DNA from: Hyphomonadaceae bacterium
Lineage (GTDB): Bacteria; Pseudomonadota; Alphaproteobacteria; Caulobacterales; Aquidulcibacteraceae
Direction of reading: 5' to 3'
Length of the DNA stretch: 64,000 nt
NCBI GenBank assembly: GCA_023384105.1
Contig: JAHDXR010000003.1
Location: 1-64,000 of the forward strand
A program made the position numbers and the translations under genes. The notes below the pieces were generated by a model. That model had not been told where the DNA came from and did no database searches. It saw only the letters and a list, made by a program, of their open reading frames with translations. This document shows positions 1-64,000 of the stretch, one piece after another. The number at the start of each line of letters is the position of its first letter. Position 1 is the stretch's first letter.

Positions 1-266
1 AATTCGAGTCCCGTGGGAATCCCTCCGATTCAATCAGATCGGATTTTGCTCTAGTCGCCGACGCAGTTTCAGCCGCGGCGCCCGCCAAGTGAGCGCAGAC
101 TTCGCGTTCTGATGCGGCGGGGCGACCGGCTGTGGGTGGACGGTAACCGCATCCACAGTGGCCATTCTGGGGAAAAGGTGGCCCGGGCCTGCGCGCTAGG
201 GAAAGATTTGCAGAACGTACGGCTCCTGCTATCGTACCAAACGATTGGTTGGTTAATGGATGGCGG
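1..266. other. Left-edge noncoding region with promoter
   Basis: I see no convincing gene before the enoyl-CoA hydratase start at 267. A small hairpin (CCGAT/ATCGG around 27-44) followed by TTTT could be a terminator for a gene left of the window. A plausible sigma-70 promoter has a TTGCAG -35 at 208-213 and a TATCGT -10 at 230-235 with 16-bp spacing, and the operator at 236-249 sits directly behind it. The promoter is inferred from consensus only. Confidence 0.45.
236..249. promoter_or_regulatory. TetR-type operator, site 1
   Basis: Palindrome ACCAA-ACGA-TTGGT, perfect in both 5-bp arms. It lies just after the putative -10 box and 17 bp before the hydratase start, a position that suits repression. 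Four similar sites occur upstream of other genes in the first 16.5 kb. The symmetry and recurrence are seen directly; binding by one or both local TetR proteins is inferred. Confidence 0.7.
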
Positions 267-1025
267 ATGCTGCAGATTAACAGGCAGGGCGCGGTCGCGA
301 TCGCGACGCTCAATAACGTACGCGCACACAACACGCTTACACGTGATTTCTGGGGAGCGTTCCGCGAAGCGCTAGCGACGCTCGAGAGCAAGGGCGTGCG
401 CGCGCTCGTGCTCACAGGCGCCGGCCGCAAGGCCTTCTGTGTCGGCGGCGATCTGCACAGCTTCGCCGAACTCAAGAGCGAATCCGATCGCCGCAGCTAT
501 ATGATGGATTGCATCACCACCTTTCAAGCGATGGAGAACTCCGATCTCGTCATTGTCTCGGCCGTCAACGGCCTTGCCCTTGGCGGCGGTTGCGAACTCG
601 CCTTCGCCTCCGACATCGTTGTGGCAAGCGAGACGGCGGAGTTTGGTTTACCGGAGGCGAGATTCGGTCTCATGCCCGGGTATGCGGCCTTCCGTGGGCC
701 TACCATCATCGGGCGGCAATGGACCAAATACCTGATCTGCACCGGCGAACGCATCAGCGCCAAGAAGGCGCAGCGCCTTGGCCTTGTGCTCGAAATCACA
801 GAGCAATCTGCCGCCGCCGAGCGCGCCTGTAAGCTTGCCGAGCAGATCGCCAACGCCGCCCCCCTAGCGGTGCGCGCCTGCAAGCGCATGGCCAATGGGC
901 CGATGGACAACGATACATTCGCCAGCGCGATCGATCTTGTCACGAGTCTGCAAGGCACCGCGGACGTGGCCGAGGGCCTTGCGGCCTTCATCGAGAAGCG
1001 CAAGCCCTCTTTCAAAGGCGCTTAG
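267..1025 (+). CDS. Enoyl-CoA hydratase/isomerase family protein
   Basis: A 252-aa crotonase-fold enzyme, expected to hydrate a trans-2-enoyl-CoA in beta-oxidation. The oxyanion-hole segments (FCVGGDL near residue 57 and GGGCELA near 106) are present. Both catalytic glutamates of classical hydratases are conserved, one in GGGCELA and one in FGLPEA. The ATG at 267 is preferred to an in-frame TTG at 249, which overlaps the operator. It is first gene of a two-gene unit, and the SDR gene follows after one base. It belongs to the palindrome-marked regulon; the substrate is unknown. Confidence 0.88.
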   Translation: MLQINRQGAVAIATLNNVRAHNTLTRDFWGAFREALATLESKGVRALVLTGAGRKAFCVGGDLHSFAELKSESDRRSYMMDCITTFQAMENSDLVIVSAVNGLALGGGCELAFASDIVVASETAEFGLPEARFGLMPGYAAFRGPTIIGRQWTKYLICTGERISAKKAQRLGLVLEITEQSAAAERACKLAEQIANAAPLAVRACKRMANGPMDNDTFASAIDLVTSLQGTADVAEGLAAFIEKRKPSFKGA

Positions 1026-1026
1026 C

Positions 1027-1917
1027 ATGAATTCGGCCATCCGTTTTGACGGCAAAACCGCTTTAATTACAGGCGCTGCGAGCGGTTTGGGCCGGTCACA
1101 CGCCATCGAGTTCGCGCGTCGCAGAGCGCGCGTCATGCTGACGGACATGAACGAGGCCGTGCAAGACGTTGCGGCTGAAATCCAGGCTGAAGGCGGTGAG
1201 TGCGCAGCCGCGATCGGCAGCGTGTCCAACCGCCAGGACTGCGAGCGCGCGGTTCAAGCCGCGATCGAACAATGGGGTCAGCTCGACATCCTCGTAAACA
1301 ATGCGGGCGTTCTGCGGGACCGCACGCTGGAGAAGCAGAGCGACGCCGACTGGGATACCGTGCTCGACGTTCATCTCACGGGTGCACGCAACATGACGCT
1401 GGCTGCGTGGCCCTCAATGTCGGCGCGCAAATACGGCCGCATCATCAACACGACGTCGGCCTCCGGCCTTTACGGCAATTTTGGCCAAACCAACTACGCC
1501 GCGGCGAAGATGGGGCTGGTCGGCTTCACCAAGTCGTGCGCGCTTGAAGGCGTACGGCACGGCGTCAATGCGCACTGCATCGCCCCGATTGCGCACACGG
1601 CGATGACCGACAAATTGTGGGACGATAGTGCAAAAGCCGGCACAGACCCGGCGCTGGTTTCGCCGGTGGTCGCCTATCTCGCCTCTTCCGAGTGCCGCGA
1701 GAACTGCATGATCCTCGCGGCGGGCGGCGGCTATGTCGCGCGCGTGGCGGTGATCGAAGCGCTGGGCGCGCGGGTAGAGCACGGCCAGTCCCTCAACGCC
1801 GAGTGGGTCCGCGAGAACTTTGCCCGCATCTCTGACATGCGAAACGCCGACGCTCCCCCTTCTGTTATCCAGGCTCTTAAAAAGGCGTTTCGGGCTGAAT
1901 CTACGGGCGAAATTTAA
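1027..1917 (+). CDS. SDR-family dehydrogenase, (3R)-hydroxyacyl-CoA dehydrogenase-like
   Basis: A 296-aa short-chain dehydrogenase. It has the cofactor glycine motif TGAASGLG (residues 15-22), NNAG, and a Ser-Tyr-Lys active site with YAAAK. The chain runs about 40 residues past a standard 250-aa SDR, with an AAGGGYVARV segment like the dehydrogenase domain of peroxisomal multifunctional enzyme 2. A role in oxidising the hydroxyacyl-CoA made by the preceding hydratase is therefore likely. The start at 1027 follows the hydratase stop by one base. Exact stereochemistry and substrate are inference. Confidence 0.82.
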   Translation: MNSAIRFDGKTALITGAASGLGRSHAIEFARRRARVMLTDMNEAVQDVAAEIQAEGGECAAAIGSVSNRQDCERAVQAAIEQWGQLDILVNNAGVLRDRTLEKQSDADWDTVLDVHLTGARNMTLAAWPSMSARKYGRIINTTSASGLYGNFGQTNYAAAKMGLVGFTKSCALEGVRHGVNAHCIAPIAHTAMTDKLWDDSAKAGTDPALVSPVVAYLASSECRENCMILAAGGGYVARVAVIEALGARVEHGQSLNAEWVRENFARISDMRNADAPPSVIQALKKAFRAESTGEI

Positions 1918-2022
1918 GAGCGCGTGCCGTTGCCCGTCTTGCTGCGATGCAGCAAACCGGTTGCAAACGTTAGAATTTTTTCGGACCCCCATCGACTTTT
2001 GAAACGGCCCATGCAAAATTCA

Positions 2023-2036
2023 ACCAAACGGTCGGT
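2023..2036. promoter_or_regulatory. TetR-type operator, site 2
   Basis: ACCAA-ACGG-TCGGT, matching site 1 at 12 of 14 positions. It lies 44 bp upstream of the TonB receptor start (2081). This puts uptake under the same inferred regulator as the catabolic genes. Confidence 0.6.
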
Positions 2037-2080
2037 TCGATACTATGACACAAAGACCGGTTAAGCGGGAGGAATACTGG

Positions 2081-4309
2081 ATGCGTCTAAGACCAAGCCG
2101 CGAGTTCGCCGCTCTATTGGCGCTCGCCATTCCAACCTTGCCGGCGGCTGCAGCAGCGCAAGAAACACAGCCGGAAGCGATCGAAGCCGCCGCTCCTGAG
2201 AGCACGTCCGCCTTCCTCGACGACGTTGTCGTGACCGCTCGAAAACGCGCCAACGCCGAAGCCGCGCAAGACACGCCCATCGCCGTGACCGTGTTCAGCG
2301 AGGCGCAATATGAAGCGGTGTTCGCCACCGACCTGATGGATCTCGGCGATCTTTCGCCGAACGTCGAATTCCGGCCGTCCACCATCGTCGGCCTGCAAAA
2401 CTTCACGATCCGCGGCATGGGCATCACGGGTTCGACACCGTCTGACGCACCGGCTGTCGGCATTTTCCAGAACGGCGTATTCTGGGGTTCGAATTACGGC
2501 GCCCTGCTCGACACGTTCGACATCGAGAGCGTTGAAATTCTGCGCGGTCCGCAAGGTACCCTGTTTGGCCGCAACGTGACCGGCGGCGCGGTGCTGGTGC
2601 GCACCAAGCGTCCGGGAGACGAATTCGCGTTTGAAGCGCAGGCTGTCGCCGGCACGCACGGCCGCGCCGATCTCTCAGCCGCCGTGGAAGGCCAGATCCT
2701 GGGCAATGTGCTGTCCGGCCGGCTCACCGGGCTGTATCGTAGCTATGACGGCTACTTTGAGAATACGCTGACGGGCCAGCCCTATGGCGGCTCGGATGTT
2801 ACGGTGCTGCGCGGCACGCTCGTGTTCGAACCGACGCCGAATTTCGACGCGACGCTTGTCGTCGACACGTATCGCGAGGATGGCGACTCGACGCCGGTGG
2901 TCGGCATCGCTATCCCGGGCACGCTTCCCTACACCAACGGCTTTCGTCAGCCGGCCGACTACTGGGATATCGAGATTGATCGCCCGGGCGCCTCGTTAAT
3001 CGAAGTCGACTCTGCCTCTCTCGAAATGAATTGGGACCTCGGTCACGGCATCGTTACGTCTGTGACCGGCTATCGCGACGTATATAATCGCAATAACACC
3101 GATTTCGACGGCACGCCGTTCTCGGGCTTCAATCAAAGCATTCTGTTCAACTCCGAACAGTTGACGCAAGAGCTGCGCTACGCCTCAGATTTCGAGGGAT
3201 GGTTCAACTTCACGGTTGGCGCATACTACTTCGACCTGAAGCATGACTTCCGCGAAGGCCGCAACCTCAACAACAACTCGACGATCTTCGCTTCGGGCAA
3301 CCACCTCGAACAATCGTCATGGGCGGTGTTCGGCGAAGGCGACATAAGCTGGAACGATTTTACGCTGACGCTGGGCGCTCGCTATACTGAAGAAAGCATC
3401 ACGGCGCGGACACGCCCATTCGGCGGCTGCCCGCTGCCGGCGACAACAGATACCAACCGCTACCTCGACCTCACGCTGCCGTGCGATCTCGGCCCGTCAG
3501 ACACAGCGGAATTCAACGATGTTTCGCCCAAGGTCGGTCTGACCTGGGAGCCGACGGACGATCACCTCGTCTACTTCACCGCGACGCGCGGCTTCCGTTC
3601 GGGCGGCTTCAGCCTGCGCGGCTCGGCGCTGACGCCGCCATTCGATGCGGAACAGGTGAACGCTCTGGAGCTGGGCTATAAGGGAGACCTGCTGAACGAC
3701 CGGCTTCGTTTCAACATGGCCTTGTTCCATAACGAGTACGAAGATCTCCAGCGCACGATCGTGTTCGTCAGCCCCACGCTCGGCACCTTCCAGAAGACGG
3801 GCAACGCGGCGGCGGCGACGATCCAGGGCCTCGAAATCGAAGCCACCTGGCAGCCCACAGAAGAACTCACGCTCACGGCCGCCTATGGCTACACGGATGC
3901 ACAGTTCGAAAGCTTCGAAGGCCTCGACGTGACGGGTGACGGCGTGCCGGACCCGAACCTCGCTTCGCAGCTGCACTTCGTGCGCGTGCCGGAAGAGACC
4001 TTCACCGCTTCGATCAACTACCAAATGCCGTTGGAAAGCGGTGCGCTGATGCGCTACCGCCTCTCCGGCAACTACGTTGGCGATCAGTATCTGGACGACC
4101 TCAATCTCCTGCACGAACCGAGCTACACGATCTTCGATGCAAGCATCGCATGGGTGAGCCCGGACCGGAGATGGGAAGTCGCCGGGTTCGTCCAGAACAT
4201 CGGCAACACCGAATATGCGTTCTACAGCGCAAGCCTCGGCGCCCTCGGCCTGATCGAACTCGCCGGTCCGCCACGGACAGCTGGCGTCCGGCTCTCCTAC
4301 GACTACTAA
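2081..4309 (+). CDS. TonB-dependent outer-membrane receptor
   Basis: A 742-aa outer-membrane active transporter. An N-terminal signal peptide ends near AAAAAQ. A TonB-box/plug start follows (DDVVVTARKR), then the plug motif LRGPQGTLFGRNVTGG, then a long beta-barrel ending in an aromatic residue (SYDY). There is no N-terminal signalling domain of the FecA type, so it is a plain transporter. The ATG at 2081 is chosen over 2045 because GGGAGG lies 8 bases before it and the signal peptide begins there. The operator just upstream and the adjacent TetR gene suggest it imports the substrate of the flanking pathway rather than iron, by analogy with other pathway-linked TonB receptors. Confidence 0.9.
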   Translation: MRLRPSREFAALLALAIPTLPAAAAAQETQPEAIEAAAPESTSAFLDDVVVTARKRANAEAAQDTPIAVTVFSEAQYEAVFATDLMDLGDLSPNVEFRPSTIVGLQNFTIRGMGITGSTPSDAPAVGIFQNGVFWGSNYGALLDTFDIESVEILRGPQGTLFGRNVTGGAVLVRTKRPGDEFAFEAQAVAGTHGRADLSAAVEGQILGNVLSGRLTGLYRSYDGYFENTLTGQPYGGSDVTVLRGTLVFEPTPNFDATLVVDTYREDGDSTPVVGIAIPGTLPYTNGFRQPADYWDIEIDRPGASLIEVDSASLEMNWDLGHGIVTSVTGYRDVYNRNNTDFDGTPFSGFNQSILFNSEQLTQELRYASDFEGWFNFTVGAYYFDLKHDFREGRNLNNNSTIFASGNHLEQSSWAVFGEGDISWNDFTLTLGARYTEESITARTRPFGGCPLPATTDTNRYLDLTLPCDLGPSDTAEFNDVSPKVGLTWEPTDDHLVYFTATRGFRSGGFSLRGSALTPPFDAEQVNALELGYKGDLLNDRLRFNMALFHNEYEDLQRTIVFVSPTLGTFQKTGNAAAATIQGLEIEATWQPTEELTLTAAYGYTDAQFESFEGLDVTGDGVPDPNLASQLHFVRVPEETFTASINYQMPLESGALMRYRLSGNYVGDQYLDDLNLLHEPSYTIFDASIAWVSPDRRWEVAGFVQNIGNTEYAFYSASLGALGLIELAGPPRTAGVRLSYDY

Positions 4310-4318
4310 CCTCCCCGG

Positions 4319-4354
4319 AACGGCCTTCGTATCTTTCGAAGGCCGTTTTTCTTT
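4319..4354 (+). terminator. Rho-independent terminator after the TonB receptor gene
   Basis: An 11-bp perfect stem (AACGGCCTTCG / CGAAGGCCGTT) with a 7-base loop, followed by a T-rich tract (TTTTTCTTT counting the stem end), 10 bp after the receptor stop codon. Confidence 0.88.
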
Positions 4355-4470
4355 GCAACGGGGTTGATCTTTGCGACAAACGCGGCACGTCATGATCGAC
4401 GCGCCGGCAAGGGGGACCGCCGCGCGCGGCGTAGGACAAGGTCCCCGCAGCGCCGGACGACATAACGACG

Positions 4471-5106
4471 ATGGCTAAATCCAGTGCCAAATCAGATGGC
4501 GCGCCGCCCAAGAAACATCCCGGCGGCGCTCACTCCAAGCGCTGGGACAAATTGTTGCAGGCCGCCGCCCTCCTCTTCGCTGAAAAAGGCTACGAAGCCA
4601 CGTCGATGCAGGACATCGCCGACAGCGTCGGCGTGTTGAAGGGCAGTCTCTATCACTACGTGGACAGCAAAGAGAAAATCCTTTTCGAGATTATCAATGA
4701 CACCTTCGAGCTGGGCGTTCGGAACGTGGGCGCCATCGAGGCCGGCCTTGAGCCCGAGGAACGCATCCGCGCCCTCGTCGACAAGCACATCGACTTTCTG
4801 CTGAACAACGTCACCACGTCGCGCGTGCTCTTACACGAGTCAGCCGCACTGACCGGCGAATATCGGAAGATCGTCGATGTTCAGAACGCCAGCTATACGA
4901 ACGTTTTCCGGCGCGCCATCGTCGACGGCCAGAATGCCGGCGTGTTCAATCTCGATCTGAACTCCGATTACGCGTGCAACTTCGTGCTTGGCGCCTGCAA
5001 CTGGGTGTATCGCTGGCACGACGACAGCGCCAACGTGAGTCACCGTCAGCTCCGCAAGCAGTTTGCCGACATGGTGGTGGCGGCGCTCAAAGCCCCTCAG
5101 CGCTAG
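4471..5106 (+). CDS. TetR-family transcriptional regulator A
   Basis: A 211-aa one-component repressor. The N-terminal helix-turn-helix spans roughly residues 25-75 (LFAEKGYEATSMQDIA, then VGVLKGSLYHYV as recognition helix). The C-terminal two thirds is the ligand-binding and dimer domain. The recognition helix is almost identical to that of the second TetR gene at 12.7 kb, so the two may share operators. It lies between the TonB receptor gene and an SDR-ligase operon, both with upstream palindromes. The ligand is probably an acyl-CoA intermediate, as for several catabolic TetR proteins; this is inferred. Confidence 0.9.
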   Translation: MAKSSAKSDGAPPKKHPGGAHSKRWDKLLQAAALLFAEKGYEATSMQDIADSVGVLKGSLYHYVDSKEKILFEIINDTFELGVRNVGAIEAGLEPEERIRALVDKHIDFLLNNVTTSRVLLHESAALTGEYRKIVDVQNASYTNVFRRAIVDGQNAGVFNLDLNSDYACNFVLGACNWVYRWHDDSANVSHRQLRKQFADMVVAALKAPQR

Positions 5107-5223
5107 GCGCCCGAGCCCGCCCCCACGCAACGAACGCCGGCGCGTTCGCACGATTTCCATCCTCCTCTCCGCGCCCGGCTGCCGGGCGCTCGGATTTCGC
5201 TGGCTCCAAGGGGCTAGATTTCT

Positions 5224-5237
5224 ACTGGTCGTTTGGT
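5224..5237. promoter_or_regulatory. TetR-type operator, site 3 (one strong half)
   Basis: ACTGG-TCGT-TTGGT. The right half and centre match the consensus exactly and the left half is degenerate. It is 35 bp upstream of the SDR start at 5272, at the head of the four-gene SDR/ligase/flavoenzyme/SDR run. Confidence 0.5.
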
Positions 5238-5271
5238 AGATTGTTGAGGAAGAGAGCACCAAAGAAGCGCG

Positions 5272-6072
5272 ATGTCGAAGCCAGCGGGCAGACTTTCAGG
5301 CCAAGTTGCCGTCGTCACAGGCGCTGCGCGCGGCATCGGTCGAGCCATCGCCCGGCGTCTGGCGCAGGACGGCGCAGCCATTGTGATCTGCGACCTCGAT
5401 CCGGCCGCGGCCGACGAGGCAGGCGCTGCGCTACGCAAGGAAGGCCTGAACGCCAGCGCAACGGCGGCCGACGTCAGCAACGCCGCGGACGTCGATCAGT
5501 TCGCCTCCGAAGTCGCGCACAAACATGGACGGCTCGACATCCTGGTCAACAATGCCGGCCTCGTCCGGGACGGCGCGCTTCATAAGATGAGCGATGAGAA
5601 CTGGATGCTGGTGAACGACGTGGTCGTGCGCGGGGCGTTCAACACCTGCCGCGCCTTCGCGCCTTTGCTACGCGCAAAAAGGGCGGATGGCGCGCACCGC
5701 AAGGTTGTCAACATCGCTTCCGTCAGTGGCATTTACGGGCGTGAACTCTCGGCCAACTATTGCGCGGCGAAGGCAGGCCTCATCGGTCTGACCAAAGCGC
5801 TGGCGCGCGAATGGGCGCCGCTGCAAGTCAACGTCAACGCTATCGCGCCTGGCTTCATCGGCGGCACCACGCTCACCACGCCCACAGACGATGGCCTCAC
5901 AGCCATGAAGCAGGAGTTTTTCGACCGCGTCGTCGCGCACATCCCGATCGGCCGCGGCGGCCGCCCGGAGGATGTGGCGGGGCTCGCAGCTTATCTCGCG
6001 TCCGCGGAGTCCGACTATGTCACCGGCCAGGTGATCGAAATTCACGGCGGCCTCGAGATTCTGAAGGTCTGA
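5272..6072 (+). CDS. SDR-family oxidoreductase
   Basis: A 266-aa classical short-chain dehydrogenase. It has TGAARGIGRA near residue 17, VNNAG near 93, and a Ser/Tyr/Lys active site (SVSGIYG then YCAAK). An acidic residue after beta-2 (CDLDP) favours NAD(H). The C-terminal GGLEI segment is typical of hydroxyacyl-CoA or alcohol dehydrogenases. It is first in an operon with the acyl-CoA ligase, which starts 3 bases after its stop. The substrate is unknown. Confidence 0.85.
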   Translation: MSKPAGRLSGQVAVVTGAARGIGRAIARRLAQDGAAIVICDLDPAAADEAGAALRKEGLNASATAADVSNAADVDQFASEVAHKHGRLDILVNNAGLVRDGALHKMSDENWMLVNDVVVRGAFNTCRAFAPLLRAKRADGAHRKVVNIASVSGIYGRELSANYCAAKAGLIGLTKALAREWAPLQVNVNAIAPGFIGGTTLTTPTDDGLTAMKQEFFDRVVAHIPIGRGGRPEDVAGLAAYLASAESDYVTGQVIEIHGGLEILKV

Positions 6073-6075
6073 GCA

Positions 6076-7647
6076 ATGACGAGCGAGTATCAAGGCGATT
6101 GGGTAATGTCGGCGATCCTGGAGGACCGCGCCGAGCGCTTTGGCGACCGCATCGCCGTGCACACGCCCTCCGGGGGCGTCAGCTATGCGCAATTGCGCGA
6201 CAACGCCCAACGCGTCGCCGCCCAATTGGCCTCCCTTGGCGTTAAACCCGGCGATTGCGTCGCCACCATGTTGAACGCCACGCCGGATTATCTTTCGGCT
6301 TGGCTCGGCTGCGCCTGGTCCGGCGCGATCGAAGTCCCGGTAAACACCGAGTACAAGGGTTTCTTCCTCGAGCATGTTTTACGCGAGTCCGGCGCGGTCG
6401 TTCTGATCGTGCAGGCGGAATACGCCGAACGTCTCTTATCGATCGAAACGCCGGACCTGCGCCACATCATCATTGTCGGTGAAACGGCCATGCCGCTTGC
6501 CGGCGTCGCGCAGCACAATTTCTCGGACTTCGCCGCGTTTGCACCCGCCCCGCGCTCGCCACGCAGCGAGCAGGACATGCTCTACGTGCTCTATACCTCG
6601 GGCACGACCGGACCATCCAAGGGCGTCATCCACTGCAACAGGAGCGCGATGTGGACAGCGCGCGTCTGGAAAGAGCTGGCCCAGCTCGGACCGGACGACG
6701 TCGGCTATTCCTATTTGCCACTCTATCACGTCACCGCGCGCTCGGCGCTGGTGAAGGCCTGTATCCTCGCGGGCGCAGCGAGCGTGGTGCGCGAGCACTT
6801 CTCCGTCAATGAGTTCTGGCCCGACGTACGCCGCTACGGCGCGACCTTCACCATGTATATGGGCGCCGTCATTCTCTTCCTTACGAAGCAGGCCGAAGTC
6901 GCCGGCGAACTCGACAACACGCTGCGCATCGCCGGCGGCGCCGCCTGTCCGCCCGAGGTCGGCAGAGAGTTTGAACGGCGCTTCGGCTGCAAACTGCTTG
7001 AGGTCTACGGCATGACCGAGATCGGCACCGCAAGCGGGCCGCGCGCCGGCGTCGTCGTTCCTGGCACGATGGGCAAGCCGTTTGACCATCTTGAGATACG
7101 AATCCATGACGCTGGCGATAATCCCCTGCCGGCCGGCGAGCTCGGCGAAATCGTGGTGCGCCCCAACGATCCGTACGCCATCATGCAAGGCTATTGGCGC
7201 CAGCCCAAAGCGACGCTCGAGGCTTGGCGCAATCTTTGGTTCCATACCGGCGATCTGGGCAAGATGACGCCCGAGGGCGATCTCATCTTCGTTGACCGTC
7301 TCAAGGACAGCATCCGCCGCCGCGGCGAAAATATCTCCTCATTCGAAGTCGAGCGCGCCGTGCAGTCGCATCCAACGGTGCAGGAGTGTGCGGCCTTCGC
7401 CGTTCCCTCCGAAGCGACCGAAGACGACGTCATGATCGCCGTTGTGGCGCGCCCGGATCGCGCAATCGACGCCGCCGCGCTGTTCGATCATTGCGAGCAG
7501 AACATGCCGCGCTTTGCTGTGCCGCGTTACCTGCGCGTCGTCAGCGCCCTCCCCAAAACGCCTACCGGCCGCGTGCAGAAACACGTGCTGCGCCAGGAGG
7601 GCGTGACGCCCGACACCGCCGAGCGCATGACGCGCCGGCGCCACTGA
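6076..7647 (+). CDS. AMP-dependent acyl-CoA synthetase (CaiC-like)
   Basis: A 523-aa member of the ANL superfamily that would activate a carboxylic acid to its CoA thioester. Motifs in order: YTSGTTGPSKG phosphate-binding loop (near residue 174), YGMTEIG, WFHTGDLG, the hinge/A8 segment RRRGENISSFEVE, and the C-terminal catalytic lysine in PTGRVQK. The overall layout resembles crotonobetaine/carnitine-CoA ligases. The start at 6076 is close-coupled to the upstream SDR; an internal ATG at 6106 is possible. It probably performs CoA activation for the regulon's substrate or an intermediate. Confidence 0.87.
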   Translation: MTSEYQGDWVMSAILEDRAERFGDRIAVHTPSGGVSYAQLRDNAQRVAAQLASLGVKPGDCVATMLNATPDYLSAWLGCAWSGAIEVPVNTEYKGFFLEHVLRESGAVVLIVQAEYAERLLSIETPDLRHIIIVGETAMPLAGVAQHNFSDFAAFAPAPRSPRSEQDMLYVLYTSGTTGPSKGVIHCNRSAMWTARVWKELAQLGPDDVGYSYLPLYHVTARSALVKACILAGAASVVREHFSVNEFWPDVRRYGATFTMYMGAVILFLTKQAEVAGELDNTLRIAGGAACPPEVGREFERRFGCKLLEVYGMTEIGTASGPRAGVVVPGTMGKPFDHLEIRIHDAGDNPLPAGELGEIVVRPNDPYAIMQGYWRQPKATLEAWRNLWFHTGDLGKMTPEGDLIFVDRLKDSIRRRGENISSFEVERAVQSHPTVQECAAFAVPSEATEDDVMIAVVARPDRAIDAAALFDHCEQNMPRFAVPRYLRVVSALPKTPTGRVQKHVLRQEGVTPDTAERMTRRRH

Positions 7648-7664
7648 GTGCTGAAAGGACGAAT

Positions 7665-9053
7665 ATGTCGAGACATGACGTGATCATCATTGGCGGCGGC
7701 GTCACCGGCCTCTCCGCCGGCGCCATCCTCGCCAAGCAGGGCAAGAAGGTGATCGTGCTGGAGCGGCGTCCGGAAGTTGGCGGCCGCATCGCTGAAACGA
7801 CGGTTGACGGCTACACTCTGCAATGGGGCGGCCACATCCTGGAAGATACGGGCTCGGGTCTCGGCCGCATTTTCGAATATGTCGGCCTCGAATTCGAGGA
7901 CACGGGCGTACGCAACGACGCCTGCCCCGTTTTCTATGACGGCGCATGGCACGACATCCGCGATTACTACGCCAATGATCGCGATGAATATAAGCGCATC
8001 GTCGCCGAGATCGTCGCCTCCGACTACGACGAGTTCGAAAAACTCGATGATACGCCGCTGCGCACCTGGCTCGAAGCACGCACGCAAAGCCAAGGCGTGA
8101 TCGATTTCTTCGAGTCGCTCGCGAAGATCGAAAGCATGGGCGGCGAACGCTGGTACGACATCAGCGCCAGCGACTTCCTCTACACACGCAAGCTGCATTA
8201 CGGCGAACGTCGCGTGGCCGGCTACTCGGTCTGGCCTAAGGGCGGCTACGTGAAACTCTGCACAGACCTCGCCGGCACGATCAAAGCCAATGGCGGCTCG
8301 GTCGAAACTGGAGTTAAGGTATCGAGCATCACGGTCGAAAACGGCGCGGTAAAAGGCGTGGTCGTCGGCCGCGGCGAGATACCGATCGGCGACTATGACG
8401 GCGAAACCGCCACGCTGCGCGCCGATCACGTGATCTGCACATTGCCGATCTGGGACGCGCTCACGGTCTTGCCTGAAGAACACATGCCGAAATGGTATGT
8501 CGACCAGATCAAGGAAGCGTCGAAACCCGAGAACCGCACATTCTGGTTTGGCTTCTACGCGGCGCTTAACGAGCCCGTCTACGCGCGCTCGCCGCGTGAG
8601 CTTACCGGCTGGGTGAAAGGCCCCTACACCGGCATGGATGGGTGGTCGTTCCTGCCGTCGGCGCTCGATCCGTCCGTCGCCCCGGAAGGCAAGCATCTGC
8701 TCTGCTGCGGTGTCGTCACCGATCCTTCGCTCTCACAAAACAAGGCCCTGCTGAACCAGAAGTTCGACGAACTCGACCAGGAGATGGATCACTTCTTTCC
8801 GGAGCTGAAGAAGCATGTCATCTGGAAGAAACGTCACAAGGTGCTGACGTACAATGTGTGGCAACGGCCCGGCTTAGTCGGTGTGTACCGCCCCGCCAAC
8901 AAGGTGCCAGCCGTCGATGGGCTCTGGGTCGCGGGCGACACTTATCGCAGCCGCATGATCGGCATCGATCGCGCCGCGCGCTCCGGCATCACCGTCGCCG
9001 AAAGCATTCTTGGCGAACGCATTTCCGCCTTCGAGAACACGTGGCGTTATTGA
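7665..9053 (+). CDS. FAD-dependent oxidoreductase, amine oxidase/phytoene desaturase superfamily
   Basis: A 462-aa flavoprotein. The N-terminal dinucleotide-binding fold reads IIIGGGVTGLSAG (residues 6-18), followed by ERRPEVGGR, the second FAD motif of the amine oxidase/CrtI group. A C-terminal GLWVAGDTYRS segment closes the FAD site. I see no signal peptide or membrane helix. The ATG at 7665 follows a weak GAAAGG site 17 bases after the ligase stop. Such enzymes dehydrogenate C-C or C-N bonds; in this setting a desaturase or isomerase step on a hydrophobic substrate is likelier than amine oxidation, but this is inference. Its stop overlaps the next start. Confidence 0.8.
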   Translation: MSRHDVIIIGGGVTGLSAGAILAKQGKKVIVLERRPEVGGRIAETTVDGYTLQWGGHILEDTGSGLGRIFEYVGLEFEDTGVRNDACPVFYDGAWHDIRDYYANDRDEYKRIVAEIVASDYDEFEKLDDTPLRTWLEARTQSQGVIDFFESLAKIESMGGERWYDISASDFLYTRKLHYGERRVAGYSVWPKGGYVKLCTDLAGTIKANGGSVETGVKVSSITVENGAVKGVVVGRGEIPIGDYDGETATLRADHVICTLPIWDALTVLPEEHMPKWYVDQIKEASKPENRTFWFGFYAALNEPVYARSPRELTGWVKGPYTGMDGWSFLPSALDPSVAPEGKHLLCCGVVTDPSLSQNKALLNQKFDELDQEMDHFFPELKKHVIWKKRHKVLTYNVWQRPGLVGVYRPANKVPAVDGLWVAGDTYRSRMIGIDRAARSGITVAESILGERISAFENTWRY

Positions 9054-9853
9054 TGCTGTTCAAACCGGACATCCTCAAGGGCAAGACCGCGCTCGTCACC
9101 GGCGGCGCAACGGGCATTGGCCTGCAGCTCGCCCGCGGTCTCGCCAAATGCGGCGCAACGGTCGTGATCGCCTCGCGCAACGAAAAGAACCTAGCGCACG
9201 CGACAAAGGACATGCGCGCCGAAGGCGGCGATGCGCACTATCGGTTGCTGGACATCCGCCAGGACGAGATGGTCTACGCCGTCGTAAGCGAAGTGATCGA
9301 AAGCTTCGGCAAAATCGACATCCTCGTGAACAATGCAGGCGGCCAATTTCCGAAGAAAGCGGAGGAGATATCGCCCCGCGGCTGGCGTTCGGTAGTCGAT
9401 GTTTGCCTCAACGGCACCTTTTATGTGTGCAGCGCGGTGGGCCGCCGCATGATTGAGCGCGGCCAAGGCGGCAAAATCGTCAATATCAGCGCCAGCTGCA
9501 TCGACCGCGGATCGCCCGGCATCGCCCACTCCGGCGCTGCGCGCGCGGCCGTCTCTCACCTCACGCGCACGCTCGCCAGCGAATGGGCGCAGTTCAACAT
9601 CCAGGTGAACGCCATCGGACCGCAATATCTTTCTGAGGGCGCGCGCGACAATCTCGGCGAAGCTGTCGCCAACTTCATTCCCAGTGTGACGCCGGCGGGG
9701 CGCTGGGCGACGGACGATGAGATCCAGTCCTGGGGTGTGATCCTCGCCAGCCCGCTCTCGGACTACGTCACGGGCACGACGGTCTATCTCGACGGCGGCA
9801 ATTGGCTGGGCGAAGGCATCGTCTATCGCGGCAGCCCGGTTTGCCCCGAATGA
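9053..9853 (+). CDS. SDR-family enoyl-CoA reductase-like protein (PECR type, atypical active site)
   Basis: A 266-aa SDR with TGGATGIGLQLA and VNNAGGQF, but the usual Tyr-x3-Lys pair is missing. Its place is taken by AHSGAARAAV, as in peroxisomal trans-2-enoyl-CoA reductases and 2,4-dienoyl-CoA reductases. This points to NADPH reduction of an enoyl- or dienoyl-CoA rather than alcohol oxidation. The ATG overlaps the TGA of the flavoprotein gene (TGATG). It is the last gene of this forward operon and converges with the ligase gene that ends at 9855. Confidence 0.78.
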   Translation: MLFKPDILKGKTALVTGGATGIGLQLARGLAKCGATVVIASRNEKNLAHATKDMRAEGGDAHYRLLDIRQDEMVYAVVSEVIESFGKIDILVNNAGGQFPKKAEEISPRGWRSVVDVCLNGTFYVCSAVGRRMIERGQGGKIVNISASCIDRGSPGIAHSGAARAAVSHLTRTLASEWAQFNIQVNAIGPQYLSEGARDNLGEAVANFIPSVTPAGRWATDDEIQSWGVILASPLSDYVTGTTVYLDGGNWLGEGIVYRGSPVCPE

Positions 9854-9854
9854 A

Positions 9855-11486
9855 TCAGCGCTTCAGTATCTCGCGTAGTTTGAACTTCTGAATCTTCGTC
9901 GCCGACATCGGCCATTCGGTGACGAAGATCACTTCGCGCGGCACCTTGAAATTCGCGAGCTTGCCCCTGCAGAAACCGATCAGCTCCTCCGCGCTGGCGC
10001 TGTAGCCTTCGCGCAATTGCACAAACGCCACCGGCACCTCGCCATAGAATTCGTCTGCGCGCCCCACGACTTGCGCCAGCGCCACCGCCTCGTGACGGCC
10101 CAGGTAGGCCTCGATCTCGGCGGCGCCGACATTCTCGCCGCCCACTTTCAGCATGTCCTTGATGCGGCCGAGGAAATAGACCTGCCCGCGCTCGTCCATA
10201 CGCCCGCAGTCGCCGGTCTTCACCCAGCCGCCTGGCGCATGCGCGGCGCGCGTCGCGGCCTCATCCTTGTAGTAGCCGCGAAATGCGTTGGGCCCTCTGA
10301 ACTGAATCTCGCCCTCTTGCCCTAGCGCCAGCGGCGCATCATCTTCGGCGCGGGCGACGCGGATTTCGCACTCATCGAGCGCGCTGCCGTTGGAACGGAG
10401 CCGGACCTCTTCCGGCAAACCTGGGCGCGTCATGCTCACCATGCCCGCCCCTTCGGTCATGCCGAAATTATGATGCAGGGCTACATCCGGCGGCAGGTAC
10501 TCCTTCATCTGCATGTGTGTCTCGTAAGGCGCCACCATCCATGCTGAGCGCACCGAAGCGAAATCCTCCTTGCGGTATGCTGGATCGCGCAAGAGCGGCA
10601 TCAGCATCGTGAAGAAGCCGGGATAGAGATGCTCCGGCCTATATTCCCGAATGAGATCGAGCGCCGACACCACGTCATAGTGGCCGGCGCTGAGGAAACA
10701 CGCGCCGCGTGAAATGGCGGCGAGTGCAAGGCCGACGCCGCCAATATGGAAACATGGCAGCGGACACCAAATCTTGTGCCCAGCCTCAACACCAACTACT
10801 TTTGGATACTCGATGACCCAGCACTGATAGAGATTGCGATGGCTGATCTGGCACGCTTTCGGCATTGCCGTCGTGCCGGAGGTGAACAGCATCAGCGCAA
10901 CGTCATCCGCAGCGCCGGGGCCGCGCAGCAAATCGCCCGCAACGCCGATCCTAGTCCCTGCCTCCACAAGCTCCGCGGCTGACTGGAACGGCGCGCGTCG
11001 TGCAGCGCCGAAGAGAACGATGTTCTTGAGGCGCTGCGCCGTGGAGAGCGAGAGCGGCCCGCCTTCCTTTTGTCGCGCAAGATCGGGCGCGGCCTCGAAC
11101 AGCAAATCCCCGAAGTTCACGTGCCGATCGATCTTGTCCGTTGTGAACAGGATGTCGATGTCGGAAAAGCCCAGCACGTGCGCCAGTTCGGCGCTCTTGT
11201 AGCGCGCGTTGATCGTCACGACGACGGCGCCAATCAGCTGCGCCGCATAATAGGCGACGCAGAAGTCGATGCAGTTCGGCATCAACAAGCCGACATGGTC
11301 GCCCTTCTTCAAACCATAGGCGAGCATGCCCCTGGCGAGGGCTTCGGCGCGTTTGTGAAAATCGCGATAACTGATGCTCTCCCCGTCGATGACGGCGAAG
11401 GTGCGGTCGGCATGAAGCGCGGCATTCTCGTGCAACAGCGCGCCCTGTGTCGGCAGGTTTGGCTCGTTGCGCATGATCAGCGCCAT
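9855..11486 (-). CDS. AMP-dependent acyl-CoA synthetase (class I adenylate-forming)
   Basis: A 543-aa ANL ligase. It has a phosphate-binding loop of slightly unusual form (FTSGTTAMPKACQ, with Ala and Met where Gly is common), GMTEGAGM, VKTGDCGR, the hinge KVGGENVGAAEIE, and a C-terminal catalytic lysine in SATKIQK. The ATG at 11486 is chosen because upstream in-frame codons run into the preceding gene. It starts 4 bases after that gene's stop, with GGGG as a ribosome site. The two form a reverse operon behind operator site 4. It is probably the activating enzyme for the imported acid or a side-chain fragment. Confidence 0.85.
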   Translation of the reverse strand: MALIMRNEPNLPTQGALLHENAALHADRTFAVIDGESISYRDFHKRAEALARGMLAYGLKKGDHVGLLMPNCIDFCVAYYAAQLIGAVVVTINARYKSAELAHVLGFSDIDILFTTDKIDRHVNFGDLLFEAAPDLARQKEGGPLSLSTAQRLKNIVLFGAARRAPFQSAAELVEAGTRIGVAGDLLRGPGAADDVALMLFTSGTTAMPKACQISHRNLYQCWVIEYPKVVGVEAGHKIWCPLPCFHIGGVGLALAAISRGACFLSAGHYDVVSALDLIREYRPEHLYPGFFTMLMPLLRDPAYRKEDFASVRSAWMVAPYETHMQMKEYLPPDVALHHNFGMTEGAGMVSMTRPGLPEEVRLRSNGSALDECEIRVARAEDDAPLALGQEGEIQFRGPNAFRGYYKDEAATRAAHAPGGWVKTGDCGRMDERGQVYFLGRIKDMLKVGGENVGAAEIEAYLGRHEAVALAQVVGRADEFYGEVPVAFVQLREGYSASAEELIGFCRGKLANFKVPREVIFVTEWPMSATKIQKFKLREILKR

Positions 11487-11490
11487 AGGC

Positions 11491-12522
11491 TCAACCCCAA
11501 ACCACGCGCTGATCGACGATGCGCGCGCCCTCAAACGTCTTGCGCCATGATGGCGCGCGCCCGTAAAGGCCCTCGTATGCGTTAAAGTAAGCAATCACAT
11601 CAGGCCAGTTGAGCGGATAGAACTCGGTATAGTTCCAGCTACGCTTGATCTTTCGGTCGCGGTTGATCTGAGTGACGAAGCCGCACGTGTGCATCGGCCA
11701 ATCCTGCGAGCCTTTCTGTGTCAGCTCGACGTGAGTGTCCGTTCCCAGCGACAACAGCACTTTAGTCGGCGTTCCTCGTGAGGTTGTCTCCAGCTCGATC
11801 TTAGCGTCGCAGCGCGCGGCGCTTACGCCATCGACGATATGGTGAGCTGCTGCGAAATTGGTGCCGGGCCGCCCGCGCCAGGCGAGCCCGCCTTCGTAGC
11901 CGCCATCCTCATACTCCACCATCCAGTTGAGCCACACATTATGCAACTCGGTCATCATGCCCATCTCATTCCATAGCAATTCTGGCTGGCTATAGATGAA
12001 GTCGACCATGAAGAGGCCGGTGACGCGATCGCCGCCGATTGCGCCGGTCACACGCCCCATATGGCTGCGCAACATTTGCGGATGTGACGAGAGTTTCTGC
12101 TTCGGTATCCAGAACGTGCTGACTTTACCGACGTGCTCGATCGCGAGCTCCACATCCCCGGAGGCGTCGATCCACTTGTGGCCCCTGGGACTGAATTGCA
12201 GGCTGAAATGGGCGCCTTCGTAAGCCACGGTCTCTCCGTCATCGCGAACGATGAGCGGCTCCAGCACCGGCGCCTTGTCCGCTTTAAAGTAGAACGGGCC
12301 CTGCGCGTCGAGTTCGTCGGTGACCTCGTAGATGCCGAAATTGATGGCGACGCCTTTCTGCCGTCCGTTCACGCCGCGCATCAGCTGGTACATCCGGCCG
12401 GACTCGCCAGTGCAGACGATGAATGGGCAGATGAAGACCAAAGCCAAGCCCGGCATCGGCTGGTGGTTCATGCGCAAGCCCGCGACAGTGATATCTTCAA
12501 GATAGCTCTGATACCGCAGCAT
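11491..12522 (-). CDS. Conserved protein of unknown function, 343 aa
   Basis: I do not recognise this protein. It has no signal peptide and no clear membrane helix. The composition is rich in Trp, Tyr, Gly and alternating beta-type segments, which would suit a double lipocalin-like barrel of the AttH/CrtC kind, but that is only a guess. The start is set at ATG 12522 because the longer frame (12618) would begin inside the operator at 12603-12616. It is translationally close to the downstream acyl-CoA ligase gene (4 bases), so a role in the same pathway is likely, perhaps binding or transforming a hydrophobic CoA ester. Confidence 0.7.
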   Translation of the reverse strand: MLRYQSYLEDITVAGLRMNHQPMPGLALVFICPFIVCTGESGRMYQLMRGVNGRQKGVAINFGIYEVTDELDAQGPFYFKADKAPVLEPLIVRDDGETVAYEGAHFSLQFSPRGHKWIDASGDVELAIEHVGKVSTFWIPKQKLSSHPQMLRSHMGRVTGAIGGDRVTGLFMVDFIYSQPELLWNEMGMMTELHNVWLNWMVEYEDGGYEGGLAWRGRPGTNFAAAHHIVDGVSAARCDAKIELETTSRGTPTKVLLSLGTDTHVELTQKGSQDWPMHTCGFVTQINRDRKIKRSWNYTEFYPLNWPDVIAYFNAYEGLYGRAPSWRKTFEGARIVDQRVVWG

Positions 12523-12602
12523 AGGGTTCCCTATTCTGTCTGCGCGGGGCGCGGCCGTGCGCGCCCGGCCGCTGGACCATATCCTCACTTCTTCAATTTT
12601 CA

Positions 12603-12616
12603 ACCAATCGTTTGGC
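12603..12616. promoter_or_regulatory. TetR-type operator, site 4
   Basis: ACCAA-TCGT-TTGGC, differing from the reverse complement of site 1 at one base. It lies between the divergent gene for the 343-aa protein (81 bp away) and TetR B (103 bp away), so it could control both and allow autoregulation. Confidence 0.7.
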
Positions 12617-12718
12617 ATTTTTACATGATCGGCTTATACTTCGCCGCAAGGCCGCCGCTCGCTACCCTGGGGACTCGAGATTTCCAGGCGCCGCGGCGCC
12701 TTGCACAGGAGGCCTTGC

Positions 12719-13435
12719 GTGGCCGAACGAAAAGACAACGCAACCAAACTGCCTCGCCGCGCCCGTGCGGGAACGGCGCTGTCGCAGGAGCGCTGGGAAA
12801 AGATCCTGGAAGTGGCCACACGCCTCTTTCGACAGCGCGGCTTTGCCGGCGCCTCGATGCAGGACGTCAGCGATGAAGTCGGACTGCTGAAGGGCAGCCT
12901 CTATTACTACGTCAAGTCGAAGGAAGAATTGCTCTTCGAAGTACTGCGCGACCTCCACCAGGGAGGCGGCGACATCGTCGAAAGCGTCCAATACGAATCG
13001 GACGACCCCCTCGGGCAGCTCAAAGAGTATCTGCGTCGCCTGACAATTTACGCCGGCGAGCAGCGCGCTCGCCTCGCCATCTTCTTCCGCGACTTTGGCT
13101 GCCTGCCGATCGAGAACCAGAAACAGATTATCGCGGAGCGCGACATGTATGTCGTCTGCGCCGTGCGCTTGATAGAGGAAGCCAAAGCCAAAAAGCAGAT
13201 CGACTCTTCGATCAATTCCACCGTGGCCGCCCTCTCCGTTCTGGGCGCCACCTCGGTGACGCACGAATGGTATCGGCCGGACGGTCCCCTCAGCCTCGAG
13301 ACGATCGGCGAACAGGTCGCAGCCATCATCATCGACGGCCTCGGCGGCGCCAGCGTGACACGCCCGAGCCGGCGCGCCAGGGACACCTCCCAGCGCTCCA
13401 GAGCAAAAACCAGGAGCACCACAAGAAAGTCATGA
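12719..13435 (+). CDS. TetR-family transcriptional regulator B
   Basis: A 238-aa repressor paralogous to the gene at 4471. The helix-turn-helix covers about residues 27-70 (FRQRGFAGASMQDVSDEVG, then LLKGSLYYYVKSKEELLF). The C-terminal tail is long and basic (RRARDTSQRSRAKTRSTTRK), which is unusual. The GTG at 12719 is chosen for the perfect AGGAGG six bases upstream. The stop overlaps the next SDR start (ATGA). The divergent operator suggests autoregulation. Confidence 0.9.
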   Translation: MAERKDNATKLPRRARAGTALSQERWEKILEVATRLFRQRGFAGASMQDVSDEVGLLKGSLYYYVKSKEELLFEVLRDLHQGGGDIVESVQYESDDPLGQLKEYLRRLTIYAGEQRARLAIFFRDFGCLPIENQKQIIAERDMYVVCAVRLIEEAKAKKQIDSSINSTVAALSVLGATSVTHEWYRPDGPLSLETIGEQVAAIIIDGLGGASVTRPSRRARDTSQRSRAKTRSTTRKS

Positions 13436-14205
13436 CCGACGACATCTTTCGTCTCGATGGCCGGACTATACTCGTCACCGGCGGCGCCAATGGCCTCGGA
13501 CGCATGATCGCCGAAGCGCTCCTGGGCGCGGGAGCGCGCGTGCTGCTCACGTCGCGCAAGGATGCGGAAACGGCGGCGGCGGAACTCTCCGCGCTCGGGC
13601 CGTGCGAGGGCGTCAACGCCAATCTCGCAACCCCAGAAGCGGCTGTAGCGCTGGCTGAGGAGATTCGCGCGCGCACCGACAAGCTGCACGTCCTCATCAA
13701 TAATGCTGGCCGCACCTGGGGCGCGCCCTTCGATTCCTATCCCGACAAAGCCTGGGCGCCGGTGATGACGGTGAACGTCCATACGCCATTCATTCTCGCG
13801 CGGGAGCTAAAGCCGCTTCTGCAGGCTGCCGGCAAACCGGACGATCCGGCGCGCATTCTCAACATCGGCTCCATCGCCGGCAGGGGCGTTCACGGCCTCG
13901 ATGCTTACGCCTATTCCGCCAGCAAGGCGGCGTTGCATCATCTTACCCGTGAGATCGCAACCGAACTGGCGCCGCATAACATCGCCGCGAACGTCATTAT
14001 CCCCGGCTGGTTCCCGACCGACATGACCGCCTTCATCCGCAGCGACGACGACACCCACAGAAAGGCGATCGACAACATCCCGCTGAAGCGCTTCGGCACA
14101 GCGCGCGATATTGGCGGGACCGTCATATTCCTTTCTTCGCAAGCGTCCGCCTACATTACAGGCGCCGAGATTGCGCTTGATGGCGGCGTCAGCGGATGTC
14201 GCTAA
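13432..14205 (+). CDS. SDR-family oxidoreductase (RhlG/FabG-like)
   Basis: A 257-aa SDR with TGGANGLGRMIA, INNAG, and a complete active site (GSIAG, then AYSASK). The SRKDAE segment after beta-2 suggests NADP(H), since Arg-Lys commonly contacts the 2' phosphate. It is coupled to TetR B upstream (ATGA) and overlaps the downstream hydrolase gene by 10 bases, so the three form one transcript. It probably reduces or oxidises a beta-keto/hydroxyacyl intermediate. Confidence 0.84.
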   Translation: MTDDIFRLDGRTILVTGGANGLGRMIAEALLGAGARVLLTSRKDAETAAAELSALGPCEGVNANLATPEAAVALAEEIRARTDKLHVLINNAGRTWGAPFDSYPDKAWAPVMTVNVHTPFILARELKPLLQAAGKPDDPARILNIGSIAGRGVHGLDAYAYSASKAALHHLTREIATELAPHNIAANVIIPGWFPTDMTAFIRSDDDTHRKAIDNIPLKRFGTARDIGGTVIFLSSQASAYITGAEIALDGGVSGCR

Positions 14206-15044
14206 GCGACTCGAACACGGCCATGCGCCTTCCAGGCGCTGACGGCGTTACAATCGCCTCCGATGCGTTCGGCGACGACAGCGCTCCGCCTGTCGTCCTC
14301 ATGCATGGCGGAGGCCAAAGCCGCAGCGCCTGGCGCGGAGGCGCGCAAGCGCTCGCCAAAGCCGGTTATCGGGCCTATTCAATCGACCTGCGCGGCCACG
14401 GCCATAGCGACTGGGCGCGCGACGGCGACTATCGCTTTCTCTCCTATGCGCATGACTTGGCCGCCCTCATCCCTGCGATCGGCGGACGTGCGGCCCTGGT
14501 CGGTGCCTCGCTCGGCGGCCGCGTGGCGCTGCTCGCTGCTGCACGTTTTCCCCAACACGTCGCCGCCATCGCGCTTTGCGACGTCGCCGCCGAGGTCGAT
14601 GAAGGCGCCACCCAGGAAATGCGCGCATTTTTCCGCTCGACGAAGAACGGCTTTGGCTCCCTTGAAGAGGCCGCCGCGATCCTCAGCGCGCTGCGCGAAG
14701 GACGCCAGGGCGAGCCCGCCGAAAAGCTGCGTCCGCACCTCCGTGAAGAGGGCGGGCGGTTCTACTGGCGCTGGGACCCGCGCTTCGCCGACGAGCGCTA
14801 TATCGGCGACCCCGAAGAGATCGCATTGCTTCAGCGGAGCACTGCCGAGGTGCGCGCACCGATGATCATGATCCGCGCTGAACACAGCACCGTCGTGAGC
14901 CCCGAACACCTGCAGCGCTTCCATGTCCACGCGCCGCACGCCGAGTTGGCGATCGCGCCGGGCATCGGTCATATGTTGACGGGCGACGCCAACGACGCTT
15001 ACGCACCGATCATTATCGATTTCCTGAATCGCACTTATCGCTGA
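14196..15044 (+). CDS. Alpha/beta-fold hydrolase
   Basis: A 282-aa enzyme with the HGGGQSRSAW oxyanion region, nucleophile elbow GASLGG (Ser near residue 108), and a C-terminal histidine in GIGHML. There is no signal peptide, so it is cytoplasmic. It could hydrolyse an ester, lactone or C-C bond (meta-cleavage type); the sequence does not decide. It overlaps the SDR gene by 10 bp and ends three bases before the convergent acyl-CoA dehydrogenase gene. Confidence 0.83.
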   Translation: MSLSDSNTAMRLPGADGVTIASDAFGDDSAPPVVLMHGGGQSRSAWRGGAQALAKAGYRAYSIDLRGHGHSDWARDGDYRFLSYAHDLAALIPAIGGRAALVGASLGGRVALLAAARFPQHVAAIALCDVAAEVDEGATQEMRAFFRSTKNGFGSLEEAAAILSALREGRQGEPAEKLRPHLREEGGRFYWRWDPRFADERYIGDPEEIALLQRSTAEVRAPMIMIRAEHSTVVSPEHLQRFHVHAPHAELAIAPGIGHMLTGDANDAYAPIIIDFLNRTYR

Positions 15045-15047
15045 TCG

Positions 15048-16205
15048 TTACCGCGCCTTGCGTTCGTCAAGCCCGAGGCCGCGCCCGATGATCTCTTTCA
15101 TGATCTCGCTCGCGCCCGCGAAGATGCGCGAGATCCGTGCGTCCGTATACATGCGACAGACGCGATATTCATCCATGTAGCCCGCGCCGCCATGCAGCTG
15201 CACGGCCTCGTCAACCACGCGCCCTTCCAGTTCGGATGAAAGCAATTTTGCTTCGGCGGCGAGTTCGGCGGTGAGTTCACCCTTGTTATAGAGCAGCACG
15301 CATTGATCGACGAAACATTGAACGGCGTCGAGCTTCGCGCGCAGCCCGGCCAACACAAAGCGGCTGTTCTGGAATACCCCGATCGGCTTGCCGAACGCAC
15401 GGCGCTGCTTCACGAACTCCAGCGTCAAGTCAAACGCAGTCTGCGCCGCCGCCATGGCGCCGACCGCCGCGATCAGGCGTTCGCCAGCCAGGAATGTCGA
15501 GAGGTATGCAAAGCCCTTACTCGGGTCGCCAAGTACGTTCTCCTTGGGTACGCGCACGTTTTCAAGGAAGAGCTCCGAAGTATCCTGCGCCGCTAAGCCC
15601 ATCTTCTTCAGCCTCTGACCGCGCTGGAAACCTGCCATGCCGGCTTCCACGACGAAGAGGCCGATGCCGTATTTCGCGTTGGGATCGGAGCGCGCGGCCA
15701 CGATCACCAGATCGGCGATCTGGCCGTTTGAGATATAGGTCTTCGAGCCGTTGAGCAGCCAATGATCGCCGCGATCTTCGGCGCGCGTCTTCATGCCGGC
15801 GAGATCGCTGCCTGCAGCAGGCTCCGTCATCGCGATGGCGAGAATGGATTCACCTGTGACGCACTTAGGCAACCACCGCTGCTTCTGCTCTTCGGTGCCC
15901 AACTTGCCGATATAAGGCGCCACAAGGCCGGAGTGCAGATTGATATAAAAACCGATCTCGCCAGCGCGGATGTTCTCTTCGAAAACGATCTGCTCGTATC
16001 GGAAGTCACGAATGCTGAGCCCGCCATAGGCTTCTTCCGCCCAGGGCAGCAAATAGCCTTGCGCGCCCGCCTTCAGATAGGCTTCGCGATCTACATAGCC
16101 TTGCTCACGCCAGCGCGCGCCATGCGGCGCGATCTCGCGCTCGAAGAAGCGGCGCACTTGTTCACGGAATTGTTCATGCTCAGGTTCGAAGATCAGGCGG
16201 CGCAC
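15048..16205 (-). CDS. Acyl-CoA dehydrogenase
   Basis: A 385-aa flavoenzyme introducing the alpha-beta double bond of an acyl-CoA. It shows the N-terminal helix domain (EHEQFREQVRRFFEREI), the FAD/substrate segment AMTEPAAGSDLAGM, and a C-terminal QLHGGAGYMDEY plus GASEIMKEIIGRGL typical of long-chain-type members. The GTG at 16205 is preferred because GAGAGG lies 8 bases upstream and the sequence then starts like other family members. The longer frame from 16295 has no family resemblance. The upstream remnant ORF overlaps it by 13 bases. Confidence 0.88.
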   Translation of the reverse strand: MRRLIFEPEHEQFREQVRRFFEREIAPHGARWREQGYVDREAYLKAGAQGYLLPWAEEAYGGLSIRDFRYEQIVFEENIRAGEIGFYINLHSGLVAPYIGKLGTEEQKQRWLPKCVTGESILAIAMTEPAAGSDLAGMKTRAEDRGDHWLLNGSKTYISNGQIADLVIVAARSDPNAKYGIGLFVVEAGMAGFQRGQRLKKMGLAAQDTSELFLENVRVPKENVLGDPSKGFAYLSTFLAGERLIAAVGAMAAAQTAFDLTLEFVKQRRAFGKPIGVFQNSRFVLAGLRAKLDAVQCFVDQCVLLYNKGELTAELAAEAKLLSSELEGRVVDEAVQLHGGAGYMDEYRVCRMYTDARISRIFAGASEIMKEIIGRGLGLDERKAR

Positions 16206-16387
16206 GCGTGAAACCTCTCGCCACGCTCGGCCATGGCCCGTAGCCGTGTAGTGGGTGCAAAGCGCGCGCCATGCTTTTGCGCCAGCGCATCGCACTGCTG
16301 AACAAAGGGCGCAACGCCAATAGTGTCGATCAACGATAAAGTTCCGCCCGTCCAGCTCGGGAAGCCTTTGCAGGAACGATCCATCAA
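16193..16387 (-). pseudogene. Remnant of a FadJ/FadB-type 3-hydroxyacyl-CoA dehydrogenase (C-terminal end only)
   Basis: A 64-codon open frame whose residues 8-60 look like the last segment of the large multifunctional fatty-acid oxidation protein: GFPSWTGG, then IDTIGV, then GARFAP and AERGERF, the order seen at the end of FadJ. Nothing of the hydratase or NAD-binding domains is present. It begins 7 bp from operator site 5 and runs 13 bases into the acyl-CoA dehydrogenase gene. The simplest reading is a deletion that removed most of the gene and left promoter and tail. Translation as a 64-aa leader is possible. Confidence 0.6.
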
Positions 16388-16393
16388 AAACCT

Positions 16394-16407
16394 ATCAATC
16401 GTTTGGT
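16394..16407. promoter_or_regulatory. TetR-type operator, site 5
   Basis: ATCAA-TCGT-TTGGT, one mismatch from the ideal palindrome. It is in the divergent region between the acyl-CoA dehydrogenase side and the carboxylase operon. A second, weaker match (AACAA-ACGG-TAGAA) occurs at 16441-16454, 30 bp before the carboxylase start, so this region may bind two dimers. Confidence 0.65.
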
Positions 16408-16483
16408 TGTTTGTCTAGAGTGAGTCTTGCCCAGAAATCAAACAAACGGTAGAAAGTTTTTCGCCCATAGGATTTTGAACCGC

Positions 16484-18055
16484 ATGGCCAAGAAAGAACG
16501 GGCCGCCGAACGTCCGGCCGCCCCAACCATGGATGATCGGATCGCCGACCTGCGCGCACGCCAAGCGCGGGCGCGGGAAATGGGCGGCGAGGAGGGGCTG
16601 AAAAAGCACCGCGCCTCGGGCCGCCTCCCCGTGCGCGAACGGGTGGAGCTGCTGATCGACGCCAACACCTGGTTCGAGATCGGCGCGCTCGCGCTGCCGG
16701 AATTGCGCACCTCCCGTCATGTGCCGGGCGATGCGGTCTTGACCGGCTTCGCCAAACTCGACGGACGCAACATAGGCGTGATCGGCATCGACTCCTCGGT
16801 GCTTGCCGGCACCACCGCGCCGACGAGCATGCGCAAGCAAGGACGCCTCATCGAAATCGCGCAGAAGAACGGCTTTCCCATCGTGCTCCTTTGCGACGCC
16901 GATGGCGGACGAATCCCCGACGTCATGGGTTGGCGCTTCAGCGGGCTGCCTCTCGACTTCAAAACCTTCCTGAAGCGCACCGACGGCGGCCCGCTCGTGC
17001 CGCGCGCGGCGGCGGTGCTCGGCCCATCCTACGGCGACAGCGCACTCCATGCCTCGACCGCGCATTTCGTGGTGATGACGCAAACCAGCTCGCTCGCACT
17101 CGTCGGCCCCTCGATCGTCGAGCAGGCAACCGGCGAGGTCGTCAGCGACCTCGAACTCGGCGGCCCAGCGAAGGCGCTGGCGAACGGCAACGCCCACATG
17201 GCGGTCGATAGCGAAGCAGATGCGATGAACGCGATCGCGGCGTTCTTATCCTTCCTCCCCGCCAATTCCAGCCTGCCCGCGCCCGCGGCGCCGGCGCGCG
17301 CGCCGCGCACGCCGGCGGAAGAGCTCGAACGCATCGTTCCGCTTGGCGCTAAAACTGGTTACGACATGCGCCAGGTGATCGAAGCGATCGCAGACGAGGC
17401 CTCGATCTTTCCGTGGGCGGACGAATGGGGCGGCGCTTTGCTCACCTGCTTGGCGCGGATCGGCGGTCAGCCGATCGGTATCGTCGCGAACCAGCCAATT
17501 GTCCGCGCCGGCGCGCTTGACGCGCACGCTCTCACCAAGGAACACGACTTCGTCGATCTTTGCGACTCGTTCAACCTGCCGCTTGTCTTCCTGCATGACG
17601 TGCCGGGCCTGCTCGTCGGAGGCGAAGCGGAGAAGACGGGAATTCTGAAAGCGTACGAACGCTTGGCGCTGCGCATCTCCACAGCCAATGTGCCCAAGAT
17701 CGGGGTTGTCATCCGCAAGGCCTATGGCGGCGGACATTTCGCCATGGGCGGACGTCCGCTGCATCCGGATTTTCTCTTCGCGTGGCCCACCGCAGAACTG
17801 GGTTTCATGGCGCCGGAGACCGGGGTGCGCACAATCTACCGGCGCAAGCTTGAGGAAGCGCTCGCCAGCGGCGGCGTTGAAGCACGGGATAGACTCGCAG
17901 CGGAGCTGGAAGTGGAGTGGACCGCCGAATCCGAGCCGTGGGAAGCTGCGGCGCATCTCTCACTCGACGACGTCATCGAGCCGGCGAAGACGCGCGAGAT
18001 TCTAATCCAGGCGCTCACCTACGCGTGGGGCGATCGCGAGCGTGTCTCGCCATGA
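16484..18055 (+). CDS. Acyl-CoA carboxylase, carboxyltransferase (beta) subunit
   Basis: A 523-aa carboxyltransferase of the propionyl/methylcrotonyl/geranyl-CoA carboxylase group. It moves CO2 from carboxybiotin to an acyl-CoA. Two crotonase-like halves are visible: the N-half with LASS-like VLGPSYGDSALHA and the C-half with DVPGLLVGGEAEKTGIL and KAYGGGHFAMGGR. The ATG at 16484 fits family starts; 16427 would precede the second operator half. Three-gene operon: this gene, a SnoaL-like gene and the biotin carboxylase gene, all overlapping by ATGA. It is distinct from the methylcrotonyl-CoA carboxylase at 43 kb, so the substrate is different and unknown. Confidence 0.85.
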   Translation: MAKKERAAERPAAPTMDDRIADLRARQARAREMGGEEGLKKHRASGRLPVRERVELLIDANTWFEIGALALPELRTSRHVPGDAVLTGFAKLDGRNIGVIGIDSSVLAGTTAPTSMRKQGRLIEIAQKNGFPIVLLCDADGGRIPDVMGWRFSGLPLDFKTFLKRTDGGPLVPRAAAVLGPSYGDSALHASTAHFVVMTQTSSLALVGPSIVEQATGEVVSDLELGGPAKALANGNAHMAVDSEADAMNAIAAFLSFLPANSSLPAPAAPARAPRTPAEELERIVPLGAKTGYDMRQVIEAIADEASIFPWADEWGGALLTCLARIGGQPIGIVANQPIVRAGALDAHALTKEHDFVDLCDSFNLPLVFLHDVPGLLVGGEAEKTGILKAYERLALRISTANVPKIGVVIRKAYGGGHFAMGGRPLHPDFLFAWPTAELGFMAPETGVRTIYRRKLEEALASGGVEARDRLAAELEVEWTAESEPWEAAAHLSLDDVIEPAKTREILIQALTYAWGDRERVSP

Positions 18056-18867
18056 CGCGCACGCTCAACCTCAACGACGGCCCCGCCTTCCTCGCGCTGA
18101 TGAAGCGCTACGTCATGGACTACTGCAATAGCCACGACCAGGCAGTGACAGAGTCGATCATGGCGCCCGACTACACGTTGCGCATGGGCGATCATTTGGT
18201 GTCGGGCCGTGACACCGCCTACTTCGACGCGACACGCAAGCAGATGAACCAGTTCCCCGGCCTCGTCCTCACCGTGCACGAGATCTGGACATCCGGCGAG
18301 CGGCTCGCGATGCGCTTCACCGAACACGGCGCCTCGCTCCGTCACAATGGCGCATGTGCGGCCTGGAGCGGCATCGGCCTTTACAAATGGAACGGCGAGC
18401 AGCTCACCTATAATTCGGTCGAGCAGGATTATTTCTCGCGCGCGCGCCAATTGAAGAACGGCGCACCCAATCCCGTCGATCACCCGGCCATCGCGCCATG
18501 GGATGGCGCCCCGCTTGCGCCAGACGCCGCAGCAGAGGCCAGCGTCCGCGCCTGGCTTGACAGCGGCGCGCTCGCGCGCACGCAGGACGTTTTCTGCGAT
18601 GATGCATGGACTGGCGTCGATACGGGCGAAGTGCTCGATCAAGCCGGCATCGTTATCAACGATCTTTTCTCGTGCGGGCTTCATGTCGCCTTTCACGCAA
18701 CCCAATACGGGCGCGTGCGCGGCGATTTTGACGCCGCCAATGCCGGTCGCAACGGCAAGCTGCACATGGCCGGCATCGTTCACCTCGAAAGCGGCTGCGT
18801 CGCAGGAGGGCGGATCATCCGCAATCGTCTTGATCTTCAGCGCGATCTGGCGGCGGCCGCCCCATGA
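18052..18867 (+). CDS. Double SnoaL/NTF2-like domain protein
   Basis: A 271-aa protein with two related regions, about residues 10-130 and 150-265, each with the pattern of small NTF2-fold polyketide-cyclase-like proteins (MKRYVMDYCNSHD, SGERLAMRFTEHG; the second half is more diverged, HVAFHATQYGRVRG). It is sandwiched between carboxylase subunit genes and overlaps both (ATGA), so strict co-expression is expected. SnoaL folds act as isomerases, hydratases or cyclases; it may process the substrate or product of the carboxylation. The function is inference. Confidence 0.7.
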   Translation: MTRTLNLNDGPAFLALMKRYVMDYCNSHDQAVTESIMAPDYTLRMGDHLVSGRDTAYFDATRKQMNQFPGLVLTVHEIWTSGERLAMRFTEHGASLRHNGACAAWSGIGLYKWNGEQLTYNSVEQDYFSRARQLKNGAPNPVDHPAIAPWDGAPLAPDAAAEASVRAWLDSGALARTQDVFCDDAWTGVDTGEVLDQAGIVINDLFSCGLHVAFHATQYGRVRGDFDAANAGRNGKLHMAGIVHLESGCVAGGRIIRNRLDLQRDLAAAAP

Positions 18868-20660
18868 GCGCCTCCAGGCTTCAAATCAAGGCGCCGATCC
18901 GCGCCGTGCTCGTCGCCAACCGCGGCGAGATCGCCGTACGCATCATCCGCGCCTGCCGCGAATTGGGCATTCGCGCCATTGCCGTGCACAGCGCGGCAGA
19001 TGCAGGCGCGTTCTGGACGCGCATGGCCGATGACGCGCGAGACATCGGCCCCGCCGCGGCGGCGCAATCCTACCTCAACATCGAAGCCATAGTTGCGGCC
19101 GCGGGAGCGGCCGGCGCCGACGCCGTCCATCCCGGCTACGGCCTTTTGAGCGAAAGCCCGATCTTCGCCCAGGCTGTGCGCGATGCGGGCCTGCGCTTCA
19201 TCGGGCCTTCGCCGAGCGCGATCGCGATTATGGCGGACAAGGTCACCGCGCGCAAAGCGGCGACCGACGCCGGCCTTCCCGTGCTGCCGGGCACGGAATC
19301 GACTGTCGAGAGTATCGCCGAAGGGCTCAAAGCAGCGCCCGCGATTGGCTGGCCGATCGCCGTGAAGGCGAGCTTCGGCGGCGGCGGACGCGGGATGCGC
19401 GTGGCGCAGAGCGAGTCCGACCTTGAGGCGGCGATGGAGCAGGCCTCGCGCGAGGCCGCCGCTGCATTCGGCCGCGCCGAAATCTATCTTGAGCGCTATC
19501 TCCCAAAGCCGCGCCACATCGAGGTGCAGATTCTGGCTGACAGCCGCGGCGGCGTCATCCATCTGGGCGACCGCGATTGCTCTGTGCAGCGCCGGCACCA
19601 GAAGCTGCTTGAGGAAGCGCCCGCACCCGCCCTGCCGGATGGGTTGCGCCAGCGTATCGCCGACGCATCGGTCAGGCTCGCCCGCAGCGTCGGATATGAG
19701 AGCGCCGGCACTGTCGAGTTTTTAGCCGACATCGCCAATGACGCCTTCTATTTCCTTGAAATGAATACACGCCTGCAGGTCGAGCACGGCATCACCGAAC
19801 TCGTCACCGGCGTCGACATCGTGCGCGAGCAGATTGCCATCGCGGCAGGCGAACTGCTTTCGCTGCATCAGCAAGATGTTGTTGTACGCGGACATGCGAT
19901 CCAGGCGCGCATCGCCGCTGAAGACGCTTGGGACGGCTTTCGCCCCTCGCCCGGCCGCATCGAAGCGCTGCGCCTGCCGCAGGGACCAGGCGTGCGGCTC
20001 GATTTCGGCGTCGAAGCGCACGATGAAATTCCCGGCCACTACGATTCCATGTTCGGCAAGATCCAGGCGCTAGCCGCGACGCGCGACGAAGCCCGCTTGC
20101 GCCTCGGCGTGGCGTTGGATGACTTCATGGTCGCCGGCGTGCCGACGACGGCGTCCTATCTGCGCATTCTGCTCGATCAACCGTCGTTCGCCGCGGTCAC
20201 GCACGATACGGGTTCGCTCGAACGCGAATGGCGGCCCGATCCCGCAAAGCGCCCCACGCCCACGCTCGCCGCCGTTACGGCGGCGCCATCAGCGCCTGCT
20301 TATTCAGAGCGGCGGATCGCTGCGCCTTGGGGCGGCCGGCTGATTGAGGTCGCTGTGTTCGGCCGCGTCGACAATGGTGCGGCGGCTGCGGCTTCCGGCA
20401 ACGCACGCCCGAATCGCGAGCTGGCCGGTGCGGTCATTGGCGGTCCCGACGTCACGGCGCCCATGGACGCTTCCGTGAACGCGATCCCGGTCAAGCTCGG
20501 CGACACCGTCGCCAAGGGTGCGCCGCTCGTCATTCTCGAAGCGATGAAGATGGAAGTGATCGTGTCAGCCCAGCGCGACGGACTCGTGTCCGTCATTCAT
20601 GTCGCCCCCGGCGACGCCGTAAAGATCGGGGCGACGCTGCTGACGCTTAGCGAAGCGTAG
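18864..20660 (+). CDS. Acyl-CoA carboxylase alpha subunit (biotin carboxylase + BCCP)
   Basis: A 598-aa protein that carboxylates its own biotin with ATP and bicarbonate. It has a biotin carboxylase N-domain (VLVANRGEIAVRIIRAC), an ATP-grasp loop (KASFGGGGRGMRV near residue 170), IEVQILAD, EMNTRLQVEHG near residue 300, and a C-terminal biotinyl domain with ILEAMKME carrying the biotinyl lysine. It is shorter than typical 650-670-aa alpha subunits, with a reduced linker. It is the last gene of the carboxylase operon and pairs with the 16484 gene. Confidence 0.88.
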   Translation: MSASRLQIKAPIRAVLVANRGEIAVRIIRACRELGIRAIAVHSAADAGAFWTRMADDARDIGPAAAAQSYLNIEAIVAAAGAAGADAVHPGYGLLSESPIFAQAVRDAGLRFIGPSPSAIAIMADKVTARKAATDAGLPVLPGTESTVESIAEGLKAAPAIGWPIAVKASFGGGGRGMRVAQSESDLEAAMEQASREAAAAFGRAEIYLERYLPKPRHIEVQILADSRGGVIHLGDRDCSVQRRHQKLLEEAPAPALPDGLRQRIADASVRLARSVGYESAGTVEFLADIANDAFYFLEMNTRLQVEHGITELVTGVDIVREQIAIAAGELLSLHQQDVVVRGHAIQARIAAEDAWDGFRPSPGRIEALRLPQGPGVRLDFGVEAHDEIPGHYDSMFGKIQALAATRDEARLRLGVALDDFMVAGVPTTASYLRILLDQPSFAAVTHDTGSLEREWRPDPAKRPTPTLAAVTAAPSAPAYSERRIAAPWGGRLIEVAVFGRVDNGAAAAASGNARPNRELAGAVIGGPDVTAPMDASVNAIPVKLGDTVAKGAPLVILEAMKMEVIVSAQRDGLVSVIHVAPGDAVKIGATLLTLSEA

Positions 20661-20829
20661 CCTCGACCCCAGGCCCACGCGAACGCTTTCGTCCCAGACA
20701 GATTGTTTTTGCAGATTGCGCCCTACGGCCAGGAGAAAGTCCGGCCCGTACTGGCGCTTCAAGCCCGCCTGTACGAAAGCCCGCCAACATATTCTATAGT
20801 GTCGGCTGGATTTTTCTTAGAAATCAAAG

Positions 20830-20914
20830 TGGTGCCCAGAAGAGGACTCGAACCTCCACGGTGTTACCCGCCAGTACCTGAAACTGGTGCGTCTACCAAT
20901 TCCGCCATCTGGGC
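20830..20914 (-). tRNA. tRNA-Leu (CAG anticodon)
   Basis: Read on the minus strand: acceptor GCCCAGA pairs with TCTGGGC, D-arm GGCGGAATTGGTAGAC, anticodon loop TTTCAGG between CCAG/CTGG stems, a long variable arm, and T-arm GGTTCGAGTCC. An encoded CCA end is visible at 20830-20832. The 85-nt length including CCA is normal for leucine tRNA. The surrounding space (20661-21018) holds nothing else I can support; a T-rich stretch lies downstream of the tRNA. Confidence 0.95.
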
Positions 20915-21018
20915 ACTGAGCGGGCGGATGTAGTGGAGCGGGAGGGGCGCGTCAATCTCGGGTGGGCGCGACCGGGGGCGGTATGGGCCGGGCCGGCGGC
21001 GCGTGCTAGGCGCGAGGC

Positions 21019-22794
21019 ATGCGTTTTCCGGTCCTCGCCCTCTGCCTCACCCTCGCCGCGTGCGCCACAGCGCCGGCCCACACCGCCGCCCCGCTCTCCA
21101 CCGCCGGCGTCGCGTCCGCCTGGGACGCCGCCCGGATCGAGCCGATCCTGCAGCGGACGCAGCGGCTGCATTTGGCCGCGGACGTCTCGGCGCTATCCCC
21201 CGGCGAGCAGGCGGCGGTGCGGGAGCTGCTGGCGGCGGGCGAGCGCATGCACCGCCTCTACATGGCGCAGCGCCATCCCCAGGCGCTCGCGGCGCAAGCC
21301 TATCTCGACGCGCACCCGGAGCTGGCGGGGGAGCGCGACCTGTTCCGGCTCAATGCCGGGCCGATCGCCTCGACGCTCGACAACACACGCGAAGCGTTCC
21401 TGACCGTGGCGCCCGAAGCGCCGGCGCGGAACGTCTATCCGCAGGGCGCGACCCGCGCGGCGCTCGACGCGTTCTTCGCCACGCATCCGGAGCGGCGCGA
21501 CGAGCTGCTCGACGGCCGCGCCGCGGTGTGGGCGGCAACGCCGGAGAACCGTCGCCGCGCGCTCGCGGCGCTGGACCGCCACCCGGCGCTCGATGCGCTG
21601 CACCCCGGCCTGCGCGACCGGCTGCGCACCAGCGAGACCTATCTCGCCGTGCCGTATTCGGTCGCCTACGCCGAGGACATTTTCTTCGTCTATGATCGCC
21701 TGAACGCGGCAGCAGCCCATGTCGAGAGCGGCGATCCGGCGTTCGCGCGCTATCTGCGGCTGCGCGCCCGCGATCTCCTGACCGACGACTACGAAGCCGG
21801 CGATGCAGCCTGGGTGAGCGGCCGTTTTACCGGCAACCTCAACGCCCAGATCGGCGCTTACGAAACCTATGACGACGCGCTCTACGGCGTGAAGACGTTC
21901 TTCTCGCTCTCGCTCTTGGTGCGCGACCGTCCGCGCAGCGACGAGCTGCAGGCGGCGCTCGGCGACATCCAGACGGTCGAGAACGCGCTGCCCTATCAGC
22001 ACCATCGCGAGGTGCGCAGCGACATCCCGGTCGGCGTCTACAATATCATCGCCGATTTCGGCCAGGCGCGCGGGGCCAACACCGCGACAATCCTGCCGAA
22101 CGAGGCCTATCTCGCCCGCCAATACGGCCGCACCATCCTGATGCGCGGCAACATCCTCTTGAACGAAGAGCAGTTCGCCGAAACCCATCGCGCCTTCGCC
22201 GCGGCGGTGATCCCGGGCCAAGCCGACGACATCGCCGCCGAAGGCGCCTTCTACCGCACGCTCTGGCACGAGATCGGCCACTATCTCGGCGTCGACCAGA
22301 CCGCCGACGGGCGCGATCTCGACGCCGCGCTCGAAGACACGGCCGACCTGCTCGAAGAGATGAAGGCCGACCTCGTCTCGCTCGAAGCGGCGCGCATTCT
22401 TCACCAGCGCGGGCGCATCAGCGATGCGCAGCTGCGCAGCATCTATGCCTCCGGCGTCCGCCGCGTGCTGCAGAAGAACCGCCCGCGCCGCGAACAGCCG
22501 TACCAGACCATGCAGCTGATCCAGTGGAACTGGTTCATGGAGCGCGGCGCGCTGCGGTTCGAGGACGGGCGCCTCGGCATCGACTACGCGCGCTATCCGG
22601 AGGCGGTGACGAGCCTGCTGCGCGACGTGCTGGCGCTCCAGCGGGCCGGCGACCGCGCCGGCGCCAGCGCCTTCGTCGACCGCTGGACGACATGGACTCC
22701 CGAACTGCACGAAGCGATCGCAAGCCGCATGCGCGACAGCGAACGCACCCGCTACACGCTCGTGACCTACGAGGCGATCGACGGCCCCCGCTGA
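21019..22794 (+). CDS. Lipoprotein zinc peptidase, dipeptidyl-peptidase III-like (M49 type)
   Basis: A 591-aa protein with a lipoprotein signal (LCLTLAACATAP, Cys near residue 15), so it is membrane-anchored on the periplasmic side. The zinc site is LWHEIGHYLG near residue 418, followed about 35 residues on by LLEEMKADLVSLE, matching the second-motif glutamate of the DPP III group. The helix-rich N half is typical of bacterial DPP III-like proteins. It is probably a cell-envelope oligopeptidase. It stands alone between tRNA-Leu and RNase D. Confidence 0.78.
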   Translation: MRFPVLALCLTLAACATAPAHTAAPLSTAGVASAWDAARIEPILQRTQRLHLAADVSALSPGEQAAVRELLAAGERMHRLYMAQRHPQALAAQAYLDAHPELAGERDLFRLNAGPIASTLDNTREAFLTVAPEAPARNVYPQGATRAALDAFFATHPERRDELLDGRAAVWAATPENRRRALAALDRHPALDALHPGLRDRLRTSETYLAVPYSVAYAEDIFFVYDRLNAAAAHVESGDPAFARYLRLRARDLLTDDYEAGDAAWVSGRFTGNLNAQIGAYETYDDALYGVKTFFSLSLLVRDRPRSDELQAALGDIQTVENALPYQHHREVRSDIPVGVYNIIADFGQARGANTATILPNEAYLARQYGRTILMRGNILLNEEQFAETHRAFAAAVIPGQADDIAAEGAFYRTLWHEIGHYLGVDQTADGRDLDAALEDTADLLEEMKADLVSLEAARILHQRGRISDAQLRSIYASGVRRVLQKNRPRREQPYQTMQLIQWNWFMERGALRFEDGRLGIDYARYPEAVTSLLRDVLALQRAGDRAGASAFVDRWTTWTPELHEAIASRMRDSERTRYTLVTYEAIDGPR

Positions 22795-22854
22795 CGCCCA
22801 GGCCGGACTCTCGCCGGCTAGCGCTTGAGGACAAATTGGACTAAGCGCTCCGCT

Positions 22855-23517
22855 ATGATCCGCAAGCTCTCTCTCACCATCGACGGCAAGGACGGCCGCA
22901 ACGTCGTCGTCTATCTGCACAAGGGCGACCTGCCCGACGGCGTGGCCTTCAACGGCCCGGTCGCCGTCGATAGCGAGACGATGGGGCTTTCGCTGATCCG
23001 CGACCCGCTCTGTCTGGTGCAGATCTCCGACGGCGGCGGCGAAGCGCATCTGGTGCAGCTCGACCGCGCCACCTACGACGCGCCGAATTTGAAGCGCGTG
23101 CTGGCCGATCCGAACGTCTTGAAGCTGTTCCACTTCGCCCGCTTCGACGTCGCCATGTTCATGCGCGACCTTTCGGTGATCACCGCGCCGATCTACTGCA
23201 CCAAGATCGCCTCGAAGCTGGTGCGCACCTACACCGACCGCCACGGCCTCAAGGACCTCACCAAGGAGGTGCTCGGCCGCGACATCTCCAAGGATCAGCA
23301 GTCGAGCGACTGGGGCGCCCCTGAACTGAGTGACGCGCAGCTGGCCTACGCCGCCTCAGACGTGCTCCACCTGCATGCGCTGAAGGAAAGGCTCGACGCG
23401 ATGCTGGCGCGCGAGGGCCGGGTGGAGGTGGCTCAATCGTGCTTCGACTTCCTGCCGACGCGCGCCGCGCTCGACCTCGCCGGCTGGGAGGAGACGGACA
23501 TTTTCGCGCACTCGTAA
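22855..23517 (+). CDS. rnd: Ribonuclease D-like 3'-5' exonuclease
   Basis: A 220-aa DEDDy exonuclease. Catalytic motifs are in order: VAVDSETMGL (Exo I, Asp and Glu), HFARFDVAMF (Exo II), and LAYAASDVLHL (Exo III, Tyr and Asp). The C-terminal HRDC domain of Escherichia coli RNase D is absent, as in short alphaproteobacterial versions. It would trim tRNA and other stable RNA 3' ends. The ATG at 22855 begins the conserved region. Confidence 0.85.
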   Translation: MIRKLSLTIDGKDGRNVVVYLHKGDLPDGVAFNGPVAVDSETMGLSLIRDPLCLVQISDGGGEAHLVQLDRATYDAPNLKRVLADPNVLKLFHFARFDVAMFMRDLSVITAPIYCTKIASKLVRTYTDRHGLKDLTKEVLGRDISKDQQSSDWGAPELSDAQLAYAASDVLHLHALKERLDAMLAREGRVEVAQSCFDFLPTRAALDLAGWEETDIFAHS

Positions 23518-23567
23518 CCGCCGCTACGCCCGTTGCTCCGGGCGTCGCACGCGCGCTAGTTTGCGGC

Positions 23568-25094
23568 ATGACCCTCGACACCTACACGCCCGTTCCCGAT
23601 CTGATCCGCGCATATGCCGCTACGGCGCCCGGAAAGGCGGCGCTCATCCTCGAGGACCGGCAGCTCAGCTACGACGAATTCGTGCGGCTGGGCGATCGCG
23701 TCGCGGCGGCGCTGCAGCGTGAAGACGTAGCCGCGGGCGAAAGCGTGGCGATCTGCGCGGGCACGTCGCTCGAATATGGCTGCGCCTTTTTCGGCGCGCT
23801 GATCGCAGGCGTGGCGATGGCGCCGATCGCGCCCTCCTCGACGCCGGACGGCATCGCCGCCATGGCGGCCGACTGCGGCGCCAAGGTCTTCTTCGTCGAC
23901 AAGGCCGTCGCCGACGCGATGGGCGCGGAACTTGGCAAGGTGAAGGCCAGGATCGTCGGCCTCGATGCGGGCGCGCCGGGCGTTCCGTTCGCCGAGTTTC
24001 TGGCGCCGGAGGGCGCGAAACCGGCGCCGGTGGCGATCACGGAAGAGCTGCCGTTCAACATCATCTATTCGTCCGGCACGACCGGCGCGCCCAAGGGCAT
24101 TGTGCAGAGCCACGGCATGCGTTTCTGGCAAGTCGTGCGCGTGCAGCCGATGGGATACAGCGAAAACAGCGTCGTGCTGCTCTCGACGCCGCTCTACTCG
24201 AACACGACGCTGGTGAGCTTCTTCCCGACCCTGGCGCTGGGCGGCACGGTCGTGCTGATGAAGAAGTTCGACGCCGGCCAGTTCCTGGCGCAATCGCAGC
24301 GCCATCGCGTGACGCATGCGATGCTCGTGCCGGTTCAGTATTCGCGCATCATGGCGCGCGAGGACTTCGACAGCTACGATCTCTCCAGCTTCCAGATGAA
24401 GTTCTCAACCTCGGCGCCGTTCTCGCCCGCGCTGAAACAGGACGTGCTGAAACGCTGGCCGGGCGGCCTGGTCGAATATTACGGCATGACCGAGGGCGGC
24501 GGCGCGTGCGTTCTGGCGGCGCACCTGTTTCCGGACAAGCTGCACACGGTCGGCATGCCGGCGCCGGGGCACGACATCCGCGTCATCGACGAAGACGGCA
24601 AGGAACTGCCGCGCGGCGAAGTCGGCGAAGTCGTCGGCCGCTCGGACATCATGATGAGCGGCTATCACAATCGCAAGGATCAGACCGACGCCGCCATTTG
24701 GATCTCGCCCGAAGGCTTGCGCTTCATCCGCACCGGCGATGTCGGCCGCTTCGATGCGGACGGCTTCCTGGAGCTGATGGACCGCAAGAAGGACATGATC
24801 ATCTCGGGCGGCTTCAACGTGTATCCAAGCGATCTCGAAGCTGTGCTGCGCCAGCATCCCGATGTGGCGGATGCGGCGGTCGTCGGCGTGCCGAGCGCGG
24901 AATGGGGCGAGACGCCGGTGGCGTTTGTGGTCTCAAGCGGCGCCGACGGCGAGACGCTGCGCGCGTTCGCGAACGAGCGGCTCGGCAAGACGCAGCGGAT
25001 CAGCGCGGTGGAGCTGGTCGACGAACTGCCGCGCAGCCATATCGGCAAAATCCTGAAACGCGAGCTGCGGGACGCCTACGCAGCGAAGCGCTGA
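23568..25094 (+). CDS. AMP-dependent acyl-CoA synthetase
   Basis: A 508-aa ANL ligase. Motifs: IYSSGTTGAPKGIV (near residue 164), YYGMTEGGG, FIRTGDVGRFD, the hinge IISGGFNVYPSDLE, and the catalytic lysine in SHIGKILKREL. It fits medium/long-chain or aryl acid CoA ligases; the substrate cannot be named. The start at ATG 23568 aligns with family N-termini. It follows rnd by 50 bases and converges with the FAH gene, with no operator palindrome nearby, so it is not part of the 0-20 kb regulon. Confidence 0.84.
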   Translation: MTLDTYTPVPDLIRAYAATAPGKAALILEDRQLSYDEFVRLGDRVAAALQREDVAAGESVAICAGTSLEYGCAFFGALIAGVAMAPIAPSSTPDGIAAMAADCGAKVFFVDKAVADAMGAELGKVKARIVGLDAGAPGVPFAEFLAPEGAKPAPVAITEELPFNIIYSSGTTGAPKGIVQSHGMRFWQVVRVQPMGYSENSVVLLSTPLYSNTTLVSFFPTLALGGTVVLMKKFDAGQFLAQSQRHRVTHAMLVPVQYSRIMAREDFDSYDLSSFQMKFSTSAPFSPALKQDVLKRWPGGLVEYYGMTEGGGACVLAAHLFPDKLHTVGMPAPGHDIRVIDEDGKELPRGEVGEVVGRSDIMMSGYHNRKDQTDAAIWISPEGLRFIRTGDVGRFDADGFLELMDRKKDMIISGGFNVYPSDLEAVLRQHPDVADAAVVGVPSAEWGETPVAFVVSSGADGETLRAFANERLGKTQRISAVELVDELPRSHIGKILKRELRDAYAAKR

Positions 25095-25113
25095 GCGGAG
25101 GCCGAGGGCCAAG

Positions 25114-26121
25114 TCAGGCCTTCACGACTTCCTGCTCGATGCGGCCGAAGATCGAGTGGTTCCTGGCGTCGCGCATCTCGATCTCGACGCGGTCACCCCA
25201 TTTCAGGAAGCTCGTCGCCGGCTTGCCGGACTGGATCGTCTCGATCATGCGCTGCTCGGCGATGCAGGAATAGCCGCGCCCGCCTTCGCTCACCGGCCTG
25301 CCTGGGCCGCCATCGGCGTCGCGGTTTGACACGGTGCCGGAGCCGATGATGCTGCCGGCGGCGAGATCGCGCGTCTTGGCGGCGTGGGCGATAAGCTGGC
25401 CGAAATCGAACGTCATGTCTTCGCCGGCGTTGGCGGCGCCGAACGGCTTGCCGTTCAGGCTGACATACATCGGCAGATGCAATTTGCCCTCGCGCCACGC
25501 CTCGCCCAGCGCATCGGGCGTGACGGCGACCGGCGAGAACGCGGACGACGGCTTCGACTGGAAAAAGCCGAAGCCCTTCTCCAACTCCGCCGGGATGAGG
25601 TTGCGCAGGCTGACGTCGTTCACGAGCATCACCAGGCGGATGCGCTCGCGCGCCGCTTCCGGCGAAATCCCCAGCTCCACGTCATCGACGATCACCGCGA
25701 CTTCCGCCTCGAAATCGCAGCCCCAGGCTTCGTCCTTCAGCGGGATCGGATCGCGCGGCCCAAGAAACACATCGCTGCCGCCCTGGTACATGAGCGGATC
25801 GGTCCAGAAGCTTTCCGGCATCTTGGCGCCGCGGGCCCGGCGCACCAGCGCGACGTGGTTCACGTAAGCCGAGCCGTCGGCCCATTGGTGCGCGCGCGGC
25901 AGCGGCGACGCCGCCTCGCGCTCGTGAAAGCGCTCGCGCAAAACCGCACCGGCATTGACGCCCTCGCTGAGCGCACGCAGGCGCGGCGCCGCATGCGCCC
26001 AATCATCGAGCGCCGCCTGCAGCGTCGGCACTTCCGGGCCGGCGTGCGCACACCAGGCGAGATCGTCGGAAACGACGACCAGCTTGCCGTCGCGACCGTG
26101 GCGGAGCGATGCGAGTTTCAT
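25114..26121 (-). CDS. Fumarylacetoacetate hydrolase family protein, probable fumarylacetoacetase
   Basis: A 335-aa FAH-fold hydrolase. The metal-binding acidic residues are in the central CDFEAEVAVI segment, and GSGTVSNRD precedes SEGGRGYSCIAEQRMIE in the C-domain. The length and the leading MKLASLRHG fit the proteobacterial tyrosine-pathway enzyme that splits fumarylacetoacetate to fumarate and acetoacetate. The neighbours maiA and hppD support that role. The start is set at 26121 (MKLASL). Confidence 0.82.
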   Translation of the reverse strand: MKLASLRHGRDGKLVVVSDDLAWCAHAGPEVPTLQAALDDWAHAAPRLRALSEGVNAGAVLRERFHEREAASPLPRAHQWADGSAYVNHVALVRRARGAKMPESFWTDPLMYQGGSDVFLGPRDPIPLKDEAWGCDFEAEVAVIVDDVELGISPEAARERIRLVMLVNDVSLRNLIPAELEKGFGFFQSKPSSAFSPVAVTPDALGEAWREGKLHLPMYVSLNGKPFGAANAGEDMTFDFGQLIAHAAKTRDLAAGSIIGSGTVSNRDADGGPGRPVSEGGRGYSCIAEQRMIETIQSGKPATSFLKWGDRVEIEMRDARNHSIFGRIEQEVVKA

Positions 26122-26134
26122 TCCATCTCCCAAT

Positions 26135-26195
26135 ATGGACCGCCGGCGCCCTCGCCGGCCAGCGCGAACCTACAAAGGTTGGAGCGCCGCGCTCC
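26135..26195 (-). repeat. Three-hairpin composite intergenic repeat, copy 2
   Basis: Read on the minus strand: hairpin 1 GGAGCG-CGG-CGCTCC, hairpin 2 AACCT-TTGT-AGGTT, then a GC palindrome GGCCGGC...GCCGGC ending GGTCCAT. The same three units in the same order occur at 33816-33875, with different loops but conserved stems. It fills the gap between the FAH and maiA genes. Confidence 0.75.
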
Positions 26196-26237
26196 CGTCC
26201 CGCAACGCTTGCGGAACGCCGGCTCTCCACATCGACG

Positions 26238-26885
26238 TCATCTCACCGCATCCTTCTGGTTCTCCGGCGCGGCCTTGATGAAGGCCGGATGCCGCCGCGC
26301 GTTTTCGTCCCACGCCGCGAGGCGCGGGAATGGCGAGAGGTCGGTCTTGTAGCGTCGCGCGTTCGCCATCTGCGGCACAAGCAGGATGTCGGCCAAGGTG
26401 GGCTCGTCGCCGAACGCGAACGGCGTCTGGGCGCGCTGCTCCGCCTGGTGCTCCAGCGCGGCGAAGCCGAGCTTAATCCAGTGGCGATACCATTCGCCGA
26501 CGTGATCGTCGCTGGCGCTGAACTCAAGCTTGATGCGCGTCAGCACGCTGGTGTTGTTCAGCGGATGGATGTCGGCGGCGATCGTGAATGCGAACGCGCG
26601 CGCCTGCGCGGCGAGCCAGGGATCGGCCGGCGTGAAGTGCGGATTGGGATGCGTCTGGTCGAGCCATTCAAGGATCGCGAGCGATTGCGTGAGCACGCCG
26701 CGCTCCGTCTCGAGCGCCGGCACGCGCATTTGCGGGTTCCTGGACCGGTACGGCTCGCGCATCTGCTCGTCCACCCCCGGCATGATGTTCACCGGGACGG
26801 ACTCGTAGTCGACGCCCTTTAGGTTCAAGCCGATGCGGACGCGATAGGCGGCGGACGAGCGCCAGTAATCGTAGAGCTTCAGCAT
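26238..26885 (-). CDS. maiA: Maleylacetoacetate isomerase (zeta-class GST)
   Basis: A 215-aa glutathione-dependent isomerase converting maleylacetoacetate to fumarylacetoacetate. The hallmark zeta-class active-site motif SSAAYRVRIGLNLKG starts near residue 10, and an N-terminal thioredoxin fold is followed by the helical GST C-domain. It is adjacent to the FAH gene on the same strand, consistent with the last two steps of tyrosine degradation. Confidence 0.9.
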   Translation of the reverse strand: MLKLYDYWRSSAAYRVRIGLNLKGVDYESVPVNIMPGVDEQMREPYRSRNPQMRVPALETERGVLTQSLAILEWLDQTHPNPHFTPADPWLAAQARAFAFTIAADIHPLNNTSVLTRIKLEFSASDDHVGEWYRHWIKLGFAALEHQAEQRAQTPFAFGDEPTLADILLVPQMANARRYKTDLSPFPRLAAWDENARRHPAFIKAAPENQKDAVR

Positions 26886-26923
26886 GCGACAGTCCTAGCG
26901 CGGCGCGGCGGCGGCGTCATGCG

Positions 26924-27493
26924 CTATTCGCCGATCCGCGCCTTTGCGGCTGCGTGCGCGGCGCGGGCTTTCTCATGCAGCCAGGCGGCGTGCTGCGGCG
27001 CTTTCTTGGTGCGGCTCCATTCTTCGAGCATGTCCGGCGCGACGCGCTTCAGTTCCGCCAACTCCTCCGCCGTGCCGGTGTCGGCGGCGAGTTCCACACG
27101 ATGACCGTTCGGGTCGAAGAAATAGATCGACTGGAAGATGCCGTGATCCGTCGGACCCAGCACGTCGATTCCCTTCGCCTCCACGCGCGCCTTGGCGGCG
27201 AGAAGCTCATCGACGCTGTTCACGCGGAAAGCGATGTGCTGCACCCATTGCGGCGTGTTCTCGTCGCGACCCATGTCCTTCTGGTTGGGCAGTTCGAAGA
27301 AGGCCAGTACGTTGCCGTTCCCGCAATCGAGGAAGACGTGCATGTAGGGATCGTATTCGCCCGTCGACGGCACATGATCCTCGGCGAACGCAGTGGTGTA
27401 TTCCATGCCGAGCACATCGCCATAGAATTCGACCGTCTGCTTGGCGTCCTTGCAGCGATAGGCGACGTGATGGATGCCGAAGGTGATAGCCAT
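26924..27493 (-). CDS. VOC/glyoxalase-superfamily protein
   Basis: A 189-aa vicinal-oxygen-chelate protein with paired beta-alpha-beta modules: HHVAYRCKDAKQTVEFY near residue 8 and WVQHIAFRVNSVDELL near residue 82. Metal-type residues His near 8, His near 85 and Glu in HRVELAAD are visible. It has a helical C-tail of about 45 residues. It could be a dioxygenase or a glyoxalase; no substrate is evident. It lies in the tyrosine-degradation group, between maiA and a repeat. Confidence 0.75.
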   Translation of the reverse strand: MAITFGIHHVAYRCKDAKQTVEFYGDVLGMEYTTAFAEDHVPSTGEYDPYMHVFLDCGNGNVLAFFELPNQKDMGRDENTPQWVQHIAFRVNSVDELLAAKARVEAKGIDVLGPTDHGIFQSIYFFDPNGHRVELAADTGTAEELAELKRVAPDMLEEWSRTKKAPQHAAWLHEKARAAHAAAKARIGE

Positions 27494-27520
27494 TAACGCA
27501 TCTCCTGACTCAATCTTGCT

Positions 27521-27625
27521 CCGTCATTCCGGGGCTCCGCGAAGCGGAGAACCCGGAACCCAGGGCAAACGCCGCGCCGGTCGCCCCTGGGTTCCGGATC
27601 GCGCTTCGCGCGTCCGGAATGACGG
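27521..27625. repeat. Large imperfect inverted repeat
   Basis: Ends CCGTCATTCCGG and CCGGAATGACGG are perfect inverted copies. Inner arms CCGGAACCCAGGG and CCCTGGGTTCCGG also pair, with small GC hairpins between. It resembles a palindromic intergenic family widespread in alphaproteobacteria. It sits between the VOC gene start and the asparaginase gene end, so it could terminate the latter. Confidence 0.8.
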
Positions 27626-27633
27626 AAGGCGCT

Positions 27634-28734
27634 TCATTCTTCCTCGTCTGCGAAAATTTGAACGGCTGGCTCGCCGCCGGCTGAAAGCGCGGCGCGATAC
27701 ATGCCCGGCGTGTTCATGGCGAAAGCGTGGCGGCCCGCGCCATCGAGCACGATGACGCCGCCGTCGCCGGCGACGCCCGCCGCATTCAGCGTGACGCCGA
27801 CTTCGGCCATGACGTTGTCCGCCGCTTGCTGCGCGCTTTCGCCGTTGAACTCCATGCGCGCACAGATCGCGCGGGCGACGCCGACGCGGATGAAGAACTC
27901 GCCCGTGCCGGTGGCGCTCACGCCGCAGACGCCGTTCTGCGCGTACGTGCCGGCGCCGACGATCGGCGCATCGCCGACGCGGCCCCAGCGTTTGCCGGTG
28001 GTGCCGCCGGTGGACGTGCCGGCGGCGATGTCGCCGCGCCGGTCATAGGCCACGACGCCGACCGTGCCGAAAAGATGATCGTTGGGCGCAGCGTCGTTAT
28101 AAGCCTGCGGCGCGGGCGGCACGCCGGGCGGACGCGGCGGAACGGGCTGCTCGCTGCGGCGGAGATTATCTTCGAGCTGCCGCCACCGGCGCTCGGTGAA
28201 GAACCACGCCGGCGGCGCCTCTTCGATGTTCTGCGTGCGCGCGAACGCTTCCGCGCCGTCGCCGATCAGCATCACGTGCGGGCTATGCTCCATCACCGCG
28301 CGCGCGGCGAGGATCGGATTTTTCGTGCGCGTGAGGCCGGCGACGGCGCCCGCGGCGCGGGTGTGGCCGTCCATGATCGAGGCGTCGAGTTCGTTGCGGC
28401 CTTCTGCGGTGAACACGGCGCCGCGGCCGGCGTTGAATAGCGGATTATCTTCCAGATAGAGGATGGCCGCCTCCACCGCGTCTAGCGAGGAGCCGCCGCC
28501 GTCGAGAATGTCGCCGCCGATGGAGAGCGCCTGGCGCATCGCGGCGCGGTAGTCCGCCTCAAGCTCAGGCGTGAGATTGGCGCGCTCGATCACGCCGGCG
28601 CCGCCATGCACCACGATGGACCAGCGCGGCGCCGGTTCAGGCGCCGTGGCGCAGGCGGCGAGGAACGTCACGATGCAGAACAGCGCGAGCGCTTTCAACT
28701 TCGGACCGCCGGCTTCCAGCCGGCCTTGCTTCAT
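27634..28734 (-). CDS. Isoaspartyl peptidase / L-asparaginase (Ntn hydrolase), lipoprotein
   Basis: A 366-aa type 2 asparaginase. HGGAGV near the mature N-terminus, GGSSLDAVEAA, and NAGRGAVFTAEG mark the alpha part. The autocleavage threonine is in FGTVGVVA, beginning the beta part, followed by GTSTGGTTGKRWGRVGDAP. A lipoprotein signal ends LAACAT, so it acts in the periplasm. The start is uncertain: ATG 28734 gives a basic n-region, while TTG 28698 gives a shorter, more typical signal and avoids translating the repeat at 28703-28725. Confidence 0.85.
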   Translation of the reverse strand: MKQGRLEAGGPKLKALALFCIVTFLAACATAPEPAPRWSIVVHGGAGVIERANLTPELEADYRAAMRQALSIGGDILDGGGSSLDAVEAAILYLEDNPLFNAGRGAVFTAEGRNELDASIMDGHTRAAGAVAGLTRTKNPILAARAVMEHSPHVMLIGDGAEAFARTQNIEEAPPAWFFTERRWRQLEDNLRRSEQPVPPRPPGVPPAPQAYNDAAPNDHLFGTVGVVAYDRRGDIAAGTSTGGTTGKRWGRVGDAPIVGAGTYAQNGVCGVSATGTGEFFIRVGVARAICARMEFNGESAQQAADNVMAEVGVTLNAAGVAGDGGVIVLDGAGRHAFAMNTPGMYRAALSAGGEPAVQIFADEEE

Positions 28735-28797
28735 TTCAGCTTGCATCGTCATCGCCTGCATCGATGGGGGCGCCGGCTGGAAGCCGGCAGTCCGCCC
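28703..28797. repeat. Two REP-like GC palindromes flanking the asparaginase leader
   Basis: GGACCGCCGGC...GCCGGCC at 28703-28725 and GCGCCGGC...GCCGGCAGTCCGC at 28770-28797 are inverted relative copies of the same palindromic unit seen at 26.1, 33.7, 33.85 and 40.8 kb. The first lies inside the longest asparaginase reading frame and encodes an odd Gly-Arg-Leu-Glu-Ala-Gly stretch. Confidence 0.6.
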
Positions 28798-28807
28798 GCG
28801 CCACATC

Positions 28808-29881
28808 TCACCCCGCCTTCAGCACGCCGCGGCGAATCTGGTCGAGTTCGATCGACTCGAACAGGGCTTTGAAATTGCCTTCGCCGAAGCCTTCATTGCC
28901 CTTGCGCTGGATGAACTCGAAGAAGATCGGGCCGATCGCGTCCTTGCCGAAAATCTGCAGCAGCAGGCCCTGGCCCTCGCTCGGCGCGCCGTCGATCAGG
29001 ATGCGGCGCTTGCGCAGTTCTTCCAACGGCTCGCCATGGCCCGACAGGCGCTTGTCGACGAGATCGTAATAGGTCTCGATCGTATCCTGCAGCTCGACGC
29101 CGCGCGCCTTGAGGCGATCGACCACTGCATAGAGATCGTCGCAGCCGAAGGCGAGGTGCTGGATGCCCTCACCTCTGTAGCGCTGCAGATATTCCTTGAT
29201 CTGATCGACCTTGCCTTCCTCGCCCTTCGACTCGTTGAGCGGGATGCGGATCTTGCCGTCCGGGCTCGTCATCGCCTTCGAGAACAGGCCGGTGACTTTG
29301 CCTTCTATGTCGAAATAGCGGATTTCGCGGAAGTTGAAGATCTTCTCGTAGTACTCCGCCCACTTGGCCATGTTGCCGCGGAACACGTTGTGGGTGAGGT
29401 GATCGAGATAGGTGAGGCCGATGGCGTTCTTCGCCTCGTCGGCGCCTTCGATCGGCTTGAAGTCGACATCGTAGATCGTCTGCGCGCCGTAGCGGTCGAC
29501 GAGATAGATATAGGCGCCGCCAATGCCTTCGATCGCCGGAATGTCGAGCTCCATCGGGCCGATCGGCATGTCGACCGGCTTGGCGCCGCGCTTCACCGCT
29601 TCCTCGAACGCCGCCTTCGCGTCGCGCACGCGGAACGCCATCGCGTTGGCGGAGGGGCCGTGGACCTTGCGGAACTCGGCCGGCTGGCCCGAGGGCTCCA
29701 TGTTCAGGATGAAGTTGATGTCGTTCTGCTTGTAGCGGACGACATTCTTGCTGCGGTGCCTAGCGACGGCGGTGAAGCCGATCTGTTCGAAATACGCGGC
29801 AAGCTTTTCTGGTTCGGGCGAGGTGAATTCGACGAACTCGAAACCATCGGTCCCAATCGGATTCTCGAACAGGTCGGCCAT
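28808..29881 (-). CDS. hppD: 4-hydroxyphenylpyruvate dioxygenase
   Basis: A 357-aa Fe(II) dioxygenase converting 4-hydroxyphenylpyruvate to homogentisate. The iron ligands are visible in LTHNV (first His), IQHLAFGC (second His) and FFEFIQRKG (Glu). The C-terminal GEGNFKALFESIELDQ segment is diagnostic of the family. It heads the tyrosine-degradation group and is divergent from a MarR gene 52 bp away. Confidence 0.95.
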   Translation of the reverse strand: MADLFENPIGTDGFEFVEFTSPEPEKLAAYFEQIGFTAVARHRSKNVVRYKQNDINFILNMEPSGQPAEFRKVHGPSANAMAFRVRDAKAAFEEAVKRGAKPVDMPIGPMELDIPAIEGIGGAYIYLVDRYGAQTIYDVDFKPIEGADEAKNAIGLTYLDHLTHNVFRGNMAKWAEYYEKIFNFREIRYFDIEGKVTGLFSKAMTSPDGKIRIPLNESKGEEGKVDQIKEYLQRYRGEGIQHLAFGCDDLYAVVDRLKARGVELQDTIETYYDLVDKRLSGHGEPLEELRKRRILIDGAPSEGQGLLLQIFGKDAIGPIFFEFIQRKGNEGFGEGNFKALFESIELDQIRRGVLKAG

Positions 29882-29933
29882 GGCGTTTCCTCGGAGCTTG
29901 CGTTTGCCGACGATTTAGTTTCATTTGCAACCA
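29882..29933. promoter_or_regulatory. Compact divergent control region hppD / MarR gene
   Basis: Only 52 bp separate the two starts, so promoters must overlap. An AT-richer core (TTTAGTTTCATTTGCAA) and flanking TTGC/GCAA arms could be a MarR site. No clear consensus operator can be named. Confidence 0.35.
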
Positions 29934-30401
29934 ATGGCAAGCGCGAAACGGAAACCGTCCCCGGCGGACACGCTGGTGCTGGAGGAGTTCCTTCCCTACC
30001 GGCTGTCGGTGCTGTCGAACCGGATCAGCCGCGCCATCGCCGCGCGCTATGCCAAGACATTCGATCTCACCATTCCGGAATGGCGCGTCATCGCCGTACT
30101 GGGGCGCAGGCCCGGCCTCACGGCCAAGGAAGTGGCCGAAGCCACGGAGATGGACAAGGTCGCCGTCTCGCGCGCGGTGGCGCGCCTCGTCGCGTCCAAG
30201 CGCGTAGCCTCCCGCGAGGACCGCAACGACGCGCGCAAGCAATCGCTTACTCTGACAGCGCAAGGCGAAAGCGTGCATGCGCGCATCGCGCCGATCGCAC
30301 TCGCCGCCGAAGAGCGCTTGCTTGAAACGCTGAGCTCACGCGATCGTGAGCAACTCGATGCGCTGCTCGATCATCTGCTGGAAGCGGCGAAGCGGCTCTG
30401 A
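29934..30401 (+). CDS. MarR-family transcriptional regulator
   Basis: A 155-aa winged-helix regulator: FDLTIPEWRVIAVLGRRPG, then LTAKEVAEATEMDKVAVSRA as HTH, then the wing SREDRNDARKQSLTLT. The divergent position relative to hppD suggests it controls tyrosine or phenolic degradation. The ATG at 29934 is chosen over a TTG three codons upstream. Confidence 0.87.
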   Translation: MASAKRKPSPADTLVLEEFLPYRLSVLSNRISRAIAARYAKTFDLTIPEWRVIAVLGRRPGLTAKEVAEATEMDKVAVSRAVARLVASKRVASREDRNDARKQSLTLTAQGESVHARIAPIALAAEERLLETLSSRDREQLDALLDHLLEAAKRL

Positions 30402-30487
30402 CCGCATGTTCCAATTGCAGCTGAAGACTGGAATGCCTGCTGAAGCGATGCCTACGTGTCACTCTGTGGGGCGACCAGGAGAACTTC

Positions 30488-30925
30488 ATGTCACGAATTT
30501 CATGGACCGCCGCCGCCTGCAGCATCGCTTTGTTCGGCGCCGTTGCGTGCGCGGGCACCAACTCGGACGCCAACATGAGCAGCGGCCTCGACGCCGCCGG
30601 CTCATCGGCGCAAACTGAAACGCAAACGCAGGCGCCGGATGCGGCGCCGCCCGCCGATCCAGCCACCGCAACCTACACCGACGTACAATTGCAGGCCTTT
30701 GTCGCGGCCGCGGCGGAGATCAATCCGATCGCGCAGTCGCTGACGACGGCGACACCGGAGCAGCGCGCGCAAGGCGCCGCGCAAATCCGCGCGATCCTCG
30801 CGCAACACGGCCTCGACGCCGACACCTACAACGCCATCGCTTCGCGCGCGCAGACCGACGCGGCGTTCGCCGCGCGCATTGCGGCGCTGCAGTCCACGCA
30901 ACAAACGCCGCCGCCGGAAGGCTGA
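30488..30925 (+). CDS. Secreted DUF4168-type protein
   Basis: A 145-aa protein. The N-terminal signal has a lipoprotein-like end (GAVACAG), then a low-complexity Gln/Thr/Ala linker. A C-terminal domain of about 75 residues (YTDVQLQAFVAAAAEINPI... NAIASRAQTDAAFAARI) matches the DUF4168 pattern. The function is unknown. AGGAG precedes the ATG. Confidence 0.75.
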   Translation: MSRISWTAAACSIALFGAVACAGTNSDANMSSGLDAAGSSAQTETQTQAPDAAPPADPATATYTDVQLQAFVAAAAEINPIAQSLTTATPEQRAQGAAQIRAILAQHGLDADTYNAIASRAQTDAAFAARIAALQSTQQTPPPEG

Positions 30926-30934
30926 CCGCGTCCT

Positions 30935-30970
30935 GCGCTCCCGGCCGCGCCGCGCGGCCGGGAGCGCTTT
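30935..30970. terminator. Bidirectional terminator hairpin
   Basis: A 15-bp perfect stem (GCGCTCCCGGCCGCG with its complement) and a 3-base loop between two convergent genes, followed by TTT on the plus strand. It can serve both the DUF4168 gene and the sugar dehydrogenase gene. Confidence 0.75.
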
Positions 30971-32190
30971 CAGCGCGCCGGCGTCAGCCGCAGCAGGCGG
31001 CCGTTGTCCTCGTCGGTGACGATCATCACTGCGCCGTCCGCCGTCTCGGCGATGTCGCGCACGCGGCCGTGCCGGCCCGCAATCAGCCGCTCCTCGCCCG
31101 CCACGCGCTCGCCGTCGAGTTCGAGCCGCACCAGGGCGCGCGTGTAAAGGCCGGCGATCAGGATGTCGCCGCGCCATGGAAACAGATCGCCGCGATAGAA
31201 CAGCATGCCGCCCGGCGCGATCACCGGGTCCCAATAATAGAGCGGCTGCTCCATGCCTTCGCGCACGGCGACGCCGCCGTTCACCGGCGCGCCGTTATAC
31301 TCCTGGCCGTAAGAGATCACCGGCCAGCCATAATTGCGGCCGGCGCGCGCAATGTTGAGTTCATCGCCGCCTTGCGGGCCGTGCTCGACCAGCCAGAGTT
31401 CGCCCGTCCGCGGATGCAGCGCCGCGCCCTGGATATTGCGATGCCCGTAAGACCAGATCTCGGCGCGCGCGCCTTCGCGGCCCGCGAACGGATTGTCCCG
31501 CGGCGCCGAGCCGTCCGGATCGATGCGCACCACTTTGCCGATATGCGTTGAAAGATCCTGCGCCAGCTCGCGCGGCTCGCGCTGCTGGCGGTCGCCCATC
31601 GCGACATAGAGCCGCCCCGCGCCGTCGAAGACGATGCGCGAACCGAAATGCCCGCGCGACTGCCACGCCGGCGCTTGGCGGAAAATCACCTGCACGTCCT
31701 CGACGCGGTTCGCGGCGCGGTTCAGGCGCCCACGCGCGGCGCTTGTGCCATTGCCGCCGTCGCGCGCCTCCGCGAACGTCCAGTAGATCAGCTGGTCCCG
31801 CGCGAAGTCCGGGCTCAACGCAACGTCAAGCAAGCCGCCCTGGCCGCGCGCATCGACCGCGGGCAAGCCCGCGACCGGCGCCGATACGCTCCCATCAAGC
31901 GTGATCACACGCAGGCGGCCGGGACGTTCCGTCACCAGCACGGCGCCGTCCGGCAAAACCTCCACCGCCCACGGATGCTCGAGCCCGACCGCGATCTCTT
32001 CCACAGCGATCGCAATCTCCGACCGCGCTTCCGGCGCGCGCGTCTGCCCTGCGAACGCCGGCGCGAAATCAGTATGCGGCGGCGCCTGTTCCACAGGCGG
32101 GCCCGTGCGCGCGGCGTTGGAGTCCCGGCCATTGTCCTGCGCCGAACATGCGCCGAGGATTAGGATTGCGGCGAAAACTGGAACATGCAT
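30970..32190 (-). CDS. PQQ-dependent sugar (aldose) dehydrogenase-like lipoprotein
   Basis: A 406-aa six-bladed beta-propeller of the soluble glucose/sorbosone dehydrogenase (YliI/Asd) family. Signal: ILILGACSAQ. The active-site region GLEHPWAVEVLPDG, catalytic-type SRGHFGSRIVFD, YGHRNIQG, and EHGPQGGDELN are the family landmarks, including the calcium/PQQ contacts. It oxidises aldoses or related sugars in the periplasm. The start at 32190 is set by the signal peptide. Confidence 0.85.
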   Translation of the reverse strand: MHVPVFAAILILGACSAQDNGRDSNAARTGPPVEQAPPHTDFAPAFAGQTRAPEARSEIAIAVEEIAVGLEHPWAVEVLPDGAVLVTERPGRLRVITLDGSVSAPVAGLPAVDARGQGGLLDVALSPDFARDQLIYWTFAEARDGGNGTSAARGRLNRAANRVEDVQVIFRQAPAWQSRGHFGSRIVFDGAGRLYVAMGDRQQREPRELAQDLSTHIGKVVRIDPDGSAPRDNPFAGREGARAEIWSYGHRNIQGAALHPRTGELWLVEHGPQGGDELNIARAGRNYGWPVISYGQEYNGAPVNGGVAVREGMEQPLYYWDPVIAPGGMLFYRGDLFPWRGDILIAGLYTRALVRLELDGERVAGEERLIAGRHGRVRDIAETADGAVMIVTDEDNGRLLRLTPAR

Positions 32191-32323
32191 GGACGGGCTT
32201 CTCGCGTCTGTGGGGAACAGGGTCAACAGCGCGTAACGCTCTTGCCTCGATCATTGGCGCCGTTTTCCCTCGACCCTCAACCTTGCCTCGCGGTAACATC
32301 GCACACCGCAGCCGGAGGGGTTT

Positions 32324-32956
32324 TTGGCGGACATTTTCGTCTCCTATTCGCGGCTCGATCAGGCGCGCGTGCAGCCGATCGTCGAGCGGCTGCAGTCGCT
32401 GGGCTTCAGCGTCTGGTGGGACCAGCACGTGCGAACCGACAGCGCCTTTCCCGAAGAACTGCAAGCCCAGCTCGACGGCGCCAAAGCCGTGCTCGCGGTA
32501 TGGACCGAGAATACGCGCAACGCGACATGGACATGCGCCGAAGCGGCGCGTGCGCTGGACCAGCGGAAACTTCTTCAGCTCCGGCTCGACAACGCCGGCG
32601 CGCCGGCGCCGTTCGACGCGCTGACGGTCGCCGACATGCGCGGCCGCGGCGAATGGGGGCCGCTCGAGGCGGCGCTCGCGCGCGTCGTGCGCGAGGGCGA
32701 AGCGATCGAGCCGGAAAGGACGCTCGCCGGCCTCGGCCCGTTCAACACGCCCGCCATGGCCGGCGCGCCGAAACTGAGCCTTGCCGCCATGGCCGCGGCG
32801 CTCGCCGCTTTCACCGGCGCGATGAACGCGGCGCTCAACGGCATGATGCCTGTCGGCTCGCTGCAAATCGTGCTGACGGGCGTTCTCGTGGTCGCCGTCA
32901 TCTGCGCGCTGCTCAGCTTCTACCGCTTACGCACCGTTGCGCGGGCGGGAGGCTGA
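32324..32956 (+). CDS. TIR-domain protein with C-terminal transmembrane helix
   Basis: A 210-aa protein with an N-terminal TIR domain (residues 3-125): DIFVSYSRLDQ, then GFSVWWDQHV, then AVLAVWTENTRNATWTCAEA, which includes the glutamate (about residue 73) that is catalytic in TIR NADases. A hydrophobic helix covers residues 182-202. The start is TTG at 32324 with GGAGG five bases upstream; no ATG is available. It is one base from the next gene, with which it probably forms a module. A signalling or NAD-cleaving defence role is inferred. Confidence 0.75.
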   Translation: MADIFVSYSRLDQARVQPIVERLQSLGFSVWWDQHVRTDSAFPEELQAQLDGAKAVLAVWTENTRNATWTCAEAARALDQRKLLQLRLDNAGAPAPFDALTVADMRGRGEWGPLEAALARVVREGEAIEPERTLAGLGPFNTPAMAGAPKLSLAAMAAALAAFTGAMNAALNGMMPVGSLQIVLTGVLVVAVICALLSFYRLRTVARAGG

Positions 32957-32957
32957 G

Positions 32958-33728
32958 ATGGCGCGCCCCGTACTCAGCTCGCTCGTCAATGGCGTGCGCG
33001 GCCTGCTGTCGGCGCAATTGTTCGTGGGCGTCCTGGCGATTGCACTCGCCGGCTGGACGCTCACGGTCACCAGCGGGCTGATCCGCGAGCGCGACCGCCT
33101 GCGCGAGCGCGTGATCCAGCTTGAAGCGTCGATGGCCGAGCGCGGCATCGTCGTGCCGCCGACGCCGGCCGTGGTGGAGTCGGCGGTCGCGGGCGAACAG
33201 CTCTATCCCGGCTCCGTTCCCGCGGCGCTGCGTGCGGCCGCCGAGGACGAAAGCGCGCCCCCGCCCGTCGACACGTCAACCGGCGCCGAAGCAACTGAGC
33301 GGTCGGCGCGGATCGATTTCAGCCAAGTGCTCGCCGATCTGTTCGCGCCGGCGCCGCCGATGCGGCTGGTCGTGCTCCACGTGCGCGACGCCGCCGACGC
33401 GCCTCAAGCGCAACGCGTCGGCGAAGAGCTGCGCCGCAGCGCCAACGTGCATGTCGTCGTCGACGTGCTGACGCCGCGCGATCCGGCGCAGTCCGGCTAT
33501 GTCTATTTCGACGGCCGCCAGAACCGCCCCACCGCCGAACTCGTCACGCAATTCCACGACATCGCCCGCCGCAACGGCGTCGCCCCCTGGTCGGCGCAGC
33601 TGCGCGGCGCGGCGCTGCCGGCGCAGGGCGAATACACGCCCGACCGGCTCGACATCGTGCTGCCGCCGCTGCCGCCGCCTCCGCCGCCGCCAGCCGAGCC
33701 AGTCATCGCCACGCCGGCGCCAGGCTAA
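32958..33728 (+). CDS. Membrane-anchored coiled-coil protein of unknown function
   Basis: A 256-aa protein. One membrane helix (about residues 22-44) is followed by a short coiled coil (RERDRLRERVIQLEAS), a Pro/Ala-rich linker, a mixed alpha/beta domain at about 130-235, and a Pro-rich tail (PPLPPPPPPPAEP). I do not recognise the C-domain. It follows the TIR gene by one base and likely is its membrane partner or sensor. Confidence 0.65.
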   Translation: MARPVLSSLVNGVRGLLSAQLFVGVLAIALAGWTLTVTSGLIRERDRLRERVIQLEASMAERGIVVPPTPAVVESAVAGEQLYPGSVPAALRAAAEDESAPPPVDTSTGAEATERSARIDFSQVLADLFAPAPPMRLVVLHVRDAADAPQAQRVGEELRRSANVHVVVDVLTPRDPAQSGYVYFDGRQNRPTAELVTQFHDIARRNGVAPWSAQLRGAALPAQGEYTPDRLDIVLPPLPPPPPPPAEPVIATPAPG

Positions 33729-33740
33729 GACGCCGCCCCT

Positions 33741-33780
33741 TATGGATCGCCGGCGTCCCGCCGGCCTGCGCCGCTTTTTT
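33741..33780 (+). terminator. REP-like palindrome with T-tract
   Basis: TATGGATCGCCGGC and its complement GCCGGC, followed by GCGCCGC and seven T residues. It is a member of the GC-palindrome family and is placed to terminate the TIR module. Confidence 0.55.
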
Positions 33781-33815
33781 TGAGAAGGGAGCGTGACGCG
33801 CGCCCCATGCACGGC

Positions 33816-33875
33816 GGAGCGGTACGCTCCAACCTGGACAGGTTCACGCAGGCCGGCAGGACGCTGGCGGTCCAT
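33816..33875 (+). repeat. Three-hairpin composite intergenic repeat, copy 1
   Basis: GGAGCG-GTA-CGCTCC, AACCT-GGAC-AGGTT, then GGCCGGC...GCTGGCGGTCCATG. It has the same order and spacing as the minus-strand copy at 26135-26195. It lies between the TIR module and lptC. Confidence 0.75.
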
Positions 33876-33959
33876 GCAACGCCGCAGCGAACTCAGTGCA
33901 TGGCGCATTAGCCCAGGCCCCGCCTTGCTTCCGCCCCCGGCCCGGGTGAAAAGCCGCCG

Positions 33960-34616
33960 GTGACCACGCTCGCCGCCCATCCGGCCGCCGCTTTCGACTG
34001 GGAGCCGCACCGCGCGCTGACGCTGCGCCGCGCGCGCCGGCGTTCACGGCTGGTCGCGGCGCTCCGGCGCTTCTTCGTCGCGGCCGCGGGCGCCTCGTTC
34101 GCATCGGTGTTCGTGTTCATGGCCCTCCACGCCATTGAGGGCGGTTTCAACGCCGGCCAGTACGCGCCCACGGAACCGCTGCGGATGATCAATCCGCGCT
34201 TCATCGGCCGAACCGAAACGGGCGGTCCCTACCAGCTCTCGGCCGAGATGGCCGAACGCCAACCGGGCGAGAACCAGCCGATCGAGCTGATCTCCCCAGT
34301 CTACCGGACCGAAGCCGGAACGATCATGCTGGCCCCGCGCGGCGTCTACAGCGAGGCCGCCAACACCCTGGTTTTCGATGGCGAGGTGCTGTTCTCCGAC
34401 ACCGGCGGCAACCGCTTCACGACCCCCAGCATGGTGGTCGATCTGGAAGCCGGGACGCTGACCGGGCGGGGGGGCGTCACCGGCGCCGGGCCACTTGGCG
34501 TGCTCCAGGCCGACAGTTATGAATTGCGCCACAGCGACCGCGCGCTCGTGCTCCGCGGCAATGTCCGGGGCCAGATCCCGGACCGCGATCAACAGAATGG
34601 GGAGCAGCCGCAATGA
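33960..34616 (+). CDS. lptC: LptC, LPS export protein
   Basis: A 218-aa bitopic inner-membrane protein. A basic N-terminus leads into one membrane helix at about residues 42-62, then a beta-jellyroll periplasmic domain (SPVYRTEAGTIMLAPRGVYSE, VLFSDTGGNRFTT). It passes LPS from the LptB2FG transporter to LptA. The GTG start at 33960 is inferred. The stop overlaps lptA (ATGA). It has the longer basic N-terminal tail seen in alphaproteobacterial members. Confidence 0.85.
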   Translation: MTTLAAHPAAAFDWEPHRALTLRRARRRSRLVAALRRFFVAAAGASFASVFVFMALHAIEGGFNAGQYAPTEPLRMINPRFIGRTETGGPYQLSAEMAERQPGENQPIELISPVYRTEAGTIMLAPRGVYSEAANTLVFDGEVLFSDTGGNRFTTPSMVVDLEAGTLTGRGGVTGAGPLGVLQADSYELRHSDRALVLRGNVRGQIPDRDQQNGEQPQ

Positions 34617-35164
34617 GGCCCGCAGCATTATTTCTTGCCGCAGGGGCCTTCCTGCTCGCGGCGGCGGCCGCCGGCCCCGCACGCGCCCAGCTCAGCGAAG
34701 GCGGCGGGCCGGTCTCCTACTCGGCCGACAATCTCGAATATTTCGACAGCGAGCGCCGCCTGGTGCTGACCGGCGACGTGGACATCGTCCAGAACGACGC
34801 TCGCCTCCGGGCCGACCGGATCACCCTGTTCTTCAGCCAATCCAGCGGCGGCGGCCAGCAGGGCGGCCAGGGTCTGGCCTCGGGCGACATCGAGCGCATG
34901 ATCGCCGAGGGCGAGGTCTATTACGTCCGCCCGCAGCAATCGGCCCGCGGCAACCGCGCCGTCTACGAGATCGCCAATGACAGCGTGACCTTCTCCGGCA
35001 ACGTGGTCGTCGCCTCGGACGAGAACGTGATCCGCGGCGAGACGCTGGTGCTGCAGATCGGCTCGCGCCGCACCACGATCCGGCCGACGCCCGGGCAACG
35101 GGTCCGCGGCGTGTTCGTCCCGAGCCAGAACCAGGGCGGCAACCAGCCTGGCGGTAACCGTTGA
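34613..35164 (+). CDS. lptA: LptA, periplasmic LPS transport protein
   Basis: A 183-aa OstA-domain protein. The signal peptide ends ARAQ. The jellyroll begins SADNLEYFDSERRLVLTGDV, followed by ARLRADRITLFF and VTFSGNVVVASDENVIRGETL. It bridges LptC and the outer-membrane LptD. The C-tail is Gly/Asn/Gln-rich. It overlaps lptC by four bases. Confidence 0.9.
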   Translation: MRPAALFLAAGAFLLAAAAAGPARAQLSEGGGPVSYSADNLEYFDSERRLVLTGDVDIVQNDARLRADRITLFFSQSSGGGQQGGQGLASGDIERMIAEGEVYYVRPQQSARGNRAVYEIANDSVTFSGNVVVASDENVIRGETLVLQIGSRRTTIRPTPGQRVRGVFVPSQNQGGNQPGGNR

Positions 35165-35195
35165 AAGCCAAAGCTTCACGAAATCTTAGCGGCGG

Positions 35196-35972
35196 ATGGG
35201 GCAGATGAGTCCTGAGGGCGCTGCAAACCGTTCGGCCAGGGCTGAAACCGCTCAAGGCGGGCTCGGCGCGGTCTCGATCGGGAAATCCTATCGCGGCCGC
35301 CGCGTGGTCAAGGACGTTTCCTTGTTCGTGAACCGCGGCGAAGTCGTCGGTCTGTTGGGCCCCAACGGAGCAGGCAAAACCACCTGCTTCTATATGATCA
35401 CGGGGCTCGTACGCGTGGACCAGGGACAGATCTTGTTGGACGGCCAGGACGTCACAACGCTGCCCATGTACCAGCGTTCCAGGCTTGGCGTCGGCTACCT
35501 GCCGCAAGAAGCGTCGATCTTCCGTGGTCTGACCGTCGAACAGAACGTGATGTCGATCGTCGAGCTGCATGAGCGTAACCACGCCAAGCGGCGCGAGATC
35601 GTCGACGGGCTGCTCGCCGAACTGCGCGTCGACCACTTGAAGGATGCGCCCGCCTCCGCCCTTTCGGGCGGCGAGCGGCGCCGGGTTGAAATCGCGCGGG
35701 CTCTGGCGACCAGGCCGTCGTTCATGCTGCTCGACGAGCCTTTCGCCGGCATCGACCCGCTCGCCATCAACGACATCCGAGAGCTGATCCTGTTTTTGAA
35801 ACAGCGCGGCCTCGGCGTTCTGATCACCGACCACAACGTGCGCGAAACGCTCACCATCGTGGATCGTGCATCGATCATGTTCGACGGCGAAGTGATGTTC
35901 GAAGGCACGCCTCAAGAGGTGATGGCTTCGCAAGTCGTTCGCGAAAGGTATCTCGGCAAAGATTATCACTAG
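35196..35972 (+). CDS. lptB: LptB, LPS export ATPase
   Basis: A 258-aa ABC ATPase powering LPS extraction from the inner membrane. Walker A GPNGAGKTT (near residue 52), Q-loop LPQEASIF, signature LSGGERRR, Walker B FMLLDEPFAGIDP and H-loop ITDHNVRET are all intact. A 25-residue N-terminal extension precedes the ATPase fold; an ATG three codons on (35205) is an alternative. It follows lptA by 31 bases. Confidence 0.93.
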   Translation: MGQMSPEGAANRSARAETAQGGLGAVSIGKSYRGRRVVKDVSLFVNRGEVVGLLGPNGAGKTTCFYMITGLVRVDQGQILLDGQDVTTLPMYQRSRLGVGYLPQEASIFRGLTVEQNVMSIVELHERNHAKRREIVDGLLAELRVDHLKDAPASALSGGERRRVEIARALATRPSFMLLDEPFAGIDPLAINDIRELILFLKQRGLGVLITDHNVRETLTIVDRASIMFDGEVMFEGTPQEVMASQVVRERYLGKDYH

Positions 35973-36007
35973 CGCGGGGCCGGCCATGCACGCGCAAGCC
36001 TCCGTGG

Positions 36008-36148
36008 GCGCACCCCTCTCACAGGACGGCGACAACATCGCCCGTCCTCCCCCGCCAGGGGGAGGTGGCGCGCGCGCAGCGCGCGACGGAGGGGTGGGCG
36101 CAAGCTTGCCGGAACGCAGCGTCGCCCCCTCAGTCACGCTTACGCGTG
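36008..36148. repeat. Intergenic palindromic repeats upstream of rpoN
   Basis: An outer pair GCGCACCCCTC / GAGGGGTGGGCGC encloses CTCCCCC-gcca-GGGGGAG and a GC-rich run of GCGC. A second hairpin TCACGC-TTAC-GCGTGA lies at 36133-36148. These fill most of the 231-bp gap between lptB and rpoN and could attenuate read-through. Confidence 0.6.
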
Positions 36149-36203
36149 ACAGCTCCCCCTATCGGGAGAGCACGCGCTGTTCTGCATTCGAGGGGAACGC
36201 ACC

Positions 36204-37682
36204 ATGGCGATGACCCCCCGTCTGGAGCTGCGCCAGGGCCAGGCTCTGGTGATGACGCCGCAGCTGCAGCAGGCGATCAAGCTCCTGCAGCTCTCCAACA
36301 TCGAACTGCAGGAATTCATCGAAGGCGAACTTGAGCGCAATCCGCTGCTGGAGCGCGAGGAAAGCTCGGCTGAGGCCAAGCAGAGCGACGACGGCGGCGA
36401 CGCCCAGGCGCTCGAATTTGAAACCGGCATGGCGCCGGCGGAAGCGGCGCTCGACGTCGACGTGGCCGATCTCGCCCCTGACTTGAGCAGCGCCGATCTG
36501 GCCGAGGCGGGCGCAGCCCCAATGCAGGACTGGTCGAAAGCCTCTTCCGGCAAGAGCTTCGACGATCTGCCCGGCCTCGAAGAGACGCTGACCGGCGACC
36601 TCACCCTGGCCGAACATCTGGACGCCCAGCTCACCGAATCCGGCCTCTCCCCGACCGAGCGCATGATCGGCGCGGTGCTGATCGACGCGGTGGACGACTG
36701 GGGCTACATGCGCGCCGACACGCGCGAACTCGCCGACCGCATCGGCGCCAGCGAAGCGCAGGTGCTGCATGTGCTCGAGATCATGCAGGGCTTCGAGCCT
36801 ACCGGCGTGATGGCGCGCGACATTCCCGAATGCCTGGCGCTGCAGCTCAAGGAACGCGGCCGCTTCGATCCGGCCATGGAGAAGCTGCTCGCCAATCTCG
36901 ACCTGCTCGCCAAGGGCCACGCCGAGCGGCTGCAGACCGTGTGCGGCGTCGACCGCGAAGACCTGGCCGACATGATCGCCGAAGTGCGCGCGCTGACGCC
37001 CAAGCCCGGCGCCGGGTTCGGCGGCGGCGCGGTGCAGTCGGTCGCGCCCGACGTCTACGTGAAGCAGGCGCCCGACGGCGCCTGGGCGGTCGAACTCAAC
37101 GCCGACACCATGCCGCGCGTGCTGATGAACCAGCGCTATTTCGCGACGGTGTCGAAGACGGCCAAGCGCGAGGAAGACAAGTTGTTCCTCAGCGAATGCG
37201 CGCAGAACGCCTCGTGGCTGGTGAAGAGCCTCGACCAGCGCGCCAAGACCATCCTCAAGGTTGCGCGCGAGATCGTGCGCCAGCAGGACGGCTTCTTCGC
37301 CAACGGCGTCGCGCACCTGCGTCCGCTCAACTTGAAGACCGTCGCCGCCGCGATCGAGATGCACGAATCGACGGTGAGCCGCGTCACCTCGAACAAGTAC
37401 CTCTCCTGCGCGCGCGGCATGTTCGAGCTGAAATACTTCTTCACCGCCTCGATCAACGCCGCCGACGGCGGCGAAGCGCACTCGGCCGAAGCCGTGCGCC
37501 ACCAGATCAAGGGCCTGATCGAAAGCGAGGACGAGGACGACATCCTCTCCGACGACCGCATCGTCGAAATCCTGCGCGAAAAAGGCGTCGACATCGCCCG
37601 CCGCACCGTCGCGAAATACCGCGAAAGCCTGCGCATCCCGAGCAGCGTCGAGCGCAAGCGCAAACTCGCGAGCGGGATCTAA
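36204..37682 (+). CDS. rpoN: RNA polymerase sigma-54 factor
   Basis: A 492-aa alternative sigma factor. Region I is glutamine- and leucine-rich (MTPQLQQAIKLLQLSNIEL), followed by an acidic region II, a core-binding domain, the HTH (LKTVAAAIEMHESTVSRVT), and the diagnostic C-terminal RpoN box ARRTVAKYRE. It directs transcription from -24/-12 promoters with enhancer-binding proteins. It is next to hpf and ptsN, the usual arrangement except for the inserted exporter gene. Confidence 0.95.
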   Translation: MAMTPRLELRQGQALVMTPQLQQAIKLLQLSNIELQEFIEGELERNPLLEREESSAEAKQSDDGGDAQALEFETGMAPAEAALDVDVADLAPDLSSADLAEAGAAPMQDWSKASSGKSFDDLPGLEETLTGDLTLAEHLDAQLTESGLSPTERMIGAVLIDAVDDWGYMRADTRELADRIGASEAQVLHVLEIMQGFEPTGVMARDIPECLALQLKERGRFDPAMEKLLANLDLLAKGHAERLQTVCGVDREDLADMIAEVRALTPKPGAGFGGGAVQSVAPDVYVKQAPDGAWAVELNADTMPRVLMNQRYFATVSKTAKREEDKLFLSECAQNASWLVKSLDQRAKTILKVAREIVRQQDGFFANGVAHLRPLNLKTVAAAIEMHESTVSRVTSNKYLSCARGMFELKYFFTASINAADGGEAHSAEAVRHQIKGLIESEDEDDILSDDRIVEILREKGVDIARRTVAKYRESLRIPSSVERKRKLASGI

Positions 37683-37726
37683 CGTTCGCCGCCAGCGCGC
37701 TCCCCTACCGAACCTTCCGCTCCCCG

Positions 37727-37805
37727 GACGCAGCCCCGGCGAAAGCCGGGGTGCGAGCCGGGGTCCAGGGGGAAGCGCACTGCATTTGCCCCTGGGGTCC
37801 CGGCT
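37727..37805. repeat. Intergenic inverted repeat between rpoN and the exporter gene
   Basis: Nested palindromes: CCCCGGC-gaaa-GCCGGGG, then GCCGGGGTCCAGGGG against CCCCTGGGGTCCCGGC. It lies between convergent genes and may act as a terminator on both strands. Confidence 0.6.
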
Positions 37806-37829
37806 CTCCGCTGCGCTGCGCACGATGCC

Positions 37830-38753
37830 TCAGGCTTTGCGCGCGCGCATCAGCAGCACTTGGCCGAACAGCACCAGCGCCACGCCGCCGAGCGCGAGCG
37901 CGCCCCAGCTCTTGCCTTCGAACAGCGCCGACACGGTCATCGCCACCGGCGGCGTCAGCGCCGAAATGTAGGACGCCAGCGCATAGCCGCGCCGCCGCGC
38001 CAGCCCGTAATAGAGCAGGAACGCGATCACCGAGCCGACCACGGCGAGATGCAGCAGCGAGAGCACGTAAGGCCACGTGAACTCGAACGCCCAGGTCTTG
38101 CCGGTGAACAGCGCAAACAGCGCCAGCAGGCCCGCGCCATAGGCCATGGCCCAAGCGGTCGATGCGGCGACGCCCGCCCCGGCAAGCTCGACGCGCCGCG
38201 CATAGACGTTGCCGATCGCCGCCGCGAGCACGCCCGCGAGCGTAAGCCCGATGCCGGTCCAGGCGCGGGCGCTCATCTGCGCCGAGGCGATCTCTTCCCA
38301 CGACAGCAGCGCGACGCCGATGACGCCGAAGCCCGCCGCGATCCAGGCCAGCATCGACGCGCGCTGGCTGAATGCAAGCCGGAACAGGATCAGGTTCACA
38401 AACGCCATGGCCGCGAACACGACCGCGACGACCGCCGAGGTCACGCGCTCCTCGGCCCAGTAGACGAAGGCGTAGTCGATCGCGAACGTGAACAGGCCGA
38501 TGCCGAACGCGGCCGCATGCTGCGCACGCGAAAGCTTCAGCGTTTCGCCGCGTAGCGCACACCACGCGACCAGAAGCGCCGCCGCGAGCGCGAAACGGTA
38601 AGTGATCGAGACGACGGGATCGACGACGCCGAGCTGATGCGTGATCGCATACCAGGTCGTGCCCCAGGCGAGCGTGCAGACGGCGGTTGCGGCGATGTCG
38701 AGCCATGCGCCGGCGCTGACGCGCGGCGCCCTGACAGCCGGCTCGGCGCTCAT
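37830..38753 (-). CDS. EamA/DMT-superfamily transporter
   Basis: A 307-aa inner-membrane protein with ten predicted helices in two EamA repeats (first from WLDIAATAVCTLAWGTTWYA, second from AWTGIGLTLAGVLAAAIGN). Such proteins export amino acids or other small metabolites; the substrate is unknown. It is on the opposite strand to its rpoN and hpf neighbours, which are usually adjacent, so it looks like an insertion in a core operon. Confidence 0.85.
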   Translation of the reverse strand: MSAEPAVRAPRVSAGAWLDIAATAVCTLAWGTTWYAITHQLGVVDPVVSITYRFALAAALLVAWCALRGETLKLSRAQHAAAFGIGLFTFAIDYAFVYWAEERVTSAVVAVVFAAMAFVNLILFRLAFSQRASMLAWIAAGFGVIGVALLSWEEIASAQMSARAWTGIGLTLAGVLAAAIGNVYARRVELAGAGVAASTAWAMAYGAGLLALFALFTGKTWAFEFTWPYVLSLLHLAVVGSVIAFLLYYGLARRRGYALASYISALTPPVAMTVSALFEGKSWGALALGGVALVLFGQVLLMRARKA

Positions 38754-38967
38754 TCGATCCTCCCCGTTCGCAGCTGCGATATAATGAATTCAATGCAGTA
38801 TTTCAGCGCCTGTTCGCCGCAGAGGAGGCTGTCCCGCTTTGGCGCCCGCGCGTTGACCCGCCTCAGCCGCGGTCCTACCTGTACCATATGGCGACGGGGC
38901 GCGTCCGAAGGGGGCGGGACCCGGCCCTGAAGCCCTCCGCCCTGAGGCGTCCCAAGGAGGCTCCTAC

Positions 38968-39588
38968 ATGCGCATACAAGTCGCCGGACGGCAGATGGAT
39001 GTCGGCGAAGCGCTCCGAACCCGTATCGAGACCGAGTTGACGGCTGGCGTGGGCAAATATTTCAATCGTGCGACAGACGCAGTGGTCACAGTCGCCAAGA
39101 ACGGCGGCGGCCAGAGCGTCGAAGTGGACTGCACCGTCCACCTCCCTTCGGGGATCACCCTCCAGGCCGAAGGCAAGGCCGGCGACGCCCACGCCGCCTT
39201 CGACGACGCCTTGAACAAGCTGGAAAAGCGGGTCCGTCGCTATAAACGCAGGCTGCGCAATCACCATGCGGACAACAGATCGCCCCTTCCCGCACAGGCC
39301 GCTTCGGCCTATGTGCTGGCCCCGTTAGAGGAAGAGGATGAAGCCGACGAGGACGCGTCGGCGGACGCCGAATCGCCGCCGCTGGTGATCGCCGAGAGCA
39401 CGGTGCCGGTGCGGACGATGACGGTTTCGATGGCGGTGCTTCAGCTCGACTTGTCCAAAGAGCCGGCACTGATGTTCAGGAACGCGGCGAACGGCGGCCT
39501 CAATGTCGTCTATCGCCGCACCGACGGGAATATCGGCTGGATCGATCCGGAACGTAACTCAAACACGGTTAAGAACGGCGCTGGATGA
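38968..39588 (+). CDS. hpf: Ribosome hibernation-promoting factor (long form)
   Basis: A 206-aa protein. The N-domain (1-100) has the beta-alpha-beta-beta-beta-alpha fold of HPF/YfiA with the basic helix LNKLEKRVRRYKRRLRNH. An acidic linker (EEEDEADEDASADAE) leads to the dimerising C-domain (MFRNAANGGLNVVYRRTDGNIGWIDP). It dimerises 70S ribosomes in stationary phase. A strong AAGGAGG is placed 9 bases before the ATG. Confidence 0.93.
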   Translation: MRIQVAGRQMDVGEALRTRIETELTAGVGKYFNRATDAVVTVAKNGGGQSVEVDCTVHLPSGITLQAEGKAGDAHAAFDDALNKLEKRVRRYKRRLRNHHADNRSPLPAQAASAYVLAPLEEEDEADEDASADAESPPLVIAESTVPVRTMTVSMAVLQLDLSKEPALMFRNAANGGLNVVYRRTDGNIGWIDPERNSNTVKNGAG

Positions 39589-39635
39589 AGCGCGGCGTTG
39601 GCGCCGCTCTCGCATGCGGCGCCTGCGGAGCAGTC

Positions 39636-40103
39636 ATGAACGAACTGAGCGATCTGGTGACGGCGGACGCGATCCTGCCGCGCTTGCTGGCCACTTCCCG
39701 GCGCCAGGCGATCCAAACGCTGTGCGAAACGCTGGCGCGGTCGGCGGGCGTCGAAGCGCGCGCCGCGTTCGACGCCGTCTTGATCCGCGAGCGGCTGGCG
39801 GGCACCGGCATGGGCGAGGGCGTGGCGGTGCCGCACGCTTTCGTGCCCGGCCTCACGCGCCCGATCGGCGCGTTCGCGCGGCTTGAGCCGGCGCAGGATT
39901 TCGACGCGCTCGACGGGCGCCCCGCGGACCTGGTGTTCCTGTTGCTCTCACCGCCCGAGAGGGGCGCCGACCACCTGAAGGCGCTGGCGCGCATCTCGCG
40001 CTTCATGCGCCGCGCCGACATGCGCGAAAAGCTGCGCGCCGCGCGCGGGGCGGAAGAACTCTACGCGCTGTTCGCCGGCCCGGCGCGGGTCGACGCCGCA
40101 TGA
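39636..40103 (+). CDS. ptsN: PtsN, nitrogen-regulatory EIIA protein
   Basis: A 155-aa EIIA domain of the nitrogen phosphotransferase system. The phosphorylated histidine is in GEGVAVPHAFV (near residue 66). The ATG at 39636 has GGAG upstream and gives the normal start MNELSDLVTADAIL. An overlapping ATG at 39585 would couple it to hpf but adds an unusual Ala/Cys-rich leader. Its stop overlaps the next gene (ATGA). Confidence 0.9.
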   Translation: MNELSDLVTADAILPRLLATSRRQAIQTLCETLARSAGVEARAAFDAVLIRERLAGTGMGEGVAVPHAFVPGLTRPIGAFARLEPAQDFDALDGRPADLVFLLLSPPERGADHLKALARISRFMRRADMREKLRAARGAEELYALFAGPARVDAA

Positions 40104-40762
40104 TGACGGCAACCGACCGGTTGTTTTCGTACTTTCCGCTGCTGATGACGATTCTGTCTCTGGCGGCGCTGGGCGTATTCGCGCAATGGCCTTCGGGCTG
40201 GACCGCGCTGCTGCTCTTGTTCATCCTCTATTTGTTTCCGCTGATCGTGCAGCGCGTAATGCTGCGCTGGGCGCCGCTCACGCAAGGCATCGCCTGCATC
40301 GACGGCCGCAAATTCTGCCCGTGGCTGGCGAGCCACCACATCCAGGCCTTCTACGACGCGCTGCCCTATCTGGAATCTCTGCTGCGCGTGATCCCCGGCT
40401 TCTACTCGATGTGGCTGCGCATGTGGGGCTCGCGGGTCGGCTATGGCGTCGAGTGGCCGGTGCGGATGGACGTGCTCGACCGCAACCTGATGGATATCGG
40501 CAACCGCGTCGTGTTCTCGCGCGAAGCGGAGCTGGCCGCGCACGTGCGCCAGAAAATGGACGGCGAGGGCTCGCGCGCGCTGGTGCGCACGGTGCGCATC
40601 GGCTCGTACGCGTTCATCGGTGCGGGCGTGCGCGTCGGCCCCGGCGCCGTCGTGCCGCACAACGCCAACGTGCCGGCGCTCACGCTGGTCGGCGTGAACG
40701 AGACGTTCGGCGAAGCCGTGCGCCACCCGGTGCGGGAAGAAGCGCAGTTTGCGCTGAGTTGA
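40100..40762 (+). CDS. Membrane-anchored protein with left-handed beta-helix-like end
   Basis: A 220-aa protein. Two hydrophobic segments (about residues 13-30 and 34-53) are followed by a cytoplasmic region ending in hexapeptide-like repeats (VRIGSYAFIGAGVRVGPGAVVPHNA), the signature of LbetaH acyltransferases. Only two or three coils are visible, fewer than in a full enzyme. It is translationally coupled to ptsN (ATGA). The function is unknown. Confidence 0.6.
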   Translation: MMTATDRLFSYFPLLMTILSLAALGVFAQWPSGWTALLLLFILYLFPLIVQRVMLRWAPLTQGIACIDGRKFCPWLASHHIQAFYDALPYLESLLRVIPGFYSMWLRMWGSRVGYGVEWPVRMDVLDRNLMDIGNRVVFSREAELAAHVRQKMDGEGSRALVRTVRIGSYAFIGAGVRVGPGAVVPHNANVPALTLVGVNETFGEAVRHPVREEAQFALS

Positions 40763-40767
40763 GCATG

Positions 40768-40798
40768 ACTGCCGGCGGGACGCCGGCGGTCCATAAAT
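40768..40798 (-). repeat. REP-like GC palindrome
   Basis: ACTGCCGGC-GGGAC-GCCGGCGGTCCAT, the same unit as at 26.1, 28.7 and 33.7-33.9 kb. It is located between two convergent genes. Confidence 0.65.
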
Positions 40799-40801
40799 GC
40801 G

Positions 40802-42700
40802 CTAGTCTTTCTCCAATCTCGCCAGCACCACGCCTTCGCTCACCTGCGCGCCGACTTTGGCGTTGAGCTCCGCCAGCGCGCCGTCGAACGGCGCGGTGAG
40901 CGTGTGCTCCATCTTCATCGCTTCGAGCACGAGGATCGGATCGCCCTTCTTGAGCTTCGCGCCGGCTTTCGCGGCGACGGAGACGATCTTGCCCGGCATC
41001 GGCGAAAGGATCGCGCCGTCGCCCGCCGCAGCTTCGCCGCCTTCGACTTCGCCGGTGTCGAGGGTGAATTCGTACGCTTCGCCGCGGTCGAACACGATCA
41101 CCGAGTGGCCGATGCTGACGGCGTTGATCGCGCCGCTCGCCGCATCGCGCGGCATGCCTGTATCGGCGTCGCGCACGATCGCTTCGTCGCCAAGACGCAT
41201 GCGAACCGTGCGGCTTGGCGCGGCGTTCAGACGAAATCCGTCGAGCTGCGCCCAGGGCGAAACGTCGGCGCCGTAGCGTGTCGTCTCGCCGAGAAAACGC
41301 GCCGCCGCCGTGGCGATGGCGGGCTCAGACGCGGGCGGGCGACGCGTGAGTCTATCGCCGCGCGAAGCGATCAGCGCGGTATCGACGTCGCCGGCGATGA
41401 AGGCTTGGTCTTTCAGGCAGCGCACAAGGAAGCCCGCATTGGTCTTCACCGGGAAGGCTTCGAGTTCGGCGCACGCCGTACGCAACATGTCGATCGCTTC
41501 GCCGCGGGAGCGGCCGCAAGCGATGATCTTGGCGATCATCGGATCGTAGTACGGCGTCACCTCGTCGCCGGATTCAACCGCCGCATCCACACGCACGCCG
41601 TGCGGAACGTTAAGGATGTCGAGGCGGCCGGTGCTCGGAAGAAAGCCGCTTTCGGGATTTTCCGCATAGAGACGCACTTCCATGGCGTGGTTGCGCATGC
41701 GGATCTGCTTCTGCTCCAGCGGCAGCGTCTCGCCGCCGGCGACGCGCAATTGCCACTCCACCAAGTCCTGCCCGGTGATCTCTTCCGTCACCGGGTGCTC
41801 GACCTGGAGGCGCGTGTTCATTTCCATGAACCAGATACGGTCGGGCTTGAGGCCCTCGCTAGCGTCGGCGATGAACTCGACGGTGCCGGCGTTCACGTAG
41901 TTGACGGCGCGCGCGGCTTTGACGGCGGCTTCGCAGATTGCGGCGCGCGTCGCCTCGTCCATGCCCGGCGCGGGCGCTTCTTCGATCACCTTCTGATGGC
42001 GGCGCTGCAGCGAGCAATCGCGCTCGAACAGATGCACGACGTTGCCGTGCGTATCGCCGAACACCTGCACCTCGATGTGGCGTGGGCGCTGCACATACAT
42101 TTCAAGCAGCACGCGATCGTCGCCGAACGCCGCCGCCGCTTCGCGCTTGGCGGACGCGAGCGCAGCCTTGAACTCGGCCTTCTTTTCGATCTTGCGCATG
42201 CCCTTGCCGCCGCCGCCGGCCACCGCCTTGATCAGCACCGGATAGCCGATCGCGTCGGCCTCCTTCTGCAGGCGCTCCTCGCTTTGATCGTCGCCGAGAT
42301 AGCCCGGCGTCACCGGCACGCCGGCTTCGGCCATGAGTTTCTTGGCGGCGTCCTTCAAGCCCATGGCGCGGATAGAGTCCGGGCGCGGGCCGATCCAGAT
42401 GAGGCTCGCATCGATGACAGCTTGCGCGAAATCGGCGTTCTCGGAGAGAAAACCGTAGCCGGGATGGATCGCCTCTGCGCGCGCTTGCTTCGCGGCGGCG
42501 ATGATCTTTTCGCCGCGCAGATAGCTTTCCTGCGCCGGCGAGGCGCCGATATGCACGGCCTCATCCGCTTCGCGCACATACAGCGCGCGCGCATCCGCAT
42601 CGGAATAAACCGCCACCGTGCGCACGCCGAGACGCTTGGCGGTGCGGATGACGCGGCGGGCGATCTCGCCTCGGTTGGCGATGAGGACGGATTTCAGCAT
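40802..42700 (-). CDS. mccA: Methylcrotonyl-CoA carboxylase alpha subunit (biotin-containing)
   Basis: A 632-aa biotin carboxylase plus BCCP. The start VLIANRGEIARRVIRTAKR, the ATP-grasp loop AVAGGGGKGMR, VFGDTHGNVVHLFERDCSLQR, EMNTRLQVEHPVTE, and the biotin site VLEAMKMEHTL are present. Pairing with the adjacent carboxyltransferase and isovaleryl-CoA dehydrogenase identifies leucine degradation. It carboxylates 3-methylcrotonyl-CoA to 3-methylglutaconyl-CoA. It is separated from mccB by an oppositely oriented SUKH gene, so it may need its own promoter. Confidence 0.88.
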   Translation of the reverse strand: MLKSVLIANRGEIARRVIRTAKRLGVRTVAVYSDADARALYVREADEAVHIGASPAQESYLRGEKIIAAAKQARAEAIHPGYGFLSENADFAQAVIDASLIWIGPRPDSIRAMGLKDAAKKLMAEAGVPVTPGYLGDDQSEERLQKEADAIGYPVLIKAVAGGGGKGMRKIEKKAEFKAALASAKREAAAAFGDDRVLLEMYVQRPRHIEVQVFGDTHGNVVHLFERDCSLQRRHQKVIEEAPAPGMDEATRAAICEAAVKAARAVNYVNAGTVEFIADASEGLKPDRIWFMEMNTRLQVEHPVTEEITGQDLVEWQLRVAGGETLPLEQKQIRMRNHAMEVRLYAENPESGFLPSTGRLDILNVPHGVRVDAAVESGDEVTPYYDPMIAKIIACGRSRGEAIDMLRTACAELEAFPVKTNAGFLVRCLKDQAFIAGDVDTALIASRGDRLTRRPPASEPAIATAAARFLGETTRYGADVSPWAQLDGFRLNAAPSRTVRMRLGDEAIVRDADTGMPRDAASGAINAVSIGHSVIVFDRGEAYEFTLDTGEVEGGEAAAGDGAILSPMPGKIVSVAAKAGAKLKKGDPILVLEAMKMEHTLTAPFDGALAELNAKVGAQVSEGVVLARLEKD

Positions 42701-42745
42701 TCTAGACGCATTTGATTCAGGGGAACGACCAGCTATTCAATGTGA

Positions 42746-43381
42746 ATGACCTTTGATGACGCCTTTGACCATTGGTGCGAAACACTGCGCGCTGCTGGCT
42801 TCGCGGTTGGCTCTTTCTTGAACGCGCCTGCCACGGACGCGACGATCGACAGTCTCCAAGCGCAGATTGGGTTCGATCTGCCGAATGATCTGCGCGCGTT
42901 GTATCTGCGTGCCGACGGACAAACTCCGCCGTTTGGATTGACCGATCCGTTTCCGGGTGAGGTCGTGTTGCCGTTCTTCGGCACTTACGACTTTATTTCC
43001 ACTGAGCGAGCGCTCGGGGCCTACGAGCAATGGAAGCAAATCTTCGATGAAGCGGGCGACCAGTTTTCCTACAACTTCGACGAATTTTGCACAGTGCGAG
43101 ACGGCGACCCCGTGATAAAGGCTTATTGGCAACCAGGCTGGCTCCCCTTCTCCATCGACGGCGGAGGCAACTCCTACGCGGTTGATCTGTCGCCGCCATC
43201 CAACGGCTCGTACGGCCAAGTGATCCTCATCGGACCGGATGAAGATGAACGCAGGGTTCTCGCGCCTAGTTTGTGCGAGTTCCTTATTCGCCTGTCGAAG
43301 CTCGATCTTGTGTTTCACGAAAGCTCTGACGTTTGGCGTTGTTTCGATATCGAACGTCTTTCTCCCAAGACTACATCCTGA
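42746..43381 (+). CDS. SMI1/KNR4 (SUKH)-family protein
   Basis: A 211-aa protein. The SUKH core shows [26 protein letters not shown] near residue 34, typical of immunity or scaffolding proteins, and [11 protein letters not shown] further on. There is no signal peptide. Its base composition is less GC-rich than the flanking carboxylase genes, and it is inserted antisense between mccA and mccB, suggesting recent acquisition. Its 3' end overlaps mccB by 11 bases. No toxin gene is adjacent. Confidence 0.75.
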
Positions 43382-44975
43382 ACACGCCAAACCGCGTTTC
43401 CGGAATCGGCGCGTTCAGGCTTGCGCTGATTGCCAGCCCCAACACATCGCGCGTTTGCAACGGATCGATGATGCCGTCGTCCCAGAGCCGCGCTGTTGCG
43501 TGGTAAGGATCGCCTTCGGCTTCGTAACGGGCGCGGATTGGAGCTTTGAATTTTTCTTCCTCGTCCTTCGCCCAGCTCTCGCCTTTCGCTTCCATCCCGT
43601 CGCGTTTCACTTGCGCAAGCACGCTGGCCGCCTGTTCGCCGCCCATGACGGAGATGCGCGAATTGGGCCAGGTGAAGAGGAAGCGCGGCGAGTAGGCGCG
43701 GCCGCACATGCCGTAATTGCCGGCGCCGAACGAACCCCCGATCAGCACGGTGAATTTCGGCACTTCCGCGCTCGCCACCGCCGTCACCATCTTCGCGCCG
43801 TCCTTGGCGATGCCGCCCGCTTCGTACTTGCCGCCGACCATGAAGCCGGAAATGTTCTGCAGGAAGACGAGCGGAACGCCGCGCTTGCAGGCAAGCTCGA
43901 TAAAGTGCGCGGCCTTGAGCGCGCTTTCGCTGAAGAGAATGCCGTTATTGGCGAGGATCGCCACCGGATAGCCCCAGATGCGGGCGAAGCCGGTGACGAG
44001 CGTTGCACCATAGAGCGGCTTGAACTCGTCGAACTCGCTGCCGTCGACGATGCGGGCGATGACTTCGTGCACATCATACGGCGCGCGCACATCTGGCGGG
44101 AGGATGCCGTAAAGCTCGGCCGGATCGTAAGCCGGCGCGACCGGCTCGCGCAGATCGAGGCCGACCTGCTTCACCGTGTTGAGATTGGCGACAGCGCGGC
44201 GGACGAGATGCAGCGCGTGCGCGTCGTCCGCCGCGAGATGATCGACGACGCCGGATTTGCGCGCGTGCAGATCGCCGCCGCCGAGATCCTCGGCGCTGAT
44301 CACTTCGCCGGTCGCGGCTTTCACCAAGGGCGGGCCACCAAGAAATATGGTGCCCTGATTGCGCACGATGATGGTTTCATCACTCATCGCCGGCACGTAG
44401 GCGCCGCCTGCCGTGCACGAACCCATCACGCAAGCGATCTGGGCGACGCCTTCGGCGCTCATGCGCGCCTGGTTGAAGAAGATGCGGCCGAAATGGTCTC
44501 GATCGGGAAACACTTCGGCCTGGTGCGGCAGGTTGGCGCCGCCGCTATCGACCAGATAGACGCACGGCAGGCGATTCTGCTGCGCGATCTCCTGCGCGCG
44601 CAGATGCTTCTTCACCGTCATCGGAAAATATGCGCCGCCTTTCACCGTGGCGTCGTTGGCGACGATCATCACTTCGCGGCCGGAGACGCAGCCAATGCCG
44701 GTGATGACGCCCGCCGCCGGCGCTTCGCCGTTGTAGAGATCGTAGGCCGCGAGCGCTCCGATCTCCAAGAATGGCGCGCCGGGATCGAGCAGGCGTTCAA
44801 CGCGCTCGCGCGGGAGCAGCTTGCCGCGCTTGGTGTGACGCGCGCGCGCTTCCTCCGGGCCGCCCAGCGCGATCTGCGCGGTGCGCTCGCGCAGCTGCTG
44901 CGCCAAGCCGCGATGATGTGCGGCGTTCTTGGCGAAAGCTTCGGAGTTGGGATCGATATTGGATTTGAGTTTCAT
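43371..44975 (-). CDS. mccB: Methylcrotonyl-CoA carboxylase beta subunit
   Basis: A 534-aa carboxyltransferase. Landmarks are [73 protein letters not shown], and [18 protein letters not shown], all characteristic of the methylcrotonyl type. Three genes on this strand (acyl-CoA dehydrogenase, mccB, mccA) would form a leucine pathway operon. No adjacent methylglutaconyl-CoA hydratase or HMG-CoA lyase gene is seen. Confidence 0.92.
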
Positions 44976-45010
44976 GCGGTCACAACATTAGCGCCGATTC
45001 TGTCTCTCAC

Positions 45011-45058
45011 GCTTCCCGGCCGAATGCCCCCGCGAAAGCGGGGCGAGAGCCGGGAAGC
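45011..45058. repeat. Nested hairpin between ivd and mccB
   Basis: Outer stem GCTTCCCGGC / GCCGGGAAGC and inner stem CCCCGC-gaaa-GCGGGG. It could attenuate transcription between the two leucine genes or be a mobile palindrome. Confidence 0.6.
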
Positions 45059-45061
45059 ATG

Positions 45062-46225
45062 TTAGCCGCCGCCTATGATTTCACGGCCGATGAGGAAGCG
45101 CCGCACTTCGTTGGTGCCGGCGCCGATGTCGTAGAGCTTAGCGTCGCGCAGGAAGCGCTCAACCGGGAAGTCCTTGGTGTAGCCGGCGCCGCCGAGCGCC
45201 TGGATGGCTTCGAGCGACACCTTCACCGCGCTTTCCGACGCGTAGAGGATGGCGCCGGCCGCGTCGTGGCGGGTGGTCTTGCCGGCGTCGCAGGCTTTCG
45301 CGACGGCGTAGACGTAAGCGCGCGCGGAATTGAGCGCGACGATCATGTCGGCGACCTTCGCCTGCACCAGCTGGAACGAGCCGATCGGGCGGCCGAACTG
45401 CTTGCGCTCGCGCACATAGGGCAGCACCACATCGAGGCACGCCTGCATGATGCCGAGCGGACCCGCGGCGAGCACGGCGCGCTCGTAGTCCAGGCCGCTC
45501 ATCAGCACGCCGGCCCCATGATTGACGGGGCCGAGCGTGTTTTCCTCCGGCACTTCGCAGTCCTCGAACACGAGTTCTCCCGTGTCGGAGCCGCGCATGC
45601 CCATCTTGTCGAGCTTCTGGCCGACGCTGAAGCCTTTCATGCCGCACTCGACAATGAACGCGGTGATGCCGCCGGAGCCGGCGAGCGGATCGGTCTTGGC
45701 GTAGACCACGAGCGTATCCGCGTGCGGGGCGTTGGTGATCCAGAACTTCGTGCCGTTGAGCACATAGCGGTCGCTCTTGTGCTCGGCGCGCAGCTTCATG
45801 CCGATGACGTCGGAGCCCGCGCTTGCTTCGCTCATGGCGAGCGCGCCGACATGCTCGCCGCTGATGAGCTTCGGCAGATAACTGCGCTTCTGTTCCGGCG
45901 TGGCCCAGCGGCGGATCTGGTTGATGCAGAGATTGGAGTGCGCGCCGTATGAAAGGCCGATCGACGCGGATGCGCGGGAGACCTCCTCCATCGCGACGAC
46001 ATGCTCAAGATAGCCGAGGCCCGCGCCGCCCCATTCCTCCTCCACGGTGACGCCGTGCAGACCAATCGCGCCCATCTCGGGCCAAAGCTCGCGCGCGAAC
46101 GCATTGCTGGCGTCGATCTCGGCGGCGAGCGGGGCGATGCGGTCTTGCGCGTAGCGGGCCGTGGTCTCGCGGATCGCGTCGGCGGTGTCGCCGAGCTGGA
46201 AATCGAGCTGGTAGGAGTCTGACAT
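45062..46225 (-). CDS. ivd: Isovaleryl-CoA dehydrogenase
   Basis: A 387-aa FAD enzyme converting isovaleryl-CoA to 3-methylcrotonyl-CoA. It shows [51 protein letters not shown], the catalytic glutamate in [14 protein letters not shown], and [17 protein letters not shown] at the C-terminus. These segments are specific to the isovaleryl group. It is first of the leucine genes and is divergent from a LysR gene 164 bp away. Confidence 0.93.
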
Positions 46226-46389
46226 GGGCGAAGCCTGGAAACGCGCGGCGTCGCCCTGAGCTTGCCGAAGGGCTCAGACCGACGCCTGAGAGGTCGGGCG
46301 CTGGCGGCGCCAGCGGACAGGCTCACCCTAATTGATTTGTCTTGCCAATAGAAATTGAACGTTGCGAACAGTACTGATAGACATGATCT
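46226..46389. promoter_or_regulatory. Divergent region between ivd and LysR gene
   Basis: Contains the repeat CCTGAGCTTGCCGAAGGGCT (near 46256) and GCGCTGGCGGCGCCAGC (46300-46316), then an AT-richer stretch (46327-46385) that probably carries the LysR and ivd promoters. No exact operator is assigned. Confidence 0.4.
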
Positions 46390-47268
46390 ATGGATCGCTA
46401 CTTGCTGCGCTATTTCCTGGCCGTGGCCGAGCTGGGCTCATTCTCGAAGGCCGCGGCGCGGGTGAGCGTCACTCAGCCGACGCTTTCGGTCGGCATCGCC
46501 AAACTCGAAGAACAGGTCGGCGCGCGGCTGTTCGAGCGGACGACGCGGCGCGTCTCGCTGACGCCGGCCGGCAGCCGCTTTCTCGCCCGTGCGCGGCGCA
46601 TCGTTCAGGAATACGAAGCGGCGCTGCGCGAAGTGGCGGAGGCGCCGCAGCTGAAGCGCCTGCGCGCCGGCGTGCTGTCGACCATCCCGGCGCGCGATCT
46701 CGAACGCGTAGTGGCGCACCACGCCGGGCATCCCGGCGGCGAAGCGCTGGAAATCCTCGACTCCACCGAGCGCGACATCGCTAACCGTCTGAGCGACGGC
46801 CGGCTTGACGCCGCCATCACCATCCTGCGCCCAGGCCTTGAAAGCTTCGGCCAGGAAAAGCTCCGCAACGAGCGCTACGTCCTGTTCGTTTCGGCGAACC
46901 ACAAGCTCGCCGGCGCTGAGAGCGTCGATGGCGGCGAGCTGACGGGCGAGACGATGATCGTGCGCCGCCAGTGCGAGGGCCTGCCGGAAATCTCCCGCTA
47001 CTTCACGAGCCGCGACGTACGCCCCTCCTTCAGCCTGCGCACGCTGAACGACGACCGGGCGATGAGCATGGTGGCGGCGGGTTTGGGCGTGACGGTCGCG
47101 CCGGAAAGCTTCAAGCGGGCCGGACTGGCGGCGGTGCGGCTTGTGGGTTTCGACCTCAGCCGCGACGTCGGCCTCGTTTTCTCCGACCGGCTGCGCGAGC
47201 GCTCAGGCGCCTTCATCGCTGCGGTGCGCGCGACCTACGCCGCCGGCGTAGGTCGCAAAACGAGGTAA
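46390..47268 (+). CDS. LysR-family transcriptional regulator
   Basis: A 292-aa regulator. The N-terminal HTH is LRYFLAVAELGSFSKAAARVSVTQPTLSVGIAKLEEQVGAR in outline (residues 6-46), followed by the periplasmic-binding-like effector domain. The divergent location implies control of ivd and the leucine genes, though the known LiuR regulator is of another family. Confidence 0.88.
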   Translation: MDRYLLRYFLAVAELGSFSKAAARVSVTQPTLSVGIAKLEEQVGARLFERTTRRVSLTPAGSRFLARARRIVQEYEAALREVAEAPQLKRLRAGVLSTIPARDLERVVAHHAGHPGGEALEILDSTERDIANRLSDGRLDAAITILRPGLESFGQEKLRNERYVLFVSANHKLAGAESVDGGELTGETMIVRRQCEGLPEISRYFTSRDVRPSFSLRTLNDDRAMSMVAAGLGVTVAPESFKRAGLAAVRLVGFDLSRDVGLVFSDRLRERSGAFIAAVRATYAAGVGRKTR

Positions 47269-47350
47269 ACGCCGCGCGCCTGCGTTGCTGGTTACCCTGG
47301 GTAATGTTACGTTAGCGGAACATTGGGTCTCGCAAGGGCGTTTGCTTCTC

Positions 47351-48292
47351 ATGCCACCTCCAGCTCGTCCCGTCTGGACTGGGCAAATCCGGCTCGCCCT
47401 CGTGGCGTTGCCGGTGAAGCTCTACTCGGCCCTCGACGCCCGGGAGAAGATTTCGTTCAACCAGATTCACGAGCCCACGAAGCAGCGCATCCGCTACGAG
47501 AAAGTGGCGCCCGGCGTCGGCCCGGTCGACAAGGACGAGATCGTCAAAGGCTACGAGTATCAGAAGGGCCGCTACGTTCTGTTCTCGGACGAAGAGTTCG
47601 ACGCGCTGAAGGTGGATTCGAAGAAGACGCTGGACATGGTTCAGTTCGCGCCGGCCGACACGATCGATCCGATCTATTTCGATAAGCCCTATTACGCCCT
47701 GCCCGACGGCAAGATGGCGGACGAACCCTACCGCGTCGTGCGCGAAGCGCTGAGGAAGACGAAGACGGTGGGTCTGGGCCAGATCACGATGCGCGGGCGC
47801 TCCTACATTGCGGCGGTGAAGCCCTACGATGATGGGCTGATCGTCGAAACCGTGCACTACGCGGAAGAGATGCGCTCGGCCAAGGCGTTCTTCGACGAAC
47901 TGCCGAACGGCAAGCTCGACGCCGACCTCGTGGACCTGGCCGAAGAACTGATCAACCGCAAGAAGGCCAAGTTCGATCCGAACCGGTTCGAGGACGAGTA
48001 CGCCGCCGCGCTCGAACGGCTGGTGAAGAAGAAGATCGAACGTCACGGCGAGATCGTGCTGGAGGACCAGGAAGAGCCGTCGCACGATTATGGCGACAAC
48101 GTCATCAGTCTCGTGGATGCGCTGAAGAAGTCGCTGTCGGCCAAGTCCGCCGCCGCCAACGGCAAACGCAAGGCTGCGGGCGACGAAGCGGAAGCGCCGC
48201 CGAAGCGCATGCGCGCCGTCGCCGAGAAGCGCAAACCCGCTCCGCGCGCCAAAGCGCCCGCGAAAGCGCTGGCCAAGCGCGCGAAGAAGTAA
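47351..48292 (+). CDS. ku: Ku, DNA end-binding protein of bacterial NHEJ
   Basis: A 313-aa homodimeric Ku ring protein: WTGQIRLALVALPVKLYSA at the start, FNQIHEPTKQRIRY, KGYEYQKGRYVLFSDEEFDAL, and KFDPNRFEDEYAAALERLV. The Lys/Ala-rich C-tail is typical of a DNA-binding extension. The ATG at 47351 is preferred to a longer frame from 47285. It is followed after 9 bases by ligD. Confidence 0.93.
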   Translation: MPPPARPVWTGQIRLALVALPVKLYSALDAREKISFNQIHEPTKQRIRYEKVAPGVGPVDKDEIVKGYEYQKGRYVLFSDEEFDALKVDSKKTLDMVQFAPADTIDPIYFDKPYYALPDGKMADEPYRVVREALRKTKTVGLGQITMRGRSYIAAVKPYDDGLIVETVHYAEEMRSAKAFFDELPNGKLDADLVDLAEELINRKKAKFDPNRFEDEYAAALERLVKKKIERHGEIVLEDQEEPSHDYGDNVISLVDALKKSLSAKSAAANGKRKAAGDEAEAPPKRMRAVAEKRKPAPRAKAPAKALAKRAKK

Positions 48293-48301
48293 GGCGCGCG
48301 C

Positions 48302-50773
48302 ATGATGGCGCGCAAATCGGCAAGCTCGGCGAAAGCCGCGAAAGAGACGCTCCACCTCTACAGCAAGAAGCGCGACTTCAAGAAAACCAGCGAACCCGCG
48401 GGCGGCGGACTGAAAAGCGCGGGCGGCATGTTCGTGGTGCAGAAGCACGCGGCCACGCGCCTGCACTACGACTTCCGCCTCGAACATGACGGCGTGCTGC
48501 TGAGCTGGGCGGTGCCGCATGGCCCGAGCCTCGATCCGAGCGTCAAGCGCCTGGCCATGCGCACCGAGAACCATCCGCTCGAATACGGCTCGTTCGAGGG
48601 CGTGATCCCGAAGGGCGAGTATGGCGCCGGCGCAGTGATCATCTGGGACACGGGCAAGGTGAAATGGGTCGCCGATCCGCACGAGACGCTGAAGAAGGGC
48701 GAACTCAAGTTCGTCCTCGCCGGCCAGCGGCTCAAGGGCGAGTTTCATCTGGTGAAGATCAAGCCGCGCGAGGGCGAACGCGGCGAGCCGTGGCTGCTGT
48801 TCAAGTCGAAAGATCAGTACGCCGGCAAAGCCGATCCTCTCGCCGGCGCACTGACCAGCGTCGTTTCCGGACGCACCATCGAGGACGTGCGCGCCGATGG
48901 CGGCGCGCGGCTATGGTCGCGCGGCGGCGAACAGAAGCCGCGGGCGCCGAAGCCGCCCAAATGGGATTTCGTCGAGCCCATGCTGGCGACGCGGGTCGAG
49001 GCGGCGCCCGAGGGCGACGACTGGATTCACGAGATCAAGTACGACGGCTATCGCCTGCTCGCGGCGGTCTCCGGCCCACGCGTGAGACTCTACACCCGCA
49101 ACGGCCTCGACTGGACCGGCAAGTTCCAGAGCGTCGCCGACGCGCTGGCGGCGCTCCGGCTGAAGGACGTGCTGATCGACGGCGAAATCGCCGTGGCGCA
49201 GGCCAATGGCCGCACCAACTTCTCCGCGCTGCAGAAATCGCTCGAGAACGGCGTCGCCAAGGGCGTGTCCTATTTCGCGTTCGACCTCCTGGCCGAAGGC
49301 GCCAAGGATCTGCGCAAGCTGCCGCTCACCGAGCGCCGGGCACGGTTGGAGAAGCTGCTGGCCAAGGCGAAAGCGCCGATCCGCCTGAGCCCGATCTTGC
49401 GCGGGCGCGGCCCGGACGTACTGAAGGCGTTCGCCGAGAAAGGCTTCGAAGGCGCCGTCTCGAAGAAAGCGGGCAGCGCCTATGTCAGCGGGCGCTCGAA
49501 AGCCTGGCTCAAGACGAAAGCCGTCAACGAGCAGGAGTTCGTCGTCATCGGCTACCAGCCGTCCGCCAAGGGGCGCGGGTTCGCCTCACTGATGCTCGCC
49601 GACTACGAAGGCGACGAGTTGGTCTATCGCGGCAATGTCGGGACCGGCTTCGACGAGAAAACGCTGGCGGCGCTGCGCGAAAAGCTGAGCAAGCTGGAGC
49701 GCGCAAGGGCTGCGCTGAAAGTGCCGCGCGAGGCGGCACACGGCGCGAAATGGGTGCAGCCGAAACTCGTCGCGCAGGTGAAGTTCGCGGAATTCACGAC
49801 CGACGGCGCGATCCGGCACGGCGTCTATCTCGGGCTGCGGGGCGACAAAAAAGCAAGCGAGGTCACGTCGGAAATGGCGGCGCCAGCGATGAAAACCCGC
49901 GTCCGGCTGACGCATCCGGGCAAGGTGCTGTTTCCGGACGCCGGCGTCACCAAGGCCGAACTCGCCGCCTATCTCGACATGGCGGCCAAACGCATGGCGC
50001 CCTATTTGTTCGGGCGCCCCGTCAGCCTGGTCCGCGCGCCCGACGGCGTCGGTCATCAGACCTTCTTCCAGAAGCACGCTATGAAGGGCATGCCCGAGGC
50101 GATCAGGCTGATCCCGATCGAGGAGAGCGACGGCCAAACCGAGGATTATCTGACGCTGCCGGACGCGGAAGCGCTGGTCTCGTGCGCACAGATCAGCGCG
50201 CTCGAATTTCATCTTTGGGGCGCGCGCAATGAGGATCTCGAACACCCGGATCGGATGGTGTTCGACCTCGATCCGGATGAAGGGCTCGACTTCCAGGCCG
50301 TGAAGCACGCGGCCTTCGACATCAAGGGGCTGCTCGACAATGCCGGCCTGCCGTCGTTCGCCATGATCACCGGCGGTAAAGGCATTCATGTCGTGCTGCA
50401 CTTGAAGCGCCGGCATCGCTGGGACGAGGTGAAGGGCTTCGCGGCCGCGTTCGCCGAGCAAATCGCCACGCTCGATCCGAAACGGTTCGTCGCCAACATG
50501 GCCAAGGCCCGGCGCAAGGGCCGCATCTTCGTCGACTATCTCCGCAACGGCCGCGGCGCGACGGCGATTGCGCCCTATTCTCCGCGTGCGCGCGGCGCGG
50601 CGCCGGTCGCCGTTCCGGTGAGCTGGAGCGAATTGAAGACCATTCCGTCCGCGTCCGCGTTCAAGCTGCGCGACATGGAGGCGCGTCTGGCTCAGCCCGA
50701 CCCGTGGAAGGATTACGCAAAGACAGCGGTATCGCTGACAAAGGCCGCCCGGACCAAGCTGGGGCTCGACTAG
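48302..50773 (+). CDS. ligD: LigD, multifunctional NHEJ DNA ligase
   Basis: An 823-aa enzyme with three modules in order: phosphoesterase (about 20-170: FVVQKHAATRLHYDFRLEHDG, KGEYGAGAVIIWD), ATP-dependent ligase (about 220-510: catalytic lysine in HEIKYDGYR, then WLKTKAV), and primase-polymerase (about 535-820: DLDPDEGLDF, GGKGIHVVLHL, VDYLRNGRGATAIAPYS). With Ku it repairs double-strand breaks. The start is 48302 or the next ATG at 48305. Confidence 0.95.
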   Translation: MMARKSASSAKAAKETLHLYSKKRDFKKTSEPAGGGLKSAGGMFVVQKHAATRLHYDFRLEHDGVLLSWAVPHGPSLDPSVKRLAMRTENHPLEYGSFEGVIPKGEYGAGAVIIWDTGKVKWVADPHETLKKGELKFVLAGQRLKGEFHLVKIKPREGERGEPWLLFKSKDQYAGKADPLAGALTSVVSGRTIEDVRADGGARLWSRGGEQKPRAPKPPKWDFVEPMLATRVEAAPEGDDWIHEIKYDGYRLLAAVSGPRVRLYTRNGLDWTGKFQSVADALAALRLKDVLIDGEIAVAQANGRTNFSALQKSLENGVAKGVSYFAFDLLAEGAKDLRKLPLTERRARLEKLLAKAKAPIRLSPILRGRGPDVLKAFAEKGFEGAVSKKAGSAYVSGRSKAWLKTKAVNEQEFVVIGYQPSAKGRGFASLMLADYEGDELVYRGNVGTGFDEKTLAALREKLSKLERARAALKVPREAAHGAKWVQPKLVAQVKFAEFTTDGAIRHGVYLGLRGDKKASEVTSEMAAPAMKTRVRLTHPGKVLFPDAGVTKAELAAYLDMAAKRMAPYLFGRPVSLVRAPDGVGHQTFFQKHAMKGMPEAIRLIPIEESDGQTEDYLTLPDAEALVSCAQISALEFHLWGARNEDLEHPDRMVFDLDPDEGLDFQAVKHAAFDIKGLLDNAGLPSFAMITGGKGIHVVLHLKRRHRWDEVKGFAAAFAEQIATLDPKRFVANMAKARRKGRIFVDYLRNGRGATAIAPYSPRARGAAPVAVPVSWSELKTIPSASAFKLRDMEARLAQPDPWKDYAKTAVSLTKAARTKLGLD

Positions 50774-50824
50774 AGGTTTGATCGCGTCGCCCGCGATGCT
50801 AGACGAGACGCTCAGGAGACCTTC

Positions 50825-51580
50825 ATGCGCAAATACGCTCTCGCCCTCGCATTCGCCCTCGCCGCTTGCGGGCAGCAACAGCAGGCGCCCGCCCCCCCTG
50901 ATGAGCGGATCGTCGTGCGCGTGCCGGCGCCGTGGTTCATCTGCGATTCGATCAACCAGCCCACAGTGATCGTGTTCAACCGGAATAACGGCGACGTGAC
51001 CACGGCTGAGTACGGCAAGGCGGACGGCGAGATCGTTCAGCGCATCGGCTATTTCGTCGGCGACGAAGAAGGCGCCGCGGGCAGCGTCATCACCGAGCTG
51101 GTGCGCGATGAAGGCACGGACGGCTCAATCCGTCAGCTCAATCCCGGCATGCTGGAAAACCCGGGTTCGGCCTACACGCTGCCGTTCTCCTCGGTGCGGC
51201 TCGACGGCCGCGACATCAACTGCCGCTGGCTGCCGCGCACGCGCGTGCTGGGCTTCAACGCCCGCCGCAGCTTCGTCGTTCACGAGGACGCGGACGGCGA
51301 CCTGATCTACACGCAGTACAATTTTGCCGACGCCGCCGGCGCCAGGCCGATCGAACTCAGCGAGAACGGCCGCACGACGACGTTCTCGGTGGAGATTCGC
51401 GCCGGCGCCGAGCAGCAGACGCCGCAGGCGCAGCTCTATACGTTCGAGACGCAGGGCTTCCGCTATGTCGTCACGCTGAACCGTGACGGAACCGGCGCGC
51501 TCGACGTTTCGCGCGATGGCGTCGCCATGCAGACCGAGCCGCTGATCGGCTACCAGCACGGCACGGCGCCGGCGCAGTAA
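50825..51580 (+). CDS. Predicted lipoprotein of unknown function
   Basis: A 251-aa protein with a lipoprotein signal (ALAFALAACGQQ), then a Gln/Pro spacer and a beta-rich domain. I do not recognise the family. CAGGAG precedes the ATG. It is 51 bp from ligD and 18 bp from the crotonase gene. Confidence 0.75.
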   Translation: MRKYALALAFALAACGQQQQAPAPPDERIVVRVPAPWFICDSINQPTVIVFNRNNGDVTTAEYGKADGEIVQRIGYFVGDEEGAAGSVITELVRDEGTDGSIRQLNPGMLENPGSAYTLPFSSVRLDGRDINCRWLPRTRVLGFNARRSFVVHEDADGDLIYTQYNFADAAGARPIELSENGRTTTFSVEIRAGAEQQTPQAQLYTFETQGFRYVVTLNRDGTGALDVSRDGVAMQTEPLIGYQHGTAPAQ

Positions 51581-51598
51581 CACTGAAACGAGAGACCA

Positions 51599-52399
51599 AT
51601 GACCTTCGCCACTTACGAAAAGAACGGCCGCATCGCCACCATCACGCTGAACCGGCCGGAGAGCCGCAACGCCATCGCCACGCAGCAGGATTGCGACGAT
51701 CTCGCCGGCGCATTCTGGCGCGCAAACGACGATGCCGACATCAACGCCGTGATCGTCACCGGCGCCGGCAAATCGTTCTGCGCCGGCGGCGACTTGAAGG
51801 CGATCCGCGAACGCACCGGCATCGGCCCGCGCCCAACGCCGGACGGAACCCGCGCCAATTATCGCCGCGGCGTGCATTCGATCATCCGGGCGCTGGCGGA
51901 CGTCGAAGTCGCCACCATCGCCGCGATCAACGGCCACGCCATCGGGCTCGGTCTCGACATCGGCATTCTCTGCGACATGCGCCTCGCCGGCGCCTCGGCG
52001 AAAATGGCGTCGAGCTTCGTCAAGGTCGGCATCATCCCCGGCGACGGCGGCGCCTGGATTTTGACCCACGCCATCGGCGCTGCGCGCGCGGCGGAGCTGG
52101 TGCTCACCGGCGACACCATTGATGCGGCCGAGGCCGAACGCATCGGGCTCGTCAGCCGCGTGGTCGCGGACGATCGGCTGATGGACGAGGCGCGAAAGCT
52201 CGCCGAGCGCGTGGCCGTGAACCCGCCGCGCTCGGTGCGGCTGGCCAAGCGGCTGATGCGCGAGGCGCAGCACGGGCGGCTGTCCGACGTGCTCGAACTC
52301 TCGGCGGCGTTCCAGGCGCTGGCGCACGAAACCGCCGATCACAAGGAAGCGGTCGACGCCTTCACCGAGAAGCGCGCGCCCAAATTCACCGGCGCCTGA
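51599..52399 (+). CDS. Enoyl-CoA hydratase/isomerase family protein (altered catalytic residues)
   Basis: A 266-aa crotonase. Oxyanion loops are present (FCAGGDLKAI; AIGLGLDIG), but the two hydratase glutamates are changed: GLGLDIG has Asp at the first, and the FGxPE segment is SSFVKVG. GIIPGDGGAW is shared with a subgroup common in alphaproteobacteria. It may be an isomerase, thioesterase or non-standard hydratase. It overlaps the HAD gene by one base. Confidence 0.83.
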   Translation: MTFATYEKNGRIATITLNRPESRNAIATQQDCDDLAGAFWRANDDADINAVIVTGAGKSFCAGGDLKAIRERTGIGPRPTPDGTRANYRRGVHSIIRALADVEVATIAAINGHAIGLGLDIGILCDMRLAGASAKMASSFVKVGIIPGDGGAWILTHAIGAARAAELVLTGDTIDAAEAERIGLVSRVVADDRLMDEARKLAERVAVNPPRSVRLAKRLMREAQHGRLSDVLELSAAFQALAHETADHKEAVDAFTEKRAPKFTGA

Positions 52400-52935
52400 T
52401 GGCGCTGCCGCTCGCGGTCGATCTCGACGGCACGCTGATCAAGGGCGACCTGTTCGCCGCGGCGATGAAACGCTTCTGCCTGTCGCGGCCCCGGCGGGTG
52501 TTCGTGCTGCTGGCCTGGCTCGCCCGCGGGCGAGCCTACGCCAAGGCGCGGCTGACGGAACTCTATCCCGTCGACCCCGCAGCGCTGCCGTACGATGCGC
52601 GCGTCATCGCCTGGCTCAAGGCCGAGCGCGAAAGCGGGCGGACGATCGCGCTCGCCACCGCGTTCGATCGCGCCGGCGCGGACGCGGTGGCGGCCCACCT
52701 CGGCCTGTTCGACCATGTGTTCGCCTCGGACGGCCGCACCAATCTCAAGTCGGCGCGCAAGGCGGCGCGGTTGCGGCAAGCGTTCCCGCAGGGCTTTGTC
52801 TATGCCGGCAACGAGCGCGCCGACTGGAAGGTCTGGCAAGCGGCGGCTCGGGCGGTGATCGTCAACGCGCCGCCGGCGCTGGAAGCGCGCGTGCAAGCCG
52901 CATTCGACGTCGAGCGGACGTTTCCGCAGGCGTGA
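52399..52935 (+). CDS. HAD-superfamily phosphatase-like protein
   Basis: A 178-aa protein. Motif I is AVDLDGTLIKGD (nucleophile Asp near residue 8), motif II is ATAFDRA, and motif IV is weak (YAGNERADWK). It resembles the HAD domain that is often fused to UbiA-type prenyltransferases, but here it stands alone. The function is unknown. The start overlaps the upstream stop (TGATG). Confidence 0.7.
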   Translation: MALPLAVDLDGTLIKGDLFAAAMKRFCLSRPRRVFVLLAWLARGRAYAKARLTELYPVDPAALPYDARVIAWLKAERESGRTIALATAFDRAGADAVAAHLGLFDHVFASDGRTNLKSARKAARLRQAFPQGFVYAGNERADWKVWQAAARAVIVNAPPALEARVQAAFDVERTFPQA

Positions 52936-52989
52936 GCGCCCTTGCGTCGCCGCGCATGGCGTCCGATGTTTGCGCCAGGAGCGGCGCAC

Positions 52990-53724
52990 ATGATCCGGGT
53001 CGGCATCGGCGGATGGAACTACGATCCGTGGCGGGAGACGTTCTACCCGGCGGATCTGCCCAAGGCGAAAGAACTCGAATATGCGAGCCGCCAGGTTACG
53101 TCGATCGAGATCAACGCCACCTTCTATCGCACGCAGAGCGCGGCTTCGTTCAAAAAGTGGGCGGCGGCGACGCCGGACGATTTCATGTTCTCGGTCAAGG
53201 CGCCGCGCGCGGCGGTGCAGCGCAAGGACCTGCGCGAGGCGGCGCAATCGATCGAGTGGTTCTTCAACAGCGGCGTCGGCGAGCTGGGCGCGAAGCTCGG
53301 GCCGATCTTCTACCAGATGGCGCCCTACAAGAAGTTCGATGCGGCGGAGATGGAGGCGTACTTCGATCTTCTCCCGGAAAAGCTCGGCAAGCTGAGGCTT
53401 CGCCACGCGATCGAAGTGCGGCACGCGAGCTTCGCCTGCGACGCGTTCATGGCCATGGCGCGCGAGCGCAACGTCGCGGTGGCGACGGTGGAGTCGGAGA
53501 AGCACCCGCTGATCGCGGCGCCGACCGCCGATTTCGCTTATGCGCGGCTGGAGCTGACGCAGGCCGACGAGCCGACAGGATATCCCAAGCCGGCGCTGAA
53601 GAAATGGGCGAAGACTGCACGCGACTGGGAGAAATCCGGCGACGTGTTTCTCTACTTCATCAGCGGCGCCAAGGAACGTAATCCAGCCGCGGCGCGGGCG
53701 ATGTTGCAGATGCTAGGGGCATGA
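52990..53724 (+). CDS. DUF72-family protein
   Basis: A 244-aa TIM-barrel-like protein: [17 protein letters not shown] start, [21 protein letters not shown], and AIEVRHASF are the family landmarks. The biochemical function is not established. The start is ATG 52990. It ends four bases before upp. Confidence 0.85.
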
Positions 53725-53728
53725 ACAG

Positions 53729-54355
53729 GTGAAGCTTACAGTCGTCGACCACCCGCTGGTGCAGCACAAGCTCACGATCCTGCGCGACAGGCGCACGTCC
53801 ACGCGCTCGTTCCGGGAGCTGTTGCGCGAGCTCGCGATCCTGCTCTGCTACGAGGTGACGCGCGACCTGCCGCTTGAGCCCGTCGCTATCGAGACGCCGG
53901 TGGCGCCGATGCAGGGCATGCAGCTCGCCGGCAAGAAGCTGGTGTTCGCACCGATCCTGCGCGCGGGCATGGGGCTGCTGGACGGCGTGCTCGAACTCGT
54001 GCCGGCTGCGCGCGTCGCCCATATCGGCCTCTATCGCGACCCCGAAACGCTGAAGGCGGTGCAGTACTATTTCAAGGCGCCTGTCGATGTCGGCGAACGC
54101 CTGGTGATCATCATCGATCCGATGCTGGCGACGGGCCATACCGCGGTGGCGGCCGTCGATCTGTTGAAGGCGCGCGGCGTGAAGAACATCCGCTTCGTCT
54201 GCGTCGTCGCCGCGCCGGAGGGCGTGGCCGAGCTTCAGGCGTATCATCCGGACGTGCCGATCTGGACCGCCTCGCTCGACGAACGGCTCAACGACCACAG
54301 CTACATCGTCCCCGGCCTCGGCGACGCGGGCGACCGGATTTACGGGACGAAATAG
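53729..54355 (+). CDS. upp: Uracil phosphoribosyltransferase
   Basis: A 208-aa salvage enzyme making UMP from uracil and [13 protein letters not shown] start, [15 protein letters not shown], the PRPP motif [13 protein letters not shown] (near residue 128), and the uracil-binding end [17 protein letters not shown]. The start is GTG, positioned after AGGGGC. Confidence 0.95.
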
Positions 54356-54358
54356 CGC

Positions 54359-55414
54359 TCAGCGCAGGCCGGCGTTGATCTTCTCAAGCGCGCTGAGCGG
54401 CGGAATCAGATCGGCGTCGGTGAGCTTGTTCAGCGGCGTGTCGGCCGTGCTCAAGCCGTCGTGCAGATCGCGCGCGGCCGGATCGACGAACAACAGGCCG
54501 GTGACGATCTCGCCCTCGGCCGCCTTGCGCGCGAGATAGGCGAGCGCGGCGTTGCGGTCGGACGGATCGTAATCGTCCTCGAGCTTGCGCAGGCGCAGAA
54601 TCGAGCCGTCGTGCTGCACCACTTCCTTCAGTTCGCCCGGCGCGTATTCGGCGCGGATCGGCGCGCGCGGGCTGATCACGTCCATGCGGTTCACGGCTTC
54701 GTTGTGGGCGCGGATATAGTCGAAGCTCTTGGTCGAGCCGACGTGGTTGTTGAAGGCGACGCAGGGGCTCAGCACATCGAGAATGGCCGCGCCCTTGTGG
54801 CTGAGCGCGCCTTTGATCAACGGCACCAGCTGCGTCTTGTCGCCGGAGAACGAGCGGCCGACATAGGTGGCGCCGAGCTGCAGCGCCAGCATGACCAGAT
54901 CGATCGGGCTGTCCTTGTTCTCGGCGCCCTTCTTGGCCTTCGAGCCCTTGTCGGACGTAGCGGAGAACTGGCCCTTGGTGAGGCCGTACACGCCGTTGTT
55001 CTCGACGATGTAGGTCATGTTCACGCCGCGGCGCACCGCGTGTGCGAACTGGCCGAGACCGATCGAGGCGGAGTCGCCGTCGCCCGAGACGCCGAGATAG
55101 ATCAGATCCTTGGACGCGATGTTCGCGCCCGTCAGCACCGACGGCATGCGGCCATGCACGGCGTTGAAGCCATGCGCGGGGCTGACGAAATAGTCCGGCG
55201 TCTTCGACGAACAGCCGATGCCGGAGAACTTCGCCAGCCGATGCGGCGCGAGATTGATCTCGAAACAGGCCTGGATGATCGCGGCGCTGATCGAATCGTG
55301 GCCGCAGCCGGCGCAGAGCGTGGAGATGCGGCCCTCATAGTCGCGCCGGGTGAAGCCCAGCGCGTTCTTCTCGAGCGAGGGGTGATGCAGCGGCGGCTTG
55401 GCGATGTAGGTCAT
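54359..55414 (-). CDS. korB: 2-oxoacid:ferredoxin oxidoreductase beta subunit
   Basis: A 351-aa TPP-binding subunit. LCAGCGHDSI carries the iron-sulfur cysteines, GIGCSSKTP and SGDGDSASIGLGQF the thiamine-pyrophosphate motif, and ENNGVYGLTKGQ. With the alpha subunit it oxidatively decarboxylates a 2-oxoacid, probably 2-oxoglutarate, to acyl-CoA with reduced ferredoxin. A toxin-antitoxin pair separates it from korA. It starts 7 bases after the toxin stop, so it depends on read-through or a TA promoter. Confidence 0.9.
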   Translation of the reverse strand: MTYIAKPPLHHPSLEKNALGFTRRDYEGRISTLCAGCGHDSISAAIIQACFEINLAPHRLAKFSGIGCSSKTPDYFVSPAHGFNAVHGRMPSVLTGANIASKDLIYLGVSGDGDSASIGLGQFAHAVRRGVNMTYIVENNGVYGLTKGQFSATSDKGSKAKKGAENKDSPIDLVMLALQLGATYVGRSFSGDKTQLVPLIKGALSHKGAAILDVLSPCVAFNNHVGSTKSFDYIRAHNEAVNRMDVISPRAPIRAEYAPGELKEVVQHDGSILRLRKLEDDYDPSDRNAALAYLARKAAEGEIVTGLLFVDPAARDLHDGLSTADTPLNKLTDADLIPPLSALEKINAGLR

Positions 55415-55421
55415 TCGGTGA

Positions 55422-55835
55422 TCAGCACTCCAGCACGCTTAGATAGCCCTGCTTGCCATACTCTAGCAATGCGGCGTCACGCGTGACGACTGTAAAGCCG
55501 TGCTCTCGCGCAGTCGCAGCGATAATGCGGTCGGCGGGATCTCCAGGGCGGAAGTTTGGCAGCTCGGATGAGGCGATAAGGACGTCAGGTGACATCTCGG
55601 CGAGCGCCGCGCCAGGCAGCCCCATCAGCCGCTCGAACCATCTGCGCGGCGTGAGATTGGAAATGAACCGGCCTTTCCTCGCCAGATTTCCAACCTCCCA
55701 GGCGGTGATCGGCGACACATAGGTTCCGATTCCGGCATTATGCGCCTTCAGCAAGGTCGCCTCCGCCTGTTCCGGAAGCTCGTCCGCCAGCAGCCAGATC
55801 GCGGCGCAGGTATCGAGCAGGTAAGGCGGCTTCAT
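55422..55835 (-). CDS. VapC-type PIN-domain toxin
   Basis: A 137-aa PIN-domain ribonuclease. Acidic active-site residues: LLDTCAAIWLL (first Asp), AWEVGNLA (Glu), DPADRIIAATA (Asp), and TRDAALL (Asp). The start at ATG 55835 overlaps the antitoxin stop (ATGA), a common type II arrangement. Targets of such toxins are tRNAs or rRNA; here unknown. Confidence 0.85.
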   Translation of the reverse strand: MKPPYLLDTCAAIWLLADELPEQAEATLLKAHNAGIGTYVSPITAWEVGNLARKGRFISNLTPRRWFERLMGLPGAALAEMSPDVLIASSELPNFRPGDPADRIIAATAREHGFTVVTRDAALLEYGKQGYLSVLEC

Positions 55836-56290
55836 CGCTTCCCGCGCAGGCCCCGTTCGATTATGTCCGCCTTGCGATCGAGGTTCGCTTCCCACTCAAC
55901 CAGTTCATCTTCGTCCAGAGCCGGCCGCGTAAGGTCCCAGCCCGGAGCGATCTTGAAGGTGCCTTTGAGCGCGCCGGCCATGGGGTGCTTTTTCACCGGC
56001 GCCCCGGCTTGATACGGCTCCTGCATCTCACGCACGCCTCGCTGCACGCCCAACATCCGCGCAAACGTCACGCTCTTGCCTTCGATATTCACCTGCTCGG
56101 TCTTGAAGCCAGCTTCGAGCCAGGCCTTCGCTTGGGCATGACCGGTCGCGTCGTTCGCCCACCAAGCCGCCCGACGATAGGCCGAAGCCGGCAGCGGCGT
56201 CTCAAGGACGCGTTCGATGTCGGCGAATGACATTCCCAGTCGATCCTGAGACTGCCCGGCGAGGAAGCGTTTGAGCGCCGCGTACTTCAT
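55832..56290 (-). CDS. Probable antitoxin, DUF7662-like N-domain fusion
   Basis: A 152-aa protein. The N half (1-85) reads MSFADIERVLETPLPASAYRRAAWWAND then AKAWLEAGFKTEQVN, the pattern I associate with DUF7662. The acidic C-tail (WDLTRPALDEDELVEWEANL) is likely the toxin-neutralising part. It is longer than usual VapB antitoxins (about 80 aa). A palindrome at 56302-56321 sits 11 bp upstream and is probably its own operator. Confidence 0.7.
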   Translation of the reverse strand: MKYAALKRFLAGQSQDRLGMSFADIERVLETPLPASAYRRAAWWANDATGHAQAKAWLEAGFKTEQVNIEGKSVTFARMLGVQRGVREMQEPYQAGAPVKKHPMAGALKGTFKIAPGWDLTRPALDEDELVEWEANLDRKADIIERGLRGKR

Positions 56291-56301
56291 ATCCTGCTTT
56301 A

Positions 56302-56321
56302 TATCCTACTATAATAGGATA
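56302..56321. promoter_or_regulatory. Palindromic operator of the toxin-antitoxin genes
   Basis: TATCCTA-CTATAA-TAGGATA is a perfect 7-bp inverted repeat, AT-rich in a GC-rich genome. ATCCTGC direct repeats flank it at 56291 and 56321. The TATAA core may be the -10 box. Autoregulation is inferred. Confidence 0.75.
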
Positions 56322-56355
56322 TCCTGCGCTATACGTCAAGTATTCCTATGACCGC

Positions 56356-58188
56356 CTATTCCGCATTCTCCCGCAGCGCGGCCTGGGCGGCTTGCAGCTT
56401 TTCGGTGATGTCCTTGATGATGAAGCGCGCGGTGATCGGCGTGCCGTCATAGTGGCGCACCGAGACCAGCCGCGCCGGGTGCACGCCGCCTTCGTTGACC
56501 AGAAGCGACTTCAGCTGCGCGTCGCGGTTCTGCTCCACCACGAACACCTGCTCGTGCTCGCGGATGAACTCGAACACCTCGTCGCTGAACGGGAAGGCGC
56601 GGACCCGCATGGCGTCGAGATGGACGCCGTTCTTCTCCAGCGCATGCAGCGCCTCGGCCATCGCCGGATCGGTGGAGCCGATATAGATCACGCCGTCCGG
56701 CGTGCGTCGGCTGGCGTTCTTGCGGATCGGCGCCGGCACATGGGCCTTCATCGTCTCCCATTTGCGCAGTAGGCGCTCCATGCCCTCGGTGTAGTCCTCG
56801 CCGCGTTCGGAATAGCGCGCGTCCTTGTCGTGGCTGGAGCCGCGGGTGAAGTAGCTGCCCTTGGTCGGGTGCGTGCCGGGATAGGTGCGGTACGGCACCG
56901 CGTCGCCATCGACGTCGCGGTAGCGGCCGAACGGCACGCCCTGCTCCAGGTGCTCGTAGGTCAGCACCTTGCCGCGATTGAGCTTGCGCGTAGCGTCCCA
57001 CTTGAACGGCTCGGTCAGCCATTCCTGCATGCCGATGTCGAGCTCCAGCATCACGAACACGGTGGTCTGGAAGAAGTCGGCCAGATCGAACGACTGCGCC
57101 GCAAACTCGAACGCCTCGGTCGGATTGGCGGGGAACAGCATCGGATGCTTGGTGTCGCCGTGGCTGGCGTAGGCCGCCAGCAGCAGATCCGATTGCTGCG
57201 TGCGCGTCGGCATGCCGGTGGAGGGTCCGCCGCGCTGTACGTCAAAGATCACCGCCGGAATCTCGGCGTAGTACGAGAAGCCGACGAACTCGTTCATCAG
57301 CGAGATGCCCGGCCCCGAAGTGCAGGTGAAGGCGCGCGAGCCGGCCCAGCCGGCGCCCATCACCATGCCGATCGAAGCGATCTCGTCTTCGGCCTGGACG
57401 ATGGCGAACTTGTTCTTGCCCTCGCCATCCTTGCGCAGCGCGTTGCAGTACTTCTGGAACGACTCCGCCAGCGAGGTCGACGGCGTGATCGGATACCAGG
57501 CGCAGAACGTGGCCCCGCCATAGACGGCGCCGAGCGCCGCGGCGTCGTTGCCTTCGGCGAAGATGCGGTCGCCGACCTTGTCGGCGCGCTTCACCTTGAG
57601 GCCGATCGGCGCAAGGTTGGCTTCGGCGTAGGCGCGGCCGATGTCGAACGCCTTGAAGTTCGGCGCGGTCAGCTTGTCCTTGCCCTTGAACTCCTCGGCG
57701 AGCAGCTGCTTCACCACCTCGGTTTCAAAGCCCAGCAGCTGCGCCAGCACGCCGACATAGCAGATGTTCTTGAACAGCTGCCGCTCGCGCGGATTGGCGA
57801 ACTCGGCGGCGATCAGCTCGGTCAGCGGCGCGCCGATGACGGTGATGTCGTCGCGAAACTTCGAGGTGGGCAGCGGCTTGGAGGAATCGTAGAGCAGATA
57901 GCCCCCCGGCATGATCTCCTTCACGTCGCCGTCCCAGGTCTGCGGATTCATCGCGATCATGAAGTCGACGCCGCCGCGGCGGCCGAGCCAGCCGGCTTCG
58001 GAGACGCGCACCTCGTACCAGGTCGGCAGCCCCTGGATGTTCGACGGGAAGATGTTGCGCGCGCCCACCGGCACGCCCATGCGCAGGATCGCCTTGGCGA
58101 ACAGGCCGTTCGCGCTGGCCGATCCCGAACCGTTTACGTTGGCGAACTTGACGACAAAATCGTTCGTAGCGGCGATCGGTTTCGTCAT
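56356..58188 (-). CDS. korA: 2-oxoacid:ferredoxin oxidoreductase alpha-gamma subunit
   Basis: A 610-aa fused gamma (about 1-200) and alpha subunit. GRRGGVDFMIAMNPQTW in the gamma part, then YPITPSTSLAE, EDEIASIGMVMGAGWAG, TCTSGPGISLM and QRGGPSTGMPTRTQQ for pyrophosphate and substrate binding, and EQNRDAQLKSLLV at the end. It pairs with korB. Such oxygen-tolerant enzymes operate beside or instead of 2-oxoglutarate dehydrogenase. Confidence 0.9.
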   Translation of the reverse strand: MTKPIAATNDFVVKFANVNGSGSASANGLFAKAILRMGVPVGARNIFPSNIQGLPTWYEVRVSEAGWLGRRGGVDFMIAMNPQTWDGDVKEIMPGGYLLYDSSKPLPTSKFRDDITVIGAPLTELIAAEFANPRERQLFKNICYVGVLAQLLGFETEVVKQLLAEEFKGKDKLTAPNFKAFDIGRAYAEANLAPIGLKVKRADKVGDRIFAEGNDAAALGAVYGGATFCAWYPITPSTSLAESFQKYCNALRKDGEGKNKFAIVQAEDEIASIGMVMGAGWAGSRAFTCTSGPGISLMNEFVGFSYYAEIPAVIFDVQRGGPSTGMPTRTQQSDLLLAAYASHGDTKHPMLFPANPTEAFEFAAQSFDLADFFQTTVFVMLELDIGMQEWLTEPFKWDATRKLNRGKVLTYEHLEQGVPFGRYRDVDGDAVPYRTYPGTHPTKGSYFTRGSSHDKDARYSERGEDYTEGMERLLRKWETMKAHVPAPIRKNASRRTPDGVIYIGSTDPAMAEALHALEKNGVHLDAMRVRAFPFSDEVFEFIREHEQVFVVEQNRDAQLKSLLVNEGGVHPARLVSVRHYDGTPITARFIIKDITEKLQAAQAALRENAE

Positions 58189-58317
58189 GAAAAGAGCGGT
58201 GCGCCTCTCAGCGTCGCGCCGGAGCGGACCGTCCGCCAGCCACGACCGGTTCCATCCTTAGCCGGTCAGGCCGGGCAAATGAAGTGCGGCATCGGCCCCT
58301 GGCGCTGCGTCACTACA

Positions 58318-59067
58318 TCAGGCCCATGGCGCGGACGGCGGGGTCTCGACCTGGCTCTCCGGCGGCGGCCGCTGGCCGCTGAACACCACGGCGGCGTTGC
58401 TGAAATCGCGCCGGTAGCGGTCAAGCCGGTCGAAGCCGATGGTGCGATAGCCCAGCACGGGCTCGACCACGACGAACTTGCCGCCGTCATGGCCGACCAC
58501 CAGCACGTAATGGTTCACCATGGCCGTGTCGGTCCATTCCGAGACCTGGGCCACGCGGGCGGCGATGAAGTTCGACGGCAGGCCCAGCACCGGCGCGTTG
58601 GCCCCCGGCAACGACCAGTTCTGCACATAGACCGAGGGCACGCGGATCGGCACAAGCACCGGGCGGCCGTTCTCCAGCTCGTGGATGATGTCTTCGCGCG
58701 TCAGCCGCACCGCGCTCGCGGTGAGGCCGTACTGCTGCGCGAGGTTCATCACCTCGGCGATGGAGTAGCCGTCGGGCCGCGCCGGCGCGTGCGCCGCAAA
58801 AATGGCGTCGCCGGTGACTGCGCCCTCGCCGCGCCAGTAATTGATGACGCTGGCGAGCACGTGCGCGCCGCAGGCGGCCGTGTCGGTCTGCCGGTCATGC
58901 GCCACCGGAAGCACCAGCGTTTCCGGCGGATCGACCGATCTGCCGAAAAACTCGAAGCTGTTGCTGGCGCTGCGTTGCGCGAACGCGTCCATGCTGGACA
59001 CGGGCGCGGTCGCGCAGGCCGCCAGCGCCAGCAACAGCGGCGCGACCAGTAGAGGCCGCGGCGACAT
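58318..59067 (-). CDS. C39-like cysteine peptidase, lipoprotein
   Basis: A 249-aa protein with a lipoprotein signal (LALAACATAP) and a C39-like fold. DTAACGAHVLASVINYW carries the catalytic Cys (near residue 65), and NHYVLVVGHDGGKFVVVEPVLG the catalytic His and Asp/Glu region. It resembles the PA2778 family, whose members pair with a small membrane protein. It is coupled to such a gene just upstream (TGATG overlap). Confidence 0.75.
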   Translation of the reverse strand: MSPRPLLVAPLLLALAACATAPVSSMDAFAQRSASNSFEFFGRSVDPPETLVLPVAHDRQTDTAACGAHVLASVINYWRGEGAVTGDAIFAAHAPARPDGYSIAEVMNLAQQYGLTASAVRLTREDIIHELENGRPVLVPIRVPSVYVQNWSLPGANAPVLGLPSNFIAARVAQVSEWTDTAMVNHYVLVVGHDGGKFVVVEPVLGYRTIGFDRLDRYRRDFSNAAVVFSGQRPPPESQVETPPSAPWA

Positions 59068-59384
59068 CAGTCGGCGGCAACCGCGACGACGACCACGAGC
59101 ACGATCAGACCGATCACCAGCCATTGGTTCTGCGTGAACTGGCCGGCATTGTACTGCGCGGCCTCTTCCGGCGTGATCGTCTGCACGGTGTAGCCGGCGG
59201 CCTGGTAGGCGGCGACGGCTTCAGCGTCCTGCGCCGAGAGGCCATAGCGCTGCAGTTCGTCGGTAGTGAACGTGCGGGCTTCCGCCGAACGGAACTGGGC
59301 GGGCTCCTGGGCGAGCGCGGCCGGCGCGGTTACCGAGGTGAAGGCGAGAGACAGCGCAAGCGCGGTCGCGAGACGGAATTTCAT
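59067..59384 (-). CDS. Small secreted protein with C-terminal membrane anchor
   Basis: A 105-aa protein. The signal peptide ends ALAQ, then a soluble part of about 50 residues (FTTDELQRYGLSAQDAEAV), then a C-terminal helix (WLVIGLIVLVVVVAVAAD). The layout matches PA2779-family proteins that accompany C39-like peptidases, so it may be a partner or substrate of the downstream gene. The function is unknown. Confidence 0.65.
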   Translation of the reverse strand: MKFRLATALALSLAFTSVTAPAALAQEPAQFRSAEARTFTTDELQRYGLSAQDAEAVAAYQAAGYTVQTITPEEAAQYNAGQFTQNQWLVIGLIVLVVVVAVAAD

Positions 59385-59590
59385 GGGAATCCCCTTCGGT
59401 TGCTCAAACGAATGGTGAGCGGCGCCGAAGCGGCCTACTGCGAGGTCGGTGCGCCGTCTTCTTGGCGACCGTCTGTTCTGGCGGCCGCGACATGCGCCCG
59501 AGAGCGCACAAACACACATTTCCCCCGCCGGCACGGAAAACTATGCCGGCAGCCCCGTATTGCAAGACGAATGAGACGGTAAAAGGTTCC

Positions 59591-61423
59591 CTACTCCGCC
59601 GCAACGGTTTCCGGCGCGCGCTTCGGCGAGGGGGTCGAGCCGCAGCCGGCGTGGGTCATCTCGAGATAGAAGTGCTGCATATCCCAGGCGCCGGTCGGGC
59701 AGCGCTCGGCGCAGAGGCCGCAATGCAGGCAGACGTCCTCGTCCTTCACCATGACGCGGCCGGTGGGGAGGGTTCCGGAGACGTAGAGATCCTGCGCGAG
59801 ATTGCGCGCGGGCGCCTTGAGCCGTTCGCGCAGCTCGGTCTCTTCGCCGTTCTCGGTGAAGGTGATGCAGTCCATCGGACAAATGTCGACGCAGGCGTCA
59901 CATTCGATGCAGAGCGGCGCCGAGAACACAGTCTGCACGTCGCAGTTCAGACAGCGGCGCGCCTCCTTGTAGCCCAGCAGCGGATCGAAGCCCTTTTCGA
60001 CCTCGACCTTCACATTTCGCAGCGCAACATCGGGCTCGACCATCGGCACGCGATAGCGATGGTCGAGCGACACGTCGTTGTCGTAGGCCCATTCGTGGAT
60101 GCCCATCTTGGTCGAGATCATCGACGTTCCGGGCGCGGGCCGCTGGCGGATGTCCTGGCCGTTGCAAAAGATATCGATCGACACCGCCGCATCGTGCCCG
60201 TGAGCCACCGCCCAGATGATGTTCTTCGGGCCGAACGCGGCGTCGCCGCCGAAGAATACGTTCGGGATCGAGGACTGGAACGTCACCGGATCCACCACCG
60301 GCATGTCCCACTTGTCGAACGCCATGCCAAGGTCGCGCTCGATCCAGGGGAAGGCGTTCTCCTGGCCGACGGCCATCAGCACGTCGTCGCACGCATAGTG
60401 CACGTCCGGCTCGCCGGTGGGCTCCAGCTTGCGCCGCCCGTCCTTCTCCACCCAATGCATCTTGGTGAACCAGACGCCGGTGAGCTTGCCGTTTTCGTGC
60501 GTGAGCTCGCGCGGGTTGAGGAAATTGATGATCGGGATGCCCTCGTGCATCGCGTCTTCTTTTTCCCACGGGCTCGCTTTCATCTCGTCGAAGCCCGAGC
60601 GCACGATCACCTTCACGTCCTCGCCGCCGAGGCGGCGCGAGGTGCGGCAGCAATCCATCGCCGTATTGCCGCCGCCCAGCACAATGACGCGCTTGCCGAT
60701 CTTGTTGATGTGCTCGAACGAGACGTTGGACAGCCAATCGATGCCGATATGCACGTTGGCCGCCGCTTCCGCCTGGCCCGGCAGCTTGAGATCGCGGCCG
60801 CGCGGCGCGCCGGTGCCGACGAACACCGCGTCCCAGCCCTGCGCCAGCAGCTCCTTCAGCGAGTTCACGCGCGTCTTGAAATGCGTGACCGGCCCGTAGC
60901 GCAGAATGTAGCCGACCTCCTCGTCGATCACGCTTTCCGGCAGGCGGAAGCGCGGAATCTGCGTGCGGATCATGCCGCCGCCCTTGGGTTCGGCGTCGTA
61001 GATGTGCACGTCGTAGCCGAGCGGCAGCAGGTCGCGCGCCACCGTCAGCGATGCCGGGCCGGCGCCGACGCAGACCACGCGCTTGCCGTTCTTCTTCGCG
61101 GCTTTCGGCGGCAGCAGCGCTTCGACGTCGCTCTTGTTGTCGGCGGCGACGCGCTTCAGCCGGCAGATCGCCACCGGCTCCGGCTTCTCCGCCGTCTCTT
61201 CGACGCGGCCGCGCCGGCATGCCGGTTCGCACGGACGATCGCACGTGCGGCCGAGGATTCCCGGAAACACGTTCGACTTCCAATTGATCATGTACGCGTC
61301 GGTGTAGCGCTGCGCGGCGATCAGCCGGATGTATTCCGGCACCGGCGTATGCGCGGGACAGGCCCACTGGCAGTCCACGACCTTGTGGAAATAGTCCGGA
61401 TTGCGAATGTCAGTGGGCTTCAA
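59591..61423 (-). CDS. GltD-like FAD/NAD(P) oxidoreductase with ferredoxin domains (KorC/BzdV-like)
   Basis: A 610-aa electron-transfer protein. The N-terminal iron-sulfur region has CQWACPAHTPVPEYI and CDRPCEPACRRG. Two dinucleotide folds follow (VVCVGAGPASLTVARDL; VIVLGGGNTAMDCCRT), then GGDAAFGPKNIIWAVAHG. The C-terminal ferredoxin domain has CIECDACVDICPMDC and CLHCGLCAERCPTGA. It likely moves electrons between ferredoxin from KorAB and NAD(P). The start is inferred as TTG 61423 after GGGAGAGAGG. Confidence 0.82.
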   Translation of the reverse strand: MKPTDIRNPDYFHKVVDCQWACPAHTPVPEYIRLIAAQRYTDAYMINWKSNVFPGILGRTCDRPCEPACRRGRVEETAEKPEPVAICRLKRVAADNKSDVEALLPPKAAKKNGKRVVCVGAGPASLTVARDLLPLGYDVHIYDAEPKGGGMIRTQIPRFRLPESVIDEEVGYILRYGPVTHFKTRVNSLKELLAQGWDAVFVGTGAPRGRDLKLPGQAEAAANVHIGIDWLSNVSFEHINKIGKRVIVLGGGNTAMDCCRTSRRLGGEDVKVIVRSGFDEMKASPWEKEDAMHEGIPIINFLNPRELTHENGKLTGVWFTKMHWVEKDGRRKLEPTGEPDVHYACDDVLMAVGQENAFPWIERDLGMAFDKWDMPVVDPVTFQSSIPNVFFGGDAAFGPKNIIWAVAHGHDAAVSIDIFCNGQDIRQRPAPGTSMISTKMGIHEWAYDNDVSLDHRYRVPMVEPDVALRNVKVEVEKGFDPLLGYKEARRCLNCDVQTVFSAPLCIECDACVDICPMDCITFTENGEETELRERLKAPARNLAQDLYVSGTLPTGRVMVKDEDVCLHCGLCAERCPTGAWDMQHFYLEMTHAGCGSTPSPKRAPETVAAE

Positions 61424-61491
61424 GGCGCCTCTCTCCCTAGAGGGATGCAGCCTAGCCGCCCGCGCGCACCGCGCAAGCGCCGAGCGGCGCG

Positions 61492-62178
61492 CTACACGAT
61501 CATGAAGCGGAGCGTCGGCAGTCCCGCGACGCCGCACTCGACCTTATCGCCCGGCTTGACCGGGCCGACGCCGGCCGGCGTGCCGGTAAAGATCAAGTCG
61601 CCCGGCTGCAGCGTCCACGAGCGCGACAAATGCGCGATAATTTCCGGCGCGCTCCAGATCATGTCGGCAAGATCGGCGTCCTGCTTGGTCTCGCCGTTCA
61701 CGGCGAGCCAGATGCGGCCCTCGCCCAGATGCGAACCACTCGCGACAGGGACGATCTCACCGATCGGCGCGGAATTGTCGAACGCCTTGGCCGCATCCCA
61801 CGGCGCGCCGCCTTTCTTGGCTTCGGCCTGGCGATCGCGGCGCGTGAGGTCGACGCCCACCGCGTAACCCCAAACGCCGTCGAGCGCCTTGTCCGCCGGG
61901 ATGTCCGCGCCGCCCTTGCCGAGTGCGAGCACCAGCTCGACCTCGAAGTGCAGGTTCGCCGTGTTCGCCGCGTACGGAATGGCCGCGCCGTTGGCGACGA
62001 CGGCGTCCGCCGGCTTGGTGAAGAAGATCGGCGGCTCGCTCTTGGGATCGTTGCCCATCTCGCGGACATGGTCGGCATAGTTGCGGCCGACGCAGAAAAT
62101 GCGGCGGACGGGGAACTTCGCGGCGGCGCCGTGGACGGCGACGGCGGGCTGGGCGGGCGGATCGATCACGTAGCTCAT
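61492..62178 (-). CDS. FAH-family acylpyruvase-like hydrolase
   Basis: A 228-aa protein of the short FAH type: FCVGRNYADHVREMGN near residue 29, LHFEVELVLALGKGG (metal ligands), WGYAVGVDLTRRD, and LIFTGTPAGVGPVKPGD. Fits fumarylpyruvate hydrolase or oxaloacetate decarboxylase-like enzymes. The start is ATG 62178. Confidence 0.85.
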   Translation of the reverse strand: MSYVIDPPAQPAVAVHGAAAKFPVRRIFCVGRNYADHVREMGNDPKSEPPIFFTKPADAVVANGAAIPYAANTANLHFEVELVLALGKGGADIPADKALDGVWGYAVGVDLTRRDRQAEAKKGGAPWDAAKAFDNSAPIGEIVPVASGSHLGEGRIWLAVNGETKQDADLADMIWSAPEIIAHLSRSWTLQPGDLIFTGTPAGVGPVKPGDKVECGVAGLPTLRFMIV

Positions 62179-62322
62179 GGGGCACGCTTTGAGCACGCGC
62201 GCGGAGCGGCTGCAAACTCTCTCCAAGGGGGAATTTGCGGCGCCTTCGCGAACGCAAACCCTTGCAACGAACGCCCGGCTGCCGGACGCTCTGCCGCCTA
62301 TCGCGTGAGGGGCGGCGCCAAC

Positions 62323-64000
62323 ATGTTGTTCTTGGCCATACTGGGCCTTGCCGCCTGGGTTTGGTGGCAATCGAGACGCATCAGCGAGCTCACCCGCAAA
62401 GTGATCGAGCTCGAGCAGCGCCTGCTGCTACAGGAACGCGCGCCGGCGGCCGAGGAGCGCGCCTCCCCCGCGCCTCCTGCAACGGAACTCGAACCGCTGC
62501 TGCTCGATCAGCCGCTGCCGCCTGAAATGCAAGAGCCGCTGCTGCTCGACACACCGCTTCCATTGGCCTCGAACGACGATGAGCCGGTTGCCGAATCCGC
62601 CGTGCCGACAACTGCGCCCCAGCAAGCGCCGCTGCAATTGAGCGTGCGTGCGCCGGCGGCCGGGAAACCGCGTGAGCGAAAGCTGGAGCAATGGCTGGCG
62701 CAGAACGGCCTGGCTTGGCTCGGCGGCGTGATGCTGGCGCTGGGCGGCGTGTTCCTGGTGTCGTTCGCGTCGCAGCAGGATTGGTTCACGCCGCGCGTGC
62801 AGCTGGCGTGCGCGGCGCTTCTGGCCGGCGCGCTGATCGGCGCCAGCGAATGGGCGCGGCGCGCGGCGCGGACCGGGCCCGCCGGCCGCGCCCTGATCGC
62901 AGCCATGCTGGCCGGCGCCGGCGTCGTCACGCTCTACGCAGCGATCTGGGCGGCGCACGCGCTTTACGGGCTCATCGGCTGGCCCGCCGCCGCCGCGCTG
63001 CTGGCGTTGTGCGCCGCCGTGCTGGTCGGGCTTTCGCTGCTGCACGGCCAGGCGCTGGGCGTGCTCGCCGTGTTGATGGCGCTGCTCGCGCCGCCGCTCG
63101 CTAGCCCGGCGCAATGGCCTTCGCTCGGGCTGACGCTTTATCTCTGCGGCGTCAGCGCGGCGGGCTACGGGCTCGCCGCGCTCAAGCGCTGGGGTTGGGT
63201 CGCGGCGGCGGCGACGGCGGCGCTCTATTTCTGGTTCTCCTGGGCGATCGTGGCCGACGATATCCGCCGCGCGCTGGCGATTGCGAGCTTCTCCGCGCTT
63301 GGCGGGGTCGCCATCGCGTTCCGCACGCCGCTGACGGACGAACCCGCCGGCCGCCTCACCTGGACGCGCACGCACACCCACCTGCCAGCCGCCGCGATCA
63401 GTGTCAGCAGCGTGCTGCTGATCTGGACCTGGCTGCTGATCGCGCCGCTGCCGGCCGGCGGCGTGAGCGCACCGGCCTGGGTGGCGACCATGTTCGTCGC
63501 ACTCGCCGCGGCGGCGGTGCGCGCGCGCGTCGCCGCGCCGGTCGCGCTGACGATCTCCATCGCCGCGCTGGTGCTGGGGTTCATGTCGTACCTGGAAGCG
63601 CGCTACGTGCTGCCCGCGGTCGGCGCGGACTTTTATCCCTTCGCCGTGTTCGCCGCCGTGGCTGTCGTGCTGGCGGCGCTGGGCGCGCACCCGCACCGCA
63701 CCGGCCGCGCGCTGATCGCCGGCTCCGGCGCGATCGGGGCTGCGCTGCTCGCGGCGCTCGCTTCGGTCTCGCGCGACGATTGGCATGAGCCCGCGACCTG
63801 GCTGCCGCTCTTTATCGGCGCAGCGCTGCTGCTCGGCGCGGCGTGGCGCGTTACGCGCGACGCACCCGACGTCAGCAACGACCGCGCCATCGATCTCTAC
63901 GCCGGCGCCGCGGCGGCGCTGATGTTGCTGGGCGTAGAAAGCGCCTTCCCCGCTTCGTGGCGCGCCGCCGCGCATGCCGGCGCCGCCGCGGTGCTCGCAT
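62323..64000 (+). CDS. DUF2339-type polytopic membrane protein (truncated at the window end)
   Basis: At least 559 codons with no stop before the edge. One N-terminal helix (LAILGLAAWVWW) is followed by a coiled segment and an Ala/Pro-rich linker. WLAQNGLAWLGGVMLALGGV then starts a long series of hydrophobic helices, the layout of DUF2339 proteins (usually 850-1000 aa). The function is unknown. The ATG at 62323 follows a GAGGGGCGG stretch. Confidence 0.8.
   Translation, partial: MLFLAILGLAAWVWWQSRRISELTRKVIELEQRLLLQERAPAAEERASPAPPATELEPLLLDQPLPPEMQEPLLLDTPLPLASNDDEPVAESAVPTTAPQQAPLQLSVRAPAAGKPRERKLEQWLAQNGLAWLGGVMLALGGVFLVSFASQQDWFTPRVQLACAALLAGALIGASEWARRAARTGPAGRALIAAMLAGAGVVTLYAAIWAAHALYGLIGWPAAAALLALCAAVLVGLSLLHGQALGVLAVLMALLAPPLASPAQWPSLGLTLYLCGVSAAGYGLAALKRWGWVAAAATAALYFWFSWAIVADDIRRALAIASFSALGGVAIAFRTPLTDEPAGRLTWTRTHTHLPAAAISVSSVLLIWTWLLIAPLPAGGVSAPAWVATMFVALAAAAVRARVAAPVALTISIAALVLGFMSYLEARYVLPAVGADFYPFAVFAAVAVVLAALGAHPHRTGRALIAGSGAIGAALLAALASVSRDDWHEPATWLPLFIGAALLLGAAWRVTRDAPDVSNDRAIDLYAGAAAALMLLGVESAFPASWRAAAHAGAAAVLA

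Follow-up and report, generated by a model that had tools for sequence, protein, structure and literature searches.

Several described TetR-family regulators resemble the one considered here. PfmR of Thermus thermophilus (TTHB023) is reported to recognise the operator TACCGACCGNTNGGTN and to count fatty-acid genes among its targets, and a later REPSA consensus for this protein is centred on TGACC-GGTCA (PMC7022988). For the mycobacterial KstR2 a 14-bp operator, AnCAAGnnCTTGnT, is described from three intergenic regions close to the regulator gene (PMC3068626), its inducer being given as the CoA ester HIP-CoA (PMC8700777). MbdR of Azoarcus is, according to its published description, released by 3-methylbenzoyl-CoA (PMC4424350), and for AtuR/RdmA of Pseudomonas 13-bp repeats, AGCAAGCGCTTGG and CCAAGCGCTTGCT, are stated to lie beside the -10 box (PMC9973270). 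AibR of Myxococcus is a further TetR protein binding an acyl-CoA, namely isovaleryl-CoA as judged from the titles of the structure entries 5k7z and 5k7h. The atu cluster comprises carboxylase, ligase, SDR and dehydrogenase genes.

The present locus lies in a stretch of 64,000 nucleotides from a Hyphomonadaceae bacterium, henceforth called the window, whose relevant genes and palindromic sites (S1 to S5) are collected in Table 1. In fold, TetR2, one of its two TetR proteins, is matched by PfmR among the best (3vpr, with a TM as high as 0.90 on the target) and also by KstR2 (4w97/4w1u). By eye, the reported PfmR operator agrees with S1 at 11 and with S2 at 10 of 13 specified positions, yet its core is CGACCG instead of CAAACG, PfmR shares 25-27% identity with TetR2 in the fold alignment and it serves another gene set. 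KstR2 likewise departs from the system observed here: the CAAG of its operator faces CAAAC in all five sites, its helix reads LSGSLYHH compared to LKGSLY(Y/H)Y, and the genes it governs are others, those of the lower cholesterol pathway. AtuR/RdmA is comparable as a TetR repressor of an adjoining catabolic cluster, but its operator, with the core AAGCGCTT, does not occur among the sites, and the atu cluster encodes a geranyl-CoA carboxylase, whereas the carboxyltransferase (CT) of this locus best matches transcarboxylase and propionyl-CoA carboxylase chains (282 bits, compared to 207.5 bits for the geranyl-CoA type, 5ikl). A terpene breakdown of the Atu type was set aside on these scores. The MbdR operator as reported, ATAC-N10-GTAT, is unlike the sites, and both AibR and MbdR belong to other pathways. 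The system is thus of a known kind, while in the literature searched we found no description of this regulon, and the titles of the matches listed for the site letters name no bacterial operator. Judging from the sequence comparisons described below, we consider it probable that the palindromes serve as operators in a single local regulon under repression by TetR2, which an acyl-CoA most likely relieves.

Table 1. Genes and candidate operators of the locus (positions within the window).
Feature	Position	Strand	Basis or remark
Operator S1, ACCAAACGATTGGT	236..249	+	pattern search; matrix 25.3 bits
Enoyl-CoA hydratase (ECH)	267..1025	+	NCBIfam
SDR1	1027..1917	+	NCBIfam
Operator S2, ACCAAACGGTCGGT	2023..2036	+	pattern search; matrix 21.2 bits; upstream of TonB-dependent receptor
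TonB-dependent outer-membrane receptor	2045..4309	+	NCBIfam, Pfam
TetR1	4471-5106	+	Pfam TetR_N + TetR_C_24; recognition helix nearly identical to TetR2
Operator S3, ACCAAACGACCAGT, with flanks CTACCAAACGACCAGTAG	5224..5237	-	matrix 20.3 bits
SDR2, acyl-CoA ligase 1, flavin amine-oxidase-like protein, SDR3	5272..9853	+	profile matches
U1 (no Pfam family), acyl-CoA ligase 2	9855..12522	-	profile matches
Operator S4, GCCAAACGATTGGT	12603..12616	-	pattern search; matrix 22.6 bits
TetR2	12719-13435	+	Pfam TetR_N + TetR_C_24; relatives carry operator; fold
SDR4, alpha/beta hydrolase	13432..15044	+	profile matches
Acyl-CoA dehydrogenase	15048..16211	-	listed ORF reaches 16295, start uncertain
Operator S5, ACCAAACGATTGAT	16394..16407	-	pattern search; matrix 24.4 bits
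Carboxyltransferase CT (scored as propionyl-CoA-carboxylase beta type), SnoaL-like protein, biotin carboxylase with biotin carrier domain (BC)	16484..20660	+	

Candidate operators within the window

The repeated palindrome is real and comprises five sites. The original prediction of near-identical 14-bp palindromes of the form ACCAA-N4-TTGGT holds for the site at 236, which is exact, and for those at 2023, 12603 and 16394 with one mismatch each, and no further place in the 64 kb matches with at most one mismatch; it does not hold for the site at 5224 (ACTGGTCGTTTGGT), whose left arm deviates at three positions, the same ACCAAACG half being present there on the minus strand. The 4-bp centre ACGA/TCGT, which had been described as shared by several sites, is indeed common to the sites at 236, 5224, 12603 and 16394, the site at 2023 having ACGG. 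The strict pattern proved too loose as a motif and at the same time misses the site at 5224, so that a scoring matrix led by the half-site was used instead. It was built solely from the five sites, which score 20.3 to 25.3 bits with this matrix of their own, and the 20.3 bits of the site at 5224 are accordingly those of a training site. A weaker copy that had been noted at 16441 (AACAAACGGTAGAA) was left out as a sixth site; its best register (16437) reaches 11.2 bits, the level of several later places in the window.

All five sites are located upstream of different transcription units, as anticipated. S1 precedes the ATG at 267 of the ECH/SDR1 unit by 17 bp and is followed by an additional TTGGT 4 bp further on. 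The open reading frame of the TonB-dependent receptor begins at 2045, its likelier start by eye being the ATG at 2081 after GGGAGGAA. S3, whose flanks match the consensus of TetR2 relatives, lies 34 bp before the unit of SDR2, acyl-CoA ligase 1, flavoprotein and SDR3; solved relatives of this flavoprotein are all distant. S4 occupies the divergent gap between the minus-strand pair of U1, which has no Pfam family, and ligase 2 on one side and TetR2, SDR4 and hydrolase on the other, while S5 is found between the acyl-CoA dehydrogenase and CT. A 63-residue open reading frame located between S5 and the acyl-CoA dehydrogenase was considered as the tail of a hydroxyacyl-CoA dehydrogenase and rejected, with no support from Pfam.

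Some TetR-family proteins activate transcription. That the regulator of this locus does so appears unlikely to us: S2 and S5, which precede the likely starts by about 44 and 76 bp, would suit an activator, and the activator FasR is among the weak NCBIfam matches, but steric blocking is suited by S1, which directly follows a predicted -10 box, by S3 with its short distance to the start and by S4, which overlaps the -35 box predicted for TetR2 and adjoins the one for U1, as far as these weak promoter calls can be read.

Within positions 1-16600 the matrix finds 5 matches of at least 14 bits compared to a shuffle mean of 0.41, none of 200 shuffles reaching 5, and within 16601-64000 it finds 0 compared to a mean of 0.75, a comparison which is partly circular since the matrix derives from the same five sites; the later 47 kb, in which no palindrome had been seen by eye, contain no matrix match at this threshold either. 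Genome-wide, ACCAA-N4-TTGGT with at most one mismatch is found 36 times and its reversed control 26 times, four of the 36 being inside the first 16.4 kb of the window, and the 12-mer CCAAACGRYYRG, a word itself drawn from these sites, has 6 places in the 3.67-Mb genome, 4 of which are in the window. A similar density of the motif in unrelated genes, which would have spoken against a regulon, is not observed in this genome. The two other places of the 12-mer, both on contig C17, were excluded from the regulon, the 27 kb around both containing no match of at least 14 bits. Near one of them, some 0.7 kb away, is another TetR gene; the helix of its product differs.

Recurrence beside relatives of TetR2

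Relatives of TetR2 were fetched with two peptides, one being the recognition helix, and the best 80 of 129 were used, a sample which by this procedure favours this reading head. In the 80 stretches the matrix finds 50 matches of at least 18 bits (mean 1.2 and maximum 5 in 20 dinucleotide shuffles) and 131 of at least 14 bits (13.3 in shuffles), overlapping registers of one site being counted more than once. At least one match of 18 bits or more is present in 41 of these best 80. Sequence to which a protein of the window matches covers 432,513 of 1,327,726 bases once the gene matches are reduced to the best non-overlapping ones, and it contains only 1 of the 131 operator matches. When words are counted de novo in the 275 segments lying upstream, TACCAAAC occurs 41 times (0.05 expected) and ACCAAACG 46 times (0.9 expected). 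The dyad search over whole loci places many G+C-rich dyads first and TACCA-N10-TGGTA 14th (19 compared to 0); repeated on the upstream segments alone, it returns this dyad at the top (17 compared to 0). Around TetR2 relatives in other phyla the operator is located upstream of the same kinds of genes.

That the palindromes merely reflect chance likeness or a dispersed repeat with no regulatory role has next to no probability left. By chance the loose pattern, two mismatches allowed, should indeed turn up 7.7 times in 64 kb, where 16 copies are seen, but the clustering in the window, the upstream placement and the recurrence across phyla speak strongly against such an origin.

The recurrence is not uniform. 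No match of at least 14 bits is present in 20 of the best 80 stretches, among them all eight members of one clade (L080, L082-L086, L088, L089) despite the same LKGSLYYY helix, and L063 and L070 of the main Pseudonocardiaceae/Nocardia clade. The eight-member clade consists of Acidimicrobiia or unnamed bacteria. The nearest relative of TetR2 (L033, 71%) has weaker sites alone, the best reaching 15.2 bits.

Two genomes of the same genus serve as controls. G107 possesses TetR2 (44%) and, within 36 kb, 5 matches that attain 14 bits or more, a number reached by none of 200 shuffles, one site lying immediately before tetR2 and one before SDR4; neither CT (at E 1e-140) nor TetR1 (at E 1e-30) is found, and the sites are variants, the strict 12-mer being absent from the fetched 36 kb. 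Conversely, G127 combines CT (69%) with ECH, SnoaL, ligase and BC; TetR2 is not found at E 1e-30, and the matrix gives 0 matches of 14 bits or more in 33 kb compared to 0.8 by chance, which is no excess and equally no shortage. Since sites accompany TetR2 in the one and show no excess beside CT in the other, the operator word seems to go with the regulator and not with the enzymes, with one genome each way. Across the 30 genomes of the genus that were searched, that of the window included, the strict 12-mer is rarer than its reversed control (252 compared to 374, summed by hand).

The two TetR proteins and a model of the regulon

Both TetR proteins match PF00440 and PF17932 above cut-off, and 29 of 56 residues of their helix-turn-helix regions are identical. 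Helices two and three are mostly common to both (VLKGSLYHYV in TetR1, LLKGSLYYYV in TetR2), and of the genome's 15 further TetR matches 12 have a readable helix, none of them with LKGSLY. Both proteins fall short of the NCBIfam equivalog cut-offs for KstR (280 bits; TetR1 30.2, TetR2 20.2) and Bacillus FadR (200 bits; TetR1 59.3, TetR2 32.9).

S1 to S5 are most likely operators of TetR2. A palindromic operator at the own promoter is common among TetR repressors though not universal; TetR2 has one in S4, as does the tetR2 of G107, while in front of TetR1 nothing of at least 9 bits is present (4310-4470). By eye, TetR2 starts with a GTG after AGGAGG, its open reading frame being listed from TTG 12701. 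The structure model of TetR2 is all-helical (pLDDT 89.5) with a fold near PfmR, AibR and KstR2, AibR matching with isovaleryl-CoA, and from rank 24 FadR with and without stearoyl-CoA. By analogy, these neighbours of the modelled fold suggest repression which is relieved by an acyl-CoA.

The original prediction had put both TetR genes on an equal footing. The evidence favours TetR2, with TetR1 as a mere candidate. It is quite possible that TetR1 and TetR2 share these operators, acting as two repressors whose sites overlap and whose inducers differ: their reading heads are alike and otherwise absent from the readable TetR helices of the genome, and in vitro PfmR and SbtR of Thermus are both reported to occupy sites at common promoters (PMC7022988). 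Against this stand the lack of a site before TetR1 and its phylogenetic position, a long branch separate from the TetR2 clade. Footprinting by relatives failed for TetR1 because there are too few, with 1 of 299 genomes in the order (itself, E 1e-30) and 2 of 385 in the class (itself and one at 35%, E 1e-25). We regard it as distinctly improbable that TetR1 alone reads the sites, TetR2 controlling something else; TetR1 is situated between S2 and S3 with the same kind of reading head, but sites are found at TetR2 relatives, at the TetR2 promoter and in G107.

With TetR2 as the preferred regulator, its dimer would bind a 14-18-bp site, (C)TACCAAACG-N-YYGGTAG, and thereby keep about six units blocked at their promoters: ECH-SDR1, TonB receptor, SDR2-ligase 1-flavoprotein-SDR3, U1-ligase 2, TetR2-SDR4-hydrolase and CT-SnoaL-BC, the acyl-CoA dehydrogenase perhaps being included. 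An acyl-CoA produced by the ligases of the cluster most likely binds TetR2 and releases it, whereupon uptake, activation, oxidation and carboxylation would rise together. Binding, repression, inducer and operon limits are what we infer. A single regulon of this scope, as originally proposed, is the best reading, given the recurrence of the operator upstream of like genes in other phyla and the way in which, in the two genus genomes, it accompanies TetR2 and not the carboxylase. Uptake would rest with the TonB receptor, activation with the acyl-CoA ligases, oxidation with the SDRs, the flavoprotein and probably the acyl-CoA dehydrogenase, and carboxylation with carboxyltransferase and biotin carboxylase. 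Since the word before most gene blocks is the indicated TetR landing site, the 20-kb pathway is probably switched as one.

What results is a likely switch, together with a regulon of some 15 to 17 genes that lends itself to testing. Operator word and clustering can be used to find other parts of the pathway in many genomes, and the inducer, if found, would tell what the cluster degrades. Tentatively, an undescribed group of acyl-CoA-sensing TetR proteins with an operator of its own, CTACCAAACG-N-YYGGTAG, the arms sometimes staggered by 4 bp, may control an uncharacterised carboxylase-dependent catabolic pathway. Actinobacteria and alphaproteobacteria may have passed this pathway between them, at times together with its switch, and here the second TetR protein with its nearly identical reading head would give the operators two inputs.

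The 20 kb that follow the window contain one match of at least 18 bits, which is reached by 5 of 200 shuffles.

Candidate operators and the genes they precede

The original prediction placed ACCAA-N4-TTGGT palindromes at five positions, four of which stand, while S3 retains a matching half-site but carries three mismatches in its other arm; no further place in the window matches at up to one mismatch. Read in a common orientation, all five candidate operators (S1 to S5) conform to (A/G)CCAAACG(A/G)(T/C)(T/C)(G/A)(G/A)T. The 12-mer CCAAACGRYYRG occurs six times in the 3.67 Mb genome, four of these copies lying within the first 12.6 kb of contig C24, whose first 64 kb form the window. A 14-bp weight matrix built from the five sites scores five matches at 18 bits or more within bases 1-16600, where shuffles average 0.015; in 16601-64000 not a single match comes up to 14 bits, which bears out the predicted absence of the palindrome from the later 47 kb; a weak sixth palindrome proposed at 16441 gains no support from the matrix score. 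Since both the 12-mer and the matrix derive from these five sites, the within-window counts are partly circular, and comparisons with other genomes were therefore given more weight.

As had been claimed, a different transcription unit follows each of S1 to S5.

Features of the cluster and their positions
Feature	Position	Strand	Palindrome match	Context
S1	236		exact	before enoyl-CoA hydratase (ECH) and SDR1
S2	2023		one mismatch	before TonB receptor
Hairpin, then T residues (by eye)	~4318-4352			between TonB receptor and TetR1
TetR1	4471-5106	+
S3	5224		half-site	before SDR2, acyl-CoA ligase 1, flavoprotein, SDR3
S4	12603		one mismatch	gap of divergent pair U1-ligase 2 / TetR2-SDR4-hydrolase
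TetR2	12719-13435	+
63-residue ORF	16193-16384	-		between acyl-CoA dehydrogenase and S5
S5	16394		one mismatch	before carboxyltransferase (CT)-SnoaL-biotin carboxylase; acyl-CoA dehydrogenase divergent
tRNA-Leu	20830-20914
Lower-G+C stretch	1-20914			61-65% G+C up to tRNA-Leu, then 64-69%

S4 overlaps the -35 box of the predicted TetR2 promoter (TTGGCA-N17-TATACT, 10/12) and abuts that of the predicted promoter of U1, a protein without Pfam family (TTGAAA-N16-TATGGT, 9/12), and a predicted -10 box directly precedes S1; at S2, S3 and S5 the best matches reach 7/12 or 8/12 at most, and such promoter predictions are weak taken alone. Upstream of TetR1 the matrix scan found no site, and because a hairpin followed by a T run lies ahead of this gene it is probably transcribed from its own promoter. 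The short ORF next to S5 resembles, by eye, the tail of a hydroxyacyl-CoA dehydrogenase, an assignment to which Pfam gives no backing.

Sites around TetR2 relatives

An alignment of TetR1 and TetR2 was scanned against named genomes, and the best 80 of 129 relatives gave 78 loci, which together with two stretches of G107, a genome of the same genus, were searched with the matrix from the five window sites only. At 12/14/16/18/20 bits these 80 stretches contain 213/131/77/50/22 matches, the overlapping registers of one site each being counted separately, compared with shuffle means of 51.5/13.3/4.0/1.2/0.2; the reversed matrix gives 8 matches at 14 bits. The sampling of relatives by helix peptides biases these numbers towards finding the sites. 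One of the 131 matches of at least 14 bits falls in a region to which a protein of the window aligns. In a prior-free word count over 275 upstream segments, the 8-mers with the strongest enrichment were TACCAAAC, CTACCAAA and ACCAAACG, and the consensus of the 64 distinct sites that reach 16 bits is CTACCAAACG-(A/G)-(T/C)-(C/T)-GGTAG.

Genes of relatives with a located start that have a match reaching 14 bits in the 250 bp before it (operon-internal genes are not expected to carry a site)
Gene type	With site/all
Flavoprotein	15/26
Biotin carboxylase	11/25
Carboxyltransferase	9/24
TetR2-type	8/23
ECH	6/46
Acyl-CoA dehydrogenase	5/25
SDR2-type	4/71
Ligase 2 type	3/23
Ligase 3 type	2/5
TetR1-type	2/17
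SnoaL	1/26
SDR4	1/9
SDR1	1/1
Hydrolase	0/2
TonB receptor	0/1
SDR3	0/4
Ligase 1	0/4

Several loci run against this pattern. One clade of eight, including Acidimicrobiia, shows nothing above 13.5 bits though its LKGSLYYY helix is unchanged, and L063 and L070 lack matches of at least 14 bits though they belong to a clade where sites are the rule. Around a Sphingomonas TetR2 relative with the helix RKASLYYY (L036) none reaches 14 bits (best 12.5), and this single case is possibly a natural specificity variant. In L033, the nearest relative (71%), the sites are weaker: they lie upstream of a ligase gene and of ECH-CT and score 15.2 bits at most.

In relatives L033-L110 the operator arms are found again at spacings that differ by steps of 4 bp (CTACC-N4, N8 and N12-GGTAG), and S1 (236-253) has an extra TTGGT 4 bp further on; two dimers or shifted dimers might fit such staggered arms.

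Regulator or enzymes

Two genomes of the genus separate the regulator from the enzymes. G107 possesses a TetR2 relative (44% identity) with AACAAACGATTGAT immediately upstream, GCCAAACGTTTGTT upstream of its SDR4, and, over 36 kb, five matches that reach 14 bits (0.8 expected; at least five in 0/200 shuffles), but no CT at E 1e-140. G127, conversely, holds CT (69%), ECH, SnoaL, ligase and biotin carboxylase together (L114-L115; G127:C2:970001-1003000), no TetR2 at E 1e-30, and no match of at least 14 bits in the 33 kb around this block, where 0.8 are expected by chance, hence no excess. With one genome on either side, this sequence comparison argues that the sites accompany the regulator and not the enzymes. 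The G107 cluster contains variant sites and lacks the strict 12-mer, which is rarer than its reversed control across 30 genomes of the genus (252 versus 374, summed by hand); the word alone is therefore not diagnostic, the diagnostic feature being its clustering.

TetR1 and TetR2 share TetR_N and TetR_C_24 domains and nearly alike recognition helices (VLKGSLYHYV and LLKGSLYYYV), whereas LKGSLY is absent from all 12 readable helices among the genome's 15 other TetR matches. A fold search with the TetR2 model (pLDDT 89.5) gives as closest folds 3dcf, PfmR, AibR with isovaleryl-CoA (one entry also holding operator DNA) and KstR2, with FadR, with and without stearoyl-CoA, from rank 24 on. Because several of these neighbours are repressors binding acyl-CoA and acyl-CoA ligases are among the putative targets, an acyl-CoA would be the natural guess for the TetR2 inducer. 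The carboxyltransferase scores as transcarboxylase/propionyl-CoA type.

Related systems and origin of the cluster

The operators of PfmR (TACCGACCGNTNGGTN; PMC7022988), KstR2 (AnCAAGnnCTTGnT; PMC3068626) and AtuR (AGCAAGCGCTTGG and CCAAGCGCTTGCT; PMC9973270) each have the frame in common with the window sites but differ in the core. Those of BkaR (GTTA-N-T-N4-A-N-TAAC; PMC3920632), EdcR (PMC8700777) and MbdR (PMC4424350) are further away. Searches of open-licence literature, several of them directed at known regulators, yielded no prior description of this regulon. From sequence, we file the S1 to S5 set as a putative local acyl-CoA-type TetR regulon of familiar kind with a cross-phylum footprint.

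The G+C content amounts to 61-63% in bases 1-16000, 65% in 16001-20000 and 64-69% later. At E 1e-140 CT relatives occur in 2 of 398 genomes of the order (the window's own and G127) and in 1 of 385 of the class, the window's own; TetR2 is rare in the order as well. The lower G+C, the tRNA-Leu and the rarity of TetR2 and CT make it likely that the cluster was acquired as an island, whose presumed left end lies beyond the contig edge and is missing from C24. A CT 67-71% identical to that of the window, accompanied by SnoaL, ECH and biotin carboxylase, is present in Actinomycetospora and Pseudonocardia, and many of the loci L039-L067 (e.g. L039, L041, L048 and L062) share this CT-SnoaL-ECH-biotin carboxylase block.
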